Positions 1 through 64,000 of a DNA stretch of 64,000 nucleotides are shown here, piece by piece. The translations under genes and the position numbers were made by a program. Every line of letters starts with the position of its first letter. Position 1 is the stretch's first letter. This DNA is from an uncultured Clostridia bacterium (lineage in GTDB: Bacteria; Bacillota; Clostridia; Christensenellales; Borkfalkiaceae): contig CANRDX010000005.1 in the NCBI GenBank assembly GCA_947629485.1, positions 1 through 64,000 on the forward strand, given 5' to 3'. A model generated the notes under the pieces. The model ran no database searches, was not told where the DNA came from, and saw only the letters and a program-made list of their open reading frames with translations.

Positions 1-74
1 GACAGGAGTTGAACCTGCACGGTCATCCCACAAGATCCTTAGTCTTGCGCGTCTGCCAATTCCGCCACGACCGC
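1..74 (-). tRNA. tRNA-Leu (anticodon AAG), 3' end cut by the window edge
   Basis: Read on the minus strand, the gene begins at 74 with an acceptor strand GCGGTCG, a D arm, and an anticodon stem CAAGA/TCTTG closing the seven-base loop CTAAGGA, so the anticodon is AAG (decoding CUU/CUC Leu). A variable arm longer than usual and a T arm GCAGG-TTCAACT-CCTGT follow. The 3' acceptor strand lies outside the window. A34 in a Leu tRNA would need TadA-type deamination to inosine to read CUC. Confidence 0.9.
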
Positions 75-133
75 ATTGCATTTTGTAACATCTTCGTTAT
101 TATACCGCCTCGCAAAAAAAAAGTCAATCGGAT

Positions 134-661
134 TTAATAGAAAAAATCATAGATTTTCCGAAATCTTATCACTTTTTTTACATACCTCTCCGTTTCGGGA
201 TAGGGGATCTTTACGAGCGACTTGCCGTCGGGGGAGAGCGTTTTATTATACAGCCAACCTCTGACGACGCCTTCCCCCGCGTTATATGCCGCAAGCGCGG
301 TTTCGACGCATTCAAACTTTCCCAAGAGATATTTCAGATACAGCGTTCCGAGGCGCGCGTTGTATTCTCCCGCAAAGAGTTTGTCCGATTCGTACGCAAG
401 CCCTTCCCGCGCGCACACAAATTGGGCGGTAGAAGGGAGAAGCTGCATGAGGCCGACGGCGCCCGCGCTGCTCACGGCGCATTCGTCGAACCCGCTCTCC
501 GCCTTCATGACGGCATAGACGAGCAATTCGTCCACTCCGTATTGCGAAGTGACTTGCCGATACGGACGGGGAAAGCGGGAGCGAACGGCAAAAAACACGG
601 CGATGCAGAGGGATGCCACGGCGAGGATACCACAAAGAATGCGAGTAGCCCGTTTTTTCAT
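134..661 (-). CDS. Membrane-anchored lytic transglycosylase (SLT domain)
   Basis: This 175-residue protein should cleave peptidoglycan glycan strands outside the membrane. Residues about 7-27 form a signal anchor, and the rest is a single SLT domain: the catalytic Glu is about residue 55 in the AESGF motif, followed by the GLMQLLPSTA and AYNAGEG signatures of the Slt/MltC fold. It is the last gene before the tRNA and is separated from the upstream same-strand gene by a strong terminator. No clear ribosome binding site precedes the ATG at 661; instead a sporulation-type -10 element ends seven bases before it, so expression during sporulation is possible. The family call is firm; the substrate stage (vegetative or sporulation) is inference. 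Confidence 0.9.
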   Translation of the reverse strand: MKKRATRILCGILAVASLCIAVFFAVRSRFPRPYRQVTSQYGVDELLVYAVMKAESGFDECAVSSAGAVGLMQLLPSTAQFVCAREGLAYESDKLFAGEYNARLGTLYLKYLLGKFECVETALAAYNAGEGVVRGWLYNKTLSPDGKSLVKIPYPETERYVKKVIRFRKIYDFFY

Positions 662-668
662 TCTTCAT

Positions 669-697
669 ACAGTATGCCCCGCGTCGGAGCAAAATAC
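669..697 (-). promoter_or_regulatory. Possible sigma-E-type promoter of the lytic transglycosylase gene
   Basis: On the minus strand GTATTTT (691-697) is followed after 14 bases by CATACTGT (669-676), which resembles the remembered sigma-E pattern kmATATT-14/15-CATACAnT. The -10 ends seven bases before the ATG at 661, so the transcript would be nearly leaderless. Confidence 0.35.
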
Positions 698-699
698 CG

Positions 700-725
700 A
701 AAAAGGCAGAGCCGCGGCTCTGCCT
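700..725 (-). terminator. Intrinsic terminator of the SPT-like/SDR operon
   Basis: Positions 704-725 form a perfect 22-base palindrome (arms AGGCAGAGCCG/CGGCTCTGCCT), and on the minus strand it is followed by five T residues (700-704). It lies 26 bases after the stop of the 751-1935 gene. Confidence 0.85.
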
Positions 726-750
726 TCTATCGTTATCTTGAACATTTCGT

Positions 751-1935
751 TTACGAAAGGCCGAGGATACCCCAAACTTCCTTGATCTTTTCCACCGCTT
801 CGTCGATCTCCTCGCGCTTGTGCGTTGCGGAATAGCTTGTCCTGATGAGCGCCTTCCCGACGGGCGTCGCGGGGGTGATGACGGGGTTCACGTACACGCC
901 GCGCTCCAACAGCAGTTTGCACGCGGTGAACGCCGTTTCGTCCTCATAGGTATAGATGGAGACGATAGGGGTGGTCGCGGGAATGTATTTGATACCTGCT
1001 TCGTCGAGTTTGGCGCGCATGTAATCGGCGATCTCTTTGAGCGCGCGGACGCGTTCGGGTTCGCGGATGAGGATCTCCAAAGCCTTTCTTGCGCTCTGCA
1101 CGGAGGCGGGCGTGATACTCGCGCTGAAAATATACGGGCGGGAGGTGTGTTTAACGAAATCGATGACGCGGCGGGTGGAAGCCATGTAGCCGCCGAGACT
1201 TGCGAGCGATTTGGAGAAGGTGCCCATATAGATATCTACATCGTCTTCGAGGCCGTAATATTCGGCGGTGCCTCTGCCGTGTTCGCCCAAAACGCCCAAG
1301 CCGTGCGCGTCGTCTACCATGACGCGCGCGCCGTACTTTTTGGCGAGGCGGACGATCTCGGGCAGGTTGCAGATGTCGCCGCTCATGCTGAACACGCCGT
1401 CCGTCACGATGAGCGCGCCGCATTCTTCGGGCACGAAGGCAAGTTTGCTTTCGAGATCCGCCATATCGTTGTGGTTATAGCGGAGCATTTTCCCGTAGCT
1501 CAGGCGGCAGCCGTCGTAGATGGAGGCGTGGTTCTCCTTGTCGCAGAGCACATAGTCGCTCCTGCCGACGATCGCGCTGATGATGCCGAGATTGCTCTGG
1601 AATCCCGTGGAGAAGGTCATCACCGCTTCCTTGTGCAGGAAGGCGGCAAGCTCGTCTTCGAGTTTTTTGTGGATATCCAGCGTGCCGTTCAGAAAGCGGG
1701 AGCCGGAGCAGCCCGAGCCGTACTTTTTCAGCCCCTCGACGCCCGCAGCGATGACTTCTTGGTTGGAAGTCAGCCCGAGATAGTTGTTGGAGCCGATCAT
1801 GATGGTGCGCTTTCCTTCCATCTGCACCACGGTGTTCTGCCCCGAGGTGAGTTCGTGGAAGTAGGGATAGATGCCCGCGGCACGCGCAACGTCGTAATTG
1901 TGCTCGCGTTCGGTTTTTTCAAATAAGTCTCTCAT
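751..1935 (-). CDS. Alpha-oxoamine synthase, serine palmitoyltransferase-like
   Basis: PLP enzyme of 394 residues from the family that condenses an amino acid with an acyl-CoA (BioF, Kbl, HemA, Spt). His in NHASI is about residue 136, DDAHGLG is near 208-214, and the PLP Lys is about 242 in GTFSKSLAS. The stretches GSGCSGSRFLNGTLDIH, HNDMADLE and GTFSKSLASLGG match what I remember of Bacteroides Spt better than E. coli Kbl (GFGMASVRFICGT) or BioF. It follows an SDR reductase after 14 bases in one operon, the chemistry expected for 3-ketosphinganine synthesis then reduction. Glycine C-acetyltransferase remains possible; substrate is inferred, the fold is not in doubt. Confidence 0.8.
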   Translation of the reverse strand: MRDLFEKTEREHNYDVARAAGIYPYFHELTSGQNTVVQMEGKRTIMIGSNNYLGLTSNQEVIAAGVEGLKKYGSGCSGSRFLNGTLDIHKKLEDELAAFLHKEAVMTFSTGFQSNLGIISAIVGRSDYVLCDKENHASIYDGCRLSYGKMLRYNHNDMADLESKLAFVPEECGALIVTDGVFSMSGDICNLPEIVRLAKKYGARVMVDDAHGLGVLGEHGRGTAEYYGLEDDVDIYMGTFSKSLASLGGYMASTRRVIDFVKHTSRPYIFSASITPASVQSARKALEILIREPERVRALKEIADYMRAKLDEAGIKYIPATTPIVSIYTYEDETAFTACKLLLERGVYVNPVITPATPVGKALIRTSYSATHKREEIDEAVEKIKEVWGILGLS

Positions 1936-1949
1936 CCTGTTGACCTCTC

Positions 1950-2732
1950 TTATGCGTAGAGTTTTCGTAAAACAAAATTTACAAAGCGGGCGGGCAGGAA
2001 TTTGCCAAGCCCGACAAAAAACTTATATTCTCCGCCCACGGTCTTTTTCAGCGGCGGGCGGCGCTTTTTCAGCACCTTTTCCACCGCCTTTGCCACTGTA
2101 TCGGGGCTTTTTCCGTTCTGTTCGTCGTGTTCCATGCGCTTCACCGATCTGCCGATGCGCCCGCCGTAGTCCGCTTCGCCGCCTTCGACGACGCGCGCAG
2201 CGGTAAATCCCGTCTTGGTGTCGCCCGGCTGGATCACGGTGACCTTCACGCCGAACCGTTTCACTTCGCCGTCGAGCGCGAGAGAGAAATTCAGAACGCC
2301 GGCTTTCGTTGCGGAATAACAGGCTTGGAAGGGGATGGGAAGTTCTCCTGCAACGGAGCCGATATTGACGAGCCGCCCCTTGCTCGCTTTGAGATACTTC
2401 AAGGCGATCGAGGAGATCTTGACGAGCGCGGTGAGATTGGTATCGAAGATCTTTTGGATATTTTCGCAGGAAGCGTACTCGACGGCGCCCGCAATGCCCA
2501 TGCCGGCATTGTTGACAACGGCGTCGATCCTGCCCTCGCGCGCAAAGATCTCGTCGAACGCAGCCTGAACGGACGCGATATCCGTGACGTCGGCGCGCAG
2601 GCAGTCGAAGTGTTCATCCTCGAAAACGCGGCGCGCGATCCCGTAAACTTTGCAGCCCTTCGCGGCAAGCCTGCGGGCGGTGGCAAGGCCGATCCCGCTC
2701 GAAGCGCCCGTTACAACGACGACTTTATCCAT
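1950..2732 (-). CDS. Short-chain dehydrogenase/reductase (possible 3-ketosphinganine reductase)
   Basis: A 260-residue classical SDR. The N-terminal TGASSGIG (residues 8-15) binds NAD(P), NNAG is at 74-77, and the catalytic Ser, Tyr and Lys are about 126, 139 and 143 (YSATK). I chose ATG 2732, five bases after a GAGG ribosome binding site, over the GTG two codons upstream. It is first in the operon with the Spt-like synthase, so reduction of the beta-keto product is the likely job; sequence alone cannot exclude another carbonyl substrate. The C-terminal tail (RRPPLKKTVGGEYKFFVGLGKFLPARFVNFVLRKL-like, basic and hydrophobic) could associate with membrane, as in lipid SDRs. Confidence 0.8.
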   Translation of the reverse strand: MDKVVVVTGASSGIGLATARRLAAKGCKVYGIARRVFEDEHFDCLRADVTDIASVQAAFDEIFAREGRIDAVVNNAGMGIAGAVEYASCENIQKIFDTNLTALVKISSIALKYLKASKGRLVNIGSVAGELPIPFQACYSATKAGVLNFSLALDGEVKRFGVKVTVIQPGDTKTGFTAARVVEGGEADYGGRIGRSVKRMEHDEQNGKSPDTVAKAVEKVLKKRRPPLKKTVGGEYKFFVGLGKFLPARFVNFVLRKLYA

Positions 2733-2753
2733 ATCCACCTCTGTATTTTCTAT

Positions 2754-2782
2754 ATTATATCAATAAATTCCGAAAAAAGCAA
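2754..2782 (-). promoter_or_regulatory. Sigma-A-type promoter of the SDR/Spt-like operon
   Basis: On the minus strand TTGCTT (2777-2782), a 17-base spacer, and TATAAT (2754-2759) precede the SDR start by about 21 bases; a GAGGTGG ribosome binding site lies in between. Confidence 0.75.
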
Positions 2783-2872
2783 AGAAAAATCCAATGTTTT
2801 TTCCCGAAAGCAAAATTTTACAAGGCGGTGCGGGATGCGCTCTGCCCATTGCGCCGCCCGCGCGCTCCGCGC

Positions 2873-2901
2873 TCATAAATTTGCGCCGTCCGCCATATAG
2901 T
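2873..2901 (+). promoter_or_regulatory. Sigma-E-like promoter of the spoIIIA operon
   Basis: TCATAAA (2873-2879), 14 bases, CATATAGT (2894-2901) closely resembles the mother-cell sigma-E pattern (kmATATT-14/15-CATACAnT), which drives spoIIIA in Bacillus. The -10 ends five bases before the GTG start, leaving no room for a leader. Confidence 0.6.
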
Positions 2902-2906
2902 AAAAC

Positions 2907-3743
2907 GTGCTCGACTTTCTTCCTCCGCGGATCCTTTCCGCCGTGCGATATGTCAACCTTTGCCGACTGTACGAATTGCGCGTGCGCGCGGACAAGCCTC
3001 TCTGCGCCAATATCGGAGGAGAATTCGTCTTTCTCGGGGAGCGCGGCGTTTCGGGGAAGGCGCAGGCGTTGGTGCCCACGCAGAAAGAGGTCGAGGACGC
3101 CCTGTTCGCGGCGAGCGGGTACAGCGTTTACGCCGTGGAAAACCAGCTGAAAAGCGGGTTTGTAACGGCGGGCGAGGGGGAACGCGTGGGCATCGCGGGG
3201 ACGGTCGTCTACGAGCGCGGCGCGGTGCATTCCGTGCGCGAAGTCACGTCTCTGTGCATCAGGGTCCCGCACGAGATCAAGGGCTGCGCGGAGGAGATCT
3301 ATACACGGTGTCTTTCCGACGGCGTGCGGTCTCTTCTGCTTCTCGCGCCTCCGGGCGAGGGAAAGACGACCATTCTCCGCGATCTGACCCGCATCGTCAG
3401 CGAGCGCACGTCCCTCAACATTCTGGTGAGCGACGAGCGGGGAGAACTTTCGGCGGGCGACCTCGGCGCGACGGCGGACGTGATACGCTTTGCGGATAAG
3501 CTCACCGCGTTCACGGCGGGCATTCGCGCGATGCGCCCCGATATCATCGTGACGGACGAGCTTCTCCCGCGCGACTACATCGCAGTGAAGAGGGCGATCG
3601 AGAGCGGGATCGCCGTGTTTGCGTCGGCACATCTCAAATGCTATCGCGACGTGCCGCAAAAGCTCTTTTCGCGCTATGTCGTCTTGCGCGGATTGGGCGG
3701 GATCGGGGAGATCCTCGGGGAGGACGGAGAGCGTGTGGATTAA
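2907..3743 (+). CDS. spoIIIAA: Stage III sporulation protein AA, ATPase
   Basis: A 278-residue secretion-type ATPase of the mother cell that powers or gates the SpoIIIA-SpoIIQ channel across the outer forespore membrane. Walker A is APPGEGKTT at about 147-155, the Walker B region is IRAMRPDIIVTDEL, and the N-terminal LPPRILSAV...ELRVRADKPL matches the family start. GTG 2907 is the only start that keeps this N-terminus; no ribosome binding site precedes it and a sigma-E-like -10 ends five bases upstream. It overlaps spoIIIAB by 11 bases. The upstream gene runs the other way, so this is the operon's first gene. Confidence 0.95.
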   Translation: MLDFLPPRILSAVRYVNLCRLYELRVRADKPLCANIGGEFVFLGERGVSGKAQALVPTQKEVEDALFAASGYSVYAVENQLKSGFVTAGEGERVGIAGTVVYERGAVHSVREVTSLCIRVPHEIKGCAEEIYTRCLSDGVRSLLLLAPPGEGKTTILRDLTRIVSERTSLNILVSDERGELSAGDLGATADVIRFADKLTAFTAGIRAMRPDIIVTDELLPRDYIAVKRAIESGIAVFASAHLKCYRDVPQKLFSRYVVLRGLGGIGEILGEDGERVD

Positions 3744-4200
3744 ATTTTTGCTGAGCGGGCTGATCATCGCCTTCTGCATCCTGCTCGGGTATCTTGCGGC
3801 GAACAAGTACCGTGCGCGCAAGAAGTTTTTCGCCCAATTCGAGGCGTTCAACCTGCGCTATCTCAACGAACTTTCCTATGCGCGCAAGCCGCTCTCCGAA
3901 TTTTTGGAAGGCTATGAATACAGCGGCGATTTCGCAAAGACCGTCTCTTCCTTTTCCCAAAAAAGGGAGGCGGGCTGCAACCATTCCTTTCTCACAAAGG
4001 AGGAAAAGGGGGAGTGCGCCGACTATTTCTCCATGCTCGGTAAGGGCGACAGCAGTTCGCAAAGCGTCTATTTCGCCTCAAAAAAGGCTTATCTTGCGGA
4101 AAAAAAGGGGACGGCGGAGAAGGAATGCAAGGCGCGCGCCTCGCTCTACCTCAAACTCGGGCTGCTTGCGGGGCTTGCCGTCGTGATACTGATCATATGA
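3733..4200 (+). CDS. spoIIIAB: Stage III sporulation protein AB
   Basis: A 155-residue membrane protein of the SpoIIIA complex. One N-terminal membrane segment (about residues 4-21), a soluble helical middle with the RARKKFFAQFEAFN...L..EL..ARKPL pattern of the family, and a C-terminal membrane segment ending VVILII. The family resembles GspF-type type II secretion proteins. GTG 3733 is chosen because GGGGAGG lies nine bases upstream and the membrane segment follows at once; reading further upstream gives a non-hydrophobic shadow of spoIIIAA. Its stop overlaps the spoIIIAC start (ATGA). Confidence 0.92.
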   Translation: MWIKFLLSGLIIAFCILLGYLAANKYRARKKFFAQFEAFNLRYLNELSYARKPLSEFLEGYEYSGDFAKTVSSFSQKREAGCNHSFLTKEEKGECADYFSMLGKGDSSSQSVYFASKKAYLAEKKGTAEKECKARASLYLKLGLLAGLAVVILII

Positions 4201-4397
4201 TAGATATTTCCATCATTTTCAAACTTGCAGCGATAGGGATCATCATCACGGTGGTCTGCCAGATCCTGAAAAAGTCCGATAGGGACGACGTCGCGACGGT
4301 GGTCTCCATCGTCGGGCTTGTGATCGCTCTGACGGTTGCCGTGACGATGATCGGCGATCTCTTTGAGATGGTGCAGGAAATTTTCGGAGTGTATTAG
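4197..4397 (+). CDS. spoIIIAC: Stage III sporulation protein AC
   Basis: A small 66-residue protein with two membrane helices (about 5-22 and 33-52) separated by the polar turn KKSDRDDVA, as in Bacillus SpoIIIAC (68 residues). It is a membrane component of the SpoIIIA-SpoIIQ feeding-tube complex. The ATG at 4197 overlaps the spoIIIAB stop, and the next gene begins three bases after its stop, so translation is coupled through the operon. Confidence 0.93.
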   Translation: MIDISIIFKLAAIGIIITVVCQILKKSDRDDVATVVSIVGLVIALTVAVTMIGDLFEMVQEIFGVY

Positions 4398-4400
4398 CGA

Positions 4401-4793
4401 ATGGCGATCTTCCAGCTCGTCGGCATTGCCTTCATCACCGCCGTCGCCGCGCTCATTCTGCGGGAGACCAAACCCGAGCTTTCCTTCGCGGTCACCATCG
4501 CGGGAAGCATTATTTTGCTTCTTTTCGTCTTCGATCTCTTTCGGGACAGCATATCCATTTTCGGCAAGATCGCCGAAGTCACGGGGATCGACGCGTCGCT
4601 CGTAAAAATATTGCTGAAAATGGTGGGGATCGGCTACCTCGTCGAGTTCAGCGCAGGGATCTTAAACGATTTCGGGCAAACCTCTCTTGCGGACAAGCTC
4701 ACGTTCTGCGGAAAGATCTTGATATTGATCCTCGCGATCCCGATCGTCGAGAGCGTTCTCTCCCTCATTGTGGGGCTTTTGGAGCTGGTATGA
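4401..4793 (+). CDS. spoIIIAD: Stage III sporulation protein AD
   Basis: A 130-residue integral membrane protein, the usual family length (about 133 in Bacillus). Four hydrophobic helices can be seen, starting with FQLVGIAFITAVAALIL; the segment LVKILLKMVGIGYLVEFSAGILNDFGQTSLADKL is the family signature. It is distantly related in topology to SpoIIIAC and acts in the same complex. It overlaps spoIIIAE by four bases. Confidence 0.93.
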   Translation: MAIFQLVGIAFITAVAALILRETKPELSFAVTIAGSIILLLFVFDLFRDSISIFGKIAEVTGIDASLVKILLKMVGIGYLVEFSAGILNDFGQTSLADKLTFCGKILILILAIPIVESVLSLIVGLLELV

Positions 4794-6001
4794 AAGAATT
4801 CTTTCGGACGAGAAGGGGGAAATTCGCCGTCCTTCTCTTCATACTCCTTCTCACGGCGGCGATCGGCGCAGGGATTTTTTCGCACAGCGAGGTAGGAGCG
4901 CGCGCCGTCTCCGCGGAAAGCGAAGCGATGCAGGCGCTTAAAGAGGAGATCAAAGAGCTTCTCGCCTCGCTCGATACAAAGGAGCTGCAAAACTACCTCG
5001 ATACGCTCTCCTCGATGAAGGGCGTCTCCGTGACGGACAAGCTCATGAGCATCATCACGGGCGATCTCTCGCTCGATTACGGCTCGCTCTTTGAGTCCGC
5101 CCTCGGGCTTGTGTGGGAAGAGGGGAAGGTGATGCTGCCCGCTTTTGCCGTCGTTTTGGCGGTCGCTCTGCTCTGTGGGATACTAAACTCCGCAAAAAAC
5201 GGGTTTTTGCAAAGTACTACGTCAGACATAATCCATTTCGTAGGCTATATCTCCGTGGCGGCAGTCGTCCTCGCCTCCCTTCTCGGCGTGCTCAAAACGG
5301 GTTTTTCCGCCATCGTCGGAATGAAAAAGCAGATGGAGATCGTCTATCCCATTTTGCTTACGCTCATGGCGGCAAGCGGGGGATCCGTATCGGCGGGGGT
5401 CTACCGTCCCGCCGTCGCCTTTTTGAGCGGGACGATCGTCGAGCTGTTTTCTTCCGTCGTTTTGCCCGCCGCGGTCATCGTCATTGTCTTGGCGTTCGTC
5501 GGCAATCTTTCGAGCGACGTGCGTACGGAGAAACTCGGCGAGCTTTTTAAGAGCGTCTCAAAATGGCTTATCGGCCTTACTTTGGTGCTTTTCAGCCTAT
5601 TTCTCACCGTGCAGGGCATCACTTCCGCCCAATACGACGGTCTTTCGCTTCGCGCGATCAAGTATATCGTCTCGGGTTCCGTTCCCATCGTCGGCAATTT
5701 TCTCTCCGGGGGAATGGACATTGTCATTGCGGGCAGCGCGCTCATCAAGAACGCCGTCGGCTCCTTTTCCCTGTTTTTGCTTGCGGGAACGCTGTTGAAG
5801 CCCGTCATGCTCTTTGCGGCATTTCAGCTTTTTCTGCGCGTCTGCGCCGCGGCGACGGAGCCTGTCGGCGGGAAAATCTCCTCATTTCTCTCCGAAGTGG
5901 CGAAAAACAGCGGCTATTTCCTCGCCGCGCTCCTCTGCATCGCCTTTCTCTATTTTCTCACGATCGTCCTGCTCATCTGTTCCTCGGGGGTCATCTACTG
6001 A
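4790..6001 (+). CDS. spoIIIAE: Stage III sporulation protein AE
   Basis: A 403-residue polytopic membrane protein with a cleavable-looking N-terminal segment and about seven further helices; the GNFLSGG and LLAGTLLKPV regions match the family. It is the large transmembrane core of the SpoIIIA complex. Residues 142-147 (Ser-Thr-Thr-Ser-Asp-Ile) are encoded by a copy of the short inverted repeat found elsewhere in the window (5213-5234), with the codons AGT, ACT, TCA and ATA that stand out against neighbouring GC-ending codons. The reading frame is intact. It overlaps spoIIIAD and abuts spoIIIAF. Confidence 0.95.
   Translation: MKEFFRTRRGKFAVLLFILLLTAAIGAGIFSHSEVGARAVSAESEAMQALKEEIKELLASLDTKELQNYLDTLSSMKGVSVTDKLMSIITGDLSLDYGSLFESALGLVWEEGKVMLPAFAVVLAVALLCGILNSAKNGFLQSTTSDIIHFVGYISVAAVVLASLLGVLKTGFSAIVGMKKQMEIVYPILLTLMAASGGSVSAGVYRPAVAFLSGTIVELFSSVVLPAAVIVIVLAFVGNLSSDVRTEKLGELFKSVSKWLIGLTLVLFSLFLTVQGITSAQYDGLSLRAIKYIVSGSVPIVGNFLSGGMDIVIAGSALIKNAVGSFSLFLLAGTLLKPVMLFAAFQLFLRVCAAATEPVGGKISSFLSEVAKNSGYFLAALLCIAFLYFLTIVLLICSSGVIY
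5213..5234 (+). repeat. Inverted-repeat family copy 1, inside spoIIIAE
   Basis: AGTACTACG-TCAGA-CATAATCC. It agrees with the copy in dxs at 19 of the first 20 positions apart from two substitutions at positions 5 and 19, and lies in the same codon phase. The repeat is sense-oriented relative to the gene. Confidence 0.7.
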
Positions 6002-6459
6002 TGAAAACGTATATTCTCGCCGTCGCGGGGGTCATTTTGCTCTCCGCCGTCCTTACGATGATCGCCCCGAGCGGAAGGATGGGGAAGTTCATCAAGGGCT
6101 CGATGAAGCTGTTCATTCTCGTCGTCATGATATCGCCCGTCGTGAGCTGGGTGAAGGGCGGAACGCTCGATCTTTCCGCCGCTTCCAAGATCGCGTCGGA
6201 CGAGGAATACCTTCGCGCCTGCGCGGAAAAGCTCGCAGAGGAGGACGAGGCGGAGATCTCCGCGTTCGTGGCGGAGGAATTTTTGGTGGAATGCGACGTA
6301 GAGGTCGCTCGCAAGACGGACGCATATTTTACGCGGGAAAAAATTCGCATCTTTGTGCGGGGCGACGGAATAAACGCGGAGGACGGGCATAAACATATCT
6401 TGACCGATATCCGTGAGGCGGTTGAGGCGCGTTACGGAACGGAGACGGAGGTAACGTGA
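6001..6459 (+). CDS. spoIIIAF: Stage III sporulation protein AF
   Basis: A 152-residue protein with two N-terminal membrane helices (about 4-20 and 33-52) and a soluble C-terminal alpha/beta domain thought to be ring-forming, like its neighbour SpoIIIAG. The motif SGRMGKFIKGSMKLFILVVM-like and the ISPV turn fit the family. ATG 6001 is chosen because it directly follows the spoIIIAE stop and starts at the first membrane segment. The stop overlaps the GTG of spoIIIAG. Confidence 0.9.
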   Translation: MKTYILAVAGVILLSAVLTMIAPSGRMGKFIKGSMKLFILVVMISPVVSWVKGGTLDLSAASKIASDEEYLRACAEKLAEEDEAEISAFVAEEFLVECDVEVARKTDAYFTREKIRIFVRGDGINAEDGHKHILTDIREAVEARYGTETEVT

Positions 6460-6818
6460 CGTTCTCGCTCTCCAAGATCAAGGAACTGTTCAAAAATAAG
6501 ATCTTCCGGCTCTGTCTCCTCGCTGTGATCGCGCTCCTTCTCCTGCTCGCCGCGTATAAGGTTTTCGCGGGCGGGGGGAAGGAGAGCGGAAAATATACGC
6601 CCACGGAGCGCGAGGAGAGGCTGCTCATCCTGCTCACGGGGATCGAGGGCGTCAAGGACGCGAAGGTCATGATCACCGAAGAGGACGGGGTCGCCGTCGG
6701 CGCGGTCATCCTCTTCGAGGGGGAGGACGGCTTCCTCGTCAGAATGCGCCTTGCCGAGGTCGCGGCTACCGCCCTGAACATCGGCAAAAGCGCCGTCGTG
6801 GTCTATGCGGCGTCTTAA
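6456..6818 (+). CDS. spoIIIAG: Stage III sporulation protein AG
   Basis: A 120-residue protein with one N-terminal membrane helix (about 18-37) and a C-terminal ring-building-motif domain in the intermembrane space: EERLLILLTGIEGVKDAKVMITEEDG...EVAATALNIGKSAVVVY. SpoIIIAG forms the large ring of the channel in Bacillus. It is much shorter than Bacillus SpoIIIAG (229 residues), lacking the insertion that forms the beta barrel. GTG start at 6456 overlaps the spoIIIAF stop. This short form is common in Clostridia as far as I recall. Confidence 0.9.
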   Translation: MTFSLSKIKELFKNKIFRLCLLAVIALLLLLAAYKVFAGGGKESGKYTPTEREERLLILLTGIEGVKDAKVMITEEDGVAVGAVILFEGEDGFLVRMRLAEVAATALNIGKSAVVVYAAS

Positions 6819-6852
6819 TTCGTAAATCTTATAATTATAAGGAGATAGTACT

Positions 6853-7338
6853 ATGTCGAACACCAAGAAAATCGCACTTATGTCCACACTTGTATTGCTT
6901 CTTGCAGTGACGGCCATTTTCAACTTCGTCCTTGCGGGAACCAAGAGCCAGTCCGTTCAGAGCGGCGCGAGCGTTCAGGCGAATTACTTCACGACGTTCC
7001 GCGCCGAACGGAACACGACGCGCAGCGAGGAATTTGTCCAGCTTGACAGCGTGATCTCCGCCTACGAAGTGGGCAGCGAGGAGTACACAGCCGCCGTCGC
7101 GAGAAAGCAGGAGCTTGTGGAGCTTATGGAGGATGAACTCGTCATGGAGACCATCATCAAAGCGCTCGGATTTTCCGACGCGGCGGTCGCGATCGGCGAC
7201 AACGAGAACATCAACGTGTTCATCAATTCCGACGAGCTGACGGGGACGACGGTCACGAAAATCTTTTATGCTCTCGAAATCGAACACAATATCCGCAACG
7301 GAAACATCATAATTATGCCTGTCTATGCGGAAAGTTGA
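6853..7338 (+). CDS. spoIIIAH: Stage III sporulation protein AH
   Basis: A 161-residue bitopic protein that meets SpoIIQ in the space between mother cell and forespore. Membrane helix about 7-28, then a YscJ/FliF-like domain with ARKQELVELMEDELVMETIIKALGFSDAAVAIGDNENINVFI and the terminal NIIIMPVYAES. An AAGGAG ribosome binding site precedes ATG 6853; it lies in the right arm of a 14-base palindrome (6828-6841) that could weakly cover it. It is the last gene of the operon; no SpoIIQ is encoded nearby. Confidence 0.95.
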   Translation: MSNTKKIALMSTLVLLLAVTAIFNFVLAGTKSQSVQSGASVQANYFTTFRAERNTTRSEEFVQLDSVISAYEVGSEEYTAAVARKQELVELMEDELVMETIIKALGFSDAAVAIGDNENINVFINSDELTGTTVTKIFYALEIEHNIRNGNIIIMPVYAES

Positions 7339-7368
7339 GAAAAAACAGTAGTAAATTCAAAAATTATG

Positions 7369-7377
7369 TGCTATAAT
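7369..7377 (+). promoter_or_regulatory. Extended -10 promoter of the yqhY-nusB operon
   Basis: TGCTATAAT with TATAAT at 7372-7377; no good -35 is seen, as expected for an extended -10. A GAGGAG ribosome binding site follows before ATG 7397. It lies 30 bases past the spoIIIAH stop. Confidence 0.6.
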
Positions 7378-7396
7378 GCTTGTTGAGGAGCACATT

Positions 7397-7786
7397 ATGG
7401 CAAGTATCAGATACAATAACTCCAACGGACAGAAGGGGAAGATCACTTATAACTCGGATATCGTAAGCGGGATCGTGGTTTTGAGCCTGAAAGAAACGGA
7501 GGGGATCGAGCTGATCCCTTCCAAGAGCAAGGGCATTAAGATCTGCTTTGAGAAAGAGGGCGTCTTCGTAGACATCTCCGTGATAGCGCACTACGGATAC
7601 AGCGTTCCCGATCTGGCGTTCCGCATCCAGCAGTCCATAAAGCAGATGGTGGAATCCATGACGAAGTACAAGATCGCAAAAGTGGACGTCCACGTGCAGA
7701 GCGTCGTGTTCCCCGCGCCCGCGCCTGCCGCGGAAAACCCTGCGGAACCCGTCGCGGAAGATGCGGACGAGAAAAAGAATCATTGA
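7397..7786 (+). CDS. yqhY: Asp23/Gls24 family protein (YqhY-like)
   Basis: A 129-residue cytoplasmic protein of the Asp23/Gls24 (DUF322) family: GKITYNSDIVSGIVVLSLKETEGIELI at the start and VPDLAFRIQQSIKQMVESMTKYKIAKVDVHVQSV at the end of the domain, followed by a low-complexity Ala/Pro/Glu tail. In Bacillus yqhY lies between accC and nusB and affects acetyl-CoA carboxylase activity; here no acc gene is adjacent but nusB follows. ATG 7397 is preferred over an upstream ATG because GAGGAG sits eight bases before it. Precise function is not known from sequence. Confidence 0.85.
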   Translation: MASIRYNNSNGQKGKITYNSDIVSGIVVLSLKETEGIELIPSKSKGIKICFEKEGVFVDISVIAHYGYSVPDLAFRIQQSIKQMVESMTKYKIAKVDVHVQSVVFPAPAPAAENPAEPVAEDADEKKNH

Positions 7787-7790
7787 ACGC

Positions 7791-7818
7791 TCTCCCTTTC
7801 CCTTTCGGGAAGGGGAGA
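7791..7818 (+). other. Hairpin between yqhY and nusB
   Basis: Arms TCTCCCTTTCCC (7791-7802) and GGGAAGGGGAGA (7807-7818) pair over 12 positions with one G-U, loop TTTC. No T run follows, so it is more likely an RNA processing or stability structure than a terminator. Confidence 0.5.
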
Positions 7819-7837
7819 ATCGCGTTAAGGAGCACTT

Positions 7838-8230
7838 ATGAGAAGCGATGCGAGAGAGGCGGCTTTCAAAGTTATTTTTGCGCGTCTTTTGGGCGGAGAC
7901 TGCCCTGCGACGACGCGCGCCGCCCTCTATAAACAGGCGAAACTGAAAGAGGACGAAAAGGAGTTTTCCGAATCGCTCATTAAGTCCGTCGAAGAACACG
8001 GCGAAGAACTTTCCGCCATCCTCGACGAGAAGATCACGCGCTATGCGGACTATCGCGTCTACACGGCGGATCGGGCGATCCTCCTTCTCGCGCTCGCGGA
8101 GATATCCTATTTCGGCGAGATCCCGCCCGTCGTTTCCGTTTCGGAAGCGGTGGCGCTCGCGCGCAAATTCTCCACGGAAAATTCCGCGGACTTCGTGAAC
8201 GGCGTGCTCGGAGGAGTCATCAACGCATGA
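7838..8230 (+). CDS. nusB: Transcription antitermination factor NusB
   Basis: A 130-residue all-helical RNA-binding protein that, with NusE (S10), binds boxA in rRNA leader transcripts. The start MRSDAREAAFKVIFARLLGGD, RYADYRVYTADRAILLLALAEISY and the end IPPVVSVSEAVALARKFSTENSADFVNGVLGGV are the family hallmarks, and the length is typical. AAGGAG precedes the ATG. It overlaps folD by four bases, keeping the usual nusB-folD-ispA-dxs-tlyA order of Firmicutes. Confidence 0.96.
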   Translation: MRSDAREAAFKVIFARLLGGDCPATTRAALYKQAKLKEDEKEFSESLIKSVEEHGEELSAILDEKITRYADYRVYTADRAILLLALAEISYFGEIPPVVSVSEAVALARKFSTENSADFVNGVLGGVINA

Positions 8231-9063
8231 AGATCCTCGACGGAAAAACGACGGCGCAAGCCGTGCGCGCAGAACTCAAAGAGCGCGTTTTCGCGCTGGC
8301 AAAGAGAGGGGTCACCGTCGGTCTTGCCGTGCTGCTCGTCGGCGAAGATCCCGCTTCCAAGATCTATGTCGGGAACAAGATAAAGGCGTGCGAAGAGGCG
8401 GGGATCCGCTCGTTCTCCCGCGTCTTGCCCGAAAATGCGACGGAGGAAGAGGCGGAGGCTGCCGTAGAAGGCTTTGCCGCCGATCCGTCCGTCCACGGCA
8501 TCCTCGTTCAGCTTCCCCTGCCGCCTCATCTCGACGAGCGGAAAATTCTTTCGCGCATTCCCGCGGAAAAGGACGTGGACGGGTTTTCCGACGAAAATTG
8601 CGGCAGGCTCTTCAAGCGTCTGCCCTGCATTCCCGCTTGCACGCCGCTCGGCGTGATGGAACTTCTCCGCCGCTACGAGATTTCCGTTTGCGGGAAACGC
8701 GCCGTCATCGTCGGGCGGAGCAATACGGTGGGGCGGCCTATGGCGGCGCTTCTATTGAACGCCGACGCGACGGTGACGGTCTGCCACTCGAAAACGAAGG
8801 ATCTGGAAAATATCTGCCGCGAAGCCGATATTCTCGTCGCCGCGGTGGGCAAGCCGCATTTCATCACCCCCGAGATGGTGAAGGAGGGCGCCGTCGTCAT
8901 AGACGTCGGCATCAGCCGCGTCGACGGGAAGATACGCGGCGACGTCGATCCCGCCGCATGGGAAAAGGCGTCGTTCGTCACCCCCGTGCCCGGCGGCGTC
9001 GGGCCGATGACGGTCGCCATGCTCCTCAAAAATACCGTGGACGCGGCGGAGCGCGGGCTATGA
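8227..9063 (+). CDS. folD: Bifunctional methylenetetrahydrofolate dehydrogenase/cyclohydrolase
   Basis: A 278-residue FolD that interconverts 5,10-methylene-, methenyl- and 10-formyl-tetrahydrofolate using NADP. The Lys of the family motif is in the KIYVGNKIKACEEAGI stretch, followed by HGILVQLPLPPHL, PEKDVDGF (here AEKDVDGF), VIVGRSNTVGRPMAALLL and the C-terminal PGGVGPMTVAMLLKNT. Full length. Start overlaps nusB and the stop overlaps ispA (ATGA), indicating translational coupling. Confidence 0.97.
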   Translation: MKILDGKTTAQAVRAELKERVFALAKRGVTVGLAVLLVGEDPASKIYVGNKIKACEEAGIRSFSRVLPENATEEEAEAAVEGFAADPSVHGILVQLPLPPHLDERKILSRIPAEKDVDGFSDENCGRLFKRLPCIPACTPLGVMELLRRYEISVCGKRAVIVGRSNTVGRPMAALLLNADATVTVCHSKTKDLENICREADILVAAVGKPHFITPEMVKEGAVVIDVGISRVDGKIRGDVDPAAWEKASFVTPVPGGVGPMTVAMLLKNTVDAAERGL

Positions 9064-9890
9064 CGTTTGCGGAGCAATACGATACATATCGGCTCTTTAT
9101 GGAAGAGGATCTGAAAGCGCGCTGTCAGCATTGGGACGTAAGTCCCGAGATCCTCTCCGAGAGCATGCGTTATTCCCTGCTTGCGGGCGGCAAACGGATC
9201 CGCCCCGTGCTCTTTTTCGCCGCCCTCGACGCGCTCGGCGCGGACTGGAAGGGAGAAGCGGCGCTCGCCGCCGCGTTGGAATGTATCCACACCTATTCGC
9301 TGATCCACGACGATCTGCCCGCCCTCGATAACGACGATTTCCGCCGCGGAAAGCCCTCCAACCATAAGGTCTACGGCGAAGCAAACGCCATTCTTGCGGG
9401 CGACGGACTGCTCTCCTATGCCTTCGAGCTGTTGTTGAAGGAGGCGGAGAAGGGCAGCGCGCACCTCGAAGCGGCGCGTATCCTTGCGCATGCCGCGGGC
9501 GTCTATGGGATCGTCGCGGGGCAATCCGCCGATCTGCTTTGGTCGGATGTGAAGGCGGGGGAGAGCGAACTGCTCTTTCTCTATGCGAACAAGACGGGGC
9601 GGATGTTCCGCGCTCCGCTCGCGATGGCGGCATGCCTTGCGAAAGGCGACGTCCCGCTTTGGAGTCGGTTCGGCGAACGGCTCGGGATCCTCTTTCAACT
9701 GACGGACGATCTTCTCGACCGCGGCGCGGCGGGCGAAGAGAAGCGGCTCACCGCCGTAAAGGTCTACGGACTTGCGCGCGCCGAAGAGCTTGCTTCGTCC
9801 TGCGCGCAGGAGTGCTGCGCCTTAGCGCAAAGGCTGGGCGCGCCCTTCTTGCGGGATCTTGCGGAAGAGATCGAAAGACGAAAAGCGTAG
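9060..9890 (+). CDS. ispA: Polyprenyl (farnesyl/geranyl) diphosphate synthase
   Basis: A 276-residue short-chain trans-prenyltransferase of the IspA type, adding IPP to DMAPP/GPP. First Asp-rich motif HDDLPALDNDD has the DDxxxxD spacing of bacterial FPP synthases, with RRGKPS after it; second motif is QLTDDLLD. GGKRIRP is present near residue 41. The C-terminal third is somewhat short and the total is about 20 residues below E. coli IspA, but both metal sites are intact. It overlaps folD and is followed by dxs, so isoprenoid genes are clustered. Confidence 0.93.
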   Translation: MTFAEQYDTYRLFMEEDLKARCQHWDVSPEILSESMRYSLLAGGKRIRPVLFFAALDALGADWKGEAALAAALECIHTYSLIHDDLPALDNDDFRRGKPSNHKVYGEANAILAGDGLLSYAFELLLKEAEKGSAHLEAARILAHAAGVYGIVAGQSADLLWSDVKAGESELLFLYANKTGRMFRAPLAMAACLAKGDVPLWSRFGERLGILFQLTDDLLDRGAAGEEKRLTAVKVYGLARAEELASSCAQECCALAQRLGAPFLRDLAEEIERRKA

Positions 9891-9911
9891 AAGGGCGTGC
9901 CGCGCCCTTTT
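9891..9911 (+). terminator. Weak terminator-like hairpin between ispA and dxs
   Basis: AAGGGCG and CGCCCTT (with loop TGCCG) starting right after the ispA stop, followed by only TTTT. It may attenuate rather than stop transcription into dxs, whose start lies just downstream. Confidence 0.4.
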
Positions 9912-9921
9912 CGGTATCAAT

Positions 9922-11634
9922 ATGAGAAATATTACGCCCGCAGAGGTGAAAAACAGCTCTCTGCAACAATTAAATGCGCTGTGCGAACAGCTTCGCGAAG
10001 AGATCTTCCGCACCGTCTCCATGTGCGGGGGGCACCTCTCTTCCAATCTCGGCACGGTGGAACTCACCGTCGCCCTGCACCGCGTGTTCGATTTTCCGCG
10101 CGATAAGATCATTTTCGACGTCGGGCACCAATGCTATGCGCACAAACTGCTTTCGCAAAGGGCCGAACTCTTCCATACGCTGCGCAAGGAAGGGGGACTT
10201 TCGGGTTTCCCCAAACGCGAGGAGAGCGAATACGATTGCTACGGCACGGGGCATGCGGGAACGGCGATCTCCGCCGCGCTCGGGTTCGCGAAAGCCCGCG
10301 ATCTCAACGGCGGGCAATACGAAGTCGTCGCGCTTGTGGGCGACGGTTCCTTCCACAACGGGCTGGTTTTCGAGGCGCTCAACAGCCTGCGCATTCTGAA
10401 AACGCGCATTCTCATCGTTCTCAACGACAACGGAATGTCGATCTCGCCCACGGTCGGCGGCTCGCACGAAGTGTTTGAAGCGTTGAGATCGGGGAACGCC
10501 TGCGACGACGACGTTCGCCTGTTCGAGCGGTACGGGCTTACCTACATGGGCGTCGTCAACGGGAACAGCCTCGAAGAACTGCTTCCCGCCCTCGAACGCG
10601 CCAAAGAGGAACTGAAAGAGGGGAGCGTGCTTCTGCACGTCTCCACAAAGAAGGGGCTTGGCTATCCGTTCAGCGAAAACGCCCCGACGGAAACGCACGG
10701 CCTCAGCCCCAAACCCGCCCCGAAGAGAGAATACGCCTCGGCGCTCGGGGAGGAACTTTCCCTGCTTGCGCAAAGGGATCCGCGCGTCGTTGCGGTCACC
10801 GCCGCCATGACGGACAGTCTCGGACTTCGCGGATTCTTTAACGCCTTCCCTTCGCGCGCCTACGACGTGGGGATCTGCGAGGAACACGCCGCGGTGCTTT
10901 CCGCCTCGCTTGCGGCGGCAGGGATGAAGCCGTACTACGCCATCTATTCCACCTTCCTTCAACGCGCGTTCGACGAGATCGTCCACGACGTCTGCGGGCA
11001 GGATCTGCCCGTCGTGTTCTGTATCGACCGCGCGGGCGTGACGGGGCCGGACGGGGAAACGCATCAGGGAATTTTTGACCTTTCCTATCTCTCCTTTATC
11101 CCCAACCTTGCGATAGGGATCCCCGCGAACATCGGGGAATTCCGCGCAATGCTCCGCGCGAGCGTAGACTACGCTGCGCCGCTCGCCATCCGCTACCCGC
11201 GGGCGGGGGAGGAAGGGAGCGACGCCCCGATCGAAATCGGAAAATCGGAGATTTTACATAGTAGTACGTCAGACATACTACTGATTGCGGCGGGGGAAAG
11301 ATGCTTGGATCTTGCGCGCAGATTGCTCGAACGCGCGCAGCGTAGCGGATTTTCGTTTACGCTCGTCAATCTTCGCTTTTTGAAGCCGCTCGACGTTGAG
11401 CTTCTTCAAACGCTTTCTCAAAAATACATCGTCACGTTGGAGGACAACGTCCTTTGCGGCGGCCTTTCCGACGCCGTCAACCGCTTCTTCCTCAACGAAA
11501 ACCGCACGATCGCCAATTTCGGCTACCGCGACTGCTTCATTCCGCAGGGCGAACCCGACTCTCTCGCCCGTAAGTACGGGTTGAACGAAGAGGAGATCTG
11601 GCGCACGTTGGAGGAGTTCCATGCGCGCGGATAA
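9922..11634 (+). CDS. dxs: 1-deoxy-D-xylulose-5-phosphate synthase
   Basis: A 570-residue thiamine diphosphate enzyme making DXP from pyruvate and glyceraldehyde 3-phosphate, first step of the MEP pathway. It shows FDVGHQCYAHKLL, the ThDP motif GDGSFHNGLVFEALNS...LNDN, EEHAAVLSASLA and THQGIFDLSYL. It is about 50 residues shorter than E. coli Dxs, mostly in the linker between the first two domains. ATG 9922 is chosen at the family start; no ribosome binding site is obvious. Codons 447-452 (Ser-Ser-Thr-Ser-Asp-Ile) are a copy of the short inverted repeat. It overlaps tlyA by 14 bases. Confidence 0.94.
   Translation: MRNITPAEVKNSSLQQLNALCEQLREEIFRTVSMCGGHLSSNLGTVELTVALHRVFDFPRDKIIFDVGHQCYAHKLLSQRAELFHTLRKEGGLSGFPKREESEYDCYGTGHAGTAISAALGFAKARDLNGGQYEVVALVGDGSFHNGLVFEALNSLRILKTRILIVLNDNGMSISPTVGGSHEVFEALRSGNACDDDVRLFERYGLTYMGVVNGNSLEELLPALERAKEELKEGSVLLHVSTKKGLGYPFSENAPTETHGLSPKPAPKREYASALGEELSLLAQRDPRVVAVTAAMTDSLGLRGFFNAFPSRAYDVGICEEHAAVLSASLAAAGMKPYYAIYSTFLQRAFDEIVHDVCGQDLPVVFCIDRAGVTGPDGETHQGIFDLSYLSFIPNLAIGIPANIGEFRAMLRASVDYAAPLAIRYPRAGEEGSDAPIEIGKSEILHSSTSDILLIAAGERCLDLARRLLERAQRSGFSFTLVNLRFLKPLDVELLQTLSQKYIVTLEDNVLCGGLSDAVNRFFLNENRTIANFGYRDCFIPQGEPDSLARKYGLNEEEIWRTLEEFHARG
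11260..11281 (+). repeat. Inverted-repeat family copy 2, inside dxs
   Basis: AGTAGTACG-TCAGA-CATACTAC, with perfect seven-base arms AGTAGTA/TACTACT if one base beyond is counted. It is in the same codon phase as the spoIIIAE copy and uses AGT, AGT, TCA, ATA and CTA codons unlike the surrounding gene. Confidence 0.7.
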
Positions 11635-12382
11635 GTACTTTGCCCCCAAGTTCGGCTCTCGCACAAAGGCGAAGGAGGCACTTGCCGCGGGGCGGATCCT
11701 GCGGCGGGGCGTTCCGCTCTCTCCGAGCGACGAGGTAGACGATTCCGACGAGTTCACCGTGATAGAGGACGACGATTTCGTCTCCAACGGCGGGCGGAAG
11801 CTCGAACGCGGCCTCCTTGTGTTCGGCGCCGACGTCTCGGGCAAGATCGTCGCCGATCTCGGCGCCAGCACGGGCGGATTCACCGATTGCCTTTTGCGCA
11901 GGGGCGTAAAACGCGTCTACTGCGTCGATGTGGGCGAAAATATGCTCGATCCGCGCATTTCTTCCGATGCCCGCGTCGTCGTGCTTGACCGCACGAATGC
12001 CCGCTATCTCACCCGTTCCGACTTTTCCGAGCCGCTCGACGACGTCGTTTCCGATCTGAGTTTTATATCTTTGCGCCTCGTTCTTCCCGCTGTCTGTGAG
12101 ATTCTTCCCGAAGACGGCAGAGCGTTTCTTCTCTTCAAACCGCAGTTCGAGAGCGGGGGAAGAGGACTCGGCAAAAGCGGCATTTTGCCCCGAAAATATC
12201 ATCGCGCCCTTTTGAGCGAGTTTTACGATCTTGCGTGTTCGCTGCGCCTCGCGCCGCAGAACGCCGTCAACGCGCCCGTTCTTCCCAAAAAAAACATCGA
12301 ATATATCCTCTTCTTGCAGAAGGGCGCCGTCCCCGTTCCCAAGCCTGTATTCTTGCAGCGCGCGGAGTTTTTTTTGAATTAA
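11621..12382 (+). CDS. tlyA: TlyA-family rRNA (cytidine-2'-O)-methyltransferase
   Basis: A 253-residue protein with an N-terminal S4 RNA-binding domain (MRADKYFAPKFGSRTKAKEALAAGRI) and an FtsJ-like SAM methyltransferase domain beginning VADLGASTGGFTDCLL (about 88-103), with DVVSDLSFISLRLVLP and KPQFE further on. TlyA methylates 16S and 23S rRNA cytidines in mycobacteria; the Firmicute homologue (YqxC) is assumed similar. Placement after dxs and before nadK-argR-recN is the standard Firmicute order. ATG lies inside the end of dxs. Confidence 0.93.
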   Translation: MRADKYFAPKFGSRTKAKEALAAGRILRRGVPLSPSDEVDDSDEFTVIEDDDFVSNGGRKLERGLLVFGADVSGKIVADLGASTGGFTDCLLRRGVKRVYCVDVGENMLDPRISSDARVVVLDRTNARYLTRSDFSEPLDDVVSDLSFISLRLVLPAVCEILPEDGRAFLLFKPQFESGGRGLGKSGILPRKYHRALLSEFYDLACSLRLAPQNAVNAPVLPKKNIEYILFLQKGAVPVPKPVFLQRAEFFLN

Positions 12383-12404
12383 ACTTGTTTTTTTCCAAAA
12401 CTAC

Positions 12405-12433
12405 TTGCATTTATTCATAATTAAGTTTATAAT
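12405..12433 (+). promoter_or_regulatory. Sigma-A promoter of nadK, giving a near-leaderless RNA
   Basis: TTGCAT (12405-12410), 17 bases, TATAAT (12428-12433). The -10 ends ten bases before ATG 12444, so the RNA would start about four bases before the start codon, with no ribosome binding site. Confidence 0.8.
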
Positions 12434-12443
12434 ATTTTATATC

Positions 12444-13235
12444 ATGAAAGTCGGCGTCGTCTATAATCGGGCGCAGGTCGAGCGCGATACGGCCTCGGCG
12501 CTTGCCGAAAAGATAGAAAAAGTCTGCAAGGAGGCGGTTCTCTTTACGGAGAACGAACCGTTCTCCGATGTGGAGCGGCTGATCGTTCTCGGCGGAGACG
12601 GGACGATGCTTCATGCGGCGAAGCAAGCCGCTTCGTTGCAGATCCCTCTCGTGGGGGTCAACTTCGGGCGTATCGGATTCCTCACGGAATTTGAACGCGA
12701 CGAGCTGGACGACGCGGTCGCCCTCGTCGCCGACCCGACGTGCCAGATCTTGGAACGCACCATGCTGACGGTGACGTTCAACGGCGCGTCCGCCGACTGT
12801 CTCAACGAACTTGCGATCCTTTGCCCGGTCACGCCCGCCCGATCGACGCGCGTGGGCAGGCTGTCCGTCACCATAGACGGCAGCAGCACGGGCGAGTTCG
12901 CCGCCGACGGGCTGATCGTTGCCACGCCGACGGGTTCTACCGCGCATTCTCTCTCCGCGGGAGGGAGCATCCTCATGCCGGATTGCGCGACCTTTCTTCT
13001 CACGCCCGTCTGCGCCTTCTCTTTGAAGAGCAGGCCGATCGCCTGCCCCGACCGCAGCGTACTCCGCTTTGCGATCCCCGAGGGGGAAAGGCTGCTCGCC
13101 TACGGAGACGGCGATTTTCTCGGGGAAATTCAATCGGGAGACGATCTTTCCGTAACAAGATCTTCGCGCTCCGCCCTGTTTTTAACGAGGAACAAACACG
13201 AATTTTTCCGTAGGATCACGCAGAAGCTCAACTGA
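12444..13235 (+). CDS. nadK: NAD kinase
   Basis: A 263-residue ATP-NAD kinase making NADP. The GGDGT motif is in LIVLGGDGTMLHAA (about 52-63), with the NE motif in CLNELAIL and the signature GLIVATPTGSTAHSLSAGG near 155-172. Length is typical. ATG 12444 is used because the family start MKVGVVYN begins there; upstream codons are an AT-rich promoter. No ribosome binding site is present. The nadK-argR-recN-spoIVB order follows. Confidence 0.95.
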   Translation: MKVGVVYNRAQVERDTASALAEKIEKVCKEAVLFTENEPFSDVERLIVLGGDGTMLHAAKQAASLQIPLVGVNFGRIGFLTEFERDELDDAVALVADPTCQILERTMLTVTFNGASADCLNELAILCPVTPARSTRVGRLSVTIDGSSTGEFAADGLIVATPTGSTAHSLSAGGSILMPDCATFLLTPVCAFSLKSRPIACPDRSVLRFAIPEGERLLAYGDGDFLGEIQSGDDLSVTRSSRSALFLTRNKHEFFRRITQKLN

Positions 13236-13262
13236 AAAATCAATTTGATAAGAGGATAAATT

Positions 13263-13718
13263 ATGATGAGAAATGCAAGACATGCCAAAATCCTTGAAAT
13301 CATCTCCGAAAAGGAAGTGGAAACGCAAGAGGAGCTTTGCGAGGAACTTGCCGCGTGCAATTTCAGCGTGACGCAGGCGACTGTGTCACGCGATATCAAG
13401 GAATTGCACCTGTTCAAGGTCCGCGGCACCAGAAAGCGGTTCCGCTATGCGACGATCACGGAAACGGAGGGCGGGATCTCCGAAAAAATGCGTACGCTCT
13501 TCCGCGACTGCGTGGAGGGCTTCCGCGTCGTCGGCAACCTGATCGTCGTCAAGACGCTCAACGGGAACGGCGGGAACGCGGGCGCCGTCGTCGATAAACT
13601 CAATTACCGCGAAGTTGCGGGCACGATCGCGGGCGTGGATACCATGCTCATCATCTGCGAGACGCCTGCCGACGCCAACGTCGTGCGCGGCAAGCTCGAA
13701 GCGATCGTAAAATCATGA
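13263..13718 (+). CDS. argR: Arginine repressor ArgR/AhrC
   Basis: A 151-residue winged-helix repressor with arginine-sensing C-terminal oligomerisation domain. DNA-binding part: RHAKILEIISEKEVETQEELCEEL...VTQATVSRDIKELHL; C-terminal part ends GTIAGVDTMLIICETPADANVV. The usual GTIAGDDT is GVDT here, so one of the two Asp residues that bind arginine is Val; binding may differ. Two ATG codons in tandem start the gene; an AGAGGA site precedes. No arginine biosynthesis genes are nearby. Confidence 0.95.
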   Translation: MMRNARHAKILEIISEKEVETQEELCEELAACNFSVTQATVSRDIKELHLFKVRGTRKRFRYATITETEGGISEKMRTLFRDCVEGFRVVGNLIVVKTLNGNGGNAGAVVDKLNYREVAGTIAGVDTMLIICETPADANVVRGKLEAIVKS

Positions 13719-13719
13719 T

Positions 13720-15417
13720 ATGCTGAAAAGGCTCACGATCCAAAATATTGCCTTGATCGAATCCGCGGAAATGGAATTCTCCGAGGGGCTGAATGTGCTC
13801 ACGGGGGAGACGGGCGCGGGGAAGTCGGTCATTCTCGATTCCATCGATTTTGCGCTCGGCGCCAAAGCGGATAGGAGCATGGTGCGCTCGGGCGCACCTT
13901 TTTGCGCCGTTCGCGCCGAATTTTGCGTGGAAGACCCCGCTGTGGACGACGTCTTGCGCGATCTCGATATCGAACCCGAAGAGACGCTCGTCATTTCGCG
14001 GCGGCTCACGGAGGACGGGCGCGGCTCGCTCAAACTCAACGGAAATCCCGTCACCGCCGCCATGCTGCGGCGCGTCACTTCGCTCCTCGTGGACGTCCAC
14101 GGGCAGAGCGAGCATTTCTTTTTGCTCAAAGAGAGCAACCAGCTGAAACTTCTCGATTCGCTCGCGGGCGAACCCGTCGCAAAGTGCAAGGAGGCCGTCC
14201 GCGCGCTTCTTGCGCGCCGCAAGGAAATTTTGCAGTCCCTTCGGCTGCTCGGCGGCGACGAGGGCGAAAGGAGCCGACGCCTCGATATCTTACAATACCA
14301 GATCGACGAGCTGGAACGCGCCCAACTTGCCGAGGGCGAGGAGGAAGAGCTTCTCGCTCTTCGGCGGCGTTTTCTCAATGCCGAGAAGATCTTGTCCTCC
14401 CTGAGCGAAGCGCGTCAATATTTGCTCGCGGACGGCGGAGGGGCGGACGCGGTGCGCGGCGCGATCCATGCGCTGAACGCGGTGAGCGGGTTAGACGATC
14501 GCTATGCGGCGATCTCGGAGCGCTTGGCGAACGCGGCGGAGGAGCTTTCGGATGTCGCGGAATGCGCGCAGAGCTATCTGGACGAGCTTGATTTCGACGA
14601 GGGCGAGGCGGAACGCGTCGAGGCGCGTCTCGACGAGATCAAATCGTTGAAGAAAAAGTACGGCGGCTCTGTCCCGGCGGCGCTCGCCTTCCTCGATTCC
14701 GCCAAAGAGGAGTATGCGCTTCTCTCGGGGAGCGCGGAACGCTGCGAAGAACTCAATCGCGAACTCGCCTCGACGGATTCGGCGCAGTACGAAGCCTGCG
14801 TCGCGCTCAGCAAGGCGCGGAAAAAAGCGGCGGATACCTTTACGAAGGCTGTCGTGGAGGAGCTTATCACGCTGAATATCCCTTCCGCGCGCTTTGAAGT
14901 CTCCTTCGGCGAATTCGGGAAAGAGGACGCTCCGAAGGCGACCTCGGAGGGCTTGGACGACGTTCGCTTCCTTTTCTCCGCCAATGCGGGCGAACCGCTC
15001 AAAGAGCTTGGCAAGATCATCAGCGGGGGAGAAATGAGCCGCTTCATGCTGGCGATCAAGGCGCAGCTCTCCGCCGCGGGCGGGATCGGAACGTACATCT
15101 TCGACGAGATCGATGCAGGGATCGGCGGAAGGACTGCCCGCGTCGTCGCCGAGAAGTTCTGCAAACTCTCCCGCTTCGTCCAGCTCATCGCCGTGACGCA
15201 TTCCGCGCAGATCGCCGCCTTTGCGGACCGTGAGTTTTATATCGAAAAGTTTGAAGAACGCGGCGGAACGTTCACGCGAATCCGCGAAGTTGAGAGCGAG
15301 GAGCGCGTCGGGGAGATCGCGCGGCTGATCGGCGGGGGAAAGGACAGCGTGCATGTGACCGCCCACGCCCGTGAATTGCTCGAAGAAGCAAACGTTTACA
15401 AAAACTCCCTTCGCTGA
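13720..15417 (+). CDS. recN: DNA repair protein RecN
   Basis: A 565-residue SMC-like ATPase acting in double-strand break repair. Walker A GETGAGKS is about residues 28-35, the coiled-coil middle carries the heptad-rich ERSRRLDILQYQIDELERAQL region, and the ABC signature and Walker B are KIISGGEMSRFMLAIKA and TYIFDEIDAGIGG. Full length. It starts two bases after the argR stop. Its 3' end feeds into spoIVB, whose start region carries a hairpin. Confidence 0.96.
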   Translation: MLKRLTIQNIALIESAEMEFSEGLNVLTGETGAGKSVILDSIDFALGAKADRSMVRSGAPFCAVRAEFCVEDPAVDDVLRDLDIEPEETLVISRRLTEDGRGSLKLNGNPVTAAMLRRVTSLLVDVHGQSEHFFLLKESNQLKLLDSLAGEPVAKCKEAVRALLARRKEILQSLRLLGGDEGERSRRLDILQYQIDELERAQLAEGEEEELLALRRRFLNAEKILSSLSEARQYLLADGGGADAVRGAIHALNAVSGLDDRYAAISERLANAAEELSDVAECAQSYLDELDFDEGEAERVEARLDEIKSLKKKYGGSVPAALAFLDSAKEEYALLSGSAERCEELNRELASTDSAQYEACVALSKARKKAADTFTKAVVEELITLNIPSARFEVSFGEFGKEDAPKATSEGLDDVRFLFSANAGEPLKELGKIISGGEMSRFMLAIKAQLSAAGGIGTYIFDEIDAGIGGRTARVVAEKFCKLSRFVQLIAVTHSAQIAAFADREFYIEKFEERGGTFTRIREVESEERVGEIARLIGGGKDSVHVTAHARELLEEANVYKNSLR

Positions 15418-15431
15418 GAGCGGATAGGAGA

Positions 15432-15460
15432 GAATAGAAATCATCGGCTTACGCAAAATA
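15432..15460 (+). promoter_or_regulatory. Forespore (sigma-G/F-like) promoter of spoIVB
   Basis: GAATA (15432-15436), 17 bases, CAAAATA (15454-15460) resembles the sigma-G pattern GnATA-17/18-CATnnTA. Transcription would start near 15467, inside the loop of the start-codon hairpin. In Bacillus spoIVB is read by sigma-F and sigma-G. Confidence 0.45.
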
Positions 15461-15491
15461 CTTCCGTGTACGGAGGTTGGAATGCGTAAGC
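15447..15491 (+). promoter_or_regulatory. Nested hairpin covering the spoIVB ribosome binding site and start
   Basis: Outer arms GCTTACGC (15447-15454) and GCGTAAGC (15484-15491, including the G of ATG) pair perfectly; inner arms ACTTCCG (15460-15466) and CGGAGGT (15471-15477) pair with one G-U and contain the GGAGG ribosome binding site. No T run directly follows. The structure can form only in RNA that begins upstream, for example recN read-through. Confidence 0.7.
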
Positions 15492-16495
15492 TGAAATTTT
15501 ATATTGCCGCCGCGCTCGCGTCGGTCTGTCTCTTATTCGGGACGATCCCATATCGCGTCGAAGCGCAGGCGGTCACTTCGCGATATTATTTGGGAGGAAT
15601 GACTGCGGGCTTCATGCTCTCGGCGGGCGGCACGGAGATCATAGGACTTTCCGAAGTTTCCGCCGAGGACGGTCTGCACCGTCCCGCAGAGGAAGCGGGG
15701 ATCCGCGTCGGGGATACCATTGTCGCCGTAGACGGCATCCGCATCACGACCATAGCCGATCTCAACGCGGCTCTCGAACGGAGCGAGGGGAAAGAGATCG
15801 AGGTCACGGTGCGGCGCAAAGGGGATACCGCGCGCGTGTCCCTTACGCCGGTCAAGGATAAAAAGAGCGGGAATTACAAGATCGGCGTGCTGATCCGCGA
15901 TACGTTGGCGGGGATCGGAACGGTCACCTACATCGACTGCAACAACTACCGCTTCGGCGCGTTGGGGCACGCCGTATGCGACGAAAGCAAAAATCCGCTC
16001 ACGATCTCGGATCCGAAGGTCTATCTTTGCAGCGTGATCGGCGTCACGAAGGGAATGCGCGGGAAAGCGGGGGAACTCCGCGGACTGTTTATGAACGATA
16101 CCGTTCTCGCAAAGGCGGATTCGGTGGACGAGACGGGGCTGTACGGAAAATTCGAGAAGGATTACGATTTTTCCCGATGCGAACTCGTGGAAACGGCGCC
16201 GCTCTCCGAGGCAACGATCGGAAAGGCTGTGATCTATTCGACGGTGGACGGCGTGTGTCCGCAGAAATACGAGATCAGTATCGTAAAGGTCGACGAGCGG
16301 AACCGCGACAATAAGAACTTCGTCATCAAAGTGACGGACGAACGCCTGATCGACGAGACGGGGGGGATCGTGCAGGGAATGAGCGGCAGTCCGATCGTGC
16401 AAAACGGAAAGCTGATCGGAGCCGTCACTCACGTCTTTTTGAACGACCCGACGCGGGGATACGGCATCGGCATCGAACATATGATAGGGAATTAA
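15482..16495 (+). CDS. spoIVB: SpoIVB signalling serine peptidase
   Basis: A 337-residue protease made in the forespore and secreted to trigger pro-sigma-K processing. N-terminal membrane/signal segment about 7-29, a PDZ domain (about 45-130: ISEVSAEDGLHRPAEEAGIRVGD...), then the S55 peptidase domain with the catalytic His in ALGHAV and Ser in GMSGSPI, ending THVFLNDPTRGYGIGIEHMI. GGAGG lies five bases before the ATG but inside a hairpin. recN-spoIVB order matches Bacillus; spo0A, which follows there, is absent here. Confidence 0.95.
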   Translation: MRKLKFYIAAALASVCLLFGTIPYRVEAQAVTSRYYLGGMTAGFMLSAGGTEIIGLSEVSAEDGLHRPAEEAGIRVGDTIVAVDGIRITTIADLNAALERSEGKEIEVTVRRKGDTARVSLTPVKDKKSGNYKIGVLIRDTLAGIGTVTYIDCNNYRFGALGHAVCDESKNPLTISDPKVYLCSVIGVTKGMRGKAGELRGLFMNDTVLAKADSVDETGLYGKFEKDYDFSRCELVETAPLSEATIGKAVIYSTVDGVCPQKYEISIVKVDERNRDNKNFVIKVTDERLIDETGGIVQGMSGSPIVQNGKLIGAVTHVFLNDPTRGYGIGIEHMIGN

Positions 16496-16498
16496 GTC

Positions 16499-16527
16499 GA
16501 ATTTTAAGGAACGTCGGTTCATATCAT
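16499..16527 (+). promoter_or_regulatory. Sigma-E-like promoter of the SpoIIM-like gene
   Basis: GAATTTT (16499-16505), 14 bases, CATATCAT (16520-16527), the same spacing as at spoIIIAA. The -10 ends five bases before ATG 16533. Bacillus spoIIM is transcribed by sigma-E. Confidence 0.45.
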
Positions 16528-16549
16528 GAGATATGAACCTTTTCTTTTT
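16516..16549 (+). terminator. Terminator of spoIVB that contains the next gene's start codon
   Basis: Perfect ten-base arms GGTTCATATC (16516-16525) and GATATGAACC (16530-16539), loop ATGA, then TTTTCTTTTT. The ATG at 16533 is in the 3' arm and the T run encodes the Leu-Phe-Phe-Phe that follows. The 5' arm overlaps the sigma-E-like -10. Confidence 0.8.
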
Positions 16550-17129
16550 CAAGGATTGTTTTTCCCGCGTTTTGGAGCGAAAACGAACGCTCCTTGCGCT
16601 CGCGATCTTCTTTTTGGCGGGCTGGGTGCTCGGAATGTGTTTCGCCAAGACGCCGACGTTCTACGGGTTCCAAATCAATATCTGCGACCGCTTCCTCACC
16701 CGCGTCTGCTATTCCGAACGAAGTATTTTTCTCATCTTTTTGGAGCGGACGGCGGGGTGCGCCGTCCTTGCCGCCGTCGTGCTCGTCGGCGGGATCCATC
16801 TTGTCGGTCTTGCGCTTCCCGTCGCGTTGCTTCTCTACCGCTCGTATACCTTCGGGGGAAGTCTTGTCGTCCTGTTCGGCGTATACGGCGTTTCGGGCGC
16901 GATCGTCGCCGTCGTTCTGTATCTCCCCGTTCGGATTTTGACGGACGCCGCGCTTCTCTCCGCCGCGACCGTTTCCTTCGGGCGGGCAAAGCATTTTCGG
17001 TTCGCAAAACAAGATCTCATCGAGCTTGGGCTGGATTTTCTTGCCTTTCTCGCCGTGCTTGCGCTCATCTGCCTTTTGGAAGCCATTTTACTGCTTGCCA
17101 TATTTCACCCGCTCGGAAATCTGTTCTGA
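16533..17129 (+). CDS. Multi-pass membrane protein, probably SpoIIM-like
   Basis: A 198-residue very hydrophobic protein with about five membrane helices; the first (about 20-38) follows a short basic N-terminus FKDCFSRVLERKR. The pattern of an early GxxxG-like helix, a loop with conserved-looking Cys/Arg residues, then RSYTFGGSLVVLFGVYGVSGAIVAVVLYLPVRI recalls the SpoIIM/DUF95 family, which works with SpoIID and SpoIIP in engulfment. The sigma-E-like promoter and position between spoIVB and dacF fit that. The only ribosome-binding-like sequence (AAGGA at 16506) is 22 bases upstream, before the hairpin. Family assignment is tentative. Confidence 0.6.
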   Translation: MNLFFFKDCFSRVLERKRTLLALAIFFLAGWVLGMCFAKTPTFYGFQINICDRFLTRVCYSERSIFLIFLERTAGCAVLAAVVLVGGIHLVGLALPVALLLYRSYTFGGSLVVLFGVYGVSGAIVAVVLYLPVRILTDAALLSAATVSFGRAKHFRFAKQDLIELGLDFLAFLAVLALICLLEAILLLAIFHPLGNLF

Positions 17130-17166
17130 CGCGTTTATTTTTCTATGGAACGCGCAAACTGCGGGT

Positions 17167-18330
17167 ATGAACAAATTATTTTATAACACGGTTGCCGCCG
17201 TTTCCTGTCTCTTGGCGGCATCTTTTGCGGGCAACGCATATCAAATTCCCGCCCATGCGGAGGGCGCGCTCTCGCCCGCATGCAAAGCTGCCTATCTTTG
17301 CGACTATGCGACGGGCACGAAGGTGTATGCGAAGGAGGAGACCAAACGGCTCCCCATCGCGAGCATGTGCAAGATCATGACGCTGCTTCTCTCTTTCGAG
17401 GCGGTGGAGAGCGGAAATCTTTCCTATGACGAAAAGATCACGGTCAGCGAGAATGCCGCGGGGATGGGGGGATCGCAGGTCTTTTTGGACAGCGGGCTTT
17501 CCTATACCGCCGAGGAGCTGATGAAGACCGTCGCCGTTTGCTCGGCAAACGATTCGTGCGTGGCGCTTGCGGAGCGGATCGCGGGCAGCGAAGCGGGTTT
17601 TGTCGCAAAGATGAACGAGCGCGCCGCCCGGCTCGGCGCGGAAAACACGCTCTTTTCCAACTGCACGGGGCTTCCGAAGGATCCGCAGTATTCCTGCGCG
17701 AAGGACGTCGCCCTCATGCTCCGCGCAATGATCTCCCACGAAAAATATTTTGAATTTTCCAAAATATGGCTGGAAGAGTTTTCGCACCCGGACGGAAGAA
17801 CAACGACGATCACGAATACAAACAAGTTAATCAGAAGTTATAACGGCTGCGACGGAGGGAAAACGGGATTTACGAACGAAGCGGGATTTTGTCTCGCGGC
17901 GACAGCCAAGCGGGGAGAAACGAGGCTGATCTCCGTCGTGATCGGCGCGGAAAATTCCAAGCAGCGTTTTTCCGACGTTGCGGGAATGCTCGACTACTGC
18001 TTCAACACCTATGAAAATAAGATAATTCTTGCGGCAAACGAAGCGCTCGACGAGAGGGCGGAAGTGCGGGGAGGCAAGTGTAAGAGCGTTGCCGTCGCCG
18101 CAAAAAAGACGCTCGCGCCCTTCTGCAAACGGGGCGAAGAGGGGGAATATACCGTTTCCTTTGAACTGAACAAGTTGCGCGCGCCCGTCTCAAAGGGGCA
18201 GGAAGCGGGAATCGCCATTCTGTACAGGGACGGCGTGGAGATCGCGAAAACGCCGCTCGTCGCAATGGAGGACGTGGCGAAAAAGAATTGGTGGGACGCA
18301 TTGCGCGAGACTGCACATGAGTGGCAATAA
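17167..18330 (+). CDS. D-alanyl-D-alanine carboxypeptidase, DacF type
   Basis: A 387-residue penicillin-binding protein of family S11 that trims the terminal D-Ala from peptidoglycan stem peptides outside the membrane. Signal peptide about 1-31 (ending IPAHA). Active-site motifs: SMCK at about 66-69, SAN in VCSANDSC, and KTG in GGKTGFTNEAGFC. The C-terminal domain (about 295-360) is the PBP5-type beta domain, followed by an amphipathic end. Its place after the SpoIIM-like gene suggests a sporulation (cortex) role, as for Bacillus dacF, but this is inference. Downstream lies an inverted-repeat copy then a terminator. Confidence 0.93.
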   Translation: MNKLFYNTVAAVSCLLAASFAGNAYQIPAHAEGALSPACKAAYLCDYATGTKVYAKEETKRLPIASMCKIMTLLLSFEAVESGNLSYDEKITVSENAAGMGGSQVFLDSGLSYTAEELMKTVAVCSANDSCVALAERIAGSEAGFVAKMNERAARLGAENTLFSNCTGLPKDPQYSCAKDVALMLRAMISHEKYFEFSKIWLEEFSHPDGRTTTITNTNKLIRSYNGCDGGKTGFTNEAGFCLAATAKRGETRLISVVIGAENSKQRFSDVAGMLDYCFNTYENKIILAANEALDERAEVRGGKCKSVAVAAKKTLAPFCKRGEEGEYTVSFELNKLRAPVSKGQEAGIAILYRDGVEIAKTPLVAMEDVAKKNWWDALRETAHEWQ

Positions 18331-18342
18331 CGCAAAATGCGA

Positions 18343-18364
18343 TGTATTATGCGTGACATAATAT
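18343..18364 (+). repeat. Inverted-repeat family copy 3, after dacF
   Basis: TGTATTATG-CGTGA-CATAATAT, 13 bases past the stop, same orientation as the gene. Here the pairing extends outward: 18339-18351 pairs with 18357-18369 over 13 positions with one G-U. Confidence 0.75.
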
Positions 18365-18492
18365 ATCGCAAATTGCCGCAAAAAGCTTACCGCAACGGCG
18401 CGCTTCGGCAAAAAAGCCTCATGGAGTGGGCGTGCGATCTTCAAAAAAGGGACGTTGCAAGCTCCTTGCCTTTCAGAGGAAAATATGAACAT

Positions 18493-18527
18493 AAAAAGTG
18501 GAAATTTATCAAAGTTTCCGCTTTTTT
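18493..18527 (+). terminator. Intrinsic terminator after the dacF region
   Basis: AAAAAGTGGAAA (18493-18504) pairs with TTTCCGCTTTTT (18515-18526) over 12 positions with one G-U, and the T-rich right arm serves as the T run. The -35 of the next promoter begins within two bases of its end. Confidence 0.75.
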
Positions 18528-18528
18528 C

Positions 18529-18557
18529 TTGCTTTTTTCGCGCGCATACGCTATAAT
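18529..18557 (+). promoter_or_regulatory. Sigma-A promoter of the site-2 protease gene, near-leaderless
   Basis: TTGCTT (18529-18534), 17 bases, TATAAT (18552-18557), nine bases before ATG 18567. The RNA would begin about three bases before the start codon. Confidence 0.8.
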
Positions 18558-18566
18558 AAAAAGGGT

Positions 18567-19298
18567 ATGAATATTTCCGACTACCTTATACGGTTGCTGG
18601 CGGGGCTTTTATCGGTGACCGTTGTCCTTACATTGCATGAATTTGCCCATGCGTTTGTCGCGTACCGCTGCGGCGATCCCACGCCGAAATGGTACAAGCG
18701 GCTTTCGCTCAATCCGCTTCGGCATTTTGATCCGCTCGGACTCGTTTGTTTTGCCCTCGTGGGGTTCGGCTGGGCAAAACCCGTGCCGATCGATCCGAAC
18801 AACTTCAAAAAGTATCGGCTGGGGCTGGGGCTTACGGCGAGCGCGGGCGTGGTTGTGAATTATCTTTCCGCCTTCCTCTTTTTCCCGCTCTTTCTCGTCG
18901 TCGTGCTCTACATGCCTAATATCGTGTTCCTCACCGACTTTTTGCTCTATCTCACGCTGTTTTTGTATGCGCGCAGCCTGAGTTTTTGCGTATTCAATCT
19001 GCTCCCGTTCTATCCGCTGGATGGATTTCGGTTGGTGGACGCGCTCGATCGCCGTCACGGGAAGGTCTATCGCTTCCTGCGCAATTACGGCTATTGGATC
19101 CTCCTTGCACTGATCGCGGAAAGTTTTCTTTGCGATCTTCTCTTCCGCGCGACGGGGGCGGCGCTCATTGAAAAGTTCGATATTCTCGGTTGGGTGATGC
19201 GCTTCGCGATGCGCTATTTCGGGTATCCCATTCTCGCACTGTGGGGGAAGGTATTCGGGCTGCCCATCCAATCTCTGTGGGGGTTATTTGCATGGTAG
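18567..19298 (+). CDS. Site-2 protease family (M50) membrane metalloprotease
   Basis: A 243-residue multi-pass zinc protease. The zinc motif HEFAH is at about 24-28 in the first long helix and the second motif NLLPFYPLDG is near 152-161, both intact. About six membrane helices. It is the short YwhC-like form without a PDZ domain, commonly found just upstream of scpA-scpB in Clostridia; the substrate is unknown, and SpoIVFB-type action on pro-sigma-K cannot be claimed from sequence. Its stop overlaps the scpA start. Confidence 0.92.
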   Translation: MNISDYLIRLLAGLLSVTVVLTLHEFAHAFVAYRCGDPTPKWYKRLSLNPLRHFDPLGLVCFALVGFGWAKPVPIDPNNFKKYRLGLGLTASAGVVVNYLSAFLFFPLFLVVVLYMPNIVFLTDFLLYLTLFLYARSLSFCVFNLLPFYPLDGFRLVDALDRRHGKVYRFLRNYGYWILLALIAESFLCDLLFRATGAALIEKFDILGWVMRFAMRYFGYPILALWGKVFGLPIQSLWGLFAW

Positions 19299-20086
19299 AT
19301 CGCGAGAAATTTGAATCCAACGTCGATTATACCACCGTCCTTGCGAATTTCGAGGGGCCGCTCGATCTCTTGCTGTATCTCATCAACCGTGAGGAAATCG
19401 AGATCAAGGATATCTTCGTTTCGCAGGTCACCGAGCAATTCCTCGATTATATGAAGGGGCTTCCGTATCTGGATGTGGACAAGATCACGGAATACCTCAA
19501 CATTGCGGCTTCCATCATCAAGATCAAGGCGCAGGCGCTTGTTCCCAATCTCGAAGAAGATCCCGAACTTGCCGAGGAGATCGAAGAGGATAAACAAGAG
19601 CTCATCCGCGCGCTCGAAGAGTACCGCCTCATCAAGGGCGAGATGGAGAAGCTCAAAGAACTCGAAACGGTGGGCTATTACTTCAAGGAACCCGATAAGG
19701 ACGTGGGAGAGACGCGCACGGTGTTCTCGCTCGACAATCTCACCCTGCAAGGGCTTGTGAAGGCGTTTTCCTCGCTCCTCATCCGCCGCGCAGACGAGAT
19801 CGAGGAGGAGAGTTTCCGCGAGATCCCGCGCGATGAATACACGGTAGCGCAGAAGATCACGTTCATTCTCGAAGTCTTTGAAAACGAGAGCGAAGTGCGG
19901 TTTGAACAGCTCTTTACCAAAGATTACACGCGTTCGGAGATCGTCACGACGTTTCAGGCGATCCTCGAACTTCTCAAACACCAATTCCTCCGCGTGAAGC
20001 AGGAGGAAGCGTTCGGGCAGATCTACATCACCTTCAATCCCGAAGCAAAGGAGGAGACACTTGGAGAAATTGACGAATATAATTGA
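19292..20086 (+). CDS. scpA: Segregation and condensation protein A
   Basis: A 264-residue kleisin that bridges the SMC heads with ScpB for chromosome compaction and segregation. The N-terminal helix-turn-helix region begins YTTVLANFEGPLDLLLYLINREEIEIKDIFVSQVTEQFLDYM, the standard family start, and the C-terminal winged helix ends FLRVKQEEAFGQIYITF. ATG 19292 overlaps the end of the M50 gene. It overlaps scpB by 26 bases. Confidence 0.96.
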   Translation: MVDREKFESNVDYTTVLANFEGPLDLLLYLINREEIEIKDIFVSQVTEQFLDYMKGLPYLDVDKITEYLNIAASIIKIKAQALVPNLEEDPELAEEIEEDKQELIRALEEYRLIKGEMEKLKELETVGYYFKEPDKDVGETRTVFSLDNLTLQGLVKAFSSLLIRRADEIEEESFREIPRDEYTVAQKITFILEVFENESEVRFEQLFTKDYTRSEIVTTFQAILELLKHQFLRVKQEEAFGQIYITFNPEAKEETLGEIDEYN

Positions 20087-20780
20087 GGCGATCCTGTTTG
20101 CCTCCGGGAAGAGCGTGCCGCTTGCCGACATTGCGGAAAAGCTCGGCGTGACCGAAAAAGAGGTGAAAGGGGCACTCAAAGAGCTGAAAGAGCGCTATGG
20201 CGAAGAATCGGGCATCCAGCTTCTCGAATTCAATAAAAAAGCGCAGTTTGCTTCCAATCCCGCCTATAAAGACGGGGTCGCCGCGGTGCTCAATCCCATC
20301 CGCGAAAAGGAGCTTACCCGCACGATTTTGGAGTGCGCGGCGATCGTCGCCTACAAACAGCCCATCACCCGCTCCGAGATCGAGATGCTGCGCGGCGTAA
20401 ACAGCGACTATGGCGTAAACGCGCTCCTCGAACTCAACCTCATCTATCCCTGCGGCAGGAAGGACGCCATCGGGCACCCCGTTTTGTTCGCCACGACGGA
20501 TGAATTCCTCAAACGCTTCAAGCTGAATTCTCTCGACCAACTGCCCGACTACGACACGCTGATGTCGAGCATCGCGCAGGCGGAAACGGAGCACGACACC
20601 TATCTCTATAACCGTGAGGAGTGGGAGGACATCGACGCCGACGAGGAAAGTACGCTCGGCTCCGACGACAGCCGTCCCGCGCGCAAAAAGGAGACGAAGG
20701 AGGAAGTCGTCGAGGGAGGCTATGAGATCCCCGATTTTCTCAAAGGGTTAGACGATACCGATATCGTCAAAATTTCATAG
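20061..20780 (+). CDS. scpB: Segregation and condensation protein B
   Basis: A 239-residue winged-helix dimer that binds ScpA in the SMC condensin. IIEAILFASGKSVPLADIAEKLGV opens the first winged helix and ECAAIVAYKQPITRSEIEMLRGVNSDYGVNALLELNLI the second. The start is TTG 20061, supported by GAGGAG six bases upstream and by the family N-terminus. A low-complexity acidic/basic tail of about 60 residues follows the domain. The next gene's start-codon hairpin serves as its terminator. Confidence 0.95.
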   Translation: MEKLTNIIEAILFASGKSVPLADIAEKLGVTEKEVKGALKELKERYGEESGIQLLEFNKKAQFASNPAYKDGVAAVLNPIREKELTRTILECAAIVAYKQPITRSEIEMLRGVNSDYGVNALLELNLIYPCGRKDAIGHPVLFATTDEFLKRFKLNSLDQLPDYDTLMSSIAQAETEHDTYLYNREEWEDIDADEESTLGSDDSRPARKKETKEEVVEGGYEIPDFLKGLDDTDIVKIS

Positions 20781-20800
20781 AAAGCCGCGGTTTGGAAATC

Positions 20801-20829
20801 GCATAAGAATCTTTCGTTCGTCCATATTA
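20801..20829 (+). promoter_or_regulatory. Forespore (sigma-G-like) promoter of the ytfI-gerW operon
   Basis: GCATA (20801-20805), 17 bases, CATATTA (20823-20829) fits GnATA-17/18-CATnnTA. The -10 ends five bases before ATG 20835. Confidence 0.5.
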
Positions 20830-20849
20830 GAGGTATGGACGAATTTTTT
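20817..20849 (+). terminator. Terminator of scpAB that contains the next gene's start codon
   Basis: Perfect ten-base arms TTCGTCCATA (20817-20826) and TATGGACGAA (20834-20843), loop TTAGAGG, then six T residues. The ATG at 20835 is in the 3' arm; the 5' arm overlaps the sigma-G-like -10. Confidence 0.8.
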
Positions 20850-21416
20850 GTTTACGGGACATTTTTCGGCGTACTCTTGTTCCTGTTTCCGATCTTCGTC
20901 TATATCGACTCGTATGCGGACATCGGCGGCAATAAAGTGTATTTTGCGGTCAGTCTCTATCGGGTCCTGCGCGTGTTCGGCGGGTACGGAGAACTTCGGC
21001 GGGAGGGGATCGCCATTCATTTGACGAAAAAATACGCCGTGTTTCTTCCCTATTCTAAACTCGCCGATACGCGAAAGAAGTTCGAGATCACCGAAGGATT
21101 TCAGCTCTGGCGGTTTCATCAAGTGGTGGAAACGGGGGGCGCGGGAAGCGTGTACTCCGTTCTGACGGCTGCGGCGATCCAATCGGCGAGCGGGGCGGCG
21201 TTTTCCCTGCTCCGCACGCGCCATCCCTTTCTGTCGCTCAAAAACAGCGCCGTGTTTTCGGAGAAGCCGTGTCTGAAACTCACGACGCAGACGGCGATCG
21301 TCTTCAACGGGCTGATCCTTCTCACGGCATTGATCAAAAAAGCATTGGAGGCACTGATAAATTGGATAAGAAAAAGAAAATCGACGGCATCATGGAAAAG
21401 ACAGCCGAGCAACTGA
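20835..21416 (+). CDS. YtfI-like DUF2953 membrane protein
   Basis: A 193-residue protein with an N-terminal membrane helix (about 7-25), a soluble middle and a second hydrophobic helix near 155-170. It sits directly upstream of gerW, exactly as ytfI lies upstream of ytfJ in Bacillus, which is the main reason for the name; DUF2953 signatures are only weakly visible. AGAGG is one base before the ATG, too close for a ribosome binding site. The promoter and hairpin described separately suggest forespore expression from a leaderless RNA. Overlaps gerW by 55 bases. Function is not known. Confidence 0.6.
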   Translation: MDEFFVYGTFFGVLLFLFPIFVYIDSYADIGGNKVYFAVSLYRVLRVFGGYGELRREGIAIHLTKKYAVFLPYSKLADTRKKFEITEGFQLWRFHQVVETGGAGSVYSVLTAAAIQSASGAAFSLLRTRHPFLSLKNSAVFSEKPCLKLTTQTAIVFNGLILLTALIKKALEALINWIRKRKSTASWKRQPSN

Positions 21417-21739
21417 CGGCGCTCGTAGACGTCAATACCGTCATCGGCAAGCCCGTTGTTTCGGCGAGCGGGGCGCAGATCATCCCCTTCACCAAAGTGA
21501 CGATGGGATATCTTTCGGGCGGGGGCGAATACGGCGAGATCAAGACCATCAAAGACGACGAATGCTTTCCCTTTGCGGGCGGCGCGGGGACGGTCGTCAA
21601 CATAAAGCCCGCGGGCTTTCTCATCGACGACGGCAAGGAGTGCCGCGTCGTCAAGATCACGGACGACCCCATCGACGGGTTGATCGAGAAGGCGAGCGAG
21701 ATCGTCTCGAAGATCGTCAAGAAAGAGGAAAATGCGTAA
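21362..21739 (+). CDS. gerW: GerW/YtfJ family spore protein
   Basis: A 125-residue protein of the GerW (YtfJ) family needed for normal spore germination in Bacillus. The core EQLTALVDVNTVIGKPVVSASGAQIIPFTKVTMGYLSGGGEYG matches the family closely, and the Gly-rich turn GGGEYGE and the hydrophobic VNIKPAGFLI strand follow. Start TTG 21362 is chosen because GGAGG is ten bases upstream and the family has about ten residues before the first conserved helix; ATG 21392 would cut into it. It overlaps the second carboxypeptidase gene by eight bases. Confidence 0.9.
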   Translation: MDKKKKIDGIMEKTAEQLTALVDVNTVIGKPVVSASGAQIIPFTKVTMGYLSGGGEYGEIKTIKDDECFPFAGGAGTVVNIKPAGFLIDDGKECRVVKITDDPIDGLIEKASEIVSKIVKKEENA

Positions 21740-22733
21740 AAAACGGCCGATCTTGCTGCTTGCGGCAGCGCTTTTTCTGGCGCAGATATGCTTTGTCGGC
21801 ACTCCCGTCGCGGCGGAAGCGGTATCTGCGGGCAAGGGGGAATGCGTCGTCGAGGCGACGTCGCGCCGCTTCCTGCACGAAGAAAACGCCGATCTCCGCC
21901 TTCCGATGGCGAGTACGACGAAGATCCTTACCGCGATCGTCATCATCGAGGATTGCGATCTCGACGCAACGGTGACGGTGCCCGCGGAAGCGGCGGGCGA
22001 GGAGGGTTCGAGCGTCTATCTTCGCGAGGGCGACCGCCTTACCGTGCGCGATCTTCTGTACGGGCTTATGCTGCGCTCGGGGAACGACTGCGCCGTCACG
22101 CTTGCGATCTATCACAGCGGAAGCGTGGAAAAGTTCGCGCGCACGATGACGCTGCGCGCCGCGCGCATGGGGGCGGAGCACAGTTCGCTGAAAAATCCGC
22201 ACGGACTTCCGGACGACGGGCACTACACGACGGCGCGCGATCTTGCGCTCATCAGCGCCTACGCGCTCGGGAACGATATCTTCCGCGAGATCGTTTCCTG
22301 CACATACTACGCGCCGCGCGGTTGGAAAAACAAGAATAAGATGCTCTATGAGTACGAGGGGGCGAACGGCGTCAAGACGGGATATACCTTGAAGGCGGGC
22401 AGATGCCTTGTCACGAGCGCCCTGCGCGACGGCATGCAGCTCGTCTCGGTCGTATTGAATTGCCCCGATATGTACGGGCGCACGGCCGAACTTTTAGACG
22501 ACGCGTTCGAGAACTATCGCATGATCCCGCTCTGCGACGTCTCTGCGGGGTGGGAAGGGTACGCGATCGAATATAGCTTTGCCTATCCGCTCAAAAAAAC
22601 CGAGCTTCGCCTCTTGCGCTTTGCAACGGAGCTTTTCGACCCTCTTCCGACGCGTTCGGGAGAACTTGCGGGCGTGCTCAGAATTTCCCTCGAAAACAGC
22701 TTGATTTTTTCGCAGAATTTGTATATCATGTAA
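21732..22733 (+). CDS. Second D-alanyl-D-alanine carboxypeptidase (S11)
   Basis: A 333-residue secreted PBP. Signal peptide about 1-28 (APVAAEA-like cleavage region), SxxK motif STTK at 61-64, SGN in MLRSGNDC, and KTG in GVKTGYTLKAGRC. The C-terminal domain is shorter than in the dacF homologue at 17167 and ends without a clear amphipathic anchor. It is co-transcribed with gerW, which argues for a role in spore cortex peptidoglycan. Bacillus DacB and DacF are the candidate equivalents; I cannot tell which. Confidence 0.92.
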   Translation: MRKKRPILLLAAALFLAQICFVGTPVAAEAVSAGKGECVVEATSRRFLHEENADLRLPMASTTKILTAIVIIEDCDLDATVTVPAEAAGEEGSSVYLREGDRLTVRDLLYGLMLRSGNDCAVTLAIYHSGSVEKFARTMTLRAARMGAEHSSLKNPHGLPDDGHYTTARDLALISAYALGNDIFREIVSCTYYAPRGWKNKNKMLYEYEGANGVKTGYTLKAGRCLVTSALRDGMQLVSVVLNCPDMYGRTAELLDDAFENYRMIPLCDVSAGWEGYAIEYSFAYPLKKTELRLLRFATELFDPLPTRSGELAGVLRISLENSLIFSQNLYIM

Positions 22734-22735
22734 AA

Positions 22736-22766
22736 AAGGGGATCTGTTGGCAAGATCCCTTTCATT
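22736..22766 (+). terminator. Intrinsic terminator after the second carboxypeptidase
   Basis: AAAGGGATCT (22736-22745) and AGATCCCTTT (22753-22762) form a ten-base stem with loop GTTGGCA; the T run is short (TTTCATT). It begins three bases after the stop. Confidence 0.7.
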
Positions 22767-22777
22767 GGGGAGAACAG

Positions 22778-22799
22778 AGTACTCTGTGCGGCATATTAC
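22778..22799 (+). repeat. Diverged inverted-repeat copy directly before rluB
   Basis: AGTACTCTG-TGCGG-CATATTAC matches the family frame with a third loop type and 17 of 22 positions of the 59613 copy. It fills the gap between a GGGGAG ribosome binding site (22767-22772) and ATG 22800; without it the spacing would be the usual five bases. Confidence 0.45.
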
Positions 22800-23513
22800 A
22801 TGAGAATCAACAAATTTCTTGCAGAACAGGGCGTTGCGTCGCGCCGCGGCGCCGACACGATCATCGAGGAAGGGCGCGTTCGGATCAACGGCCGCGCGGC
22901 AAAAGCGGGCGACGACGTTGATCTTTCCGACGTCGTCGAACTTGACGGAAAGATCCTTTCCCATAAAGTCAAATATGAGTATTATCTGCTCAATAAGCCC
23001 AAAGGGTGCGTCTGTACCGTTCGCGACGAGAACGTCAAGGAAGCCCGCAAGACGGTGATGGATCTTCTTCCCAACGGCGTCGGAAGGGTCTTTCCCGTCG
23101 GGCGGCTCGACTACGACACCGAGGGAATGCTGCTTCTTACGAACGACGGCGACCTCGCCTATCGGCTCACCGCGCCGCAGAGCGAGATCCCCAAGACCTA
23201 TCTCGTGCGGATCGGCGGCACGATCTCGCCCGCGGAACTCAACAGGCTGCGCGCGGGGGTGGAGATCGAAAAGGGCGTCGTGACGAAGAAGTGCAAGATC
23301 ACCGTCGTGGAAACGGATAAAGCCTATACGAAACTGCACATTGTGCTCACCGAGGGAAAGAACCGCGAGATCAGAAAGATGTTCGAGGCGGTGGGCAAGG
23401 AAGTCAAGTTTCTCAAACGCATCAAGATCGGCGAACTCACGCTCTCGGGCCTCGATCGCGGCGAGGTGCGCCGCCTCTCTCCCGAAGAAGTCTTTTATCT
23501 GAAAAATCTATAA
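22800..23513 (+). CDS. rluB: 23S rRNA pseudouridine synthase, RluB type
   Basis: A 237-residue enzyme with an N-terminal S4 domain (MRINKFLAEQGVASRRGADTIIEEGRVRING) and a catalytic domain with the Asp in GRLDYDTEGMLLLTNDGDL (about 104-108). It should isomerise a uridine in 23S rRNA helix 89 or nearby. Next to scpAB in most Firmicutes, as here. The ATG is at the family start but the ribosome binding site lies 28 bases away, separated by a repeat-like segment. Confidence 0.94.
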   Translation: MRINKFLAEQGVASRRGADTIIEEGRVRINGRAAKAGDDVDLSDVVELDGKILSHKVKYEYYLLNKPKGCVCTVRDENVKEARKTVMDLLPNGVGRVFPVGRLDYDTEGMLLLTNDGDLAYRLTAPQSEIPKTYLVRIGGTISPAELNRLRAGVEIEKGVVTKKCKITVVETDKAYTKLHIVLTEGKNREIRKMFEAVGKEVKFLKRIKIGELTLSGLDRGEVRRLSPEEVFYLKNL

Positions 23514-23517
23514 AAAG

Positions 23518-23553
23518 AAGCCGGCCGTATCGAGCGGTCGGCTTTCATTTTAT
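23518..23553 (+). terminator. Intrinsic terminator after rluB
   Basis: AAGCCGGCCG (23518-23527) and CGGTCGGCTT (23535-23544) pair over ten positions with one G-U, loop TATCGAG, followed by TTCATTTTAT. It also separates rluB from the convergent lexA. Confidence 0.85.
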
Positions 23554-23573
23554 CTCTGAAAAATGCGAGGACG

Positions 23574-24182
23574 TTATAACTTGCGCAAAAGTCCGACGAC
23601 TTTCCCGATGATCATCGCCTCGCTCTCCGAATCGAGGATAAAATCGGAGAGGGCGGAGTTTTCGGGGTGCAGAACGATCTTGCCGTCGCGCCTGAAAAAG
23701 CGTTTTACCGTTGCGCCCTGCTCCGTTCCGTCGGGATCGAAGAGCGCGACGACGATATCGCCGTTTTCCGCGTTCTGCTGTTTTCTCACAATGATCTTAT
23801 CGCCGTCGAAGATGCCGGCTTCGATCATACTCTCTCCCTGTACGCGGAGCATAAAGAGATCCTCGCCCCTGAATTCGGCGGTGGGAAGGGGATAGTAGCC
23901 CTCGAAATTCTCCGCGGCGAGAATGGGCTGACCCGCCGTGACCGTTCCCACGAGGGGGACGCGCACCGTCCCTTCGCTCCTCACGGTGACGGCGCGTTTT
24001 TTGTTTTCCGCTTTGGCGAGATAGCCCATATCGCGAAGGCGGTTGATATAGTCGTAAGCCGTTGCGGTGGATTTAATGCCGAGATCGCGGCACATATCGC
24101 GCACGGTGGGCGGGAAGCCGTTATCTTCGATATAGCGATTGATATAGCCGAGCGCGTCCATGAGCTTGTTCTTGTTCAGCAT
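23574..24182 (-). CDS. lexA: LexA repressor
   Basis: A 202-residue SOS repressor. N-terminal winged helix (ALGYINRYIEDNGFPPTVRDMCRDLGIKSTATAYDYINRL), then the self-cleaving S24 domain: Ala-Gly cleavage site in TVTAGQPI, catalytic Ser in QGESMIEAGI and Lys in GATVKRFFRR. GGAGGTG lies before the ATG. Upstream carries a good promoter with a LexA-type dyad, so autoregulation is expected. Divergent from the small Cys-rich gene. Confidence 0.96.
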   Translation of the reverse strand: MLNKNKLMDALGYINRYIEDNGFPPTVRDMCRDLGIKSTATAYDYINRLRDMGYLAKAENKKRAVTVRSEGTVRVPLVGTVTAGQPILAAENFEGYYPLPTAEFRGEDLFMLRVQGESMIEAGIFDGDKIIVRKQQNAENGDIVVALFDPDGTEQGATVKRFFRRDGKIVLHPENSALSDFILDSESEAMIIGKVVGLLRKL

Positions 24183-24199
24183 TTTTCACCTCCGATGTA

Positions 24200-24238
24200 A
24201 GTATAACATAAATTCTCAAACATTGCAAACATTTGTTT
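24200..24238 (-). promoter_or_regulatory. lexA promoter with a likely LexA operator
   Basis: On the minus strand TTGCAA (24223-24228), 17 bases, TATACT (24200-24205). The dyad AAAC-ATTT-GTTT (24227-24238) resembles Firmicute LexA boxes (GAAC-N4-GTTC) and overlaps the -35. Confidence 0.6.
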
Positions 24239-24268
24239 TAAGATTTTTGCAAATTTTTTTCGTTTTTC

Positions 24269-24297
24269 TTGCATTTCTTATGGGCGCGTGTTATAAT
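24269..24297 (+). promoter_or_regulatory. Sigma-A promoter of the Cys-rich gene, leaderless
   Basis: TTGCAT (24269-24274), 17 bases, TATAAT (24292-24297). The predicted start of transcription, seven bases on, is the A of ATG 24304. Confidence 0.85.
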
Positions 24298-24303
24298 TGT
24301 GGC

Positions 24304-24489
24304 ATGGAAGTCAAGATGTGCGTTCTCGTCGACGGGAAGGAGTGCGACGGGTGTATGGAATGCGAGGTGTGCGATCTCGATCCGAGCAAGCCCTGCGATA
24401 ATTGCGGCAAGTGCATTGCGCCGCAGAAGGATTTCGTCTCCATTCGTATCGACAAGGTGATCACCGATCCGAAGGAATATTCGGAGTAA
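24304..24489 (+). CDS. Small Cys-rich (metal- or Fe-S-binding) protein
   Basis: A 61-residue soluble protein with eight cysteines, seven of them in the cluster ECDGCMECEVCDLDPSKPCDNCGKC (about residues 13-37). The CxxCxxCxxC run followed by CxxCxxC looks like a metal- or Fe-S-binding knuckle, but I do not recognise a named family. ATG 24304 is fixed by the promoter: the -10 ends six bases upstream and there is no ribosome binding site. It diverges from lexA; whether the lexA dyad also controls it cannot be told, as it lies 31 bases upstream of the -35. Confidence 0.8.
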   Translation: MEVKMCVLVDGKECDGCMECEVCDLDPSKPCDNCGKCIAPQKDFVSIRIDKVITDPKEYSE

Positions 24490-24504
24490 GGGGATACAAA
24501 AGAA

Positions 24505-24550
24505 AAATACGCCGTGAAGGGTGATTTGCGCCTTTTGCGGCGTTTATTTT
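24505..24550. terminator. Bidirectional terminator between the Cys-rich gene and hflX
   Basis: AAAAATACGCCG and CGGCGTTTATTTTT flank a 23-base loop; T-rich ends on both strands serve the plus-strand Cys-rich gene and the minus-strand hflX, whose stop is inside the right arm. Confidence 0.6.
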
Positions 24551-25755
24551 TGCGCGAATCGTTTGAAGCGGGCGGCGTAGATCGCGGGAATGGTGACTTC
24601 GATCTCGGCGCCGTCGTCCGTATATCTTACGGTGCGTTCCGCGAGCAAATTCCGCACCGCGCCGTATTCCGCCATTTGAGGGTAGGGGACGAAGAGGGTC
24701 GTCTCGACGAATTCGTCTTTGAGCGTCTCAAAGATGCGCCGTTTCAGTTCGTCCAGCCCCGCGTGCGTCTTGGCGGAGATGCGCACATATTCTTTGGGGA
24801 AGCGCACGTTCTCCGCTCTGTCGCATTTGTTCATGACGACAAGATAGGGGGAATCGAACCCGAGATCTTTGAGCGTCGAAAGGGTGGTTTCCATCTGCAT
24901 GCGGTATTCTCCCGAAGCGTCGCACACGATGAGGGCGAGGTCGCAGTTCAAAGCGCTTTCGAGCGTAGACTTGAACGCCTCGATGAGGTGGTGGGGAAGA
25001 TCCTGTAAAAAACCCACGGTATCCACTAAAAGGAAGGGAAGTCCTTCGATCTCGAACACGCGGGAAGTGGGATCGAGCGTCGCGAAAAGAGCGTCTTTCA
25101 CAAAGACGTCCGCGCCCGTCAACGCGTTTTCGAGCGTGGATTTCCCCGTATTCGTATAGCCGACAAGAGCGATGGTTTTGACGCGCTCTTTTTTTCTGCG
25201 CACGGCGAGCAGCGTGCGGCGACGGCTGATCTCCTCCAACTTCTGTTCCAGCGCGTGGATACGGGCGCGGATGTGCCTTCTGTCCGTTTCCAATTTGCTT
25301 TCGCCCGGGCCGCGCGTCCCGATCCCTCCGCCCAGCCTCGAAAGCGCGCTTCCCTTGCCTCTCAAACGGGGATAGAGATATTTATACTGCGCAAGTTCCA
25401 CTTGGATCTTCCCTTCGCTGCTCTCGGCGCGCAGGGCGAAGATATCGAGGATCAAAGTCGTCCTGTCGATGACCTTCCGATCTCCCAATGCTTTGGAGAT
25501 GTTCAGCGTCTGGGAAGGGGAAAGCTCGCCGTTGAAGAGGACGGTGACGGTTTCGTCGAATGTTGAGAGGATTTCGGCGATCTCGGCGAGTTTTCCTTCG
25601 CCGATGAAGGTAGCGGGGTGGATCTCGCGGATATTTTGGAACGTCGCACCCAAATATTCGGCGCCCGCGCTCTGAATGAGCGCGACGGCTTCCTCATGCA
25701 AAACGCGCGCATTTTCGCCGAATACGGGCTGGATCACATAGACGGATTCCGTCAT
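24544..25755 (-). CDS. hflX: Ribosome-splitting GTPase HflX
   Basis: A 403-residue GTPase that binds the 50S subunit and splits or rescues stalled ribosomes. The N-terminal HflX domain includes LFNGELSPSQTLNISKALGDRKVIDRTTLILDIFALRA, the linker has RGKGSALSRLGGGIGTRGPGE, and the G domain has G1 VGYTNTGKST, G3 DTVGF and G4 NKCD. Full length. Its start overlaps the recombinase stop (ATGA), so the two are co-transcribed. Confidence 0.95.
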   Translation of the reverse strand: MTESVYVIQPVFGENARVLHEEAVALIQSAGAEYLGATFQNIREIHPATFIGEGKLAEIAEILSTFDETVTVLFNGELSPSQTLNISKALGDRKVIDRTTLILDIFALRAESSEGKIQVELAQYKYLYPRLRGKGSALSRLGGGIGTRGPGESKLETDRRHIRARIHALEQKLEEISRRRTLLAVRRKKERVKTIALVGYTNTGKSTLENALTGADVFVKDALFATLDPTSRVFEIEGLPFLLVDTVGFLQDLPHHLIEAFKSTLESALNCDLALIVCDASGEYRMQMETTLSTLKDLGFDSPYLVVMNKCDRAENVRFPKEYVRISAKTHAGLDELKRRIFETLKDEFVETTLFVPYPQMAEYGAVRNLLAERTVRYTDDGAEIEVTIPAIYAARFKRFAQK

Positions 25756-26810
25756 TCGTCGTCCTCCGACTTGTGCAATTTCACTTTCCCCGCGACGGCG
25801 CGCCGCTTATCCTCCGTGATGGCGGCATAGTGCTTCCGCGTCGTGTTGACGTCTTTGTGCCCCAAGACGTCGGCGACGATGTAGATATCTCCCGTCTCGC
25901 GATAGAGGGCGGTACCGTAAGTGGAGCGGAGCTTGTGCGGCGTGATTTTTTTGAGCGGGGTAGAGATGCTTGCGTATTTTTTGACAAGGTTCTCCACGGC
26001 GCGGACGGTGATGCGTTTATATTGCAGGGAGAGAAAGAGCGCGTGTTCGCTCTGCGGGACCTTCGGATCTTCTTCCTTTTGGGCGAGATAGGCTCCGAGC
26101 GCGTCGCCCACTTCTTCGGAAAAATATAAGATCGCCTGATTTCCGCCCTTGCGCGTGACGACGAAGGAATTTGTCTTGAAATCGATGCTCTCGTTGTTCA
26201 GCCCCACAAGCTCGGAGATACGGATGCCCGTGCCGAGAAAGAGGGTGAGAATGGCGGTGTCGCGGATCTTGGTGCGGGCGTGATATCCCTCCATATGGCG
26301 GGAAAGTCCGCGCCCCAATTCCGCGGTGTCGAGAAGATCGGAAATTTCGTCGCCTTCGAGACGGACGATCTCTTTTTCATGCAATTTGGGCGTCGAGACC
26401 TTCGCCGTATTGTTGACTTCGATCAGTCCCTTATTGAAAAAGTATTTGAAAAGGGAACGGACGGTGGAGAGCTTGCGCGCCTTTGCGCGCTCGTCGCAGG
26501 AGAGGCGGCGATCGCCGTAGCGATAGTTGGAGAGATAGGCGAGGAAAATTTCGATATCGGTATCCGTGATGCGTTCGAGATCTTCGAGGGTGAGCGTTTT
26601 GACTTCTTTGCCGCGGCAGACCTTGCGGCAGAGAAAATCGAAAAAAATGCGAAGATCGTAGCAGTAGTTGAGGCGGGTGAGGGTGCTCGTCCTGCCTTCG
26701 ACGCCGCGAAAGAAATCTTCGCAGAAGGGAGGAAGTTCTTCGAGAAGGGAGTCGATTTTGTCGAGATTGCGCAGGTTTCTATCCTGATAGTAGTTGTCGG
26801 AAGTTTTCAT
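25752..26810 (-). CDS. Tyrosine recombinase/integrase (XerC/D-like)
   Basis: A 352-residue site-specific recombinase. The catalytic domain shows the first Arg in LGTGIRISELVGL, HKLRSTYGTAL with His and Arg, GHKDVNTTRKHYA with the last His and the Tyr nucleophile. An N-terminal SAM-like core-binding domain is present. About 50 residues longer than XerC/XerD. It is co-transcribed with hflX rather than with mobile-element genes, so a housekeeping dimer-resolution role is more likely than phage integration. ATG 26810 is chosen: it sits ten bases after the -10 of a consensus promoter and lacks a ribosome binding site. Confidence 0.88.
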   Translation of the reverse strand: MKTSDNYYQDRNLRNLDKIDSLLEELPPFCEDFFRGVEGRTSTLTRLNYCYDLRIFFDFLCRKVCRGKEVKTLTLEDLERITDTDIEIFLAYLSNYRYGDRRLSCDERAKARKLSTVRSLFKYFFNKGLIEVNNTAKVSTPKLHEKEIVRLEGDEISDLLDTAELGRGLSRHMEGYHARTKIRDTAILTLFLGTGIRISELVGLNNESIDFKTNSFVVTRKGGNQAILYFSEEVGDALGAYLAQKEEDPKVPQSEHALFLSLQYKRITVRAVENLVKKYASISTPLKKITPHKLRSTYGTALYRETGDIYIVADVLGHKDVNTTRKHYAAITEDKRRAVAGKVKLHKSEDDE

Positions 26811-26820
26811 GGCAAAAATG

Positions 26821-26849
26821 ATTATAGCACGAAGGGAGGGAAATGTCAA
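26821..26849 (-). promoter_or_regulatory. Consensus sigma-A promoter of the recombinase-hflX operon
   Basis: On the minus strand TTGACA (26844-26849), exactly 17 bases, TATAAT (26821-26826): a perfect consensus. The RNA would begin about four bases before ATG 26810. Confidence 0.9.
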
Positions 26850-27191
26850 TTTTACGAAGAGTTATAGGGGAAAAATTTTATCGGGAACAGAAGTAAAGCG
26901 CAGAGGGCGGTAAAAAATCGCTCCCAAAAGATATAGTAAACTATTCGCAAAATGCTGCTTTTACGAATAGTAATGGGCAAAAAAGGCGAAAATAGGAGCA
27001 AAAAATCGACTTTTTCTACTTTTTTGCAAAAAAAAAATTTACGTATGAGCGGCGATCCTTCGCCCGACGCAAATTTTTATTTTTTTATCTCAAATCTTCA
27101 CACGCATTTTATTTATTTTTTCGCCGCGGCATATGCGCGGCGAGCATTTTTTTGGTTTACATTTTCAGGCGCGATCGGTTTCGGGGCGTCG
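26850..27191. other. AT-rich intergenic region with inverted repeats, possible small RNA
   Basis: No protein gene is evident. Visible structures are ACTATTCG/CGAATAGT (26940-26947 with 26964-26971), GCAAAAAAG/CTTTTTTGC (26977-26985 with 27019-27027), a small GGCGA/TCGCC hairpin before T-rich sequence near 27051-27085, and a terminator at 27121. Since both flanking genes are on the minus strand, a plus-strand terminator suggests an unannotated plus-strand RNA, but no clear promoter is seen. Confidence 0.35.
27121..27152 (+). terminator. Plus-strand intrinsic terminator without a known gene
   Basis: TCGCCGCG (27121-27128) and CGCGGCGA (27136-27143) pair perfectly with loop GCATATG, followed by GC and seven to eight T residues. 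Confidence 0.7.
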
Positions 27192-27231
27192 GTATTATGT
27201 CACGCATAGTATTTATGTCTGACATACTATT
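27192..27231 (-). repeat. Inverted-repeat family copies 4a/4b in tandem after the amylase gene
   Basis: On the minus strand a TCAGA-loop copy (27214-27231, starting in the amylase stop codon) is followed by a CGTGA-loop copy (27192-27213). Both loop types thus occur side by side, in the orientation of the gene. Confidence 0.75.
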
Positions 27232-29053
27232 TTCTTGCGATGATCCCGTACGAATAAGGTTCCACCGAAAGATAGTCCTTAAACGTTTTCCCCGTGAGAT
27301 ATTCGGTATATTCCCCGCGCATGCGGATGGCGTACTCCGACGCCGAATTGTTGCAATAGACGTAGAGCGCTTTTTCGCCCTTTCTCCGCTCGAAAACGAG
27401 GCACGAAGGATCGGCAAAGACTTCGCGGTAGCTCCCGTCTTTGAAGATTTCGGGGAAATTTTTTGTGCGGATCGCTCCGAGGCGGGCGTAAAACGCGCCG
27501 AGCGCTTCGTCGATATCGTCCCACGGGAAGCAGCCTCTGCAAAACGGATCGACGTAGCCTTCCATACCCGTCTCGTCGCCGTAGTAGATGCAGGGCACGC
27601 CGGGGAGCGTGAATTGCAACAGAGCCGCCATCTTCAATTTCTTCTTCGCGCGCTCTTTTTCCTCGTCGCTGAGGAAGGTGACCGCCATTTGCTCCTTGTT
27701 GGAACAATACTTGTTGCCGAGAACGGTGAGGATGCGCGGCGTATCGTGGGTGCCGAGAACGTTCATCAACGCGTCGAGCGTTTCCTTCGGATAGTTGTCA
27801 ATCAGCATTGCGATCGTCTCGCGCAGATGATCGTTGCTTCCCGTGAGCATGTAGCCGATGATGGCGTCTTTTAAGGGGTAGTTCATCACGCTGTCGAGTT
27901 CGTATCCTTGAAGATACTCTCTCCGCGCGCCGTATGCGATCTTATTGGAGGCGTCCTCCCAGACTTCGCCGATGATGACCGCTTCGGGATCCTGCTCCTT
28001 GACCGATTTGCGCAGAAGGCGCAGGAAAAAGTCGGGAAGTTCGTCGGCAACGTCGAGGCGGTAGCCGCCGATCCCGCGGGAAAGCCATGTTTTGAGCACG
28101 CCGCCCTCGCCCAAAATGTACGATTGGAAGGAGGGCGAGGATTCGTTGACGGCGGGAAGCGTCTCCATGCCCCACCAACTGTCGTACGTATCGGGGAATT
28201 GGTGGAATTGATACCAATCGCGGTACGGAGAATCGAGGCTCTGATATGCGCCGACGGAATCGTATCTTCCGTATTTATTGAAGTAGCGGCTGTCCACGCC
28301 CGTATGGTTGAAAACGCCGTCGAGGATAATACGGATGCCGTGCGCCTTTGCGTCTTGGACGAGCGCCTCAAAGTCTTCGAGCGTTCCGAGGAGCGGGTCG
28401 ATCTTCATATAGTCGCCCGTGTCGTAGCGGTGGTTGGAATATGCTTCAAAGATCGGATTGAAGTAGATGACGCTGACGTTGAGACTTTTCAGGTAATCGA
28501 GTTTCGCGCGCACGCCGTTCAGATTTCCGCCGAAAAAGTCGTTGTTCAGCACCTTTCCGTACTCATTGGGGCGAAATGTCGGGCAGCCTCCCCAATCGTC
28601 GCGTTTGATCTTGTGCGGGACGATGGGATAATCCCCCTCTTTGCGAAACCGATCGGGGAAAATTTGATACATGACGCCCCCTTTGATCCAATCGGGCGTC
28701 TCATAATTTTCGTCGTAGACGGTGATCTGCCAGCTCGCGGGATGGTTGGTGACGACGGCGTTGCGATATTTCCCGCATCCGAGAAAGACGAATCCGGGGA
28801 AGGTAAAATAGTAGAAGTAAAGACCGACGCGGTGGAATTTCAAGGTGATCTCATACCCGTCTGCGGTGGAGCGCATGGGCAGGATGGTCTCTTTCTTGCC
28901 GTCTTGATAATAGACCAGATAGCAGAGATCGGCGGAGAAGTCGGCTTCGCCCTTGCCGTCGCGGAAGATGCGGAATGTGACTTCGCTCCCCCGCGCAAAC
29001 GCGCCCGTCTTGGTCTTACAGCGAGGATCGTTGGGATTGTAGTAAAAGTTCAT
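27227..29053 (-). CDS. GH13 alpha-glucan hydrolase (neopullulanase/maltodextrin glucosidase-like)
   Basis: A 608-residue cytoplasmic enzyme with an N-terminal CBM34-like beta domain (about 1-125) and a GH13 (alpha/beta)8 barrel from GGVMYQIFPDRF. Catalytic residues are Asp in GYRLDVADEL, Glu in IIGEVWED and Asp in GTHDTPRI; the region DGVFNHTG is also present. No signal peptide, so it should act on internal glycogen or imported maltodextrins. It is the last gene of the glycogen operon, after glgP. Specificity (alpha-1,4 or 1,6) is not decided by sequence alone. Confidence 0.92.
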   Translation of the reverse strand: MNFYYNPNDPRCKTKTGAFARGSEVTFRIFRDGKGEADFSADLCYLVYYQDGKKETILPMRSTADGYEITLKFHRVGLYFYYFTFPGFVFLGCGKYRNAVVTNHPASWQITVYDENYETPDWIKGGVMYQIFPDRFRKEGDYPIVPHKIKRDDWGGCPTFRPNEYGKVLNNDFFGGNLNGVRAKLDYLKSLNVSVIYFNPIFEAYSNHRYDTGDYMKIDPLLGTLEDFEALVQDAKAHGIRIILDGVFNHTGVDSRYFNKYGRYDSVGAYQSLDSPYRDWYQFHQFPDTYDSWWGMETLPAVNESSPSFQSYILGEGGVLKTWLSRGIGGYRLDVADELPDFFLRLLRKSVKEQDPEAVIIGEVWEDASNKIAYGARREYLQGYELDSVMNYPLKDAIIGYMLTGSNDHLRETIAMLIDNYPKETLDALMNVLGTHDTPRILTVLGNKYCSNKEQMAVTFLSDEEKERAKKKLKMAALLQFTLPGVPCIYYGDETGMEGYVDPFCRGCFPWDDIDEALGAFYARLGAIRTKNFPEIFKDGSYREVFADPSCLVFERRKGEKALYVYCNNSASEYAIRMRGEYTEYLTGKTFKDYLSVEPYSYGIIARK

Positions 29054-29084
29054 ATGTATTGTCTCGTCTGAAAGTTGCGATTTG

Positions 29085-31514
29085 TTATTTTGCCGTGAGA
29101 GGTTTTAGATCCCAGATGCGCTGCGCATAATCGCGGACGCTCCTGTCGGCGGAGAAGTACCCCGCCGCGGCGATATTCATCAGCGATTTTCTGTTCCACG
29201 CGGTCTTATCGTCGCGGTAGAGCGCCGAGAGCGCGTCCTGCGTTTGGGCGTACGACGCGTAGTCCGCAAGGCACATATACGGATCGGCGACAGGCGATTG
29301 CCGCAAGAGATAGTTTGCGATATCGGCGAACGAGCAGCCGTTGAAGCCGATATTGAGCGATTCGATCACGCGCCCTATCGCGGGGTCGCGGTGATAGTAG
29401 GCGCTGGAATTGTAGCCCGCGTTCCAAAGCTCCTTCACCTCGTCCGCCTTTAAGCCGAAGATGAAGATGTTGTCGCTTCCGACGCGCTGCGCCATCTCCA
29501 CGTTTGCCCCGTCGAGCGTGCCGATCGTGAGCGCGCCGTTCAGCATGAATTTCATGTTGCCCGTTCCGCTCGCCTCTTTTCCCGCGAGGGAGATCTGTTC
29601 GGAGATCTCGGAAGCGGGCATAAGCTTTTCGGACATCGTGACGTTGTAGTTTTCCAAATATACGACGTTGAGCTTTTCGTTGATCTTCGGGTGCTTTCGG
29701 ATATCGGCGGCAAGATAGCAGATCAGCTTGATGATCTGTTTCGCCATATCATAGCCCGCTGCCGCCTTTGCGCCGAAGATATACGTCTTGGGCAGGATAT
29801 CGAGGTCGGGATCTTCTTTCAGCCGATCGTAGACGTCGATGATGTGCAAAACGTTGAGGAGCTGGCGCTTGTATTCGTGCAGCCGCTTTGCCTGAACGTC
29901 GAACACCGTCTGCGGGTCGATCGCGATCCCCTGCTCTTTCAGCGCATATGCCGCGAGCTGTTCTTTTTTGATCTTTTTAATCTCGTCGAGCCGCGATAAA
30001 ACGCCCGCGTCGTCGGCAAATTTCGCAAGCCCCGCGAGCTGTTCCGCGTGCTTGGCGTGGTCTGTGCCGATACATTCGTCGATGAGGGCGCAAAGCTCGG
30101 GGTTGGATTGGTGCAGCCATCTCCTGTGCGCGATCCCGTTCGTGACATTGGTGAATTTTGCGGGCGTATAGTCGTAGAAATCCTTGAAAATACTCTCTTT
30201 GATGATCTCGCTGTGCAGTTCGGAGACGCCGTTCACGCTGTGCGAGCCGATGACGCAGAGATTCGCCATGTGCACGAGGCCGTGGGAGAGCACGGACATG
30301 CGCGAGATCTTGTTCCAATCCCCGGGGAATGCATTCCAGAGATCTTCGCAGAAGCGGCGGTTGATCTCTTTGAGTAAGCTGTAAATGCGGGGAAGCCTAC
30401 GCGCAACGAGATCTTCGTTCCACGTCTCCAACGCCTCGGAGAGCACGGTGTGGTTCGTGTATGCGCACGTCGCCGTCGTGATGTTCCACGCCTCCTCCCA
30501 GCGGAAGTCGTTCTCGTCGATGAGAATGCGCATAAGCTCGGGAATGGCGAGCGCGGGGTGCGTATCGTTGATATGGATCGCCGCCATTTCGGGAAGAAGA
30601 TTGAGCGACCCGTAGCGGCGTTTATGGTCGGAAATGATACATTGGAGAGAGGCGGAGACAAGAAAATACTGCTGTTTGAGCCGCAGAGACTTGCCTTCGT
30701 AGTGGTTATCCGAGGGATAGAGCACTTTGGAGATGAGCTGCGCGTCGGAATCGTCGCGCATGGCGGCGTCGTAATCCCCCTGCGAAAAACGCTGCATATC
30801 GAACTTCTGCATGGCACGCGCGCGCCACAGGCGGAGCACGCTGACCGCTTCGCTGTTCGCGCCCGAGACCATCATATCGTAGGCGATCGCCTCCACTTCT
30901 TTGGCGTTGCGGTAGCGGATCTCCATTCCGTGATCAGTCCAACGCTCTTCGAGATCGCCGTCGAAACGGACGACAAACTGTTTATCGGTGCGCTGCGTGA
31001 GCCACGCCTCCCCGCCCGGGAGCCATACGTCGGGCAGTTCGATCTGCCAGCCGTCTACGATCTTTTGCTTGAAAAGTCCGTATTGATAACAGATGGAAAA
31101 TCCCATCGCGGGGTAGTTTTGGGTCGCAAGTCCGTCTAAAAAGCATGCGGCAAGCCTTCCAAGCCCCCCGTTTCCAAGTCCCGCGTCCGGTTCTTCCTCA
31201 TAGAGATCTTCGAGCGTGACGCCGTAAGGTTTGAGGGCGGAAGTGAGCGCGTCCCCTATCCCGAGATTGTACACGCTGTTTTTGAGCGATCTTCCCATGA
31301 GGAATTCCATGCAGAGATAGTAGACCCGCTTTGCGCGCGCCGCCTTCACTTTCAGATGAAATTTCTGCCGCTTTTCGAGCATGATATCCCTCACGCTCAT
31401 CACGACGGCTTTATAGATCTGCTCCCGCGTCGCCTCCGCGGAAGATACGCCGAAGTAGCGGGAAAGTTTCCCGGCAATCAGTTTTTCTGCTTCCCGTCCG
31501 GTCAATTCGTTCAT
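29085..31514 (-). CDS. glgP: Glycogen/maltodextrin phosphorylase
   Basis: An 809-residue GT35 phosphorylase releasing glucose 1-phosphate from alpha-1,4-glucans. The N-terminal YYLCMEFLMGRSL, NGGLGRLAACFLDGLAT, and the PLP-site region EASGTGNMKFMLNGALTIGTLDGANVE (PLP Lys in NMKFM) are all present. Length is typical of bacterial enzymes. GAGAAAAGC precedes the ATG. Together with the GH13 enzyme it forms the degradation arm of the glycogen operon. Confidence 0.97.
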   Translation of the reverse strand: MNELTGREAEKLIAGKLSRYFGVSSAEATREQIYKAVVMSVRDIMLEKRQKFHLKVKAARAKRVYYLCMEFLMGRSLKNSVYNLGIGDALTSALKPYGVTLEDLYEEEPDAGLGNGGLGRLAACFLDGLATQNYPAMGFSICYQYGLFKQKIVDGWQIELPDVWLPGGEAWLTQRTDKQFVVRFDGDLEERWTDHGMEIRYRNAKEVEAIAYDMMVSGANSEAVSVLRLWRARAMQKFDMQRFSQGDYDAAMRDDSDAQLISKVLYPSDNHYEGKSLRLKQQYFLVSASLQCIISDHKRRYGSLNLLPEMAAIHINDTHPALAIPELMRILIDENDFRWEEAWNITTATCAYTNHTVLSEALETWNEDLVARRLPRIYSLLKEINRRFCEDLWNAFPGDWNKISRMSVLSHGLVHMANLCVIGSHSVNGVSELHSEIIKESIFKDFYDYTPAKFTNVTNGIAHRRWLHQSNPELCALIDECIGTDHAKHAEQLAGLAKFADDAGVLSRLDEIKKIKKEQLAAYALKEQGIAIDPQTVFDVQAKRLHEYKRQLLNVLHIIDVYDRLKEDPDLDILPKTYIFGAKAAAGYDMAKQIIKLICYLAADIRKHPKINEKLNVVYLENYNVTMSEKLMPASEISEQISLAGKEASGTGNMKFMLNGALTIGTLDGANVEMAQRVGSDNIFIFGLKADEVKELWNAGYNSSAYYHRDPAIGRVIESLNIGFNGCSFADIANYLLRQSPVADPYMCLADYASYAQTQDALSALYRDDKTAWNRKSLMNIAAAGYFSADRSVRDYAQRIWDLKPLTAK

Positions 31515-31524
31515 AGCTTTTCTC

Positions 31525-33057
31525 CTATTTTTCGAGCAGTTTAAGGTAAAGTCCTTCGTAATATTTTGCGGAAGTAGACCAGGAGAAGTCCGTCTCCATC
31601 GCCTTCTTCACGAGTTTTGCCCATTCGTCCTTTTTGCGATACACGCCGAGCGCTTCGTTGATGACGTAGAGCATATCGGAGGCGTTGTATTCGCGGAAGG
31701 TAAATCCGTTTCCGTCCGCGCCGTACGGCGTGATGCTGTCTTTCAGCCCGCCCGTCTCGCGTACGAGCGCGACGGCGCCGTAGCGCGAGGCGATCATCTG
31801 CGAGAGGCCGCACGGCTCGCTTTTCGACGGCATGAGGAAGAGATCGGCGCCCGCATAGATCTTGCGCGAGAGATCGGCGTTGAAGGAGATGACAGTGACG
31901 ACCTTCCCCGGGTATCTTCTCGCGAGGTCGGTGAAATAGTTTTCGTACGTCGAGTCGCCCGTGCCGAGCAGAATGAACTGTACGTCCTGTTTGAGCACCT
32001 GTTCGATGACGTCCTTGACGAGATCCAGCCCTTTATGGGATACGAGGCGGGAGATCATCGCGATGACGGGCGCCTCGGGCTTTATGGGAAGCCCGAACAT
32101 CTTTTGCAGTTCCGCCTTGCAGACGGCTTTCCCCGCCACATCGTCCGCGCTGTAATTCGCGAAGAGCGCGGGATCGGTCGCGGGGTCGTAGAGTTTGTTG
32201 TCGATCCCGTTGAGAATGCCGTGCAGTTTGCCCTCGTTGCGCAGAATGATGGGATCCAGCCCTTTGCCGTAGAACGGCCGCTTGATCTCTTCCGCATACG
32301 TCGGCGAGACGGTCGTCAGCGCCTCGGCGCATTCGATGGCGCCCTTCATGAGATTGATACAGCGATCGTATTCCAGAAGATTGGAAAAACGGAACGGGAT
32401 CCCGAAGAGATCTTCGAGGATATCCAGCGAGTACTGCCCCTGATATTCGATGTTGTGGATCGTGAACACGGCGCGGATCGCCCTGTATTCGGGGCGGCTC
32501 TGATACACCGTTTTGAGATAGACGGCGGCAAGCGCCGACTGCCAATCGTGGCAGTGCAGGATATCGGGATAGAATCCGACAAACCCGAGGATCTCCATGA
32601 CGGCGCGGCAGAAGAAGGCGAACCGTTCGCCGTCGTCGTAATAGCCGTAGCAGCTCGGACGCTTGAAGTAATATTCGTTATCGACGAAATAGTATGTGAC
32701 GTTCCCCGCGCGGTACTCGAAGATGCCGCAATATTGGTTTCTCCACGAGAGCGCAACGTTGAGATTTCCGATGTAGCGGTAATCTTTGCGGAACTCCTTG
32801 CGGATATCCTGATACAGCGGAAGGATGACGCGCACGTCGAAGGACGCGTTTTCGGAGATCGCTTCCGAAAGCGATCCGATCACTTCCGCAAGCCCCCCCG
32901 TCGCGATGAAGGGAGACGCCTCCGAAGCGACGAATAAGATCTTCTTCTTCGCCTCCACCGAGATCTCTGCGGGCGGTTCTTTTTCGGCGCGCACCGCATG
33001 GTCTTTCACTTCCACCGCGGGAAGATCGTCGCAATTTGTCATGTTGTCGTCGTACAT
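31525..33057 (-). CDS. glgA: Glycogen synthase (ADP-glucose)
   Basis: A 510-residue GT5 starch/glycogen synthase. A 39-residue acidic N-terminal extension precedes KKILFVASEASPFIATGGLAEVIGSL, in which the Lys of the KxGGL motif known from E. coli GlgA is Ala. The C-terminal GT-B half has the PSKSEPCGLSQMIASRYG motif. ATG 33057 is chosen over an upstream start because AGGAG lies six bases before it. Adds glucose from ADP-glucose made by GlgC/GlgD upstream. Confidence 0.95.
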   Translation of the reverse strand: MYDDNMTNCDDLPAVEVKDHAVRAEKEPPAEISVEAKKKILFVASEASPFIATGGLAEVIGSLSEAISENASFDVRVILPLYQDIRKEFRKDYRYIGNLNVALSWRNQYCGIFEYRAGNVTYYFVDNEYYFKRPSCYGYYDDGERFAFFCRAVMEILGFVGFYPDILHCHDWQSALAAVYLKTVYQSRPEYRAIRAVFTIHNIEYQGQYSLDILEDLFGIPFRFSNLLEYDRCINLMKGAIECAEALTTVSPTYAEEIKRPFYGKGLDPIILRNEGKLHGILNGIDNKLYDPATDPALFANYSADDVAGKAVCKAELQKMFGLPIKPEAPVIAMISRLVSHKGLDLVKDVIEQVLKQDVQFILLGTGDSTYENYFTDLARRYPGKVVTVISFNADLSRKIYAGADLFLMPSKSEPCGLSQMIASRYGAVALVRETGGLKDSITPYGADGNGFTFREYNASDMLYVINEALGVYRKKDEWAKLVKKAMETDFSWSTSAKYYEGLYLKLLEK

Positions 33058-33087
33058 ACGCACTCCTTTTTGTCCCATTCTCCTAAA

Positions 33088-34194
33088 TTACAGCATTCTG
33101 CCCTTTGAGACGAAGTACGGCAATGCCTCGCAACCCGCAAGCCTTCGGTTATCGCGGATCACGACGTTCTTGTCCGTAATGACGCAGCCGAGATGCACGT
33201 TGGTGCCGATGACGGTATCCTGCATGATGATGGAATCCTTCACGACGCTCCCCTTTCCGACCCTTACGCCGCGGAAGAGGATGCTGTTTTCCACCCTTCC
33301 CTCGATGATACAGCCGTCGGAGATGAGAGAATTCACGACCGACGCGCCCGTGAGATATTTGGACGGCGCGGAATCGCGGATCTTCGTATAGATATCGCGC
33401 GCGCCGAAAAGCTCGTCGCGCACGCTCTTATCGAGCAGGCGCATGCTGTGGCTGTAATAATCCTGTATCGTGTTGACCGAGGCATGGTAGCCCTCGAATT
33501 TGTAGGCGTACAATTTCAGCGTATCCACATTTTTCGCAAGGATATCCCTGCCGAAACTCGAAAAGCCCCTCGTGACCGCGTCCTGAATGGTGTTGATGAG
33601 GAATTCGCGGCTCATGACCATGACGTTGACGTAGAGGTTGCAAGTCCCCTTTACGCGCGGGTTGATTTTGAGTTCGCGCACCCTTCCCGTTTCGTCGGGA
33701 GAGAGGATGATATAGTACGACGAATCGACGTGCGCTTCCTCATGGTAGACCATCGTGATATCCGCGCCCTTTTCCTCATGGAAACGCACGATGTCCGCGA
33801 TGTCCATGCGCGCGATGCCGTCGCAATCGGAGATCACGACGTGATCTTCGCTTCTGTGGTTCAAGAATCCCGTGATGCCCATGAGCGCTTCGAGGCGGGT
33901 CGTATAGGGCGCGTCCGTCTCGTCAGAATAGGGCGGGAGCAGGATGATGCCGCCGTCCTTTCTCGCGAGATCCCAATCCTTCCCGCTCCCGAGGTGGTCG
34001 ATGAGCGATTGATAGTTGTTCTTGGTGACAAGCCCCACCGTCGTGATCCCGGAGTTCACCATATTCGAGAGCGCAAAGTCGATGAGACGGTATCTTCCCC
34101 CGAAGGGTACCGAAGCCATCGTGCGGTGGCGGGAGAGTTCGGGCAGGTTCTCGTCGCCGATGTGAGAAAAGATCACGCCCACTGTGTTTGCCAT
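33088..34194 (-). CDS. glgD: Glucose-1-phosphate adenylyltransferase subunit GlgD
   Basis: A 368-residue GlgD, the regulatory-type partner of GlgC in Firmicutes. It keeps the nucleotidyltransferase fold (VPFGGRYRLIDFALSNMVNSGI) and the C-terminal left-handed beta helix, but the N-terminal glycine-rich active-site loop of GlgC (AGGQGSRL) is replaced, as is usual for GlgD. ATG 34194 is one base after the glgC stop, with GGGGAG before it. Confidence 0.95.
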   Translation of the reverse strand: MANTVGVIFSHIGDENLPELSRHRTMASVPFGGRYRLIDFALSNMVNSGITTVGLVTKNNYQSLIDHLGSGKDWDLARKDGGIILLPPYSDETDAPYTTRLEALMGITGFLNHRSEDHVVISDCDGIARMDIADIVRFHEEKGADITMVYHEEAHVDSSYYIILSPDETGRVRELKINPRVKGTCNLYVNVMVMSREFLINTIQDAVTRGFSSFGRDILAKNVDTLKLYAYKFEGYHASVNTIQDYYSHSMRLLDKSVRDELFGARDIYTKIRDSAPSKYLTGASVVNSLISDGCIIEGRVENSILFRGVRVGKGSVVKDSIIMQDTVIGTNVHLGCVITDKNVVIRDNRRLAGCEALPYFVSKGRML

Positions 34195-34195
34195 A

Positions 34196-35392
34196 CTACT
34201 CCCCTTTATAATCCTTGTCGATGATCTTTCCGCCCTCGATGCGCGCTCCCGCGCCGATGCGGATATTTCTTCCGAGAACGGCGATCGCGCTACCCGCGCC
34301 CTTCGCCGAACCCACGGTAGCGTTCTCTTCGATGACGACATTTTCGTCTACGATGGAATACGAGACGCGCGCCCCGCGCCCGATGACGGTGCCCGCCATG
34401 ATGACGCTGTCCTCCACGACCGCACCCTCTTCCACGACGACGGAGGAGGCGAGGAGGGAATTTCTCACCGTGCCCTCGATCTCACAGCCGAGCGCGACCA
34501 TCGAATTTTCGACGACCGCCCCCGTCCCGATATACTCGGGCGGCGCGAGAGGATTGCGTGAATGGATCTTCCAATCGGCGTCCCCCACGTCGAAGGCGGG
34601 ATCTTCGCCGAGGAGATCCATGTTGGATTCCCACAGCGAGGGAATGGTGCCGACGTCCTTCCAATACCCCTTGAAGCGGTAGCAATAGAGTTTTTCGCCC
34701 GCCGCAAGCATGGCGGGAAGGATATCCTTCCCGAAATCCTTCGAGGAGTTGGGGTCTGCGTCGTCCTTTTCGAGATAGGTGAAGAGCTTGTTTGCCGTGA
34801 AGATATAGATCCCCATCGAGGCGAGATCGCTCTTCGGCGCCTTCGGTTTTTCCTCGAATTCGTAAATAGTGCCATCTGCCCTCGTGTTCAGGATGCCGAA
34901 GCGCGGCGCGTCCCGCAGGGGGACTTGGATCGCCGCCACGGTGCAATCCGCGCCCGTTTCCTTGTGGGCGCGGAGCATCTCCGCGTAATTCATTTTATAG
35001 ATATGATCGCCCGAAAGGATGAGGATATAATCGGGGTCGTACTTCTTCATGAAATGAAGATTCTGGTAGATCGCGTTTGCCGTCCCCTCGAACCACGAGG
35101 ATTTGCGCTTGGCTTGATAGGGCGAGAGAATGTGTACGCCGCCGAACGCGCGGTCGAGATCCCACGGCTGGCCGTTCCCGATGTATTCGTTGAGTTCGAG
35201 CGGTTCGTACTGCGTGAGCACCCCCACCGTATCGATCCCCGAATTGATGCAGTTGGAAAGCGGGAAGTCGATGATGCGATACTTGGCGCCGAACGCCACC
35301 GCAGGCTTCGCGATGTGATTGGTCAGTGCGTACAGACGGCTCCCCTGCCCTCCGGCAAGCAGCATCGCCACGCATTCCTTCTTTCTCAACAT
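34196..35392 (-). CDS. glgC: Glucose-1-phosphate adenylyltransferase
   Basis: A 398-residue ADP-glucose pyrophosphorylase, the committed step of glycogen synthesis. It has the intact catalytic loop [44 protein letters not shown] and the FEEKP region, plus the C-terminal beta helix. Paired with GlgD it should form the heterotetramer known from Bacillus/Geobacillus. It begins one base after glgB ends. Confidence 0.97.
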
Positions 35393-35393
35393 A

Positions 35394-37310
35394 TCAGTTT
35401 TCCTCGTTATCTGGCACTCTTTCGAGATAGATCGTGGTGAACTTCGGCACGGTGAAGGTGAGCGAATACTGTCTGTTGTGCGCGGGTTTTTTCTCGGTGC
35501 GGAGCGATTTTCTCGTGATCCTGCCGTATCCGCCGTATTTCGCGTCGTCGGTGCAGAACACGATCTTATATCTGCCCTTTCTGTTCACGCCGAGGCGATA
35601 GTCGCAGTGATCGGCGCCCGAAAAGCTCGTGACGGCAATGACTTCGCCGCCCGTGCGGTCGCGGCGGATGAACGCCACGATGTTGCTGTCCGCGTCGTCG
35701 GGCGAGATCCATTCAAATCCGTCCCAGCTGTCCTCGATCTCATAGAACGGAGAATGGGATTTATAGAATTCGTTGAGTTCCTTTACGCAGACGGCGAGTT
35801 TGGCGTGAAGCTCATAGGCGTCCCGCAGGAAGAATTCCAACCCGGTATTATAGTTCCATTCGTCGAACTGCCCGTATTCGTAGCCCATGAAATTCAGCTT
35901 CTTTCCGGGGTGCGCCATCATGTAGCCGAGGAAGGAACGCACGCCCGCGAACTTCTCCTCGTAGTTTCCGGGCATCTTGTTGATGAGAGAACCCTTTCCG
36001 TACACCACTTCGTCGTGCGAAATGGGAAGCACGAAGTTCTCCGAGAAGGCATACATCATGGAGAAGGTGAGCTTGTTGTGGCTGTATCTGCGGTAGAGCG
36101 GATCCTCGTGGATATAGGAGAGGATATCGTTCATCCAGCCCATGTTCCATTTGAAATTGAACCCAAGCCCGCCCATAGAAGCGGGTTTCGTCACGCCGCC
36201 CCATGCCGTGGATTCCTCTGCGATCATGAGCGCGTAAGGGAAGCGTTTGAACACCGCCTCGTTCAATTTTCTGATGAAATTGATGGCTTCGAGGTTCTTG
36301 TTCTCCCCATAGATGTTGGGGACCCATTCGCCGAAGCCCTTGTCGTAGTCGAGATAGAGCATGGAAGCGACGGCGTCTACGCGCAGTCCGTCGATATGGA
36401 ATTTATCGAAGAAGAGGCAGGCGCTCGATATGAGGAAGGAGACCACTTCGTTCCTGCCGAAGTCGAAACGGCGCGTCCCCCAGCTCTTGTGTTCCATTCT
36501 GTCCCATTGGCCGCTCTCATAGAGCGTGTGCCCGTCGAATTCAAAGAGACCGTGCGCGTCTTTGGGGAAGTGCGCGGGCACCCAGTCGAGAATGACGCCG
36601 ATCCCCGCGCGGTGGAAGCAGTCTACGAGATACATGAAATCGTGCGGGGTGCCGAGACGGGAAGTAACGGCGTAGTACCCCGTCACCTGATAGCCCCACG
36701 AACCGTCGAAGGGGTATTCGGTGATCGGCATAAATTCCACATGCGTGTAGCCCATCTCCTTGACGTAATTCACAAGTTCCACGGCAAGTTCGCTGTACGT
36801 GAGGTACCCGCCCCCCTCTTTCTTTTTCCACGAGAGGAGATTGCACTCATAGATATTGATGGGCGCGCTGAACACATTCTGCTCCCCGCGCTTTTTCAGG
36901 AATTCCCCGTCTCCCCACGGATACCCGTCGAGGTCGTAGAGTTTGGAACCCGTCCACGGGGGCGTCTCGGTATGAAAAGCGACGGGATCCGCTTTCAGGA
37001 GCTGTCTCCCGTCGTCCGTTGTGATACAATATTTATAGATATCGAACTGCCCAAGCCCCGGAATAAACAGCTCGAACGTTTCGTTATCGATCATGCGGTG
37101 CATAAAATGACGGTTGGTATCCCACCCGTTGAAGTCGCCGACGACGGAAACGCTGCTCGCATGCGGCGCCCATACGCGGAACATGTACCCCTCTATGCCG
37201 TCGCGCGTTTCCCTGTGCGCGCCGAAGATTTCGTAGATCCGATCGTTCTGCCCGTGGTGATAGAGATACAGGGGAAAATCGGTCTCGTTGTGTTTCTGTT
37301 CGTCGTTCAT
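35394..37310 (-). CDS. glgB: 1,4-alpha-glucan branching enzyme
   Basis: A 638-residue GH13 branching enzyme introducing alpha-1,6 branches. CBM48 N-terminal domain (about 15-110, [21 protein letters not shown]), then the barrel with [28 protein letters not shown], catalytic Asp in [11 protein letters not shown], Glu in IAEEST and Asp in [12 protein letters not shown] 37310 is chosen for its AAGGAG site and family N-terminus. First gene of the glycogen operon. Confidence 0.97.
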
Positions 37311-37377
37311 GTTCACTCCTTTTTGCCGCGGAGCGGCGCCTTCTGTGTGCACGCGTTCTACACAGCATGCCAAGCAT

Positions 37378-37406
37378 ATTATACAATAGTTCGGCAGGAG
37401 TTTCAA
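37378..37406 (-). promoter_or_regulatory. Sigma-A promoter of the glycogen operon
   Basis: On the minus strand TTGAAA (37401-37406), 17 bases, TATAAT (37378-37383). The leader of about 60 bases contains a small CTGTGT/ACACAG inverted repeat and a proper ribosome binding site, unlike the leaderless genes. Confidence 0.85.
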
Positions 37407-37454
37407 TAGTAAAAAGTAATTTTTTCCGTCCTTTCAAAAAAGTTTTTCAAAGTA

Positions 37455-37476
37455 GACCCCGCCGAAAGGCGGGGTC
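37455..37476 (-). terminator. Terminator-like hairpin at the murC stop
   Basis: GACCCCGCC (37455-37463) and GGCGGGGTC (37468-37476) pair perfectly with loop GAAA. On the minus strand the following T content is modest (TCTACTTTG), so termination may be partial. Confidence 0.6.
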
Positions 37477-38797
37477 AATCCAGAATGCTTTTTGCGATAT
37501 GATAGATATCGCCCGCGCCGAGCACGAGGATGAGATCGTCGGGGCGGAGCTGTTCGATGAGGCGGCGTTTCAGCTGCTGCGGGCTTTGAACGTATCTCGC
37601 TTCGGGGATCTTCGACGCAAGCGCCGCGGCACAGCCCGCATATTCGAATTTCTCCCTCGCGGAAAAGGTCTCGTAGATCAGCGGGCGTTCCGTTTTCTTG
37701 AAAACGGCGACGAATTCCGCCATAAAATCGCGCGTCCGCGTGAAGGTATGCGGCTGAAAGACGACGCGCACCGTGCCCCCGCAGAGCCGTTCCGCGGTAT
37801 CGAGCGTCGCCTCGATCTCGCGCGGATGATGGGCGTAGTCGCATACGACGGGGACGTTGCAGAGCGCGCCGATCGTTTCGAACCTTCTTTTTACGCCGCG
37901 GAAGTTCTCCAATCCGCGCTTGATCTCCGCCGCGCTCAGACCGAGCAGCCGCGCCGCCGCATACGAGGCGAGCGCGTTGTAGATATGCACCTTCCCCACC
38001 GCGTTCAATTTGACTTTGACGACGGGAACGCCCTTCTCCGCGATCGTGAAGGCATACCGTTCCGCCTGCGGGCGAAGGCGTTCGGCGCGGATATCCCCCG
38101 AATACAGCCCGAAGGAGAGCGCGTGCGGAAGGGTGCGCGCCCGCACGTCGTCCGCGTTGACGACGACCTCTTTTGCCTGCCGCGCAAACGCGGCGTAGGC
38201 GGCGAACAGTTCGTTTTCATCCTTGTAGCAGTCGGTGTGATCGCGATCGCAGTTGAGAATGACCGCCACCGAACTTTGGAGCGAGAGAAAGCTGCGCTTG
38301 AATTCGCACGCCTCGGTGACGAAGATATCCTTTCCCGTGGAGAAGTAATTCCCGAGCGTGAGATCTTCCCCGCCGATATGACATGCAAAATGCGCGCCGT
38401 TTTCGCATAAAATATGCGCGAGCATACAGGTCGCGGTGGTTTTGCCGTGGCAACCCGCAACGGAGACGACGCACGGATATTTCTCCGCGATCATCCCGAG
38501 GAGCTGCGCGCGCGACAGCAGACGTTTTCCCGCCCTTTTCGCCGACGCGAGCTGCGGGTGCCCCTCCCCGATCGCGCCCGTATAGACGACAAGATCTTCA
38601 AATATTTCTTCGTTTTCGCCGATGGAAACGGGGATGCCCCGCCCTACGAGCATGCGGGTAAGATCGCTCTCCGCCGCGTCGCTCCCCCGCACGCTTGCGC
38701 CGTGATCCTGCAACATACAGGCGAGCGCGCTCATGCTGACGCCGCCGATCCCGATGAAATACCAGCTTCCGTGGAGATCACAATCTTCCAAGCGCAT
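37475..38797 (-). CDS. murC: UDP-N-acetylmuramate--L-alanine ligase
   Basis: A 440-residue Mur ligase adding L-Ala to UDP-MurNAc. N-terminal GIGGVSMSALACMLQDHGASVRGSD, ATP loop in AGCHGKTTATCMLAHIL, CDRDHTDCY, and a C-terminal domain with VVFQPHTFTRTRDFM. It stands alone rather than in a dcw cluster. No ribosome binding site precedes ATG 38797; the octamer CATACCAT ends five bases upstream on the minus strand, the same spacing as at spoIIIAA, though no good -35 is visible. A second murC elsewhere is possible. Confidence 0.95.
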   Translation of the reverse strand: MRLEDCDLHGSWYFIGIGGVSMSALACMLQDHGASVRGSDAAESDLTRMLVGRGIPVSIGENEEIFEDLVVYTGAIGEGHPQLASAKRAGKRLLSRAQLLGMIAEKYPCVVSVAGCHGKTTATCMLAHILCENGAHFACHIGGEDLTLGNYFSTGKDIFVTEACEFKRSFLSLQSSVAVILNCDRDHTDCYKDENELFAAYAAFARQAKEVVVNADDVRARTLPHALSFGLYSGDIRAERLRPQAERYAFTIAEKGVPVVKVKLNAVGKVHIYNALASYAAARLLGLSAAEIKRGLENFRGVKRRFETIGALCNVPVVCDYAHHPREIEATLDTAERLCGGTVRVVFQPHTFTRTRDFMAEFVAVFKKTERPLIYETFSAREKFEYAGCAAALASKIPEARYVQSPQQLKRRLIEQLRPDDLILVLGAGDIYHIAKSILD

Positions 38798-38873
38798 ATT
38801 TCATGGTATGAACCGCCCGCAAAAAGCGTGAAAAAATTTTTTTATAAATTTATCAAAAAATGTATTAAAAGTA

Positions 38874-38902
38874 TTGTAATTTTTTGAAAAGTATGATAAT
38901 AT
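38874..38902 (+). promoter_or_regulatory. Promoter of spoVG
   Basis: TTGTAA (38874-38879), 17 bases, TAATAT (38897-38902) in a very AT-rich stretch; a GGAGG ribosome binding site follows. It does not look like the sigma-H promoter of Bacillus spoVG. Confidence 0.6.
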
Positions 38903-38937
38903 AGTGAGTGAGAAAAGCACACTTCGGAGGAATCAAG

Positions 38938-39210
38938 ATGGAAATCGGTGATGTGCGGATTCGTCTCGTTCAACGTGCAGAAGGCATTCTTCGCGCCGTT
39001 GCATCTATCACGATCGACGGTTGCTTCGTCGTTCACGACATCAAAATTTTCGAGCGCGACGGGGAATGCTTCATCGCCATGCCCAGCCGCAAGACGCCCG
39101 ACGGCGAGTATAAAGATATCGCGCACCCTATCAATACCGAAACGAGGGAGCGCATCCGCGATCTGATCTTGCGGCAGTACGAGACCGTCAAGGCAGAGCA
39201 AGCGGAGTAA
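38938..39210 (+). CDS. spoVG: Septation/RNA-binding regulator SpoVG
   Basis: A 90-residue Spo[56 protein letters not shown] covers nearly the whole conserved protein. SpoVG is a small nucleic-acid-binding regulator affecting asymmetric septation in Bacillus and virulence genes in other Firmicutes. ATG 38938 follows GGAGGAATCAAG. The C-terminal tail is short. Convergent with csp. Confidence 0.96.
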
Positions 39211-39263
39211 ACAACTGAATTTCCCATTGTATGGGAAGCGTGCAGACGCTTGATTTTCGTTGC

Positions 39264-39299
39264 ATACAAAAAAACACGCCTTTTGGCGTGCTTTTTTTG
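39264..39299. terminator. Bidirectional terminator between spoVG and csp
   Basis: CACGCC (39275-39280) and GGCGTG (39285-39290), loop TTTT, flanked by A7 on the left and T7 on the right, suits both convergent genes. Confidence 0.8.
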
Positions 39300-39313
39300 C
39301 TTGCACTCGTCCT

Positions 39314-39532
39314 TTAAGAAACGGGCACGACGTTGATGGCGCGGAGCTTGCCGCTGTCTTTGGGATCGGGTTCGGTCTCAAAAGTGACCTTTTGCCCTTC
39401 CTTCAACGTACGGAATACGCCGGGTTCCGCCTGAATTGCAGAGAAATGCACGAAAATGTCGTCCCCGCCTTCATCATTGGAAATAAAGCCGTAGCCCTTT
39501 CCGTCATTGAACCATTTTACAGTTCCGTTCAC
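39314..39532 (-). CDS. Cold-shock protein (CspA family)
   Basis: A 72-residue single-stranded nucleic acid-binding protein. RNP1 GYGFIS and RNP2 IFVHFSAI are intact, with the start [15 protein letters not shown]. The start is GTG 39532, supported by GAGGAGG eight bases upstream; longer readings lack the family pattern. The loop between strands has the two-residue insertion EGGDD. Stand-alone gene. Confidence 0.95.
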
Positions 39533-39638
39533 AGTAATACCTCCTCTCGTGTGAATCCGGATTTCATTCCGAAAGTTCAGCACTATCTTCAATTATATCA
39601 GCGGGCGGCTGCGATGTCAAGATTCCTTTGGAAAAAAT

Positions 39639-41447
39639 TCAGTTTTTCTTCAAATAATTTTCCACGAACCGCGCGCTTGCCGCCGTGAACGCCGCGAGTT
39701 CTTCGGGCGTCAACGGGCGATAGTTCATGAGCGCGAGCAGATAAATGTATTCCGCCGTCTCGCGCTGCGCCTCTTTTTCCGCGTTCTTGATGGCGGCGAC
39801 CGCCTCGCACGCGGTGTTGACCACGAGCGTGACGTCGAGCGGCGCGTCCCCCATTCCGTAGAAGCTGTTCATCTCCGTCATGCGGCGCATGAATTCGGAA
39901 ACGTTCACGACGGCGGGCACGGAGGCGTCCTTGAATTTTTCCGTCTTCACGGTCACCTTTCTGTCTTTGAGCGCTTCCGTGAAGATCTCCGCGATCGCCT
40001 TGTCCTCGCCGTCCGCCTCCTTCAAAGCCCCCGCGACGTCGGCGTCTATGCGCATAAATTTTACCCTTGTGGGATTTTTATATTCGATGTAGCTGATGAA
40101 GTGCGGGTCGATGTAGGTGTCGCAGACGAGCGCGTCCAACGCCGCCTGCTTGAACATGGCGATGTACTGCGCCTGCTTGTTCTCGTCGGAAACGTAGTAG
40201 ACCGTCTGCGGTTCCTTCCCCTCCTTCGCCTCCTCTTCGGGAACGGGTTCGCCGAAGAAGCTCTCCAACGGGCGGTACTTCCCTTCCAGATCCTTATAGA
40301 TGATGATATCCCTGACTTTCTGATAGAAATCGTCGTCCTTGATACAGCCGAATTTCACGAAGGTCGCCAGATCGTTCCAGCACGTCTCGTATCTCTCCCT
40401 GTCGTTTTTGTACAGCTCTATGAGCTTGTCCGCGACCTTTTTCGTGATATGTTTGGCGATCTTCTGCACCTGCTTGTCGTTTTGCAGGAAGGAACGGGAG
40501 ACGTTCAAAGGAATGTCGGGGCAGTCGATGACTCCGTTCAAGAGCATCAGAAATTCTGGAATGACTTCCTTGATGTTGTCCGCGATGTACACCTGGTTGC
40601 AGTAAAGTTTGACCTGACCGCGTTCGAGTTCCACCTGCTTTCTGACTTTGGGGAAGTACAGAATGCCTTTGAGACGGAACGGGTATTCCATATTCAGATG
40701 GATCCAGAAGAGCGGTTCGTTATAGTCGGCAAACGTTTCGCGGTAGAAATTCTTATACTCTTCTTCCGTGCACTCTTTCGGCTGTTTCGCATAGAGCGGA
40801 AGCGGCGTATTGACGGGCTTCGCGTCCTCTTTGGGATCGAGATAGATATTATAGGGCATAAACGAGCAGAATTTGCGGAGCAGCTCGCGGATGCGGATCT
40901 CTTTGAGGTATTCTTTTTCCTCCGCGGAGATGTGCATCACGATCTTGGTGCCGCGCGTTTCCTTCTCGCATTCTTCGATCGTATAGGTGCTCTCGCCGTC
41001 GGACTCCCAATGGACGCCCTTTGCGTCGGGCAGGTAGGACTTTGTGAAGATCTCGATATTGTCCGAGACCATGTATGCGGAATAAAATCCGAGGCCGAAG
41101 TGCCCGATAATGCCGTCGCCGCCCGCCTTTTCGTACTTTTCGAGGAAGTCCGCTGCGCCCGAGAAGGCGATCTGCGTGATATACGTTTCGACCTCCTCTT
41201 CCGTCATGCCGATGCCGTTGTCCTCGACGGTGAGCGTCCCCGCCTTTTCGTCGGTCGTAACGACGATCTTGTATTCTCCCTCCGCCTGCGCCTCGCCGAG
41301 CGAGACGAGCTTGGCAAGTTTTGTGATCGCGTCGGAGGCGTTCGCGACGATCTCGCGTAAAAAGATATCCTTTTCGGAATAAAGCCATTTTTTGATAATG
41401 GGCATCATGTTCTCGCTGGAAATCTTGATGTTTCCCTGCTTTGCCAT
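39639..41447 (-). CDS. htpG: Molecular chaperone HtpG (Hsp90)
   Basis: A 602-residue Hsp90. The N-terminal ATPase shows EIVANASDAITKL, VEDNGIGMTEEEV and IIGHFGLGFYSAYMVSD; the middle domain has EPLFWIHLNMEYPFRLKGILYFP and the C-terminal dimerisation region is about 60 residues shorter than in E. coli (624). GGAAGGTG lies before the ATG. An 18-base palindrome overlaps its likely -10, suggesting heat-shock or other repressor control. Confidence 0.96.
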   Translation of the reverse strand: MAKQGNIKISSENMMPIIKKWLYSEKDIFLREIVANASDAITKLAKLVSLGEAQAEGEYKIVVTTDEKAGTLTVEDNGIGMTEEEVETYITQIAFSGAADFLEKYEKAGGDGIIGHFGLGFYSAYMVSDNIEIFTKSYLPDAKGVHWESDGESTYTIEECEKETRGTKIVMHISAEEKEYLKEIRIRELLRKFCSFMPYNIYLDPKEDAKPVNTPLPLYAKQPKECTEEEYKNFYRETFADYNEPLFWIHLNMEYPFRLKGILYFPKVRKQVELERGQVKLYCNQVYIADNIKEVIPEFLMLLNGVIDCPDIPLNVSRSFLQNDKQVQKIAKHITKKVADKLIELYKNDRERYETCWNDLATFVKFGCIKDDDFYQKVRDIIIYKDLEGKYRPLESFFGEPVPEEEAKEGKEPQTVYYVSDENKQAQYIAMFKQAALDALVCDTYIDPHFISYIEYKNPTRVKFMRIDADVAGALKEADGEDKAIAEIFTEALKDRKVTVKTEKFKDASVPAVVNVSEFMRRMTEMNSFYGMGDAPLDVTLVVNTACEAVAAIKNAEKEAQRETAEYIYLLALMNYRPLTPEELAAFTAASARFVENYLKKN

Positions 41448-41473
41448 AGTTCACCTTCCAAAAGTTTATTTCC

Positions 41474-41491
41474 TTTGTTTATATAAACAAA
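41474..41491 (-). promoter_or_regulatory. Palindromic operator-like site in the htpG promoter
   Basis: TTTGTTTATATAAACAAA is a perfect 18-base palindrome. On the minus strand TATAAA inside it can act as -10 with TTAACG 17 bases upstream, in the loop of the neighbouring terminator. It does not match the remembered CIRCE or CtsR sites. Confidence 0.45.
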
Positions 41492-41514
41492 AAAATCCGC
41501 CGTTAAGCGGATTT
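41489..41514 (-). terminator. Intrinsic terminator of the aroH-cmk/plsC/ispH operon
   Basis: AAATCCGC (41493-41500) and GCGGATTT (41507-41514), loop CGTTAA, followed on the minus strand by a T run. It lies 19 bases past the ispH-S1 stop. Confidence 0.85.
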
Positions 41515-41532
41515 CTTGATTTTTTACGAAAA

Positions 41533-43779
41533 TTATTTCTCGTCGTCGCTGCCGATGAGTTCGGAGATGGAAGCGCCGAAGTTGTTGCCTTCCTTCCACT
41601 CTCTGTATTCTTCCTCATCCTCGGAAGCGTTGGGATTCTTGCGGCTGACCTTCTTCACCTTCTGCGGCTTGCCCTCGTCGCGCTCGGTGTGTTCGTATTC
41701 GGGACGGGGTTGAAGCGCCTTGATGGAGAGCGTGATCTTCTTCTCCGCGGGATTGAAGGCGAGGATCTTTGCGTCCACTTCTTCGCCGATCTTCAAAATA
41801 TCGGTGGGATTCTCCAACCATTCGTGCGTGATCTGGGAGACGTGAACGAGGCCGTCGATGCCCTTATCGAGTTCGACGAACGCGCCGAAAGGAACGATCC
41901 TCACGACCTTGCCGTGGACGATGTCGCCCTCGGCGTATTTCTCCGCAGCAAGCTCCCACGGCTGGGGTTGAAGCTGTTTGTAGCCGATGGAGACCTTCTT
42001 GCTGTCGCGGTCGACCTTCAAGACTTTGAACTCGTAACGCTTGCCGATTTCGAGGACTTCGGTGACGTCTTTGATCCCCGTCCAGCTCAGATCGGAGATG
42101 TGCGCAAGGCAATCGAATCCGTTTACGGAGACGAACGCGCCGAAGTTGGTCACACGCTCCACCTTGCCCTCGACGACGTCGCCGACTTCGATCGAAGAGA
42201 AGAAGTTCTCCTCTTTCGCGGCCTTTGCAGCCTCTCTCGCCGCTTTCTCGGCTTCGAGGACGACGCGCTGGGAAGCGATGATCTCCTTTCTGCGCTCGTT
42301 GCGGATCTCGATGAGCTTCAAGCGAAGCGTCTTATCCTTATATTTTTCAAGATCTGCCACATAGCCCATGCGGATCTCGCGGCGGGGCACAAACACGAGA
42401 TAGGTGCCAAGCTCTGCCGTGAGGCCGCCCTTATTAGTGCCTGTGCAGACGACGGAGAACTCCTTGCCCGCTTTGATATCTTCGAGCAAAGCCTCCTCTT
42501 CCCTGATCTTCTTGACCATCTTCTGGGAAAGAACGGTGGGCTTCACGGCGGTGACCATCACCTCGATCTCCGCGTTCTCCTTCGCAAGTCCCTCATATAC
42601 CTTACGGTCGTACTCCTCGCAGTCGAGTTCCGTCTTGGGAATACGGATTTCGAGCTTTCCCGAACCGGAAACGAAAATTTCCTCGTCGGTTGCCGAGACG
42701 ATGTGCACTTTGATGATCTGCCCTTTGCGATATCTCTCTTCCTTGTCGATATCGTCGAGGACTTGCTTCATCGCCGAGGCGGGAGCCGCAGGCGCGGCAT
42801 TTTCCGCCGTCTCTGTCTCGTGCGCTTCGTCGGCTGCGGGTGCAGCTTCCTCTGCTTTGACCTCTTCCACAGGCGTTTCGACCGTTTCGACGGGAGCCGT
42901 CTCTACGGGCGCCGCTGTTTCTGCGGTATCTTCGGTCTTAAGTACTTCCGCGTTGTTTTCCACCATTTTGAAAAGAACCTCCCGGGTTTGCCAATCGGGA
43001 GTGCTCGCTCCCGCAATGACGCCGACCCTACAAAATTTTTTCACAACTTGATAGTCGAGATCCGAAGCCCGTTCGACGCGAAGAACGCTCTTTTGTTCCG
43101 CTTCGACGATCTCGCAGAGCCGCTCTGTGTTGCCGCTCTTTGTTCCTCCTACCACAACGACGGCGTCGCACATGCGCGCAAGCCGCCGCGCTTCGGATTG
43201 CCTACAAGCAGTAGTATAACAAATCGTGGGAAAAATCTCAACTGTTTTCGCACTTACTTTTTTAAGATTTTCACAGATTTTACAAAATCTTTTTTCGGAA
43301 AACGTGGTTTGAGCCACCAAAACGACTTCTTTTCCCGCCAATTGACGAAGATCCGTCTCCTCGTCCGCGACGAGCGCGTTCCCGCCGCACCAGCCGATTA
43401 GCCCCTGCACCTCGGGGTGTTTTTCGTCCCCTGCGATGACGACGGTTTTCCCCGCGAGCGCGCTGTCCCGCACGATCCGCTGCGTCTTCGCGACAAAGGG
43501 GCAGGTGCAATCCACGACGCGGACGCCCCGCTTTTCGCAGTCCTCATAGACCGCTTGGGGCGCGCCGTGCGAGCGGATGATGAGCGTCGCGCCGCACGGG
43601 ACTTCTTCGGGCGAATGCACGGTCGCGATCCCGCGTGCCGCGAGACGGGAGACGACCTCGTCGTTGTGGATCAGTTCGCCGAGCACGAAGGTATTTTCGG
43701 GAGGGACGGAGAGCGCAGTCTCCACCGCGCGCTTCACGCCTGCGCAAAAGCCCGTATGCGGGGAGACGTAGACCTTCAC
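41533..43779 (-). CDS. ispH: HMBPP reductase IspH fused to S1 RNA-binding domains
   Basis: A 748-residue bifunctional protein. Residues about 1-280 are IspH, the last MEP-pathway enzyme, with the three Fe-S cysteines in HTGFCAGVKRA, DCTCPFVAK and PTICYTTACRQ. A Glu/Ala/Pro-rich linker (about 285-355) leads to four S1 repeats; the third and fourth (VVEGKVERVTNFGAFVSVNGFDCLAHISDLSW and IVHGKVVRIVPFGAFVELDKGIDGLVHVSQITH) are the clearest. The tail is acidic. The fusion is common in Clostridia. In the operon it follows aroH-cmk and plsC, the standard cmk-plsC-ispH order. Confidence 0.96.
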   Translation of the reverse strand: MKVYVSPHTGFCAGVKRAVETALSVPPENTFVLGELIHNDEVVSRLAARGIATVHSPEEVPCGATLIIRSHGAPQAVYEDCEKRGVRVVDCTCPFVAKTQRIVRDSALAGKTVVIAGDEKHPEVQGLIGWCGGNALVADEETDLRQLAGKEVVLVAQTTFSEKRFCKICENLKKVSAKTVEIFPTICYTTACRQSEARRLARMCDAVVVVGGTKSGNTERLCEIVEAEQKSVLRVERASDLDYQVVKKFCRVGVIAGASTPDWQTREVLFKMVENNAEVLKTEDTAETAAPVETAPVETVETPVEEVKAEEAAPAADEAHETETAENAAPAAPASAMKQVLDDIDKEERYRKGQIIKVHIVSATDEEIFVSGSGKLEIRIPKTELDCEEYDRKVYEGLAKENAEIEVMVTAVKPTVLSQKMVKKIREEEALLEDIKAGKEFSVVCTGTNKGGLTAELGTYLVFVPRREIRMGYVADLEKYKDKTLRLKLIEIRNERRKEIIASQRVVLEAEKAAREAAKAAKEENFFSSIEVGDVVEGKVERVTNFGAFVSVNGFDCLAHISDLSWTGIKDVTEVLEIGKRYEFKVLKVDRDSKKVSIGYKQLQPQPWELAAEKYAEGDIVHGKVVRIVPFGAFVELDKGIDGLVHVSQITHEWLENPTDILKIGEEVDAKILAFNPAEKKITLSIKALQPRPEYEHTERDEGKPQKVKKVSRKNPNASEDEEEYREWKEGNNFGASISELIGSDDEK

Positions 43780-44531
43780 TTCTTCCCCTCTTTCCGCTTG
43801 CGGCTCGCCCTGAATTCTTCTCTCAGCTCGTAGAGCCGTGCAAGAAGGCGCGCCTCCGCCCGATCGTAATCTTCGCTCGTCGGCTTTTTATCGTAGAATT
43901 CCGTAAATTCCATCGGTTCGCCGAATACGACGTGCGTACGGCGGAAGAGGCGGGGACGGTTCACGATGACGAAGGGAACGATGGGCGTTTTCGTCTTGAC
44001 GGACAGAAGCGCCGCGCCGCCACGGAAGGGCAAAAATTCATCTCCCTCGGTGCGGTTGCGCGTCCCTTCGGGGAACATGCAGATCTTTTCGTCCGCTTTG
44101 AGAATGCGCACCGACTCCATCACGGTGCGGACGTCGGAGCCGTCTCTCGCCGCCCCGATCGCCCCGATCCAAATCCCCCATTTCCACAGGACGGGAGCTT
44201 CGAGAATGGACTGTTTACAGATGTAGTGGATGCCCTCCCACGTTGTACGGAGCGGATAGAATACGTCAAACATGCTGTAATGGTTGCCGACGTAGATACA
44301 CGCGCCGTCCTTCACCTTCTTGTGCCCGTGCAGTTTATAGGGAAAGAGCAAAAAATGAAGCGGCATCGCGAGAACATGGAACAAATTCAAAAAAGGCATC
44401 ACGTGCTTTCCCCGCTTGTTGGCGGGGAAGAGCCGCGGCTTTTTATTCGCCTCCAACCGTTTCTTCTTGATCTCGGCTTTTTTCTGCGCTTTTTTCTCCG
44501 CGCGCGTTAAGGTTTGCTGTTCTTCCGCCAT
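43776..44531 (-). CDS. plsC: 1-acylglycerol-3-phosphate acyltransferase
   Basis: A 251-residue membrane-associated acyltransferase making phosphatidic acid. The NHx4D motif is VGNHYSMFDVFYPL (about 90-103) and the second motif FPEGTRNR is near 154-161. A highly basic N-terminal tail of about 40 Lys/Arg-rich residues precedes the first hydrophobic segment (ending LFPYKLHG). It overlaps both ispH-S1 (four bases) and aroH-cmk (one base). Confidence 0.94.
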   Translation of the reverse strand: MAEEQQTLTRAEKKAQKKAEIKKKRLEANKKPRLFPANKRGKHVMPFLNLFHVLAMPLHFLLFPYKLHGHKKVKDGACIYVGNHYSMFDVFYPLRTTWEGIHYICKQSILEAPVLWKWGIWIGAIGAARDGSDVRTVMESVRILKADEKICMFPEGTRNRTEGDEFLPFRGGAALLSVKTKTPIVPFVIVNRPRLFRRTHVVFGEPMEFTEFYDKKPTSEDYDRAEARLLARLYELREEFRASRKRKEGKK

Positions 44532-45538
44532 CAGATCCTCTCCTGAATCTTACTTTTGAGGAAGGAAACGACCTCTTCTACCGTCATGTTGGAAGTATCC
44601 ACGAGCGTCGCGTCCTCGGCGAGTTTCAATGGCGCGACCGCGCGGTTCATATCCTGTTCGTCGCGCCGCACGAGTTCCGTCTTCAAGTCGTCGAAATCCA
44701 CGATGCGCCCCTTTGCGACGAGTTCGTCGTAGCGGCGCCTTGCGCGCACTTCGGGCGTTGCCGTGAGGTAGAACTTAAAGTCCGCCCCGGGCAGAACGAA
44801 CGTCCCGATGTCCCGCCCGTCGAGCACGCACGACATTTTGTGGGCGATCTCGCGCTGTTTTTCCGCCATATACATGCGCACGGAGGGATGTTTTGAAACG
44901 ACGGAAGCCGCCATAGAGATCTTCGGCTCGCGGATGCGCTCGGAGACGTCCGCTCCGTCGAGGATAGTCTTCTGCGCACCGTTGTCGTAGACGATATCCA
45001 ATTTGATATCTCTCACGATATCGAAGACGGCGCGTTCGTCGTCTACGGGAACGCCCGCTTCGAGCGCTTTGAGCGCGCAAGCGCGGTACATCGCCCCCGT
45101 ATCGAGGTAAAGAATGCCGTATTCCTCGGCAAGCCGTTTGGCGACGGTGGATTTTCCGCTCCCCGCGGGGCCGTCGATCGCCACGTTGAAGATGGAAGTG
45201 ATATCTTTTCTGAGCGTCTTCGCGTCGCGAAGATAAATATGGCGCGGAAGGATGTTTTTTTCGACGAATACCATCACGCGGATGCAAAGTTTCAGCCCGC
45301 CCTCGATATCCGGCTCCATCGCCGAAAAGAGCGAACAGCCCTCGAAGCCCGCTTCCCTCGCCGCTTTCGCGGGATAGAAGGAATGGATATCCGAGGTGCT
45401 CGAAAAGACGATGCTGACGATCTCGTCCTTTCGCAGCTGATTGCAGCTGACGATCTGCTCCAAAAGTTCCTTTACGGCGAGCTTGATCTCCTCCTTGCTG
45501 TCCTCGGCGATCGTTGTAGCTCCGCGAATCACAACCAT
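44531..45538 (-). CDS. Fusion of AroH-type chorismate mutase and cytidylate kinase
   Basis: A 335-residue protein. Residues 1-112 are an AroH-class chorismate mutase: all five active-site residues of the Bacillus enzyme are present (Arg5 in IRGATT, Arg61, Glu75, Arg87 in CIRVM, Tyr102). Residues 117-335 are cytidylate kinase (P-loop GPAGSGKS at 123-130, DTGAMYRA, DGRDIGTFVLPGADF), phosphorylating CMP/dCMP. ATG 45538 follows GGGAG by eight bases. No stop or start separates the halves, so it is a true fusion; whether the mutase works is inferred from residues only. Operon with plsC and ispH. Confidence 0.92.
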   Translation of the reverse strand: MVVIRGATTIAEDSKEEIKLAVKELLEQIVSCNQLRKDEIVSIVFSSTSDIHSFYPAKAAREAGFEGCSLFSAMEPDIEGGLKLCIRVMVFVEKNILPRHIYLRDAKTLRKDITSIFNVAIDGPAGSGKSTVAKRLAEEYGILYLDTGAMYRACALKALEAGVPVDDERAVFDIVRDIKLDIVYDNGAQKTILDGADVSERIREPKISMAASVVSKHPSVRMYMAEKQREIAHKMSCVLDGRDIGTFVLPGADFKFYLTATPEVRARRRYDELVAKGRIVDFDDLKTELVRRDEQDMNRAVAPLKLAEDATLVDTSNMTVEEVVSFLKSKIQERI

Positions 45539-45637
45539 AAACAATTCTCCCGATAATGTATTTCCGAATCAATGATATCCGTTTGCGCGATTTCAGTCAA
45601 AGATTTCCGTTTGATCGTAAAATCTCCCCGAAACGCG

Positions 45638-45659
45638 GTATTATGTCACGCAAAATACT
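45638..45659 (-). repeat. Inverted-repeat family copy 5, after the FAD oxidoreductase gene
   Basis: Minus strand AGTATTTTG-CGTGA-CATAATAC, starting three bases past the stop codon. The left arm has a T-T mismatch, yet the sequence is kept. Confidence 0.75.
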
Positions 45660-45662
45660 ATA

Positions 45663-46877
45663 CTAATATTCCCCTATTCCCGCGGCATAACCCGTCGAAA
45701 AGGCGATTTGCAGATTGAATCCGCCCGTGAAGGCGTCTACGTCGAGAACTTCTCCGCAAAAATACAGCCCGCGCACCTTCTTGCTCTGCATCGTGCGGGG
45801 ATCGATCTCCGCGAGCGATACGCCCCCCGACGTTACGACGGCTTCGTTGAATCCGCGAAGGCCGCGCATCGCGATCGGGAAGGATTTGAGCGCTCCCAAA
45901 AGCGCTTTTCTCTCCTCGCGCGTGAGCGAATTTGCCACTTTTCCCGCAGGGATGTTCGCAGCTGCAAGCACGATCTGAACGACGCCTGCGGGGAGAAGTC
46001 CGCGCAGTACGCTCTTCATCTGCTCCTTTGAGCGCGCCGCAAGGTCGCGCACAAGGCGTTCGTCGAGCATTTTTTCGCTCAATGCAGGCTTCAAGTCGAG
46101 GGTAAGGGCGATCTCTCTCGCGGGGATACGGTTGACGAGCGCGGAGAGCGAGAGCGCCAACGGGCCAGAAATGCCGTAATGCGTGAACAACAGTTCCCCC
46201 ATTTGCGAAAAAATGACCTTCCCGCCCCGCTTCGCCGTCAGAACGACGTTTTTTAGAGTAACGCCGACCGCGGGCAGAGTGCCGTCGGCTTCGATCCCCG
46301 TAAGCGAAGGGACGCGATCGATCACGGTGTGCCCCGCTTCCGAAGCGAAACGGTAGCCGTCGCCCGTCGATCCCGTCGAAGGATAGGAAAGCCCTCCCGT
46401 CGCGACGATCACCGCGTCGGCGGAAATTTCCCCGTCGGCGGTCGTTACGCCACGCACAGTACCTTCTTCCATGTTGATTTTCAAAACTTCGGTATGAAGG
46501 CGTATCTCAACGCCGCAGCCGATGCACGCGCGCTCCAACATTTTCGTTACATCGCTCGCGCGGTCGGAAACGGGAAACACCCTCGCGCCGCGCTCCACTT
46601 TCAGCGGGAGCCTATTCTCTTCGGCAAATTTCATCATATCGTCGGGAGAAAACCGATAGATCGCTCCCGTGAGAAATTTTCCGCCTCGAACAACGTTTTG
46701 CAGGAACTCGTCGGGCGCACAGTCGTTTGTCAGGTTGCACCGCCCCTTTCCCGTGATATAGATCTTTTTGCCCAATTTTTCATTCTTTTCGAGAAGAATG
46801 ACTTCGTGCCCGCTCTTCGCGGCGGCATAGGACGCCATGAGACCGGAGGCGCCCCCGCCGATCACGATCTTACGCAT
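45663..46877 (-). CDS. NAD(P)/FAD-dependent oxidoreductase (HI0933/YhiN family)
   Basis: A 404-residue flavoprotein. FAD-binding GGGASGLMASYAAAKSGHEVILLEKNEKLGKKIYITGKGRCNLTN opens the protein, ATGGLSYPSTGSTGDGYRFA is the second flavin region, and GLRGFNEAVVTSGGVSLAEIDPRTMQSKKVRGLYFCGEVLDVD...GGFNLQIAFSTG closes it. BaiN of gut Clostridia belongs here, but most members have no known substrate. ATG 46877 is preceded by GAGGAGGAAGA. It commonly precedes cmk in Clostridia, as here, with a 124-base gap that holds an inverted repeat. Confidence 0.92.
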   Translation of the reverse strand: MRKIVIGGGASGLMASYAAAKSGHEVILLEKNEKLGKKIYITGKGRCNLTNDCAPDEFLQNVVRGGKFLTGAIYRFSPDDMMKFAEENRLPLKVERGARVFPVSDRASDVTKMLERACIGCGVEIRLHTEVLKINMEEGTVRGVTTADGEISADAVIVATGGLSYPSTGSTGDGYRFASEAGHTVIDRVPSLTGIEADGTLPAVGVTLKNVVLTAKRGGKVIFSQMGELLFTHYGISGPLALSLSALVNRIPAREIALTLDLKPALSEKMLDERLVRDLAARSKEQMKSVLRGLLPAGVVQIVLAAANIPAGKVANSLTREERKALLGALKSFPIAMRGLRGFNEAVVTSGGVSLAEIDPRTMQSKKVRGLYFCGEVLDVDAFTGGFNLQIAFSTGYAAGIGEY

Positions 46878-46999
46878 CTCTTCCTCCTCTGCGGAAAAGT
46901 GCGGCTGCCGCCGCTCGATATGCGAAAGCAAGGGCCGTAAGACCCTCGCCCCCCATTTTCCCGCAATTTTTCGGAAGCGGCTTCATCGGACTTTCTCCG

Positions 47000-48436
47000 T
47001 CACACGGGATAGACGCCCGTCTTGGCAAGATCGCTATCGATCCCTTCGTTCTTCGCCTTGCGCCATTTGAAGAAATTCTCGGCGACTTCGGGGAAGGAAG
47101 CATAGGAGAGAACGTCCTCTTCCTGCGTATAATAACCCTTTTCCACGACCTCCGCTTTGAGTTTTTCATACTCGGGTTCGAGGTCGTCCGCGGGGCGATG
47201 GTCGATCCGTTTTTCCCCTTTGAGCACCTTTTCGGCGACTTCCTCGTCGATCGGCATGGGTACACGCCCGTATTTGCCCGCAAAGAGATCGCGCGTTTCT
47301 TTTGTGACCATTTTATAACGTTCGCCCGTAATGACGTTCATAACGGCCTGCGTGCCGACAATCTGCGAGCTGGGCGTGACGAGGGGCGGATAGCCGCAAT
47401 CCTTCCTGACGTTCGGGACTTCGGCGAGCACTTCGGGGAGAAGATCTTCCTTTCCCGCCTTCTTCAATTGGTTCATGAGGTTGGAAAGCATGCCGCCCGG
47501 GACCTGATAGATGAGCGTATTGACGTCAACTTGGCGCACCTTCGGGTTGAGGGAGCCTTCTTTTTCAAGCTCCGCGGCGACCTTTTTGAAATGGTTGGCG
47601 ATGGGAATGAGTTTTTCAAGCTCGATCCCCGTATCGTATTTCGTTCCCTTCAACGTGGCGACGAGCGCCTCCGTCGCGGGCTGCGACGTTCCGTTCCCGA
47701 GAGGAGAGAGCGCGGTATCCACGATGTCCACGCCCGCCTCGATCGCCATTAAATTCACCATGTCGCCCGTGCCCGTCGTGTTGTGGGTGTGCATATGGAT
47801 CTTCGTCGTGGGCAGAAGCGCCTTTTTCAGCGCGCTCACAAGCTCGAACGCGTCGAAGGGCAAAAGCAGGTTCGCCATATCTTTGATGCAGATATTGTCC
47901 GCCCCCATGTCCTCGTACGTTTTCGCAAGTTTTACAAAGTAATCGAGATCGTAAGCGGGACCCGTCGTATACGAGATCGCCGCCTCGCATATGCCGCGCG
48001 CAGGATCGGTGGCGCGGAGCTGACCGCCGTATTTCTTGATCGCCTTCATCGAAGCCTCGATGTTTCTCGGATCGTTGAGCGCGTCGAAAACGCGGATCAC
48101 GCCGATGCCGTTCTCAAAGCATTTTTCGACGAGCTTATCCACAAGATCGTCGGCATAATTGCGGTAGCCGAGGAGATTCTGCCCGCGCAGAAGCATTTGT
48201 ATGGGCGTCTTTTTGAGGTATTTGCGCAGGGTGCGAAGGCGCTCCCACGGGTCCTCGTTCAGAAAGCGCATGCACGTATCGAACGTCGCGCCGCCCCACC
48301 CTTCGAGGGAATAATATCCGATCTCGTCGAGCGCGGGGAGCGCGGGGATCATCTGCTCCGTGCGCATGCGCGTCGCCGCCTGCGACTGGTGCGCGTCGCG
48401 CAGAATGGTATCCATGATCATTACTTTTTTAGGCAT
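47000..48436 (-). CDS. Carboxyltransferase of the oxaloacetate decarboxylase alpha/5S type
   Basis: A 478-residue TIM-barrel carboxyltransferase (HMGL-like plus conserved carboxylase domain) that moves CO2 between biotin and oxaloacetate/pyruvate. MDTILRDAHQSQAATRMRTEQM, the metal- and lysine-containing ADNICIKDMANLL and HMHTHNTTGTGDMV are intact. It lacks the fused C-terminal biotin domain found in many OadA proteins; biotin is instead carried by the separate 114-residue protein in the same operon. Last gene of the five-gene decarboxylase cluster. Confidence 0.93.
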   Translation of the reverse strand: MPKKVMIMDTILRDAHQSQAATRMRTEQMIPALPALDEIGYYSLEGWGGATFDTCMRFLNEDPWERLRTLRKYLKKTPIQMLLRGQNLLGYRNYADDLVDKLVEKCFENGIGVIRVFDALNDPRNIEASMKAIKKYGGQLRATDPARGICEAAISYTTGPAYDLDYFVKLAKTYEDMGADNICIKDMANLLLPFDAFELVSALKKALLPTTKIHMHTHNTTGTGDMVNLMAIEAGVDIVDTALSPLGNGTSQPATEALVATLKGTKYDTGIELEKLIPIANHFKKVAAELEKEGSLNPKVRQVDVNTLIYQVPGGMLSNLMNQLKKAGKEDLLPEVLAEVPNVRKDCGYPPLVTPSSQIVGTQAVMNVITGERYKMVTKETRDLFAGKYGRVPMPIDEEVAEKVLKGEKRIDHRPADDLEPEYEKLKAEVVEKGYYTQEEDVLSYASFPEVAENFFKWRKAKNEGIDSDLAKTGVYPV

Positions 48437-48452
48437 AATTCACACCTCTTGT

Positions 48453-49931
48453 TTACCAGGGAATAGAAAGCAGCATACCTGCCGCGAGCGCAGAACCGAT
48501 GACCCCCGCGACATTCGGCCCCATCGCGTGCATCAGAAGGTGGTTGGAAGGATCGGTCTCCCTTCCGACGTCCTCGGAGATGCGCGCCGCCATAGGCACA
48601 GCCGAAACGCCCGCGGATCCGATGAGCGGATTGATCTTTCCCTTCGTGATCTTGCACATGAGTTTTGCCGTCAGAAGTCCGCCGATCGTGCCGCAGTAGA
48701 AGGCAAAGATACCGATCGCAAGAATGCCGAGCGTCTGCGTCGTGAGGAACACGCCGCCCTTCGCCTTACAGCCGACGGCGATGCCGAGGAAGATCGTAAT
48801 GGTATTGATAAGCCCGTTCTGCGCCTGCGAAGAGAGACGTTCGACGACGCCCGATTCGCGGAAGAGATTGCCGAGCATGAGCATACCGAGCAGCGGGATC
48901 GCGTCGGGAAGCAAAAGCCCTACGACCAAAGTGACGATGATCGGGAACAGGATCTTCTCCACTTTGGAGACCTGACGGAGGGGCTTCATGCGGATCATGC
49001 GCTCTTTCTTCGTCGTGAGAAGCCGCATGATCGGCTTTTGAATGGCGGGTATGAGCGCCATATAAGAATATGCCGCGATCGCAATGGTGGGAATGAGATT
49101 TTCGGCGAGCATCTTGGAGACGTAGATGGCGGTGGGACCGTCCGCCCCGCCGATGATGGCGATCGCCGCCGCTTCGGAGCCTGTAAAGCCGATGAGAATG
49201 GCGCCGAAGAGCGCGATGAAGATGCCGAGCTGTGCGCCCGCGCCGATGAGCATGCTCTTGGGATTGGCGATGAGCGGCCCGAAGTCCGTCATGGCGCCGA
49301 TGCCGAGGAAGATGAGCGGCGGGTAGATGACCTTATCCACGCCGTAGTAGAGGTACCATAAAAGTCCCCTCTCCGTCACCGCTTCGTAAGCTTCGCTCAA
49401 AATGACGGAACTGCTTGTAAACGTCGTGACGCCGTTTGCGACCGTCCCTTGAATGTAGCCGTAGAGGGTGTAAAACTCGGTGAACTGCGCATACGGCATC
49501 TGCGAGACGACGCCGTTTTGCAGATCCGCAAAACTCGCATAGTAGTTCACCATGCTCGTGATGATAGGTTTTCCTTCAACCATCGTCTCGATGTTCTGCA
49601 AAAATCCCTCGCGCAGGAAAATCTCTCCCTGCGCGCTCACATATTTCGCGACGGTTTCCGTCCCATCCTTTATGCCGACGGAGTAGTTGAGGTCGGGCGA
49701 ATATTTTCCCCAGAGAATTGCCTCCGCCCCGGGAAGATTGATGAGGAACATGCCGAACGCGATGGGAAGAAGGAGCATCGGCTCATACTTCTTTACGACG
49801 GCAAGGAAAAAGAGCACGAAGGAGATTGCCAGCATGACATAGTTCTGCCAGCCCCCCTGCGAAAGCCCCATCGACTTCCATAGATTGGAGAAGATATCCC
49901 CGATGTTGAGTGCGATCAAACTGCTTTGCAT
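48453..49931 (-). CDS. Na+-translocating decarboxylase beta subunit
   Basis: A 492-residue membrane protein with about 11 helices that decarboxylates carboxybiotin and exports Na+. The signatures FLGIGAMTDFGPLIANP, GADGPTAIYVSKML and NHLLMHAMGPNVAGVIGSALAAG fit OadB/MmdB/GcdB. A loop of about 130 residues between the first helices (about 70-175), longer than in OadB of Klebsiella, faces outside and contains no recognised domain. Shared between oxaloacetate and methylmalonyl-CoA systems, so the name does not fix the substrate. Confidence 0.94.
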   Translation of the reverse strand: MQSSLIALNIGDIFSNLWKSMGLSQGGWQNYVMLAISFVLFFLAVVKKYEPMLLLPIAFGMFLINLPGAEAILWGKYSPDLNYSVGIKDGTETVAKYVSAQGEIFLREGFLQNIETMVEGKPIITSMVNYYASFADLQNGVVSQMPYAQFTEFYTLYGYIQGTVANGVTTFTSSSVILSEAYEAVTERGLLWYLYYGVDKVIYPPLIFLGIGAMTDFGPLIANPKSMLIGAGAQLGIFIALFGAILIGFTGSEAAAIAIIGGADGPTAIYVSKMLAENLIPTIAIAAYSYMALIPAIQKPIMRLLTTKKERMIRMKPLRQVSKVEKILFPIIVTLVVGLLLPDAIPLLGMLMLGNLFRESGVVERLSSQAQNGLINTITIFLGIAVGCKAKGGVFLTTQTLGILAIGIFAFYCGTIGGLLTAKLMCKITKGKINPLIGSAGVSAVPMAARISEDVGRETDPSNHLLMHAMGPNVAGVIGSALAAGMLLSIPW

Positions 49932-49943
49932 AGCACGCTCCGA

Positions 49944-50288
49944 TCATCCGATGACGGCGAGGACGGCGTCCGATTCCACGTTCGCGCCCTTCGCAACGTT
50001 GAACGTCACCACGCCGTCGCACGGGGCGGTGATGTCGTTATCCATCTTCATTGCTTCGAGCACAAGAATGGGCTGATCCTTTTTGACGGAAGCCCCGTTC
50101 GCCACGAGCAAATTCTTGATCAGCCCGGGGAAGGGCGAAAGGACTTTTGTCCCCTTCCCGATCGCTTTGGGAGCCGCCGCGGGCGCGGCGGGCCGTACGG
50201 GAGCGGAAACGGGCGCGTCTGCCCCTCCGATCTCCTCCACACCGACCTCGTATTGTTTTCCGTCTACCGTGATAATAAAATTACGCAT
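49944..50288 (-). CDS. Biotin carboxyl carrier protein
   Basis: A 114-residue protein with a short N-terminal segment, an Ala/Pro linker (about 30-45) and a C-terminal biotinyl domain. The biotin Lys is in LVLEAMKMDNDI (about residue 80), with the second Gly turn in VTFNVAKGANV. It resembles MmdC/GcdC and the 1.3S transcarboxylase subunit. Ideal spacing to its neighbours (12 bases) shows one operon. Confidence 0.95.
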   Translation of the reverse strand: MRNFIITVDGKQYEVGVEEIGGADAPVSAPVRPAAPAAAPKAIGKGTKVLSPFPGLIKNLLVANGASVKKDQPILVLEAMKMDNDITAPCDGVVTFNVAKGANVESDAVLAVIG

Positions 50289-50300
50289 TTTCTTTCCTTC

Positions 50301-50612
50301 CTATATTTTCCTGATCCTTCTTACAACAAAATCGCATTTGGAACGTTCGCCCTCCGTGTAAACGGCGATCGCCGCCGTGATCGCCGCGACGACCTCGGGC
50401 GGAATCCCCTCGTCGATACGGATCGCGGGCTGCGGCGGGTTCGCCGCATGCGCCTTGCTCCGTCCGTTGACTTTCTTCATCAAAAACCCGATGAGCGTGA
50501 AGATGGCGATGAGAAGGACGATGCCCAGAAAGACGAAAAGCAGCCCGAACACCGCATAAAACGCCCCTTCCCCGGGATCGAGTTTGAACCAACTCAAAAG
50601 ATAATTTTCCAT
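50301..50612 (-). CDS. OadG-like gamma/delta subunit of the Na+ pump
   Basis: A 103-residue small membrane protein. One helix at about 17-45 (GAFYAVFGLLFVFLGIVLLIAIFTLIGFLM), a short linker, and a C-terminal soluble part with EGIPPEVVAAITAAIAVYTEG typical of MmdD/OadG proteins. It tethers the carboxyltransferase to the membrane beta subunit. Located between the biotin carrier and the 12S-type carboxyltransferase. Confidence 0.85.
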   Translation of the reverse strand: MENYLLSWFKLDPGEGAFYAVFGLLFVFLGIVLLIAIFTLIGFLMKKVNGRSKAHAANPPQPAIRIDEGIPPEVVAAITAAIAVYTEGERSKCDFVVRRIRKI

Positions 50613-50619
50613 ATCCGCC

Positions 50620-51960
50620 TCACGATTTGAGCATTTGCAGCGCGGCGATCAGATACTGTTTGAGGAATTGCGGTTCCACGATATCGTCGAGATACCCGCC
50701 CTTCGAGGCGTGGATGGGATCCGCCTTCTCCTCCGCATAGAACGCCGCGATCTTTGCGGGATCGCCGTGAAATTCGATCTGCGCGCCCTCGGGGGAGTCG
50801 AAGAGCGCAGTCTCCGCCGTGGCGAGCGCGACCGTATAGTCGAACCCCGCCGATTTCGCCGCGAAAAGGGAATATCCCAGCCCCACGGCCTTTCCCGTTA
50901 CGGCGGCAAGTTTCACGTCCACGGCGTCAAGCGCCGCAAGATAATCTGCGATCCTCGCATAGATCGCGCTGTCGGCGACTTCGCGCGCCGCCTCGATCCC
51001 CGTGCAGTCCGCAAAGCAGACGAAGGGAAGATCGAAACAGGACGCAAAGCGAAGGAAAGCGGTGAGCTTTGTAAGGTTGCCCTCGTTGAGCTTTGCCCCG
51101 TCGAACACCGCCGCGGCGACGGCAATGCCGCCCAATCTCCCGAGGATCGTTCTGATCTCCGGGTAGGAATTCGCGCCGAGTTCCACCCCGCCCTCTATGA
51201 GTTTTGCAAGCGCGGAAGCGCTGACGGCAGTATTGAGCGCGGGCGCGGGATCGTTCAGCTCCGCTTCGAGCACGTCCTGACGGAGCAGGTCGGAAACGGC
51301 AAGGATCGCGGAAGCCGCCTCGCGCATGTTTCCCACATGCAGTGCGGGCAGCGCCGCGTGAGAGAGCGCGCGGTATCCCCCCACTTCCTCCGCTTTGAGA
51401 TTCTTCCCCGCACGCGCGGAGAGCACGAAGGGAGAATTCGGGCACATCGCCGCCCCTTCCGCAAAGAGAACGACGTCGCAGAGCGCGGCAAGCGCCGAAA
51501 CGGAGCCGTATGCCTCGCCGCAGACGACGGCAAATTGCGGAACGACCCCTTTCAGCCGCGACGCGGTAAGGAGCAGTTCGGAGATGCCTTCGAGCACATG
51601 CACGCCTTCCCCGACGCGCACGCCGTAAGAATGGAGCAGATAGACCACTGCCGTCCCGCTCTTTTCCGCCGCGTGCAGCGCCTTTACGATCTTTTCGCAG
51701 TTCGTCTTGGAAAGCCCGCCGAAGGAGACGTCGAAATTCTGCGCAATAATATAATAAGGATACCCGCCGATCGTCGCAAATCCCGTGATCACGCCGTCGC
51801 CGGGCGCCTCTTCCTCAAAAAAATCGCTCTTTGCATAGCTGAAAGCGGCAAGCTCGACGAAGCTCTCGTCGTCGCAGAGCGCGGCGATATCCGAGCGGAT
51901 ATTTTTTCCCGCATTTTTCAGCGCTTCTCTGCGCGTTTTCAGCAGTTGGATCCTATCCAT
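50620..51960 (-). CDS. Acyl-CoA carboxyltransferase (MmdA/12S-like), divergent
   Basis: A 446-residue crotonase-fold carboxyltransferase, shorter than MmdA (about 510) and visibly diverged. Paired N and C halves are present: GDGVITGFATIGGYPYYIIAQNFDVSFGGLS and the oxyanion region GVVPQFAVVCGEAYGSVSALAALCDVVLF in the first, GNLTKLTAFLRFASCFDLPFVCFADCTG in the second. Typical partners are malonyl-, methylmalonyl- or glutaconyl-CoA. ATG 51960 follows GAGG by five bases. First gene of the cluster. Confidence 0.85.
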   Translation of the reverse strand: MDRIQLLKTRREALKNAGKNIRSDIAALCDDESFVELAAFSYAKSDFFEEEAPGDGVITGFATIGGYPYYIIAQNFDVSFGGLSKTNCEKIVKALHAAEKSGTAVVYLLHSYGVRVGEGVHVLEGISELLLTASRLKGVVPQFAVVCGEAYGSVSALAALCDVVLFAEGAAMCPNSPFVLSARAGKNLKAEEVGGYRALSHAALPALHVGNMREAASAILAVSDLLRQDVLEAELNDPAPALNTAVSASALAKLIEGGVELGANSYPEIRTILGRLGGIAVAAAVFDGAKLNEGNLTKLTAFLRFASCFDLPFVCFADCTGIEAAREVADSAIYARIADYLAALDAVDVKLAAVTGKAVGLGYSLFAAKSAGFDYTVALATAETALFDSPEGAQIEFHGDPAKIAAFYAEEKADPIHASKGGYLDDIVEPQFLKQYLIAALQMLKS

Positions 51961-52006
51961 ATACACCTCGCAATGTATCGAAAAAACCTAATTTCTACCA
52001 AATATC

Positions 52007-52035
52007 ATTATACGCGTTCCCCCGCAAAAAAGCAA
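52007..52035 (-). promoter_or_regulatory. Sigma-A promoter of the decarboxylase cluster
   Basis: On the minus strand TTGCTT (52030-52035), 17 bases, TATAAT (52007-52012), with a leader of about 40 bases and a ribosome binding site. Confidence 0.8.
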
Positions 52036-52083
52036 GGGAATTCAGCATATTTTTTCGCGTCCGATTTCTCCTTTCCGCGCCGG

Positions 52084-52114
52084 AAAAAAACCGCCGTGCT
52101 TTCTTGCGCGGCGG
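52084..52114 (-). terminator. Intrinsic terminator of the VTT membrane protein gene
   Basis: CCGCCG (52091-52096) and CGGCGG (52109-52114) with a 12-base loop; seven T residues follow on the minus strand. Eight bases past the stop. Confidence 0.8.
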
Positions 52115-52121
52115 AAGTTTG

Positions 52122-53162
52122 TCATGGCTCGGGGTCGATCCGCTCCGTAGGAGCGTCCCCCTCTTTTTTTACCCCCTTTTTCACGAGACAGCCGTCGGGG
52201 TCTACGACTTCGATGGTGAATTCATCCTTCTTCTTTGCATGTTCTACGCGCGTCGCGCGGTGGAATTTTTTCTCGAACCAACCGAGGATCGCGTCCGACT
52301 TCTTATAAAGGAACACGAACAGCACGATGACGAAGAGAAAGATGACCGCCCACGTCAAAATTCCCCACCATGTGTTGAAGGGAATGAGGGTGATGGAATA
52401 GCTCGTCGTAAAGATCGCGAGCACGCGCGAGATGAGGATCACCGCAAGGAAATACCAGATCGACATCGACGACATCCCCGCAACAAAGCAGAGCACGTCG
52501 TCGGGGAACACGGGCAGAAGGAACATCGCGGTGAGGAGCAGTTTATCCTTGCCCTTGATTTTTTTGAGCCATTTATCCAGCGTTTCGCTTCCCACGAGCC
52601 ACGCCACCACGCGCGAACCCGCATACCGCCCGATGAGGAATGCGACGAGCGAGCCGATCACGATCCCGAGCAAGCTCAAAAGACTGCCCGTGAGCGGCCC
52701 GAAGAGCGCCGCGCCCGCCACAACGGTCACCGTGCTCGGAATGGGGAGCGCCACGACTTGCAGGAATTGAAGAAGGGTGAATACGACGCTCATCCAACTT
52801 CCCGCGCGTTCGAGATAGCGTTTGAGGCTCTCTTCGTCCCCCACGACGTCGAAAAATCCCGTTTCGAGGAGCGCATAGCCTGTGACGGCAAAAAAGACCG
52901 CCATGACATAGAGCGTGATACAGAATTTATATGCGACTTGCTTTTTCAGAAAATAGCAGACGTAATCGGTGACGAGAAGCGCGCAATTTACGAGCGTAGC
53001 GCCGATGGCGGCGAGGAGCCAATAAACTTCCTTCCAATCCCCGCGGAAATTTTCGAGGATCAATATGAGAAAAACTTCCGTCGCGATCGCGGCGAAGGCA
53101 ATTCCGAGAATATGCAATACGCGCCACAGCGTGCGGCGGTCGGTTTTCTTGGGTCGATCCAT
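52122..53162 (-). CDS. VTT/DedA-type (TVP38/TMEM64) membrane protein
   Basis: A 346-residue protein with about eight hydrophobic segments. The VTT domain begins FLQVVALPIPSTVTVVAGAALFGPLTGSLLSLLGIVIGSLVAFLIGRYAG (about 135-185) and includes LPVFPDDVLCFVAGMSSMSIWYFL. Such proteins are thought to move lipids across membranes (for example undecaprenyl phosphate or PE), but the substrate here is unknown. An extra pair of N-terminal helices and a charged C-terminal tail of about 50 residues are not part of the domain. Confidence 0.88.
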   Translation of the reverse strand: MDRPKKTDRRTLWRVLHILGIAFAAIATEVFLILILENFRGDWKEVYWLLAAIGATLVNCALLVTDYVCYFLKKQVAYKFCITLYVMAVFFAVTGYALLETGFFDVVGDEESLKRYLERAGSWMSVVFTLLQFLQVVALPIPSTVTVVAGAALFGPLTGSLLSLLGIVIGSLVAFLIGRYAGSRVVAWLVGSETLDKWLKKIKGKDKLLLTAMFLLPVFPDDVLCFVAGMSSMSIWYFLAVILISRVLAIFTTSYSITLIPFNTWWGILTWAVIFLFVIVLFVFLYKKSDAILGWFEKKFHRATRVEHAKKKDEFTIEVVDPDGCLVKKGVKKEGDAPTERIDPEP

Positions 53163-53174
53163 AGATACCCTTAT

Positions 53175-53203
53175 AGTATATACGCCCGAAGGGGAAATTA
53201 TAA
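53175..53203 (-). promoter_or_regulatory. Possible promoter of the VTT gene, short leader
   Basis: On the minus strand TTATAA (53198-53203), 17 bases, TATACT (53175-53180), 12 bases before the ATG. The -35 overlaps the stop codon of the gene upstream. Weaker than the other promoters listed. Confidence 0.4.
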
Positions 53204-54232
53204 GTCGCTCTTGGGGATGGCGGCGCGGGCAAGCTCGTCGCAGCGGTTGTTGAGTTCGTCGTCCGCGTGCCCCTTCACCTTTTGGAATGTGACGCGGTGC
53301 ACCCTCGTAAGAGAAAGAAGCCTTTTCCAGAGATCGTCGTTCAAGACGGGCTTTTTATCCGCCTTTTTCCAACCCGCGCGCTCCCACTCCGCGACCCAAC
53401 CGTTGTTGAACGCGTTCACGGTATAAGCGGAATCGCTGTAAACGGTCACCTCGCACGGATATTTGAGGCGTTCAAGCCCCGCGATGACCGCCGTCAGCTC
53501 CATGCGGTTGTTGGTCGTCTCCTTTTCGCCGCCCGAAAGTTCCAACCTGTGCTCGCCGTAGAGGAGCACGCACCCCCATCCGCCCGCGCCCGGATTGCCC
53601 GAGCACGCGCCGTCGGTGTAGAGCACGACGCCCCGTTTTTCCTCCGCGTCACTCTCTTTGGAAGCGGATTTTCTCGCAAAATATTCCTCGCGCAGAATGC
53701 CGCGCTGAGCGATATCGACGCGCTCGCCCGTGGAGAGAAGGCGGAAATACTTTCTCCGCGTGCCCTCATAGGTCAAGCCGCACTTTTCCATGACGCGGGA
53801 AGAGCCGATATTGTCCGCCGCATGCGTTCCGTCGATGCGGTAGAACCCCACTTCCTCGAAACAGTAGCGCAAAACTTCGGAAAGCGCCTCCGTCATGACG
53901 CCCTTCCCCCACCAAGCCTTGCCCATGCAGTAGCCGAGATTGCCGCTCTCCTGATAGTCGTCGGCGTGCATGACGCAGATATCTCCGATGAGAACATCGC
54001 CCTCTTTTAAGACGATCGCCCAATGATAGACTGCGGGAGACGCGTACTCTTCCTCCCACGTTTTGAGAAGTTGGCGCGTGACGGAAATATCGCCGTGCGG
54101 CGTCCAAGTGAGGAATTTGGTGACTTCGGGGTCGTTCATCCAATGCGCGAACGCTTCTTTTGCGTCGCTCTCCTTCCACGGCCGCAGGATAAGGCGCGCC
54201 GTTTCCAATGTTTTGGTACCTCTGTGTTCCAT
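53198..54232 (-). CDS. Fusion of GNAT acetyltransferase and ribonuclease HI
   Basis: A 344-residue protein. Residues about 7-182 are a RimJ/RimL-type N-acetyltransferase (TARLILRPWKESDAKEAF, acetyl-CoA region GKAWWGKGVMTEAL at about 104-117, RVMEKCGLTYEGTRR). A charged linker (about 185-200) leads to RNase HI with all catalytic residues: Asp207 in TDGACSGNPG, Glu245, Asp267 in YSDSAY, His322 and Asp332. RNase HI removes RNA from RNA-DNA hybrids; the acetyltransferase target is unknown. One uninterrupted frame without an internal ribosome binding site. AGGTGAGG precedes the ATG. Confidence 0.92.
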   Translation of the reverse strand: MEHRGTKTLETARLILRPWKESDAKEAFAHWMNDPEVTKFLTWTPHGDISVTRQLLKTWEEEYASPAVYHWAIVLKEGDVLIGDICVMHADDYQESGNLGYCMGKAWWGKGVMTEALSEVLRYCFEEVGFYRIDGTHAADNIGSSRVMEKCGLTYEGTRRKYFRLLSTGERVDIAQRGILREEYFARKSASKESDAEEKRGVVLYTDGACSGNPGAGGWGCVLLYGEHRLELSGGEKETTNNRMELTAVIAGLERLKYPCEVTVYSDSAYTVNAFNNGWVAEWERAGWKKADKKPVLNDDLWKRLLSLTRVHRVTFQKVKGHADDELNNRCDELARAAIPKSDL

Positions 54233-54251
54233 ACTTCCCTCACCTTTGCAT

Positions 54252-54285
54252 AAAAGCCGTCACAAGTTTGCGACGGCTTTTTCGC
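54252..54285. terminator. Terminator-like hairpin upstream of the GNAT-RNase HI gene
   Basis: AAAAGCCGTC (54252-54261) and GACGGCTTTT (54272-54281) pair perfectly over ten bases. T residues follow on both strands. It may stop transcription coming from the tRNA-Trp side. Confidence 0.65.
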
Positions 54286-54305
54286 GCCCGCCTATGCGAG
54301 CTACA

Positions 54306-54327
54306 TTTTGGCAGGGGAGACGCGACT
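54306..54327 (-). repeat. Duplicate of the tRNA-Trp 3' end (left copy, att-like)
   Basis: Twenty-two bases identical to 54450-54471, which covers the tRNA-Trp acceptor 3' strand, CCA and part of the T arm. The copy continues TTCTCCCC, unlike the tRNA. The spacing between copies is 144 bases. Confidence 0.75.
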
Positions 54328-54427
54328 TTCTCCCCAAAAAAATCATAAGCCCGCTGTTCGCTCTATTTAATCCGATTGCTTTTTTTGGGGGCCCCAAATC
54401 CTTTCGATTCGCGCCTGCCCCCTATCG

Positions 54428-54453
54428 AAAAGACCTGCTTACGCAGGTCTTTT
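54428..54453 (-). terminator. Terminator of tRNA-Trp
   Basis: AAAAGACCTGC (54428-54438) and GCAGGTCTTTT (54443-54453), loop TTAC; on the minus strand it starts at the CCA end of the tRNA and ends in a T run. Confidence 0.8.
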
Positions 54454-54527
54454 GGCAGGGGAGACGCGACTCGAACACGCAACAGACGGTTTTGGAGACC
54501 GTTGCTCTACCATTGAACTACTCCCCT
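54453..54527 (-). tRNA. tRNA-Trp (anticodon CCA), CCA end encoded
   Basis: Acceptor AGGGGAG/CTCCCCT, D arm with TGGTAGAGC, anticodon stem ACGGT/ACCGT around CTCCAAA (anticodon CCA), T arm GCGTG-TTCGAGT-CGCGT, discriminator G and an encoded CCA. No other gene for TGA suppression is implied: TGA is used as a stop throughout. Confidence 0.97.
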
Positions 54528-54605
54528 ATTTCCGATATAATTATAACGCATTTGCGCCCGCACGTCAAGACTTTTGTGTGAGTTTTCGCAAAATATCTTT
54601 CTGCG

Positions 54606-55184
54606 TTATATCCCCAATCGCCGAACGATCCGCAGCGCGCTCTCTTCAAGATCTTCGAGCGTTCCGTTGTTCTCGGCAACGATATATTTCTCTCCGCAAA
54701 TGGAAGAAAGGTCTTTTTGCGCGCCCATTCTCGCCGCGATCTCGCTCTCGCTCAGCCCATCGCGGGAGGCGATGCTTTTCGCACGCGCCTCTCTGTTTCT
54801 CGACACGATGACGACCTCGTCGAAAAGCCCCTCGAAGCCGCCCTCAAAGAGCAGGGGGACCTCCGCGATGGCAACGCGGCAATTGCGCATTCTTTTTAGT
54901 AGCAGCTCCATAATGCGCGGGTGCGCATAGGAATTGAGCTTTTCAAGGGCGGAGCGATCGGAGAACACGAGGCGGGCAAGCAGTTTTTTTTGCGGCTTTC
55001 CGTCCTCTACGCATGCGGGGAACAGACGGGCAAGACCTTCGAGATAGTCCGCATTTTCCCAAAGCTCGTTTGAAATTTCGTCGCAGGAAAAGACGGGGTA
55101 GCCCATTTCCCGCAAAATGTTGCAAAATGCCGTTTTTCCGCTTCCGATTGCCCCCGTCACGGCGATCTTTTTATTTTGCGTCAT
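54606..55184 (-). CDS. coaE: Dephospho-CoA kinase
   Basis: A 192-residue kinase, last step of coenzyme A synthesis. P-loop GAIGSGKT (about 11-18), VFSCDEISNELW, the VPLLFEGGFEGLFDEVVIV region and the lid RDGLSESEIAARMGAQ are present. ATG 55184 is chosen over an upstream start because GGAGTTGGT precedes it and the family starts here. It begins inside the last codons of polA's neighbourhood (overlap 14 bases), so polA-coaE are one operon, a common order. Confidence 0.95.
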   Translation of the reverse strand: MTQNKKIAVTGAIGSGKTAFCNILREMGYPVFSCDEISNELWENADYLEGLARLFPACVEDGKPQKKLLARLVFSDRSALEKLNSYAHPRIMELLLKRMRNCRVAIAEVPLLFEGGFEGLFDEVVIVSRNREARAKSIASRDGLSESEIAARMGAQKDLSSICGEKYIVAENNGTLEDLEESALRIVRRLGI

Positions 55185-57708
55185 ACCAACTCCTGCCGAT
55201 ATGCACGTCCGCAATGAGCGGAACGCGGAGCGAGATCGCCTGCTCCATCTCCTCTTTCAGCATCGCGGCGGCGCGTTCGGCTTCGTCCTCGGGGGCGTCG
55301 AGAACAAGCTCGTCGTGCACTTGCAAAACAAGCCTTGCGCGGAAACAGTCTTTTTTCAGCCGCTCCGCCACGCGCAGCATCGCGAGCTTGATGATATCCG
55401 CCGCGCTCCCTTGCAGGGGCATGTTCATGGCGGCGCGCTCGCCGAACGAGCGCAGGTTGAAATTCGACGATTTGATCTCGGGAATGATGCGTTTGCGCCC
55501 GAGAACGGTCGTCACAAATCCGTCCTCTTTGGCGCGCTGCACGTTCTCATCCATATACGTCTTGACTTCGGGATGCGTCTCGAAGTATTTTTTGATGAAA
55601 TTCTGCGCCTCGGTGCCCGAGCAGTTCAGATCCTTCGCAAGCCCAAAGGCGCTCATGCCGTAGATGATGCCGAAGTTCACCGTCTTTGCCCTTCTGCGCA
55701 TTGCAGGCGTCACGTCCGAGAGCGGAACGCCGAAGATACGGGCCGCGGTCGCGGCGTGGATATCTTCTCCCGCGCGGTACGATTCGAGCAGCGTACGGCA
55801 CTCCGAAAAGTGCGCGAGCAACCTAAGCTCGATCTGCGAATAGTCCGCGTCGACAAGCACATTCCCCTCGCGGGCGATGAAAATTTTTCTGAGTTCCTTC
55901 CCCTCTTCCGTACGGACGGGGATATTTTGCAAATTGGGATTGGCGCTCGAAAGCCTTCCCGTGGTCGTCATCGTCTGATTGTAGGTCGTATGAACGACGT
56001 CGCCCACGACGAGCGGTCTGATGCCGTCGATATAGGTGGATTGCAGTTTTTGTAGTTCGCGGTAGCGCAAAATGAGCCGGACGATCTCGTGCTCCTCCGC
56101 AAGTTTTTCCAGCACGTCCGCGTTGGTGGAGTAGCCACCCCGCACGTTCTTTTTCGCCCCCCGCGGATCCAAGCCCAATCTGTCGAACAGGATCTCGGAG
56201 AGCTGGAAAGGAGAATTCAGATTGAAATGGTCGACGTCCGCAAGCGCGAAAATGCGCTTGGAGAGCGCGTTCAGCTCGGAGCGGAAGCGTTCGGAGAATT
56301 CGGGGAATTTATCCGTATCGACGCGCACCCCGTAGCGTTCCATGTCCAAAAGAACGTAGACGAGGGGCAATTCGAGATCGCGGTAGAGCTGCGCTTCCGC
56401 CGTATTTTCCGTCTGCTCTTTCGCCTCTCGAAAGGCGCGTTCGATCGCCGCGGCGCAGTGATCTTCGCCCAGCCGATAATACTTTGCAAGCTCCCTCCCG
56501 CTTTCGGGGCGAAGGTTGGAATCGCCGAGATAGCGAAGAAGTGTAACGTCCTCGGCGTCGCATGCAAAGGGTACGCCGATGTCGTCGAGCATATGCGCGG
56601 TCGCCTTGATATCCGCGACGACGGCCCTCTTCCCTTTGGAAAAGAGCGCAAGAAAGAGCGGTTTCAGCTCGCCGAGGAAGAACCCCGGGGAGAGAAAATT
56701 ATCGCGTAGTGGCAGTTTATATTCCGTGCCGCCGACGCCGAGAAAGACGGCGTCCTTCTCGCGGCAGAATACGAATTCTTCGGCGCTTTCCGCAAGGCGG
56801 AGAAGCGCGGCGAGGTCGGTGCACTCCTCGACCTCGCCGCACGAAGGCTGTTCTTCGGGGAAAAATCCGCTGTCCAGAAGAGAACGGAATTCCAAACGCG
56901 AAAAGAATTCGCGCGCCTCCTCGGGGAAGGGCAATCCGAGCGCGCACTGCGCAAGGGTAAGCTCCACGGGCACGTTGCAGTCTATGGTCGCAAGCTTTTT
57001 GGAAAAATACGCGTCGTCGTGCCCGACCATGAGCTTGTGATGCAACCCCGCCTCTACCTCATCGAGATGGGCGTATATCCCGTCGAGATCGTTGTATTTG
57101 TGCAGAAGGTTGAGCGCGCCCTTCGGTCCGATCCCCTTCACCCCGGGGATATTGTCGGAAGCGTCGCCCATCAGCGCCTTCTCGTCGATGATTTGCGCGG
57201 GAGAAAGCCCCACTTTTTCGTAGAAGTTCTCCTCCGTCAGGCGGTCGAGGTCGCTCACGCCCTTTTTTGTAAAACAGACGTCAACGTTCCTTTTGACAAG
57301 TTGATAGGAATCGCGGTCGCCCGTATAGATCAACACATGCGTATCGTCGAAGCGACGCGAGAGCGTGCCGATGATGTCGTCCGCCTCATACCCTTCCAAT
57401 TCGACCGTCCTGATCTTCATCGCATGAAGCAATTCTTTGAGAACGGGCACCTGCCTGACAAGTTCTTCGGGCATGGGTTTGCGCGTCGCCTTGTAGCCTT
57501 CGTACATTTTATGGCGGAAGGTCGGCGCATGCACGTCGAACACGACCGCAAAATACTGCGGCTTTTCGTCGTCTATGATCTTGAAGAGCAGTTTTACAAA
57601 GCCGAATATCCCGTTGGTGGGAAGTCCGTCGCGCGTCGTAAACAATTTCATCGCATAAAATGCGCGGTTGAGAAGGCTGTTGCCGTCGATGAGAATCAGC
57701 TTGTCCAT
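55171..57708 (-). CDS. polA: DNA polymerase I
   Basis: An 845-residue family A polymerase. The N-terminal 5'-3' exonuclease (DKLILIDGNSLLNRAFYA..., DGLPTNGIFGF, GDRDSYQLV, GVKGIGPKGALNLL) is complete. The middle domain lacks the DxE exonuclease motif, so proofreading is probably absent as in other Firmicutes. Polymerase motifs: A DYSQIELRLLAHF, B RRAKTVNFGIIYGMSAFGLA, C VHDELVLD. The ATG lies six bases after a TAAAAT -10 with no usable ribosome binding site. Confidence 0.97.
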   Translation of the reverse strand: MDKLILIDGNSLLNRAFYAMKLFTTRDGLPTNGIFGFVKLLFKIIDDEKPQYFAVVFDVHAPTFRHKMYEGYKATRKPMPEELVRQVPVLKELLHAMKIRTVELEGYEADDIIGTLSRRFDDTHVLIYTGDRDSYQLVKRNVDVCFTKKGVSDLDRLTEENFYEKVGLSPAQIIDEKALMGDASDNIPGVKGIGPKGALNLLHKYNDLDGIYAHLDEVEAGLHHKLMVGHDDAYFSKKLATIDCNVPVELTLAQCALGLPFPEEAREFFSRLEFRSLLDSGFFPEEQPSCGEVEECTDLAALLRLAESAEEFVFCREKDAVFLGVGGTEYKLPLRDNFLSPGFFLGELKPLFLALFSKGKRAVVADIKATAHMLDDIGVPFACDAEDVTLLRYLGDSNLRPESGRELAKYYRLGEDHCAAAIERAFREAKEQTENTAEAQLYRDLELPLVYVLLDMERYGVRVDTDKFPEFSERFRSELNALSKRIFALADVDHFNLNSPFQLSEILFDRLGLDPRGAKKNVRGGYSTNADVLEKLAEEHEIVRLILRYRELQKLQSTYIDGIRPLVVGDVVHTTYNQTMTTTGRLSSANPNLQNIPVRTEEGKELRKIFIAREGNVLVDADYSQIELRLLAHFSECRTLLESYRAGEDIHAATAARIFGVPLSDVTPAMRRRAKTVNFGIIYGMSAFGLAKDLNCSGTEAQNFIKKYFETHPEVKTYMDENVQRAKEDGFVTTVLGRKRIIPEIKSSNFNLRSFGERAAMNMPLQGSAADIIKLAMLRVAERLKKDCFRARLVLQVHDELVLDAPEDEAERAAAMLKEEMEQAISLRVPLIADVHIGRSWYDAK

Positions 57709-57714
57709 ACCCCT

Positions 57715-57743
57715 ATTTTACCACAGGCGCGCCGTTTTTGCAA
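57715..57743 (-). promoter_or_regulatory. Sigma-A promoter of polA, leaderless
   Basis: On the minus strand TTGCAA (57738-57743), 17 bases, TAAAAT (57715-57720). Seven bases on is the A of ATG 57708. Confidence 0.8.
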
Positions 57744-57877
57744 GGGACTTGCGCAGTTCGCGCCCATTAAATTCCAAAAAATTGATATCGCCCTTCGGCT
57801 TCCGCAGGCGGCTTTTCGCCTCGGAGGAGATCACGTGATTGCAATTCACAAAATAAGAAATAATTTTACAAAAGTAC

Positions 57878-57906
57878 TTGCAAAATTTCCGACGTCGATG
57901 TATAAT
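57878..57906 (+). promoter_or_regulatory. Sigma-A promoter of the TGS-uridine kinase-like gene
   Basis: TTGCAA (57878-57883), 17 bases, TATAAT (57901-57906). The leader is about 33 bases, with only a weak TAGG site before ATG 57946. Confidence 0.85.
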
Positions 57907-57945
57907 GTGGTACTAACCAAATTTTTAGAGTAAGTAGGTATAGGT

Positions 57946-59604
57946 ATGATAAGGGTACATTTCAACGGGAAAGAAGTCTCCGTCAAGGAGGGAACGCGGG
58001 TCTTGGAACTCGTGGAAAAGAGCGAAAGGAAGAATCTCGTCGTCTGTCAGGTGGGCGCGCAGGTCAAGGAACTTCACTATATCCTTTCCGAAAAAAACGA
58101 CGGCATGACGATCAAACTTCTCAATCTCAGCAACGCCGAGGCGGGCAGAGCGTACAGCGCAAGCCTCCGCTACATCGTCGCGATGGCGTTCTATAACATC
58201 TATCCCGATGTAAAGATCAGGTTTTCCTATAACGTCTCGCGCTCCATCTCCTGTCAGGCGCTTACGAAGAGCTTCAATATGGCGCGGGCGGTCGACGCCA
58301 TTACGCGGGAAGTTCAGCGCATCGTGGATGAAGATCTTCCCATCGAGCGCGTCACGGTGACCATCGAAGAGGCGACGGAGATCTATAAGAAATTCCACCT
58401 CGACGACAAGATCGAGATCCTCAAATACCGCCCCGACAACACCGTCCACCTCTATAAGTGCGGCGGTTACTATAACTATCTGCATAGTTATATGGTTCCC
58501 TCGACGGGCTGTATCCGCAACTACACCATCACGCCGTACAGCCCCGGGCTTATCATCCAATATCCCCGCCACGATTTAGACGCGAACATTCCCGAATTCC
58601 GTGAAGAATCCACCTACTGCAAAACATTGCAGCGGGCTTACGCATGGGCGGAGAAGGCGTCGATCCAGACGGTCTGCGATATCAACCGCAAGATCGACCG
58701 CGGCGAAACGCTCGACTTCGTGCAGCTCTGCGAAGCGCACCACAACAAGCAGCTCGCCGAACTCGGCGACATGATCGAGAAGGAGATCGAAAACGTCAGG
58801 CTCGTCGCCATTGCGGGTCCAAGTTCGAGCGGAAAGACGACGTTCTGCAACAGGCTCAGGATCGAACTCCTCTCCCGCGGGATAAATCCTGTCACCATTT
58901 CGCTCGACGATTACTACTTCGAGAAGGCGAAGATCTGCGAAATTCAAGGGGAAAATGCCGATGAACTCGATCTCGAACACATCAACTGCCTCGATATCGA
59001 GCTGTTCAACAAGGATCTCTTCGACCTCATCAACGGAGAGGAAGTCACGCTTCCCCGCTTCAACTTTATGATCGGAAAGCGGGAAGCGGGCAAGACGATC
59101 CGCGTCGAACAGAACGTGCCCATTATCATCGAAGGCATCCACGCTCTGAACGAGAAACTTACGCGCTCCATTCCCAAACACCAGAAGTTCAAGATCTATA
59201 TCGCCCCGCACGCCCAGCTCAACATCGACAATCACTCCCCGCTCTCCATCACGAGCGCAAGGCTGATCCGCCGCATCGTGCGCGATATGAATTTCAGGAA
59301 TTGCCCCGCCGCAAACACCATCGACATGTGGCAGTCGGTAAGAAACGGCGAATTCAAATGGATCTACCCCAACCAGGAGAACGCGGACTATGTATTCAAT
59401 TCCAGCCTCGGCTACGAGCTTTGCGTGCTCAAAAAACAGGCGATGGCGGCGCTCACGAAGATCACCACGTCCGATCCGCAGTATCTCGTCGCGAACAGGC
59501 TCATCAAGATCTTGAAGTACTTCCGCGAGATCGAAGATGAATCGCTCATCCCCTGCAACTCCCTTCTTCGGGAATTTATCGGGGGAAGCTGCTTCAAGGT
59601 TTGA
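57946..59604 (+). CDS. TGS-domain nucleoside (uridine) kinase-like protein
   Basis: A 552-residue cytoplasmic protein. Residues about 1-65 resemble the TGS domain of threonyl-tRNA synthetase (MIRVHFNGKEVSVKEGTRVLELV), about 70-245 resemble its SAD-like editing region (but without the full HxxxH/CxxxH metal set that I could find), and about 275-500 form a uridine kinase/phosphoribulokinase domain with P-loop GPSSSGKTTF and the IIIEGIHALN stretch. Proteins of this layout are common in Clostridia and called nucleoside kinases; the true substrate is not settled. An inverted repeat and a strong terminator follow. Confidence 0.88.
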   Translation: MIRVHFNGKEVSVKEGTRVLELVEKSERKNLVVCQVGAQVKELHYILSEKNDGMTIKLLNLSNAEAGRAYSASLRYIVAMAFYNIYPDVKIRFSYNVSRSISCQALTKSFNMARAVDAITREVQRIVDEDLPIERVTVTIEEATEIYKKFHLDDKIEILKYRPDNTVHLYKCGGYYNYLHSYMVPSTGCIRNYTITPYSPGLIIQYPRHDLDANIPEFREESTYCKTLQRAYAWAEKASIQTVCDINRKIDRGETLDFVQLCEAHHNKQLAELGDMIEKEIENVRLVAIAGPSSSGKTTFCNRLRIELLSRGINPVTISLDDYYFEKAKICEIQGENADELDLEHINCLDIELFNKDLFDLINGEEVTLPRFNFMIGKREAGKTIRVEQNVPIIIEGIHALNEKLTRSIPKHQKFKIYIAPHAQLNIDNHSPLSITSARLIRRIVRDMNFRNCPAANTIDMWQSVRNGEFKWIYPNQENADYVFNSSLGYELCVLKKQAMAALTKITTSDPQYLVANRLIKILKYFREIEDESLIPCNSLLREFIGGSCFKV

Positions 59605-59612
59605 AGATACAA

Positions 59613-59634
59613 AGTACTATGCGTGACATAATAC
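59613..59634 (+). repeat. Inverted-repeat family copy 6, after the TGS-kinase gene
   Basis: AGTACTATG-CGTGA-CATAATAC, eight bases past the stop and directly before the terminator. It is the copy closest to the family consensus. Confidence 0.8.
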
Positions 59635-59637
59635 GGT

Positions 59638-59670
59638 GAAAATGCCCTTTTCAAGGGCATTTTCTTTCGC
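59638..59670 (+). terminator. Intrinsic terminator of the TGS-kinase gene
   Basis: GAAAATGCCCTT (59638-59649) and AAGGGCATTTTC (59653-59664) pair perfectly over 12 bases, loop TTC, then TTTC. Confidence 0.85.
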
Positions 59671-59778
59671 TTCTATCCTGAATTGCGCGTATGGTAAACG
59701 TAAATCAACATCGTATTTACGCCAAAATAGCAAATAATCCACGGGAATAACGCCCCGCGGCTATGAGGGGTTCCGCCT

Positions 59779-60429
59779 TTACACATCCACCCTTTCAAAC
59801 CTTTTCATCGAGAGAAAGCCGGCAAGCACGGTCATCGCACAATACAAGCCAAGTCCCCCAAGCAGGACGGCGAGCTTTATTCCGAAATATGTCGGATCGG
59901 GCAGTGCGATCGGTGTATAGAACTGAAGATGCCTGACAGCCACCAAGATCGCAATGAGAAGAAATTGCACCGCCGAGGAAATGACGAACGGAACGCCGAC
60001 TTTCTTCGGTTCGCGATAATGCAGCGGGAAAAAGGTAAGGTTGAATGCGCCCAAAAGCAGTGCGCCGAACCCGCAAAAGGCGAGATTCGCACTGTTTCCC
60101 GCAAGATTCACGCGCATTGCTTCGGGAAAAGTCGCCTCTTTTATGACGATACAAATCGCCGTTAAAGCCAAGAGCGCACATTGAAACACCGCGGCGACCA
60201 ATATGCGGGCAAGCGGAACAGTAGATTTTTTGACGGGGAGCGTGCATGTAAATGCCACGTCCCCGTTTTCCCGCGCCGTCATGACGATAAAGAACACCGA
60301 CAGCCCCGAAAAGAAGAAAATCACTTCATAGGGATAGTTCGGTACGAAAACGAGCGCCGCAAACGCCAGAAAAACAAAAGCCGTCGGATGCAGGCAGAGG
60401 GAAAATTCTTTTTTAATGAGCGCTTTCAT
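59779..60429 (-). CDS. ABC transporter permease (ABC-2 type)
   Basis: A 216-residue protein with about six membrane helices, matching the ABC2_membrane_5-like permeases that pair with short AbrB/GntR-regulated exporters: MKALIKKEFSLCLHPTAFVFLAF at the start and a cluster of helices ending LGGLGLYCAMTVLAGFLSMKRFERVDV. It overlaps the ATPase gene by 17 bases. Substrate unknown; such systems often respond to cell-envelope stress or antibiotics. Confidence 0.85.
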   Translation of the reverse strand: MKALIKKEFSLCLHPTAFVFLAFAALVFVPNYPYEVIFFFSGLSVFFIVMTARENGDVAFTCTLPVKKSTVPLARILVAAVFQCALLALTAICIVIKEATFPEAMRVNLAGNSANLAFCGFGALLLGAFNLTFFPLHYREPKKVGVPFVISSAVQFLLIAILVAVRHLQFYTPIALPDPTYFGIKLAVLLGGLGLYCAMTVLAGFLSMKRFERVDV

Positions 60430-61255
60430 TTTGCCTCCCCCTTTCCCATTCGAGGTGGATCATGATTTCGTCGAGCGTGGCTTCCCGCCCTTCGGACGGT
60501 TCCGTTATCAATCCCGCAAAACCGTCCTTTCCTTCCTTCACGCCGATTGCTCCTGCCGCGCCCGCCTCCGAAAGCGTGGCAAAGAGTTGGAGCCGATACC
60601 GCTTTGCAAGTGTTTCGAGCGGTTCGTCTAATAGGATCGCCCCGTCCGATAAATAGAGAATTTGATCGGCAACGCGCATGAGATCGGAAGTAATATGCGT
60701 GGAAAATAAGACAGTAACGCCCTGCTTTTTCAGAGTAAGGAGCGTATCGCAAAAATCCTCGCGGGAAAGCGGATCGAGACCGCTCGTCGGCTCGTCCAAG
60801 AGGAGCAATTTTGCGCCGTGAGAGAGCGCGAGCGCAAGGGAAAATTTGATTTTCATGCCATCGGAAAGCTCTCGCACCTTCTTGGAAAGAACGAGCGCAA
60901 AGTCTTTGCAATAACATTGAAAGACGCGTTCGTCCCAATGCGGATAAAATCGCGCTACCGCTTTTGCGACGGCGGAGAGAGTTTTATTCGGATAGAAACG
61001 AAACCCACCGCCGACGTAGCCGATCAGTTCTTTGACAGCGCCTTCATCCTCCGAAAAGTCTTTGCCGAACACTTTGACCGTCCCTTCGGAAGAAATCAGC
61101 CGCATGATCGATTTGAGCGTCGTGCTCTTTCCCGCGCCGTTCCGACCGATCAGTCCCGCAATTTTCCCCTCCTCCACCGCAAAGGAAACGCTGTCGAGCG
61201 TAAAATTCGGATAGACCTTTTTTAAGTTTTCAACTTCGAGCGCGCGCAAAGTCAT
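60413..61255 (-). CDS. ABC transporter ATP-binding protein
   Basis: A 280-residue ATPase. Walker A GRNGAGKST (about 36-44), signature LSDGMKIKFSLALALSHGAKLLLLDEPTSGLDPLSRE with the LSGGQ motif read as LSDGM, and switch His in LFSTHITSD. Partner of the downstream permease and upstream AbrB-like regulator; all three overlap. The altered signature motif is usual in YtrB-like ATPases. Confidence 0.94.
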   Translation of the reverse strand: MTLRALEVENLKKVYPNFTLDSVSFAVEEGKIAGLIGRNGAGKSTTLKSIMRLISSEGTVKVFGKDFSEDEGAVKELIGYVGGGFRFYPNKTLSAVAKAVARFYPHWDERVFQCYCKDFALVLSKKVRELSDGMKIKFSLALALSHGAKLLLLDEPTSGLDPLSREDFCDTLLTLKKQGVTVLFSTHITSDLMRVADQILYLSDGAILLDEPLETLAKRYRLQLFATLSEAGAAGAIGVKEGKDGFAGLITEPSEGREATLDEIMIHLEWERGRQNESAH

Positions 61256-61470
61256 TTCTCCTCATCTTTGACTTGCTTCACCGCGTTCCAAAAAGACTCT
61301 GCATACGAAAAGGGTTGCAGAGCAATACCTTGATTTTTATCCGCCATGAGAAGGAGCGCGTCGCCCGCGTTCAGAGCGAACATATCGCGCACCTCCTTGT
61401 GGATCACGATCTGTCCTTTCGGCCCGATTTTAACGGTCGCAAGATATTTGCCTTCGGGAAAGTTTTCCAT
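61252..61470 (-). CDS. AbrB/SpoVT-family transcriptional regulator
   Basis: A 72-residue protein with an N-terminal swapped-hairpin AbrB DNA-binding domain (YLATVKIGPKGQIVIHKEVRDMFALNAGDALLLMADKNQGIAL) and a short charged C-terminal helix. First gene of an operon with an ABC exporter, and its promoter carries a palindrome just downstream of the -10, so autoregulation is likely. AGGAGC precedes the ATG. It could also be called a MazE-like antitoxin, but there is no toxin next to it. Confidence 0.88.
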   Translation of the reverse strand: MENFPEGKYLATVKIGPKGQIVIHKEVRDMFALNAGDALLLMADKNQGIALQPFSYAESFWNAVKQVKDEEK

Positions 61471-61484
61471 AATACAGTGCTCCT

Positions 61485-61499
61485 AAAAGTAATACTTTT
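61485..61499 (-). promoter_or_regulatory. Likely operator of the AbrB-ABC operon
   Basis: AAAAGTA-A-TACTTTT is a perfect 15-base palindrome around one central base, between the -10 and the ribosome binding site. Confidence 0.55.
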
Positions 61500-61504
61500 C
61501 TTAC

Positions 61505-61533
61505 ATTATAAACTTTTCTTTCTGCCTTGTCAA
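61505..61533 (-). promoter_or_regulatory. Consensus sigma-A promoter of the AbrB-ABC operon
   Basis: On the minus strand TTGACA (61528-61533), 17 bases, TATAAT (61505-61510): perfect consensus, with a leader of about 28 bases. Confidence 0.9.
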
Positions 61534-61545
61534 GAATTTTTCATA

Positions 61546-61570
61546 GAAAAAGAGAGCATTTCGCTCTCTT
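61546..61570 (-). terminator. Intrinsic terminator of the GNAT gene
   Basis: AAGAGAGC (61550-61557) and GCTCTCTT (61563-61570), loop ATTTC, followed by five T on the minus strand. It separates the GNAT gene from the AbrB promoter. Confidence 0.8.
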
Positions 61571-61639
61571 GCTATGTGAATTTGAATGGGCGCTTACAAT
61601 TCCTTGCGCATAAAAAATGTTTTCAGTTTTGCTTAAAGA

Positions 61640-62125
61640 TCATGAGACAAAGGTAAATCCTATCTTTTTATCGTCTTCCGAGCCGCAAATTTTGTAATTG
61701 TTGTTTGTATATTTTTCAACAACGTTTTTCCTGAACTTACTTGCGGGGAGATTGTTCCGCAAATAGCAAATTTCCCATGCGCCCCGATGTTTCTCGAAAA
61801 GCTGCGTTGCGGCCGCGGCACCGACGCCCTTTCTGCGATATTTCAGCATGACGAAAAATTCTCCGATACACCGCGCGCCTGCCTCTTTCAGATAGTCGCA
61901 ATGCGGACAGATGAGAGCGAATCCCGCGATCTTGCCGTCAACGCGTATCAAATAGGGAAAGCGCCCCTCTTCGTTCCAATAATCGTCGATGTGATCGTAT
62001 CCGTAGCACCCGTACTCATTGATATCATCGCCGGTATAGGCGGAAAATTCATAACTATATAACTCCATGAACCGCGCGAGCAGTACTTTCTCGTCAACGC
62101 GCATGAGATGCAATGTGACGTCCAC
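61640..62125 (-). CDS. GNAT-family N-acetyltransferase
   Basis: A 161-residue acetyltransferase. RFPYLIRVDGKIAGFALI is the beta-strand pair, CIGEFFVMLKYRRKGVGAAAATQLFEKHRGAWEICYLRNNLPASKFRKNVV is the acetyl-CoA-binding core (R/Q-x-x-G-x-G/A as RRKGVG, about 111-116). The start is GTG 62125, after AGAAGGGA. Substrate unknown; the N-terminal third is rich in Tyr and Asp. Not obviously co-transcribed with the DinB-like gene 81 bases upstream. Confidence 0.82.
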   Translation of the reverse strand: MDVTLHLMRVDEKVLLARFMELYSYEFSAYTGDDINEYGCYGYDHIDDYWNEEGRFPYLIRVDGKIAGFALICPHCDYLKEAGARCIGEFFVMLKYRRKGVGAAAATQLFEKHRGAWEICYLRNNLPASKFRKNVVEKYTNNNYKICGSEDDKKIGFTFVS

Positions 62126-62206
62126 TTCCCTTCTCCTTCAAATTGAAATTCACCCTTCGATGTTCTTACAGCCGATCGTGATATGCCCTATGCCAAAAGC
62201 TCGGAT

Positions 62207-62911
62207 TCACCGTATTTTATCCAAACAGGCGTAAAGGTGCATCGTATGATGACAGGTGATGGGCGTCAGGATCATTCCGCCGACGGTAAGCCGCCCCCAG
62301 AAGACCAACAGCCAAACGGAGCGAAGATCGGCAGTGACCCCTCCCTCTTCAAAAATGCGCATGACCCACTCTTCGGGCACCATAGAATGGATTTGATCGA
62401 ACGTAAGGGAACCGATGATCTCCCTTGTGTTTTTACCCACGGCGATCATATAGCGATATAATTCCTCTGCGTCAATGGCTTTGCCGAATTTTATCGCCTC
62501 GTCAAATTCCAAAGCATTGCCCGTATCTTTGATCGGCGCGCCTATTCTCTTTTGCCACTCGGAATTGAAGATTTGCTCTCTGTTCCCCATCAAAATATTG
62601 GAGATCAGATCTTCTATACGGTATGTATGCCAAAATTGCCACACGAGCGGCACGGTAGCCGTTCCGTCATAATGCAGATCGGAATCAAAATTCTTTCTGG
62701 GAACCAATTCGTTTTGATTGCCGTCCGTCATGTGCTCCCAAACGAAGTCGGCGAGCGTTTTTTCTTTTCTGCCCGAAATGATGGCGGGATGCACCAAAGC
62801 GTGCATTTCCAATGTGCGCGCTTTTATCTTGTTGAGATCTGTCACGCAGAGCGCCGACTTTAATTCTTCATATTTGGAATCGATCTCGGCGCGCAGCTTC
62901 CCGATGTTCAT
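62207..62911 (-). CDS. DinB-like (DinB/YfiT superfamily) protein
   Basis: A 234-residue all-helical protein. WQFWHTYRIEDLISNILM and TCHHTMHLYACLDKIR contain the His residues that form the metal site in DinB/YfiT four-helix bundles. Some members are thiol transferases that use bacillithiol or mycothiol; this one is longer than usual and its job is not known. GGGGAGGGGAGG precedes the ATG, an unusually strong ribosome binding site. Confidence 0.75.
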   Translation of the reverse strand: MNIGKLRAEIDSKYEELKSALCVTDLNKIKARTLEMHALVHPAIISGRKEKTLADFVWEHMTDGNQNELVPRKNFDSDLHYDGTATVPLVWQFWHTYRIEDLISNILMGNREQIFNSEWQKRIGAPIKDTGNALEFDEAIKFGKAIDAEELYRYMIAVGKNTREIIGSLTFDQIHSMVPEEWVMRIFEEGGVTADLRSVWLLVFWGRLTVGGMILTPITCHHTMHLYACLDKIR

Positions 62912-62971
62912 AACCTCCCCTCCCCGGAATGAAAATCCAACGATATCGCTTAAATTGCCTCGCCATGAAGT

Positions 62972-63789
62972 TTACAATGCCTTCGTGGGACAGTTCTTGA
63001 CGCACTCCATGCAAAGGATGCACTCTGTACCGTTCTTGCGTTTTCTGGAATTATCGGTGACGTCTACATCCATCGGGCAGACTTGTTTGCACTTGCCGCA
63101 AGAAACGCACTTGCTTTTGTCGCATTTTATCCGCAGCAAAGAAAAGTAACTCATAGGTTTTAAGAAAACCGTAACGGGGCAGAAGTATTTGCAAAAGGCG
63201 CGGTTATCCCGCATACAAAAGGCAAGAACGATCCCGACGGCATAGTAAAGCAGGTTTCCGATGATAAACGACCAAAACATGATCCTTTCCCAATTTCCCA
63301 CATGAGCAAGGAAGAGGGCGGCGACAAAGGCGAGCGACAGAAAGAACACGACAAGTCGGATCCATCCCCATTTCTTTCGCGGCTTTTGGGGACGTTTATA
63401 GGGAAGAAAGTCCAAAACCATTGCAGTCCAACAAGCATAACCGCACCAACCTCTTCCGAAGATCAGCGGACCGAAGATCTTTGCCACTGCATAATGTATC
63501 GTTGCCGCTTCAAAAACGCCTGTAAATAAATAATACCAGAATCCCTCTATCTGCATGTTCTCATTGCAGACCAATCCAAGATAGACCAACATGTATAAGC
63601 CGACCAGAGTTGGGTCACGCGGCGGGCATATTGATATTTCCTTATGAAGAGAAAAAGACCCAAAGAAAGTGAAAGTCCGATGTATCCGAAATTAAATAAA
63701 TAAAAAAGATTGTCTTTCGTTAGCCAAAGCGTGACTGCCAAACCCATGAAAATCGTAAGGATCGCTAACGGCAGGATATATTTCTTCAT
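62972..63789 (-). pseudogene. Membrane 4Fe-4S ferredoxin (NapH/FixG-like), frameshifted
   Basis: Two frames together make one protein: the 5' part from ATG 63789 (MKKYILPLAILTIFMG..., three helices) and the 3' part to 62972 (LFGRGWCGYACWTAMVLD, then a double 4Fe-4S ferredoxin domain with CDKSKCVSCGKCKQVCPMD and CILCMECVKNCP). They are joined near 63613-63620, where adding one C to the run of three restores the frame. The intact protein would be about 272 residues with about six helices. Either a real inactivating deletion or a sequencing error in a short C run. GAAAGGA precedes the ATG. Confidence 0.8.
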
Positions 63790-63825
63790 GACGTCCTTTC
63801 CGCCAAATTCATGCTTTTCGATGTG

Positions 63826-63854
63826 ATTATACCACACATCTTCGTAAAAATCAA
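63826..63854 (-). promoter_or_regulatory. Sigma-A promoter of the membrane ferredoxin gene
   Basis: On the minus strand TTGATT (63849-63854), 17 bases, TATAAT (63826-63831). Confidence 0.75.
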
Positions 63855-63864
63855 GCGTGCAATA

Positions 63865-64000
63865 TTATAATGTAACGAGCGTCGAGACTACCAGCCCGAT
63901 GAGAAACAGCAGCAGAAGTACGTACGATATTGCATAGGGAAGCGCCGCCTTTTTCGAGGGAGCGCGCCGAAAGCGCGGTTTTGAAAGCAAACCGAAAACG
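63865..64000 (-). CDS. C-terminal end of an unknown membrane protein (cut by the window edge)
   Basis: One minus-strand frame stays open from the window edge to the TAA at 63865: a basic stretch (KPRFRRAPSKKAALPYA) followed by the hydrophobic helix ISYVLLLLFLIGLVVSTLVTL and the stop. This looks like the last membrane segment of a polytopic or anchored protein. Too little is visible to name it. Confidence 0.5.
   Translation of the reverse strand, partial: VFGLLSKPRFRRAPSKKAALPYAISYVLLLLFLIGLVVSTLVTL

Follow-up and report, generated by a model that had tools for sequence, protein, structure and literature searches.

MatP bound at matS organises the replication terminus of E. coli, for example by keeping it compact or at mid-cell. 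The matS site is described as 13 bp long, with 23 copies in 800 kb (PMC3330122). In Caulobacter, a host without MatP, the protein ZapT is reported to bind DNA and to be enriched on terminus DNA (PMC7188993). RefZ of Bacillus is described as having a pair of motifs on each arm and a fifth near oriC (PMC6657595), and the XerS/difSL system of streptococci as having a single recombinase gene beside its dif site (PMC5357621).

The window studied here, the whole stretch of 64,000 nucleotides analysed from an uncultured Clostridia bacterium, carries a family of palindromic sites. As is described for matS/MatP of the Enterobacterales and Vibrio, the site is short, has about 20 copies and occurs only in the terminus region (PMC3330122). 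The array differs from matS in that its unit is a dyad of 21 bp with a consensus of its own, and in being denser around the terminus (about one site per 13 kb, range 10–15 kb), and its host differs from the matS/MatP hosts in belonging to another phylum and having a single-recombinase dif. MatP (PF06303) exceeded the cut-off in none of 21 genomes, three of which had fragments at E 0.16–0.36. A predicted binder of the array would resemble ZapT in being a DNA-binding protein concentrated at the terminus of a host that lacks MatP; ZapT is a MerR-type protein for which its authors report finding no consensus motif (PMC7188993), whereas the motif here is strong. The DdrO/RDRM operator of Deinococcus, which belongs to the XRE family, shares the half TTATGTC..GACATAA (e.g., TTTTATGTCATTGACATAAT at ssb) but has a spacer of three bases instead of one, and it is described as a promoter operator of a damage regulon (PMC8533742), in contrast to the terminus array here. 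In the literature searched we found no terminus system of this kind in Clostridia.

A palindromic repeat family in the window and its genome

The repeat family claimed for this window by an initial annotation proved to be real. Its consensus is the 21-bp dyad GTAnTATG(TC/CG)-n-(GA/CG)CATAnTAC, in which the inner half-site endings are TC or CG around a free central base. The two loop types proposed earlier, TCAGA and CGTGA, both occur, but they represent pairings of these two endings with the free central base. The pattern gave 15 strand-matches in the window at up to three mismatches, against 0.26 expected, and none of 100 shuffles reached 15. The copies were found where they had been placed, except that the tandem partner of the site at 27192 was absent from the matches; in register, this partner is a weaker copy 18 bp further on. 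One match, at 34179, is chance-like (score −4.2). The sites in the window, listed without strand, are as follows.

5214..5234: palindromic site inside spoIIIAE (gene assigned by Pfam), score 23.7; ortholog with site in G063, G015 and G073
11261..11281: palindromic site inside dxs, score 24.2
18344..18364: palindromic site 13 bp past a dacF-like D-Ala-D-Ala carboxypeptidase gene (Pfam), score 31.8; ortholog with site in G063, G015 and G073
22779..22799: diverged palindromic site directly 5' of an rluB-like gene, score 19.8; absent at the ortholog in all three relatives compared
27192..27212: palindromic site with dif about 0.25 kb away, score 31.0; a site within 0.4 kb of dif also in G015, G063, G073 and G007
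27210..27230: a second palindromic site, weaker and sharing 3 bp with the preceding one, score 14.4 (13.2 with an independent matrix)
45638..45658: palindromic site 4 bp beyond the stop codon of a minus-strand gene for an HI0933-like FAD oxidoreductase, score 29.3; ortholog with site in four of four relatives
59614..59634: palindromic site 9 bp beyond the stop codon of a TGS/uridine-kinase-like gene, score 34.3; exact pattern match

The window's own genome, a draft of 1.55 Mb, contained 37 loose matches against 22 in a reversed control. Twenty of the 37 were matrix-supported, defined in this count as a score >14, and all of these lay within one region. The other 17 scored <10, with four inside the region, as its 23% share of the genome predicts. 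The 20/17 split was unchanged when the matrix was trained on other genomes alone, and a simulated null contained no site >14 in 4 Mb. The excess over control was thus borne out genome-wide as well as within the window.

Distribution of the sites around the terminus and between species

The window spans the replication terminus, with a switch in GC skew and with a XerS-like recombinase gene and dif-like site at 25752–26970.

25752..26849, minus strand: gene for a XerS-like single tyrosine recombinase at the terminus (Pfam Phage_integrase), likely start near 26810
26941..26970, no strand given: dif-like site CTATTCGnAAAA-N6-TTTTnCGAATAG, some 130 bp 5' of the likely start of the recombinase gene

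The best NCBIfam model for the recombinase was XerS (8.3e-58). As in the streptococcal XerS/difSL system, one recombinase gene adjoins its dif at this locus; the differences are that the XerS model scored below its curated cut-off (195.8 vs 267 bits) and that the centre of the dif-like site is 6 bp, as opposed to the 11 bp described for difSL (PMC5357621). The dif-like site, which was identified in the sequence preceding the recombinase gene, was found once in 54 of the 61 genomes of the genus (Ca. Gallimonas), twice in two and in none of the other five, and a reversed control gave none. Searches of the same 61 genomes with XerCD-type dif patterns returned scattered weak matches only, in three genomes and with no consistent match.

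All 20 matrix-supported sites of the own genome were on seven contigs totalling 361 kb (p ~2e-13, contigs taken as given), and the independent matrix identified the same 20. In relatives, the seven contigs map together onto shared contigs. Seven of the 20 sites are in the window, with the eighth, weaker copy in tandem with one of them. There was no supported site on the own genome's ParB contig (C2) or dnaA contig (C13), and the dnaA contig had no site at up to one mismatch in any of the 10 fully listed genomes.

All the genomes compared are drafts. On five dif-bearing contigs of Ca. Gallimonas the sites lay on both sides of dif, reaching at most about −100 to +140 kb, and their density was 4–10 per 100 kb in every 25-kb bin up to 100 kb from dif and 2.9–16 per 100 kb farther out, to −125 and +150 kb. 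No site above score 18 was found in the 95 kb from −220 to −125 (G063) or in the 20 kb from +150 to +171 (G007); G063 had one weak site (16.4) at −132 kb. The borders of the array, which few contigs show, vary: G015 lacked sites between +85 and +125 kb, and in G007 they reached +140 kb. Both the own-genome count and the density on the five dif-bearing contigs indicated a palindrome confined to the terminus region. Contig G027:C1 had eight sites and no dif; its skew maximum was dropped as a candidate terminus because the dif of G027 sits on another contig.

Sites were present in all 37 Ca. Gallimonas genomes of one search, and Ca. Borkfalkia carries 22, spread over many contigs. Twenty-four families showed no clear excess of them. 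Orthologs retained the site in 54 of 72 comparisons (18 were without it), versus 20 of 460 for genes without a site, although neighbouring genes can share one site. The positions were kept between species whose proteins have a median identity of ~66–69%. Of 30 dxs orthologs, 28 had a site scoring >10 at the same codons; at the stricter threshold of 16 it was counted in none of three relatives. Synonymous variation in dxs was lowest just upstream of the site, which ranks 7 of 566 windows.

Alternative explanations for the palindromes

By simple ORF calls, which include spurious antisense frames, 132 of 298 sites were intergenic with a 3' end closest to them, 84 were inside called genes, 70 were closest to a 5' end and 12 had no called neighbour. 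The placement just past stop codons described earlier is therefore real but partial. The accompanying claim that all copies share the direction of their genes was refuted, because orientation relative to genes was random over the larger site set, the outcome that the initial annotation had itself named as a refutation: read in the direction of the host gene, 40 of 68 asymmetric TC/CG sites had the CG half before the other, and CGnGA read along the gene in six of 12 sites on long contigs. A tiny mobile palindrome of the REP/RPE type, one of the origins proposed at the outset, would be consistent with a multi-copy element often found just after stop codons and with the tandem clusters in G027. 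We regard it as extremely improbable given that the positions are the same in divergent species and every supported copy of the own genome is in the terminus region. It is no more credible that the sites act as RNA 3'-end or processing hairpins. Many copies do lie just past stop codons, but arm positions 4–18 and 10–12 were complementary in fewer sites than shuffling gives (105 vs 124 and 156 vs 180 of 298 sites), positions 9–13 were no more often so (190 vs 181), one copy is in the coding sequence of dxs and the orientation is not fixed. These two options were judged unsupported because neither predicts conserved positions, arms that do not covary and crowding around the terminus. Ordinary operators of a transcription regulator with a regulon near the terminus would typically have such a dyad shape, and the sites nearest gene starts could be read in this way. 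Very unlikely as we consider it, this explanation is opposed by the numbers of sites inside genes and nearest 3' ends, and by neighbours whose identified functions are unrelated; clustering around dif is also not required of a regulon.

A replication fork trap, with polar arrest sites like those of Tus/Ter or RTP/Ter, would share with the array its location at the terminus. Most of the sites are somewhat asymmetric, positions 10 and 12 being mismatched more often than in shuffles, and the stronger half leans upstream relative to both the majority gene direction (33/48, p 0.013) and the host gene (27/40, p 0.04). Fork traps are polar to the terminus, whereas the sites on six contigs, Borkfalkia included, were not polar with respect to dif: the stronger half faced it in 29 of 66 sites, the central A read towards dif in 37 of 75 and the CG half was distal to dif in 11 of 17. 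In addition, an RTP homolog (PF02334) was sought at E up to 1 and found in none of 31 genomes. We consider a fork trap quite unlikely. The sites might instead be a mark for SMC unloading, or for the septum or chromosome capture at sporulation, and not a mid-cell anchor. RefZ motifs (RBM) are described as nearly palindromic and conserved in position across Bacillus (PMC6657595); the palindromes here are likewise conserved in position, with some inside genes, and the window includes a spore gene. The array is centred on dif, unlike the RefZ motifs on the arms and near oriC, and a RefZ-like mark appears unlikely.

A predicted mark of the terminus and its candidate binder

The recurrence of the palindrome around the replication terminus suggested a terminus mark. 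Of the options raised initially, that of a binding site is supported. The palindromes are probably binding sites of a symmetric, likely dimeric, protein that marks a domain of ~200–350 kb around the terminus and dif. The best reading of the comparisons is that the array would work like matS/MatP but be unrelated to it. A dedicated protein would bind the array and organise the terminus region, and such an organiser could keep the terminus compact or at mid-cell so that XerS/dif can resolve dimers and the cell can divide.

Several candidate binders were rejected. RTP and MatP were not found in the 31 and 21 genomes searched. A second, Noc-type ParB was set aside, as each of 13 genomes had one match over the cut-off, the second match in G005 being far below it. 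The idea that the dyad is a replaced parS, TGTTYCACGTGRAACA, from which it differs, was rejected because canonical parS is kept in 56 of the 61 genomes of the genus at up to one mismatch; the own genome, with one ParB, encoded on contig C2, is among the five without. Xer itself was considered because of a likeness between the dif arm ACTATTCG and the half-site ACTATG, yet the Borkfalkia dif arm is CTATGCG and both genera keep TATG in the palindrome. The dif arm and the palindrome thus do not change together, a weak argument against Xer as the binder. Phage carriage was also discounted: the one exact match in a viral collection was put down to chance by judgement.

The best candidate binder seen is a helix-turn-helix protein of the Cro/C1 type, 67 aa long and very conserved, whose gene lies in the domain (G000:C14:18250-18453). 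No site was found within 1.5 kb of this gene in eight sequences with a close copy, and no regulator with a site at its promoter, as for an autoregulated binder gene, stood out among the 45 neighbour families listed. We propose tentatively, and with considerable doubt, that Clostridia have an independently evolved terminus-domain organiser in which this phage-repressor-like protein would occupy the dyad array around the XerS-like dif and do the work of MatP.

As the array in Clostridia is conserved and defined by sequence, its motif can be used as bait for its predicted binder and makes the terminus domain readable even in draft genomes. A recombinase and dif-like site are now available for a group in which the XerCD-type dif pattern found no consistent match. 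These comparisons suggest that a group of uncultured gut Clostridia may mark their terminus by a system that works like that of E. coli but is made from different parts.

Sequence and distribution of the palindrome

Analyses of the places listed by the initial annotation indicated that the pattern AGTAnTATG-N5-CATAnTAC was present there in strong excess (15 strand-matches versus 0.26 expected), except that the tandem partner of the copy at 27192 was a weaker, in-register copy at 27210. Pooling the copies produced a 21-bp dyad of GTAnTATG, an inner ending, a free central base and the mirror sequence. The inner half-site ending was TC or CG, and more rarely CC or TG, and the loop types formerly distinguished (TCAGA and CGTGA) are combinations of the TC and CG endings. 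The palindrome's two strongest blocks, read by eye from pooled sites, were approximately 12 bp apart, centre to centre.

A search of the own genome (1,551,665 bases in 48 contigs) identified 37 places at up to three mismatches versus 22 for the reversed pattern, in agreement with the genome-wide excess that had been predicted. Scoring of these 37 places with a symmetric matrix split them cleanly, with 20 above 14 and 17 below 10. All 20 high-scoring sites were on seven contigs (C3, C5, which is that of the window, C7, C9, C14, C15 and C25), and 4 of the 17 low-scoring places were on those contigs, matching their 23% share of the genome. A second, independent matrix, trained solely on sites of other records, identified the same 20 sites with a score gap of 16.5 to 4.1, and a 4-Mb Markov simulation contained no site above 14. 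The seven contigs mapped to common contigs in relatives, with some rearrangement.

Contigs of relatives containing parts of the site-bearing contigs
Genome G015, contig C7: parts of C9, C5, C25 and C14
Genome G025, contig C2: parts of C15, C3, C9, C14 and C5
Genome G009, contig C1: parts of C3, C7, C25 and C14

Sites at up to one mismatch were identified in all 37 Ca. Gallimonas genomes searched (3 to 32 each; control, none in 35 and one in 2), and a set of 24 genomes, one from each of 24 other families in the order, had 0 to 3 (control, 0 to 2). Twelve further genomes, picked via loci already matching and including one (G095) that is apparently G018 again, had 1 to 26 sites each, some of the counts of 1 to 4 being weak. 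Among these twelve, Ca. Borkfalkia faecavium had 22 sites, and the family therefore extends past the genus Ca. Gallimonas.

The replication terminus and the dif-like site

The window is the replication terminus. Its cumulative GC skew climbs to a plateau at ~30-38 kb and then declines, and the called genes are mainly on the plus strand to ~23.5 kb and mainly on the minus strand past there, with exceptions (e.g., 57946-59604).

Recombinase and dif-like site in the window
25752-26849, minus strand: tyrosine recombinase (Pfam); best NCBIfam model XerS, under that model's cut-off
Within 25752-26970: dif-like inverted repeat, ~130 bp upstream of the recombinase's likely start

This arrangement fits that of the XerS and XerH systems, in which, according to PMC5357621, the recombinase gene adjoins its own site. 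Among 61 genus genomes, the dif-like site occurred once in 54, twice in two (G008 and G075, with contamination listed at 5% and 7%) and not at all in five, and the reversed control had no matches. The Borkfalkia site has a variant arm, CTATGCGTAAAA.

On dif-bearing contigs, sites scoring above 18 were on either side of dif.

Extent of sites scoring above 18, relative to dif
Genome G063: -102 to +78 kb
Genome G007: -98 to +140 kb
Genome G015: -40 to +85 kb
Genome G073: -21 to +85 kb
The window: -22 to +33 kb

Counted in 25-kb bins, the first 100 kb on either side of dif contained 4 to 10 sites per 100 kb, and the bins farther out, to -125 and +150 kb, contained 2.9 to 16 per 100 kb. Sites above 18 were absent between -220 and -125 kb in G063, where a weak site (score 16.4) lies at -132 kb, and between +150 and +171 kb in G007; G015 had no site between +85 and +125 kb. 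On each of the five genus contigs, the nearest site was no more than 0.4 kb from dif. The Borkfalkia 162-kb dif contig carried 12 sites above 18, the remaining sites of that genome being spread over many contigs. These distances cover dif-bearing contigs; contig C5 of G073 has 7 sites, and further contigs of relatives also carry sites. The dnaA contig had no site at up to one mismatch in any of the 10 genomes counted (12 less G016 and G020), and direct reading found none in 85 kb of such a contig in G073 (C4) or 18 kb in the own genome (C13).

Contig C1 of G027, which is without that genome's dif, has four palindromes clustered within 130 bp (61602-61730, L194) and three within 75 bp (143073-143147, L198). 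In many genus genomes (L168, L169 and others), a second parS-like site, TGTTTCATGTGAAACA, was observed ~40-45 bp from canonical parS; the own genome had no parS at up to one mismatch.

Conservation and polarity of the sites

When a gene of the own genome contained a site or lay within 300 bp of one, its ortholog also had one in 54 of 72 comparisons, versus 20 of 460 for genes with none (odds ratio 66), although these comparisons are not all independent because a single site can be counted for two adjacent genes. The dxs site scored above 10 in 28 of 30 orthologs, always at the same codons, and no other offset within the gene did so. Synonymous variation at the dxs site was low, 0.22 with the median at 0.49, which placed it 7th among 566 windows. 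The minimum was just upstream of the palindrome (~11242-11260, codons 461-466), so a second DNA or RNA constraint may act at these codons, adding to the site's low variation.

A functional RNA hairpin should show covariation at its variable positions, and we rejected this reading because the variable arm positions did not covary. Of 298 sites, 105 had complementary bases at positions 4-18 (mean of shuffles, 124), 156 at positions 10-12 (mean 180, no shuffle that low) and 190 at positions 9-13 (mean 181), the 298 not being independent events since they comprise 205 distinct 21-mers from related species. Nor was every copy oriented with its gene, as had been proposed: the CG half came first along the host gene in just 40 of 68. 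Polarity relative to dif was also rejected, with the stronger half towards dif in 29 of 66 sites (six contigs, including Borkfalkia). The stronger half tended to lie upstream relative to the gene majority direction (33/48, p = 0.013) and to the host gene (27/40, p = 0.04), a lean we consider weak as it has no counterpart relative to dif. Relative to skew it was downstream in 19 of 48, which was not significant.

A candidate binding protein and the proposed function

Searches for known proteins identified no MatP over the cut-off in 21 genomes, no RTP in 31 and no second ParB, there being one match over the cut-off in each of 13 genomes. Sequence comparison provided one candidate binder of the palindromes, which we regard as a lead and not a result.

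Candidate gene
Locus L183 (own genome, contig C14), 18250-18453: 67-residue Cro/C1-type protein, HTH_3

Identity between the own genome and G063 was 98.5%, and among the domain genes read the protein's conservation ranked 2 of 149, 6 of 95, 4 of 113 and 1 of 60 against four relatives, on par with 542- and 94-residue proteins that, by eye, we take to be GroEL and GroES. The 1.5 kb on either side of its gene contained no site. The protein is distantly related in sequence to DdrO (E 2e-4), and the DdrO site given in PMC8533742 has the half TTATGTC, the same as the palindrome's half.

No such terminus array in Clostridia was found in the literature covered, most subscription papers being outside that coverage. 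The sites form an array at the terminus; the protein and its action we infer by analogy, and the most likely reading is that a matS/MatP-like dimer organises the terminus region via the palindromes. Such a dimer would occupy ~20 sites and, once bound, would impart a distinct organisation to the terminus region and keep dif within reach of the division machinery.
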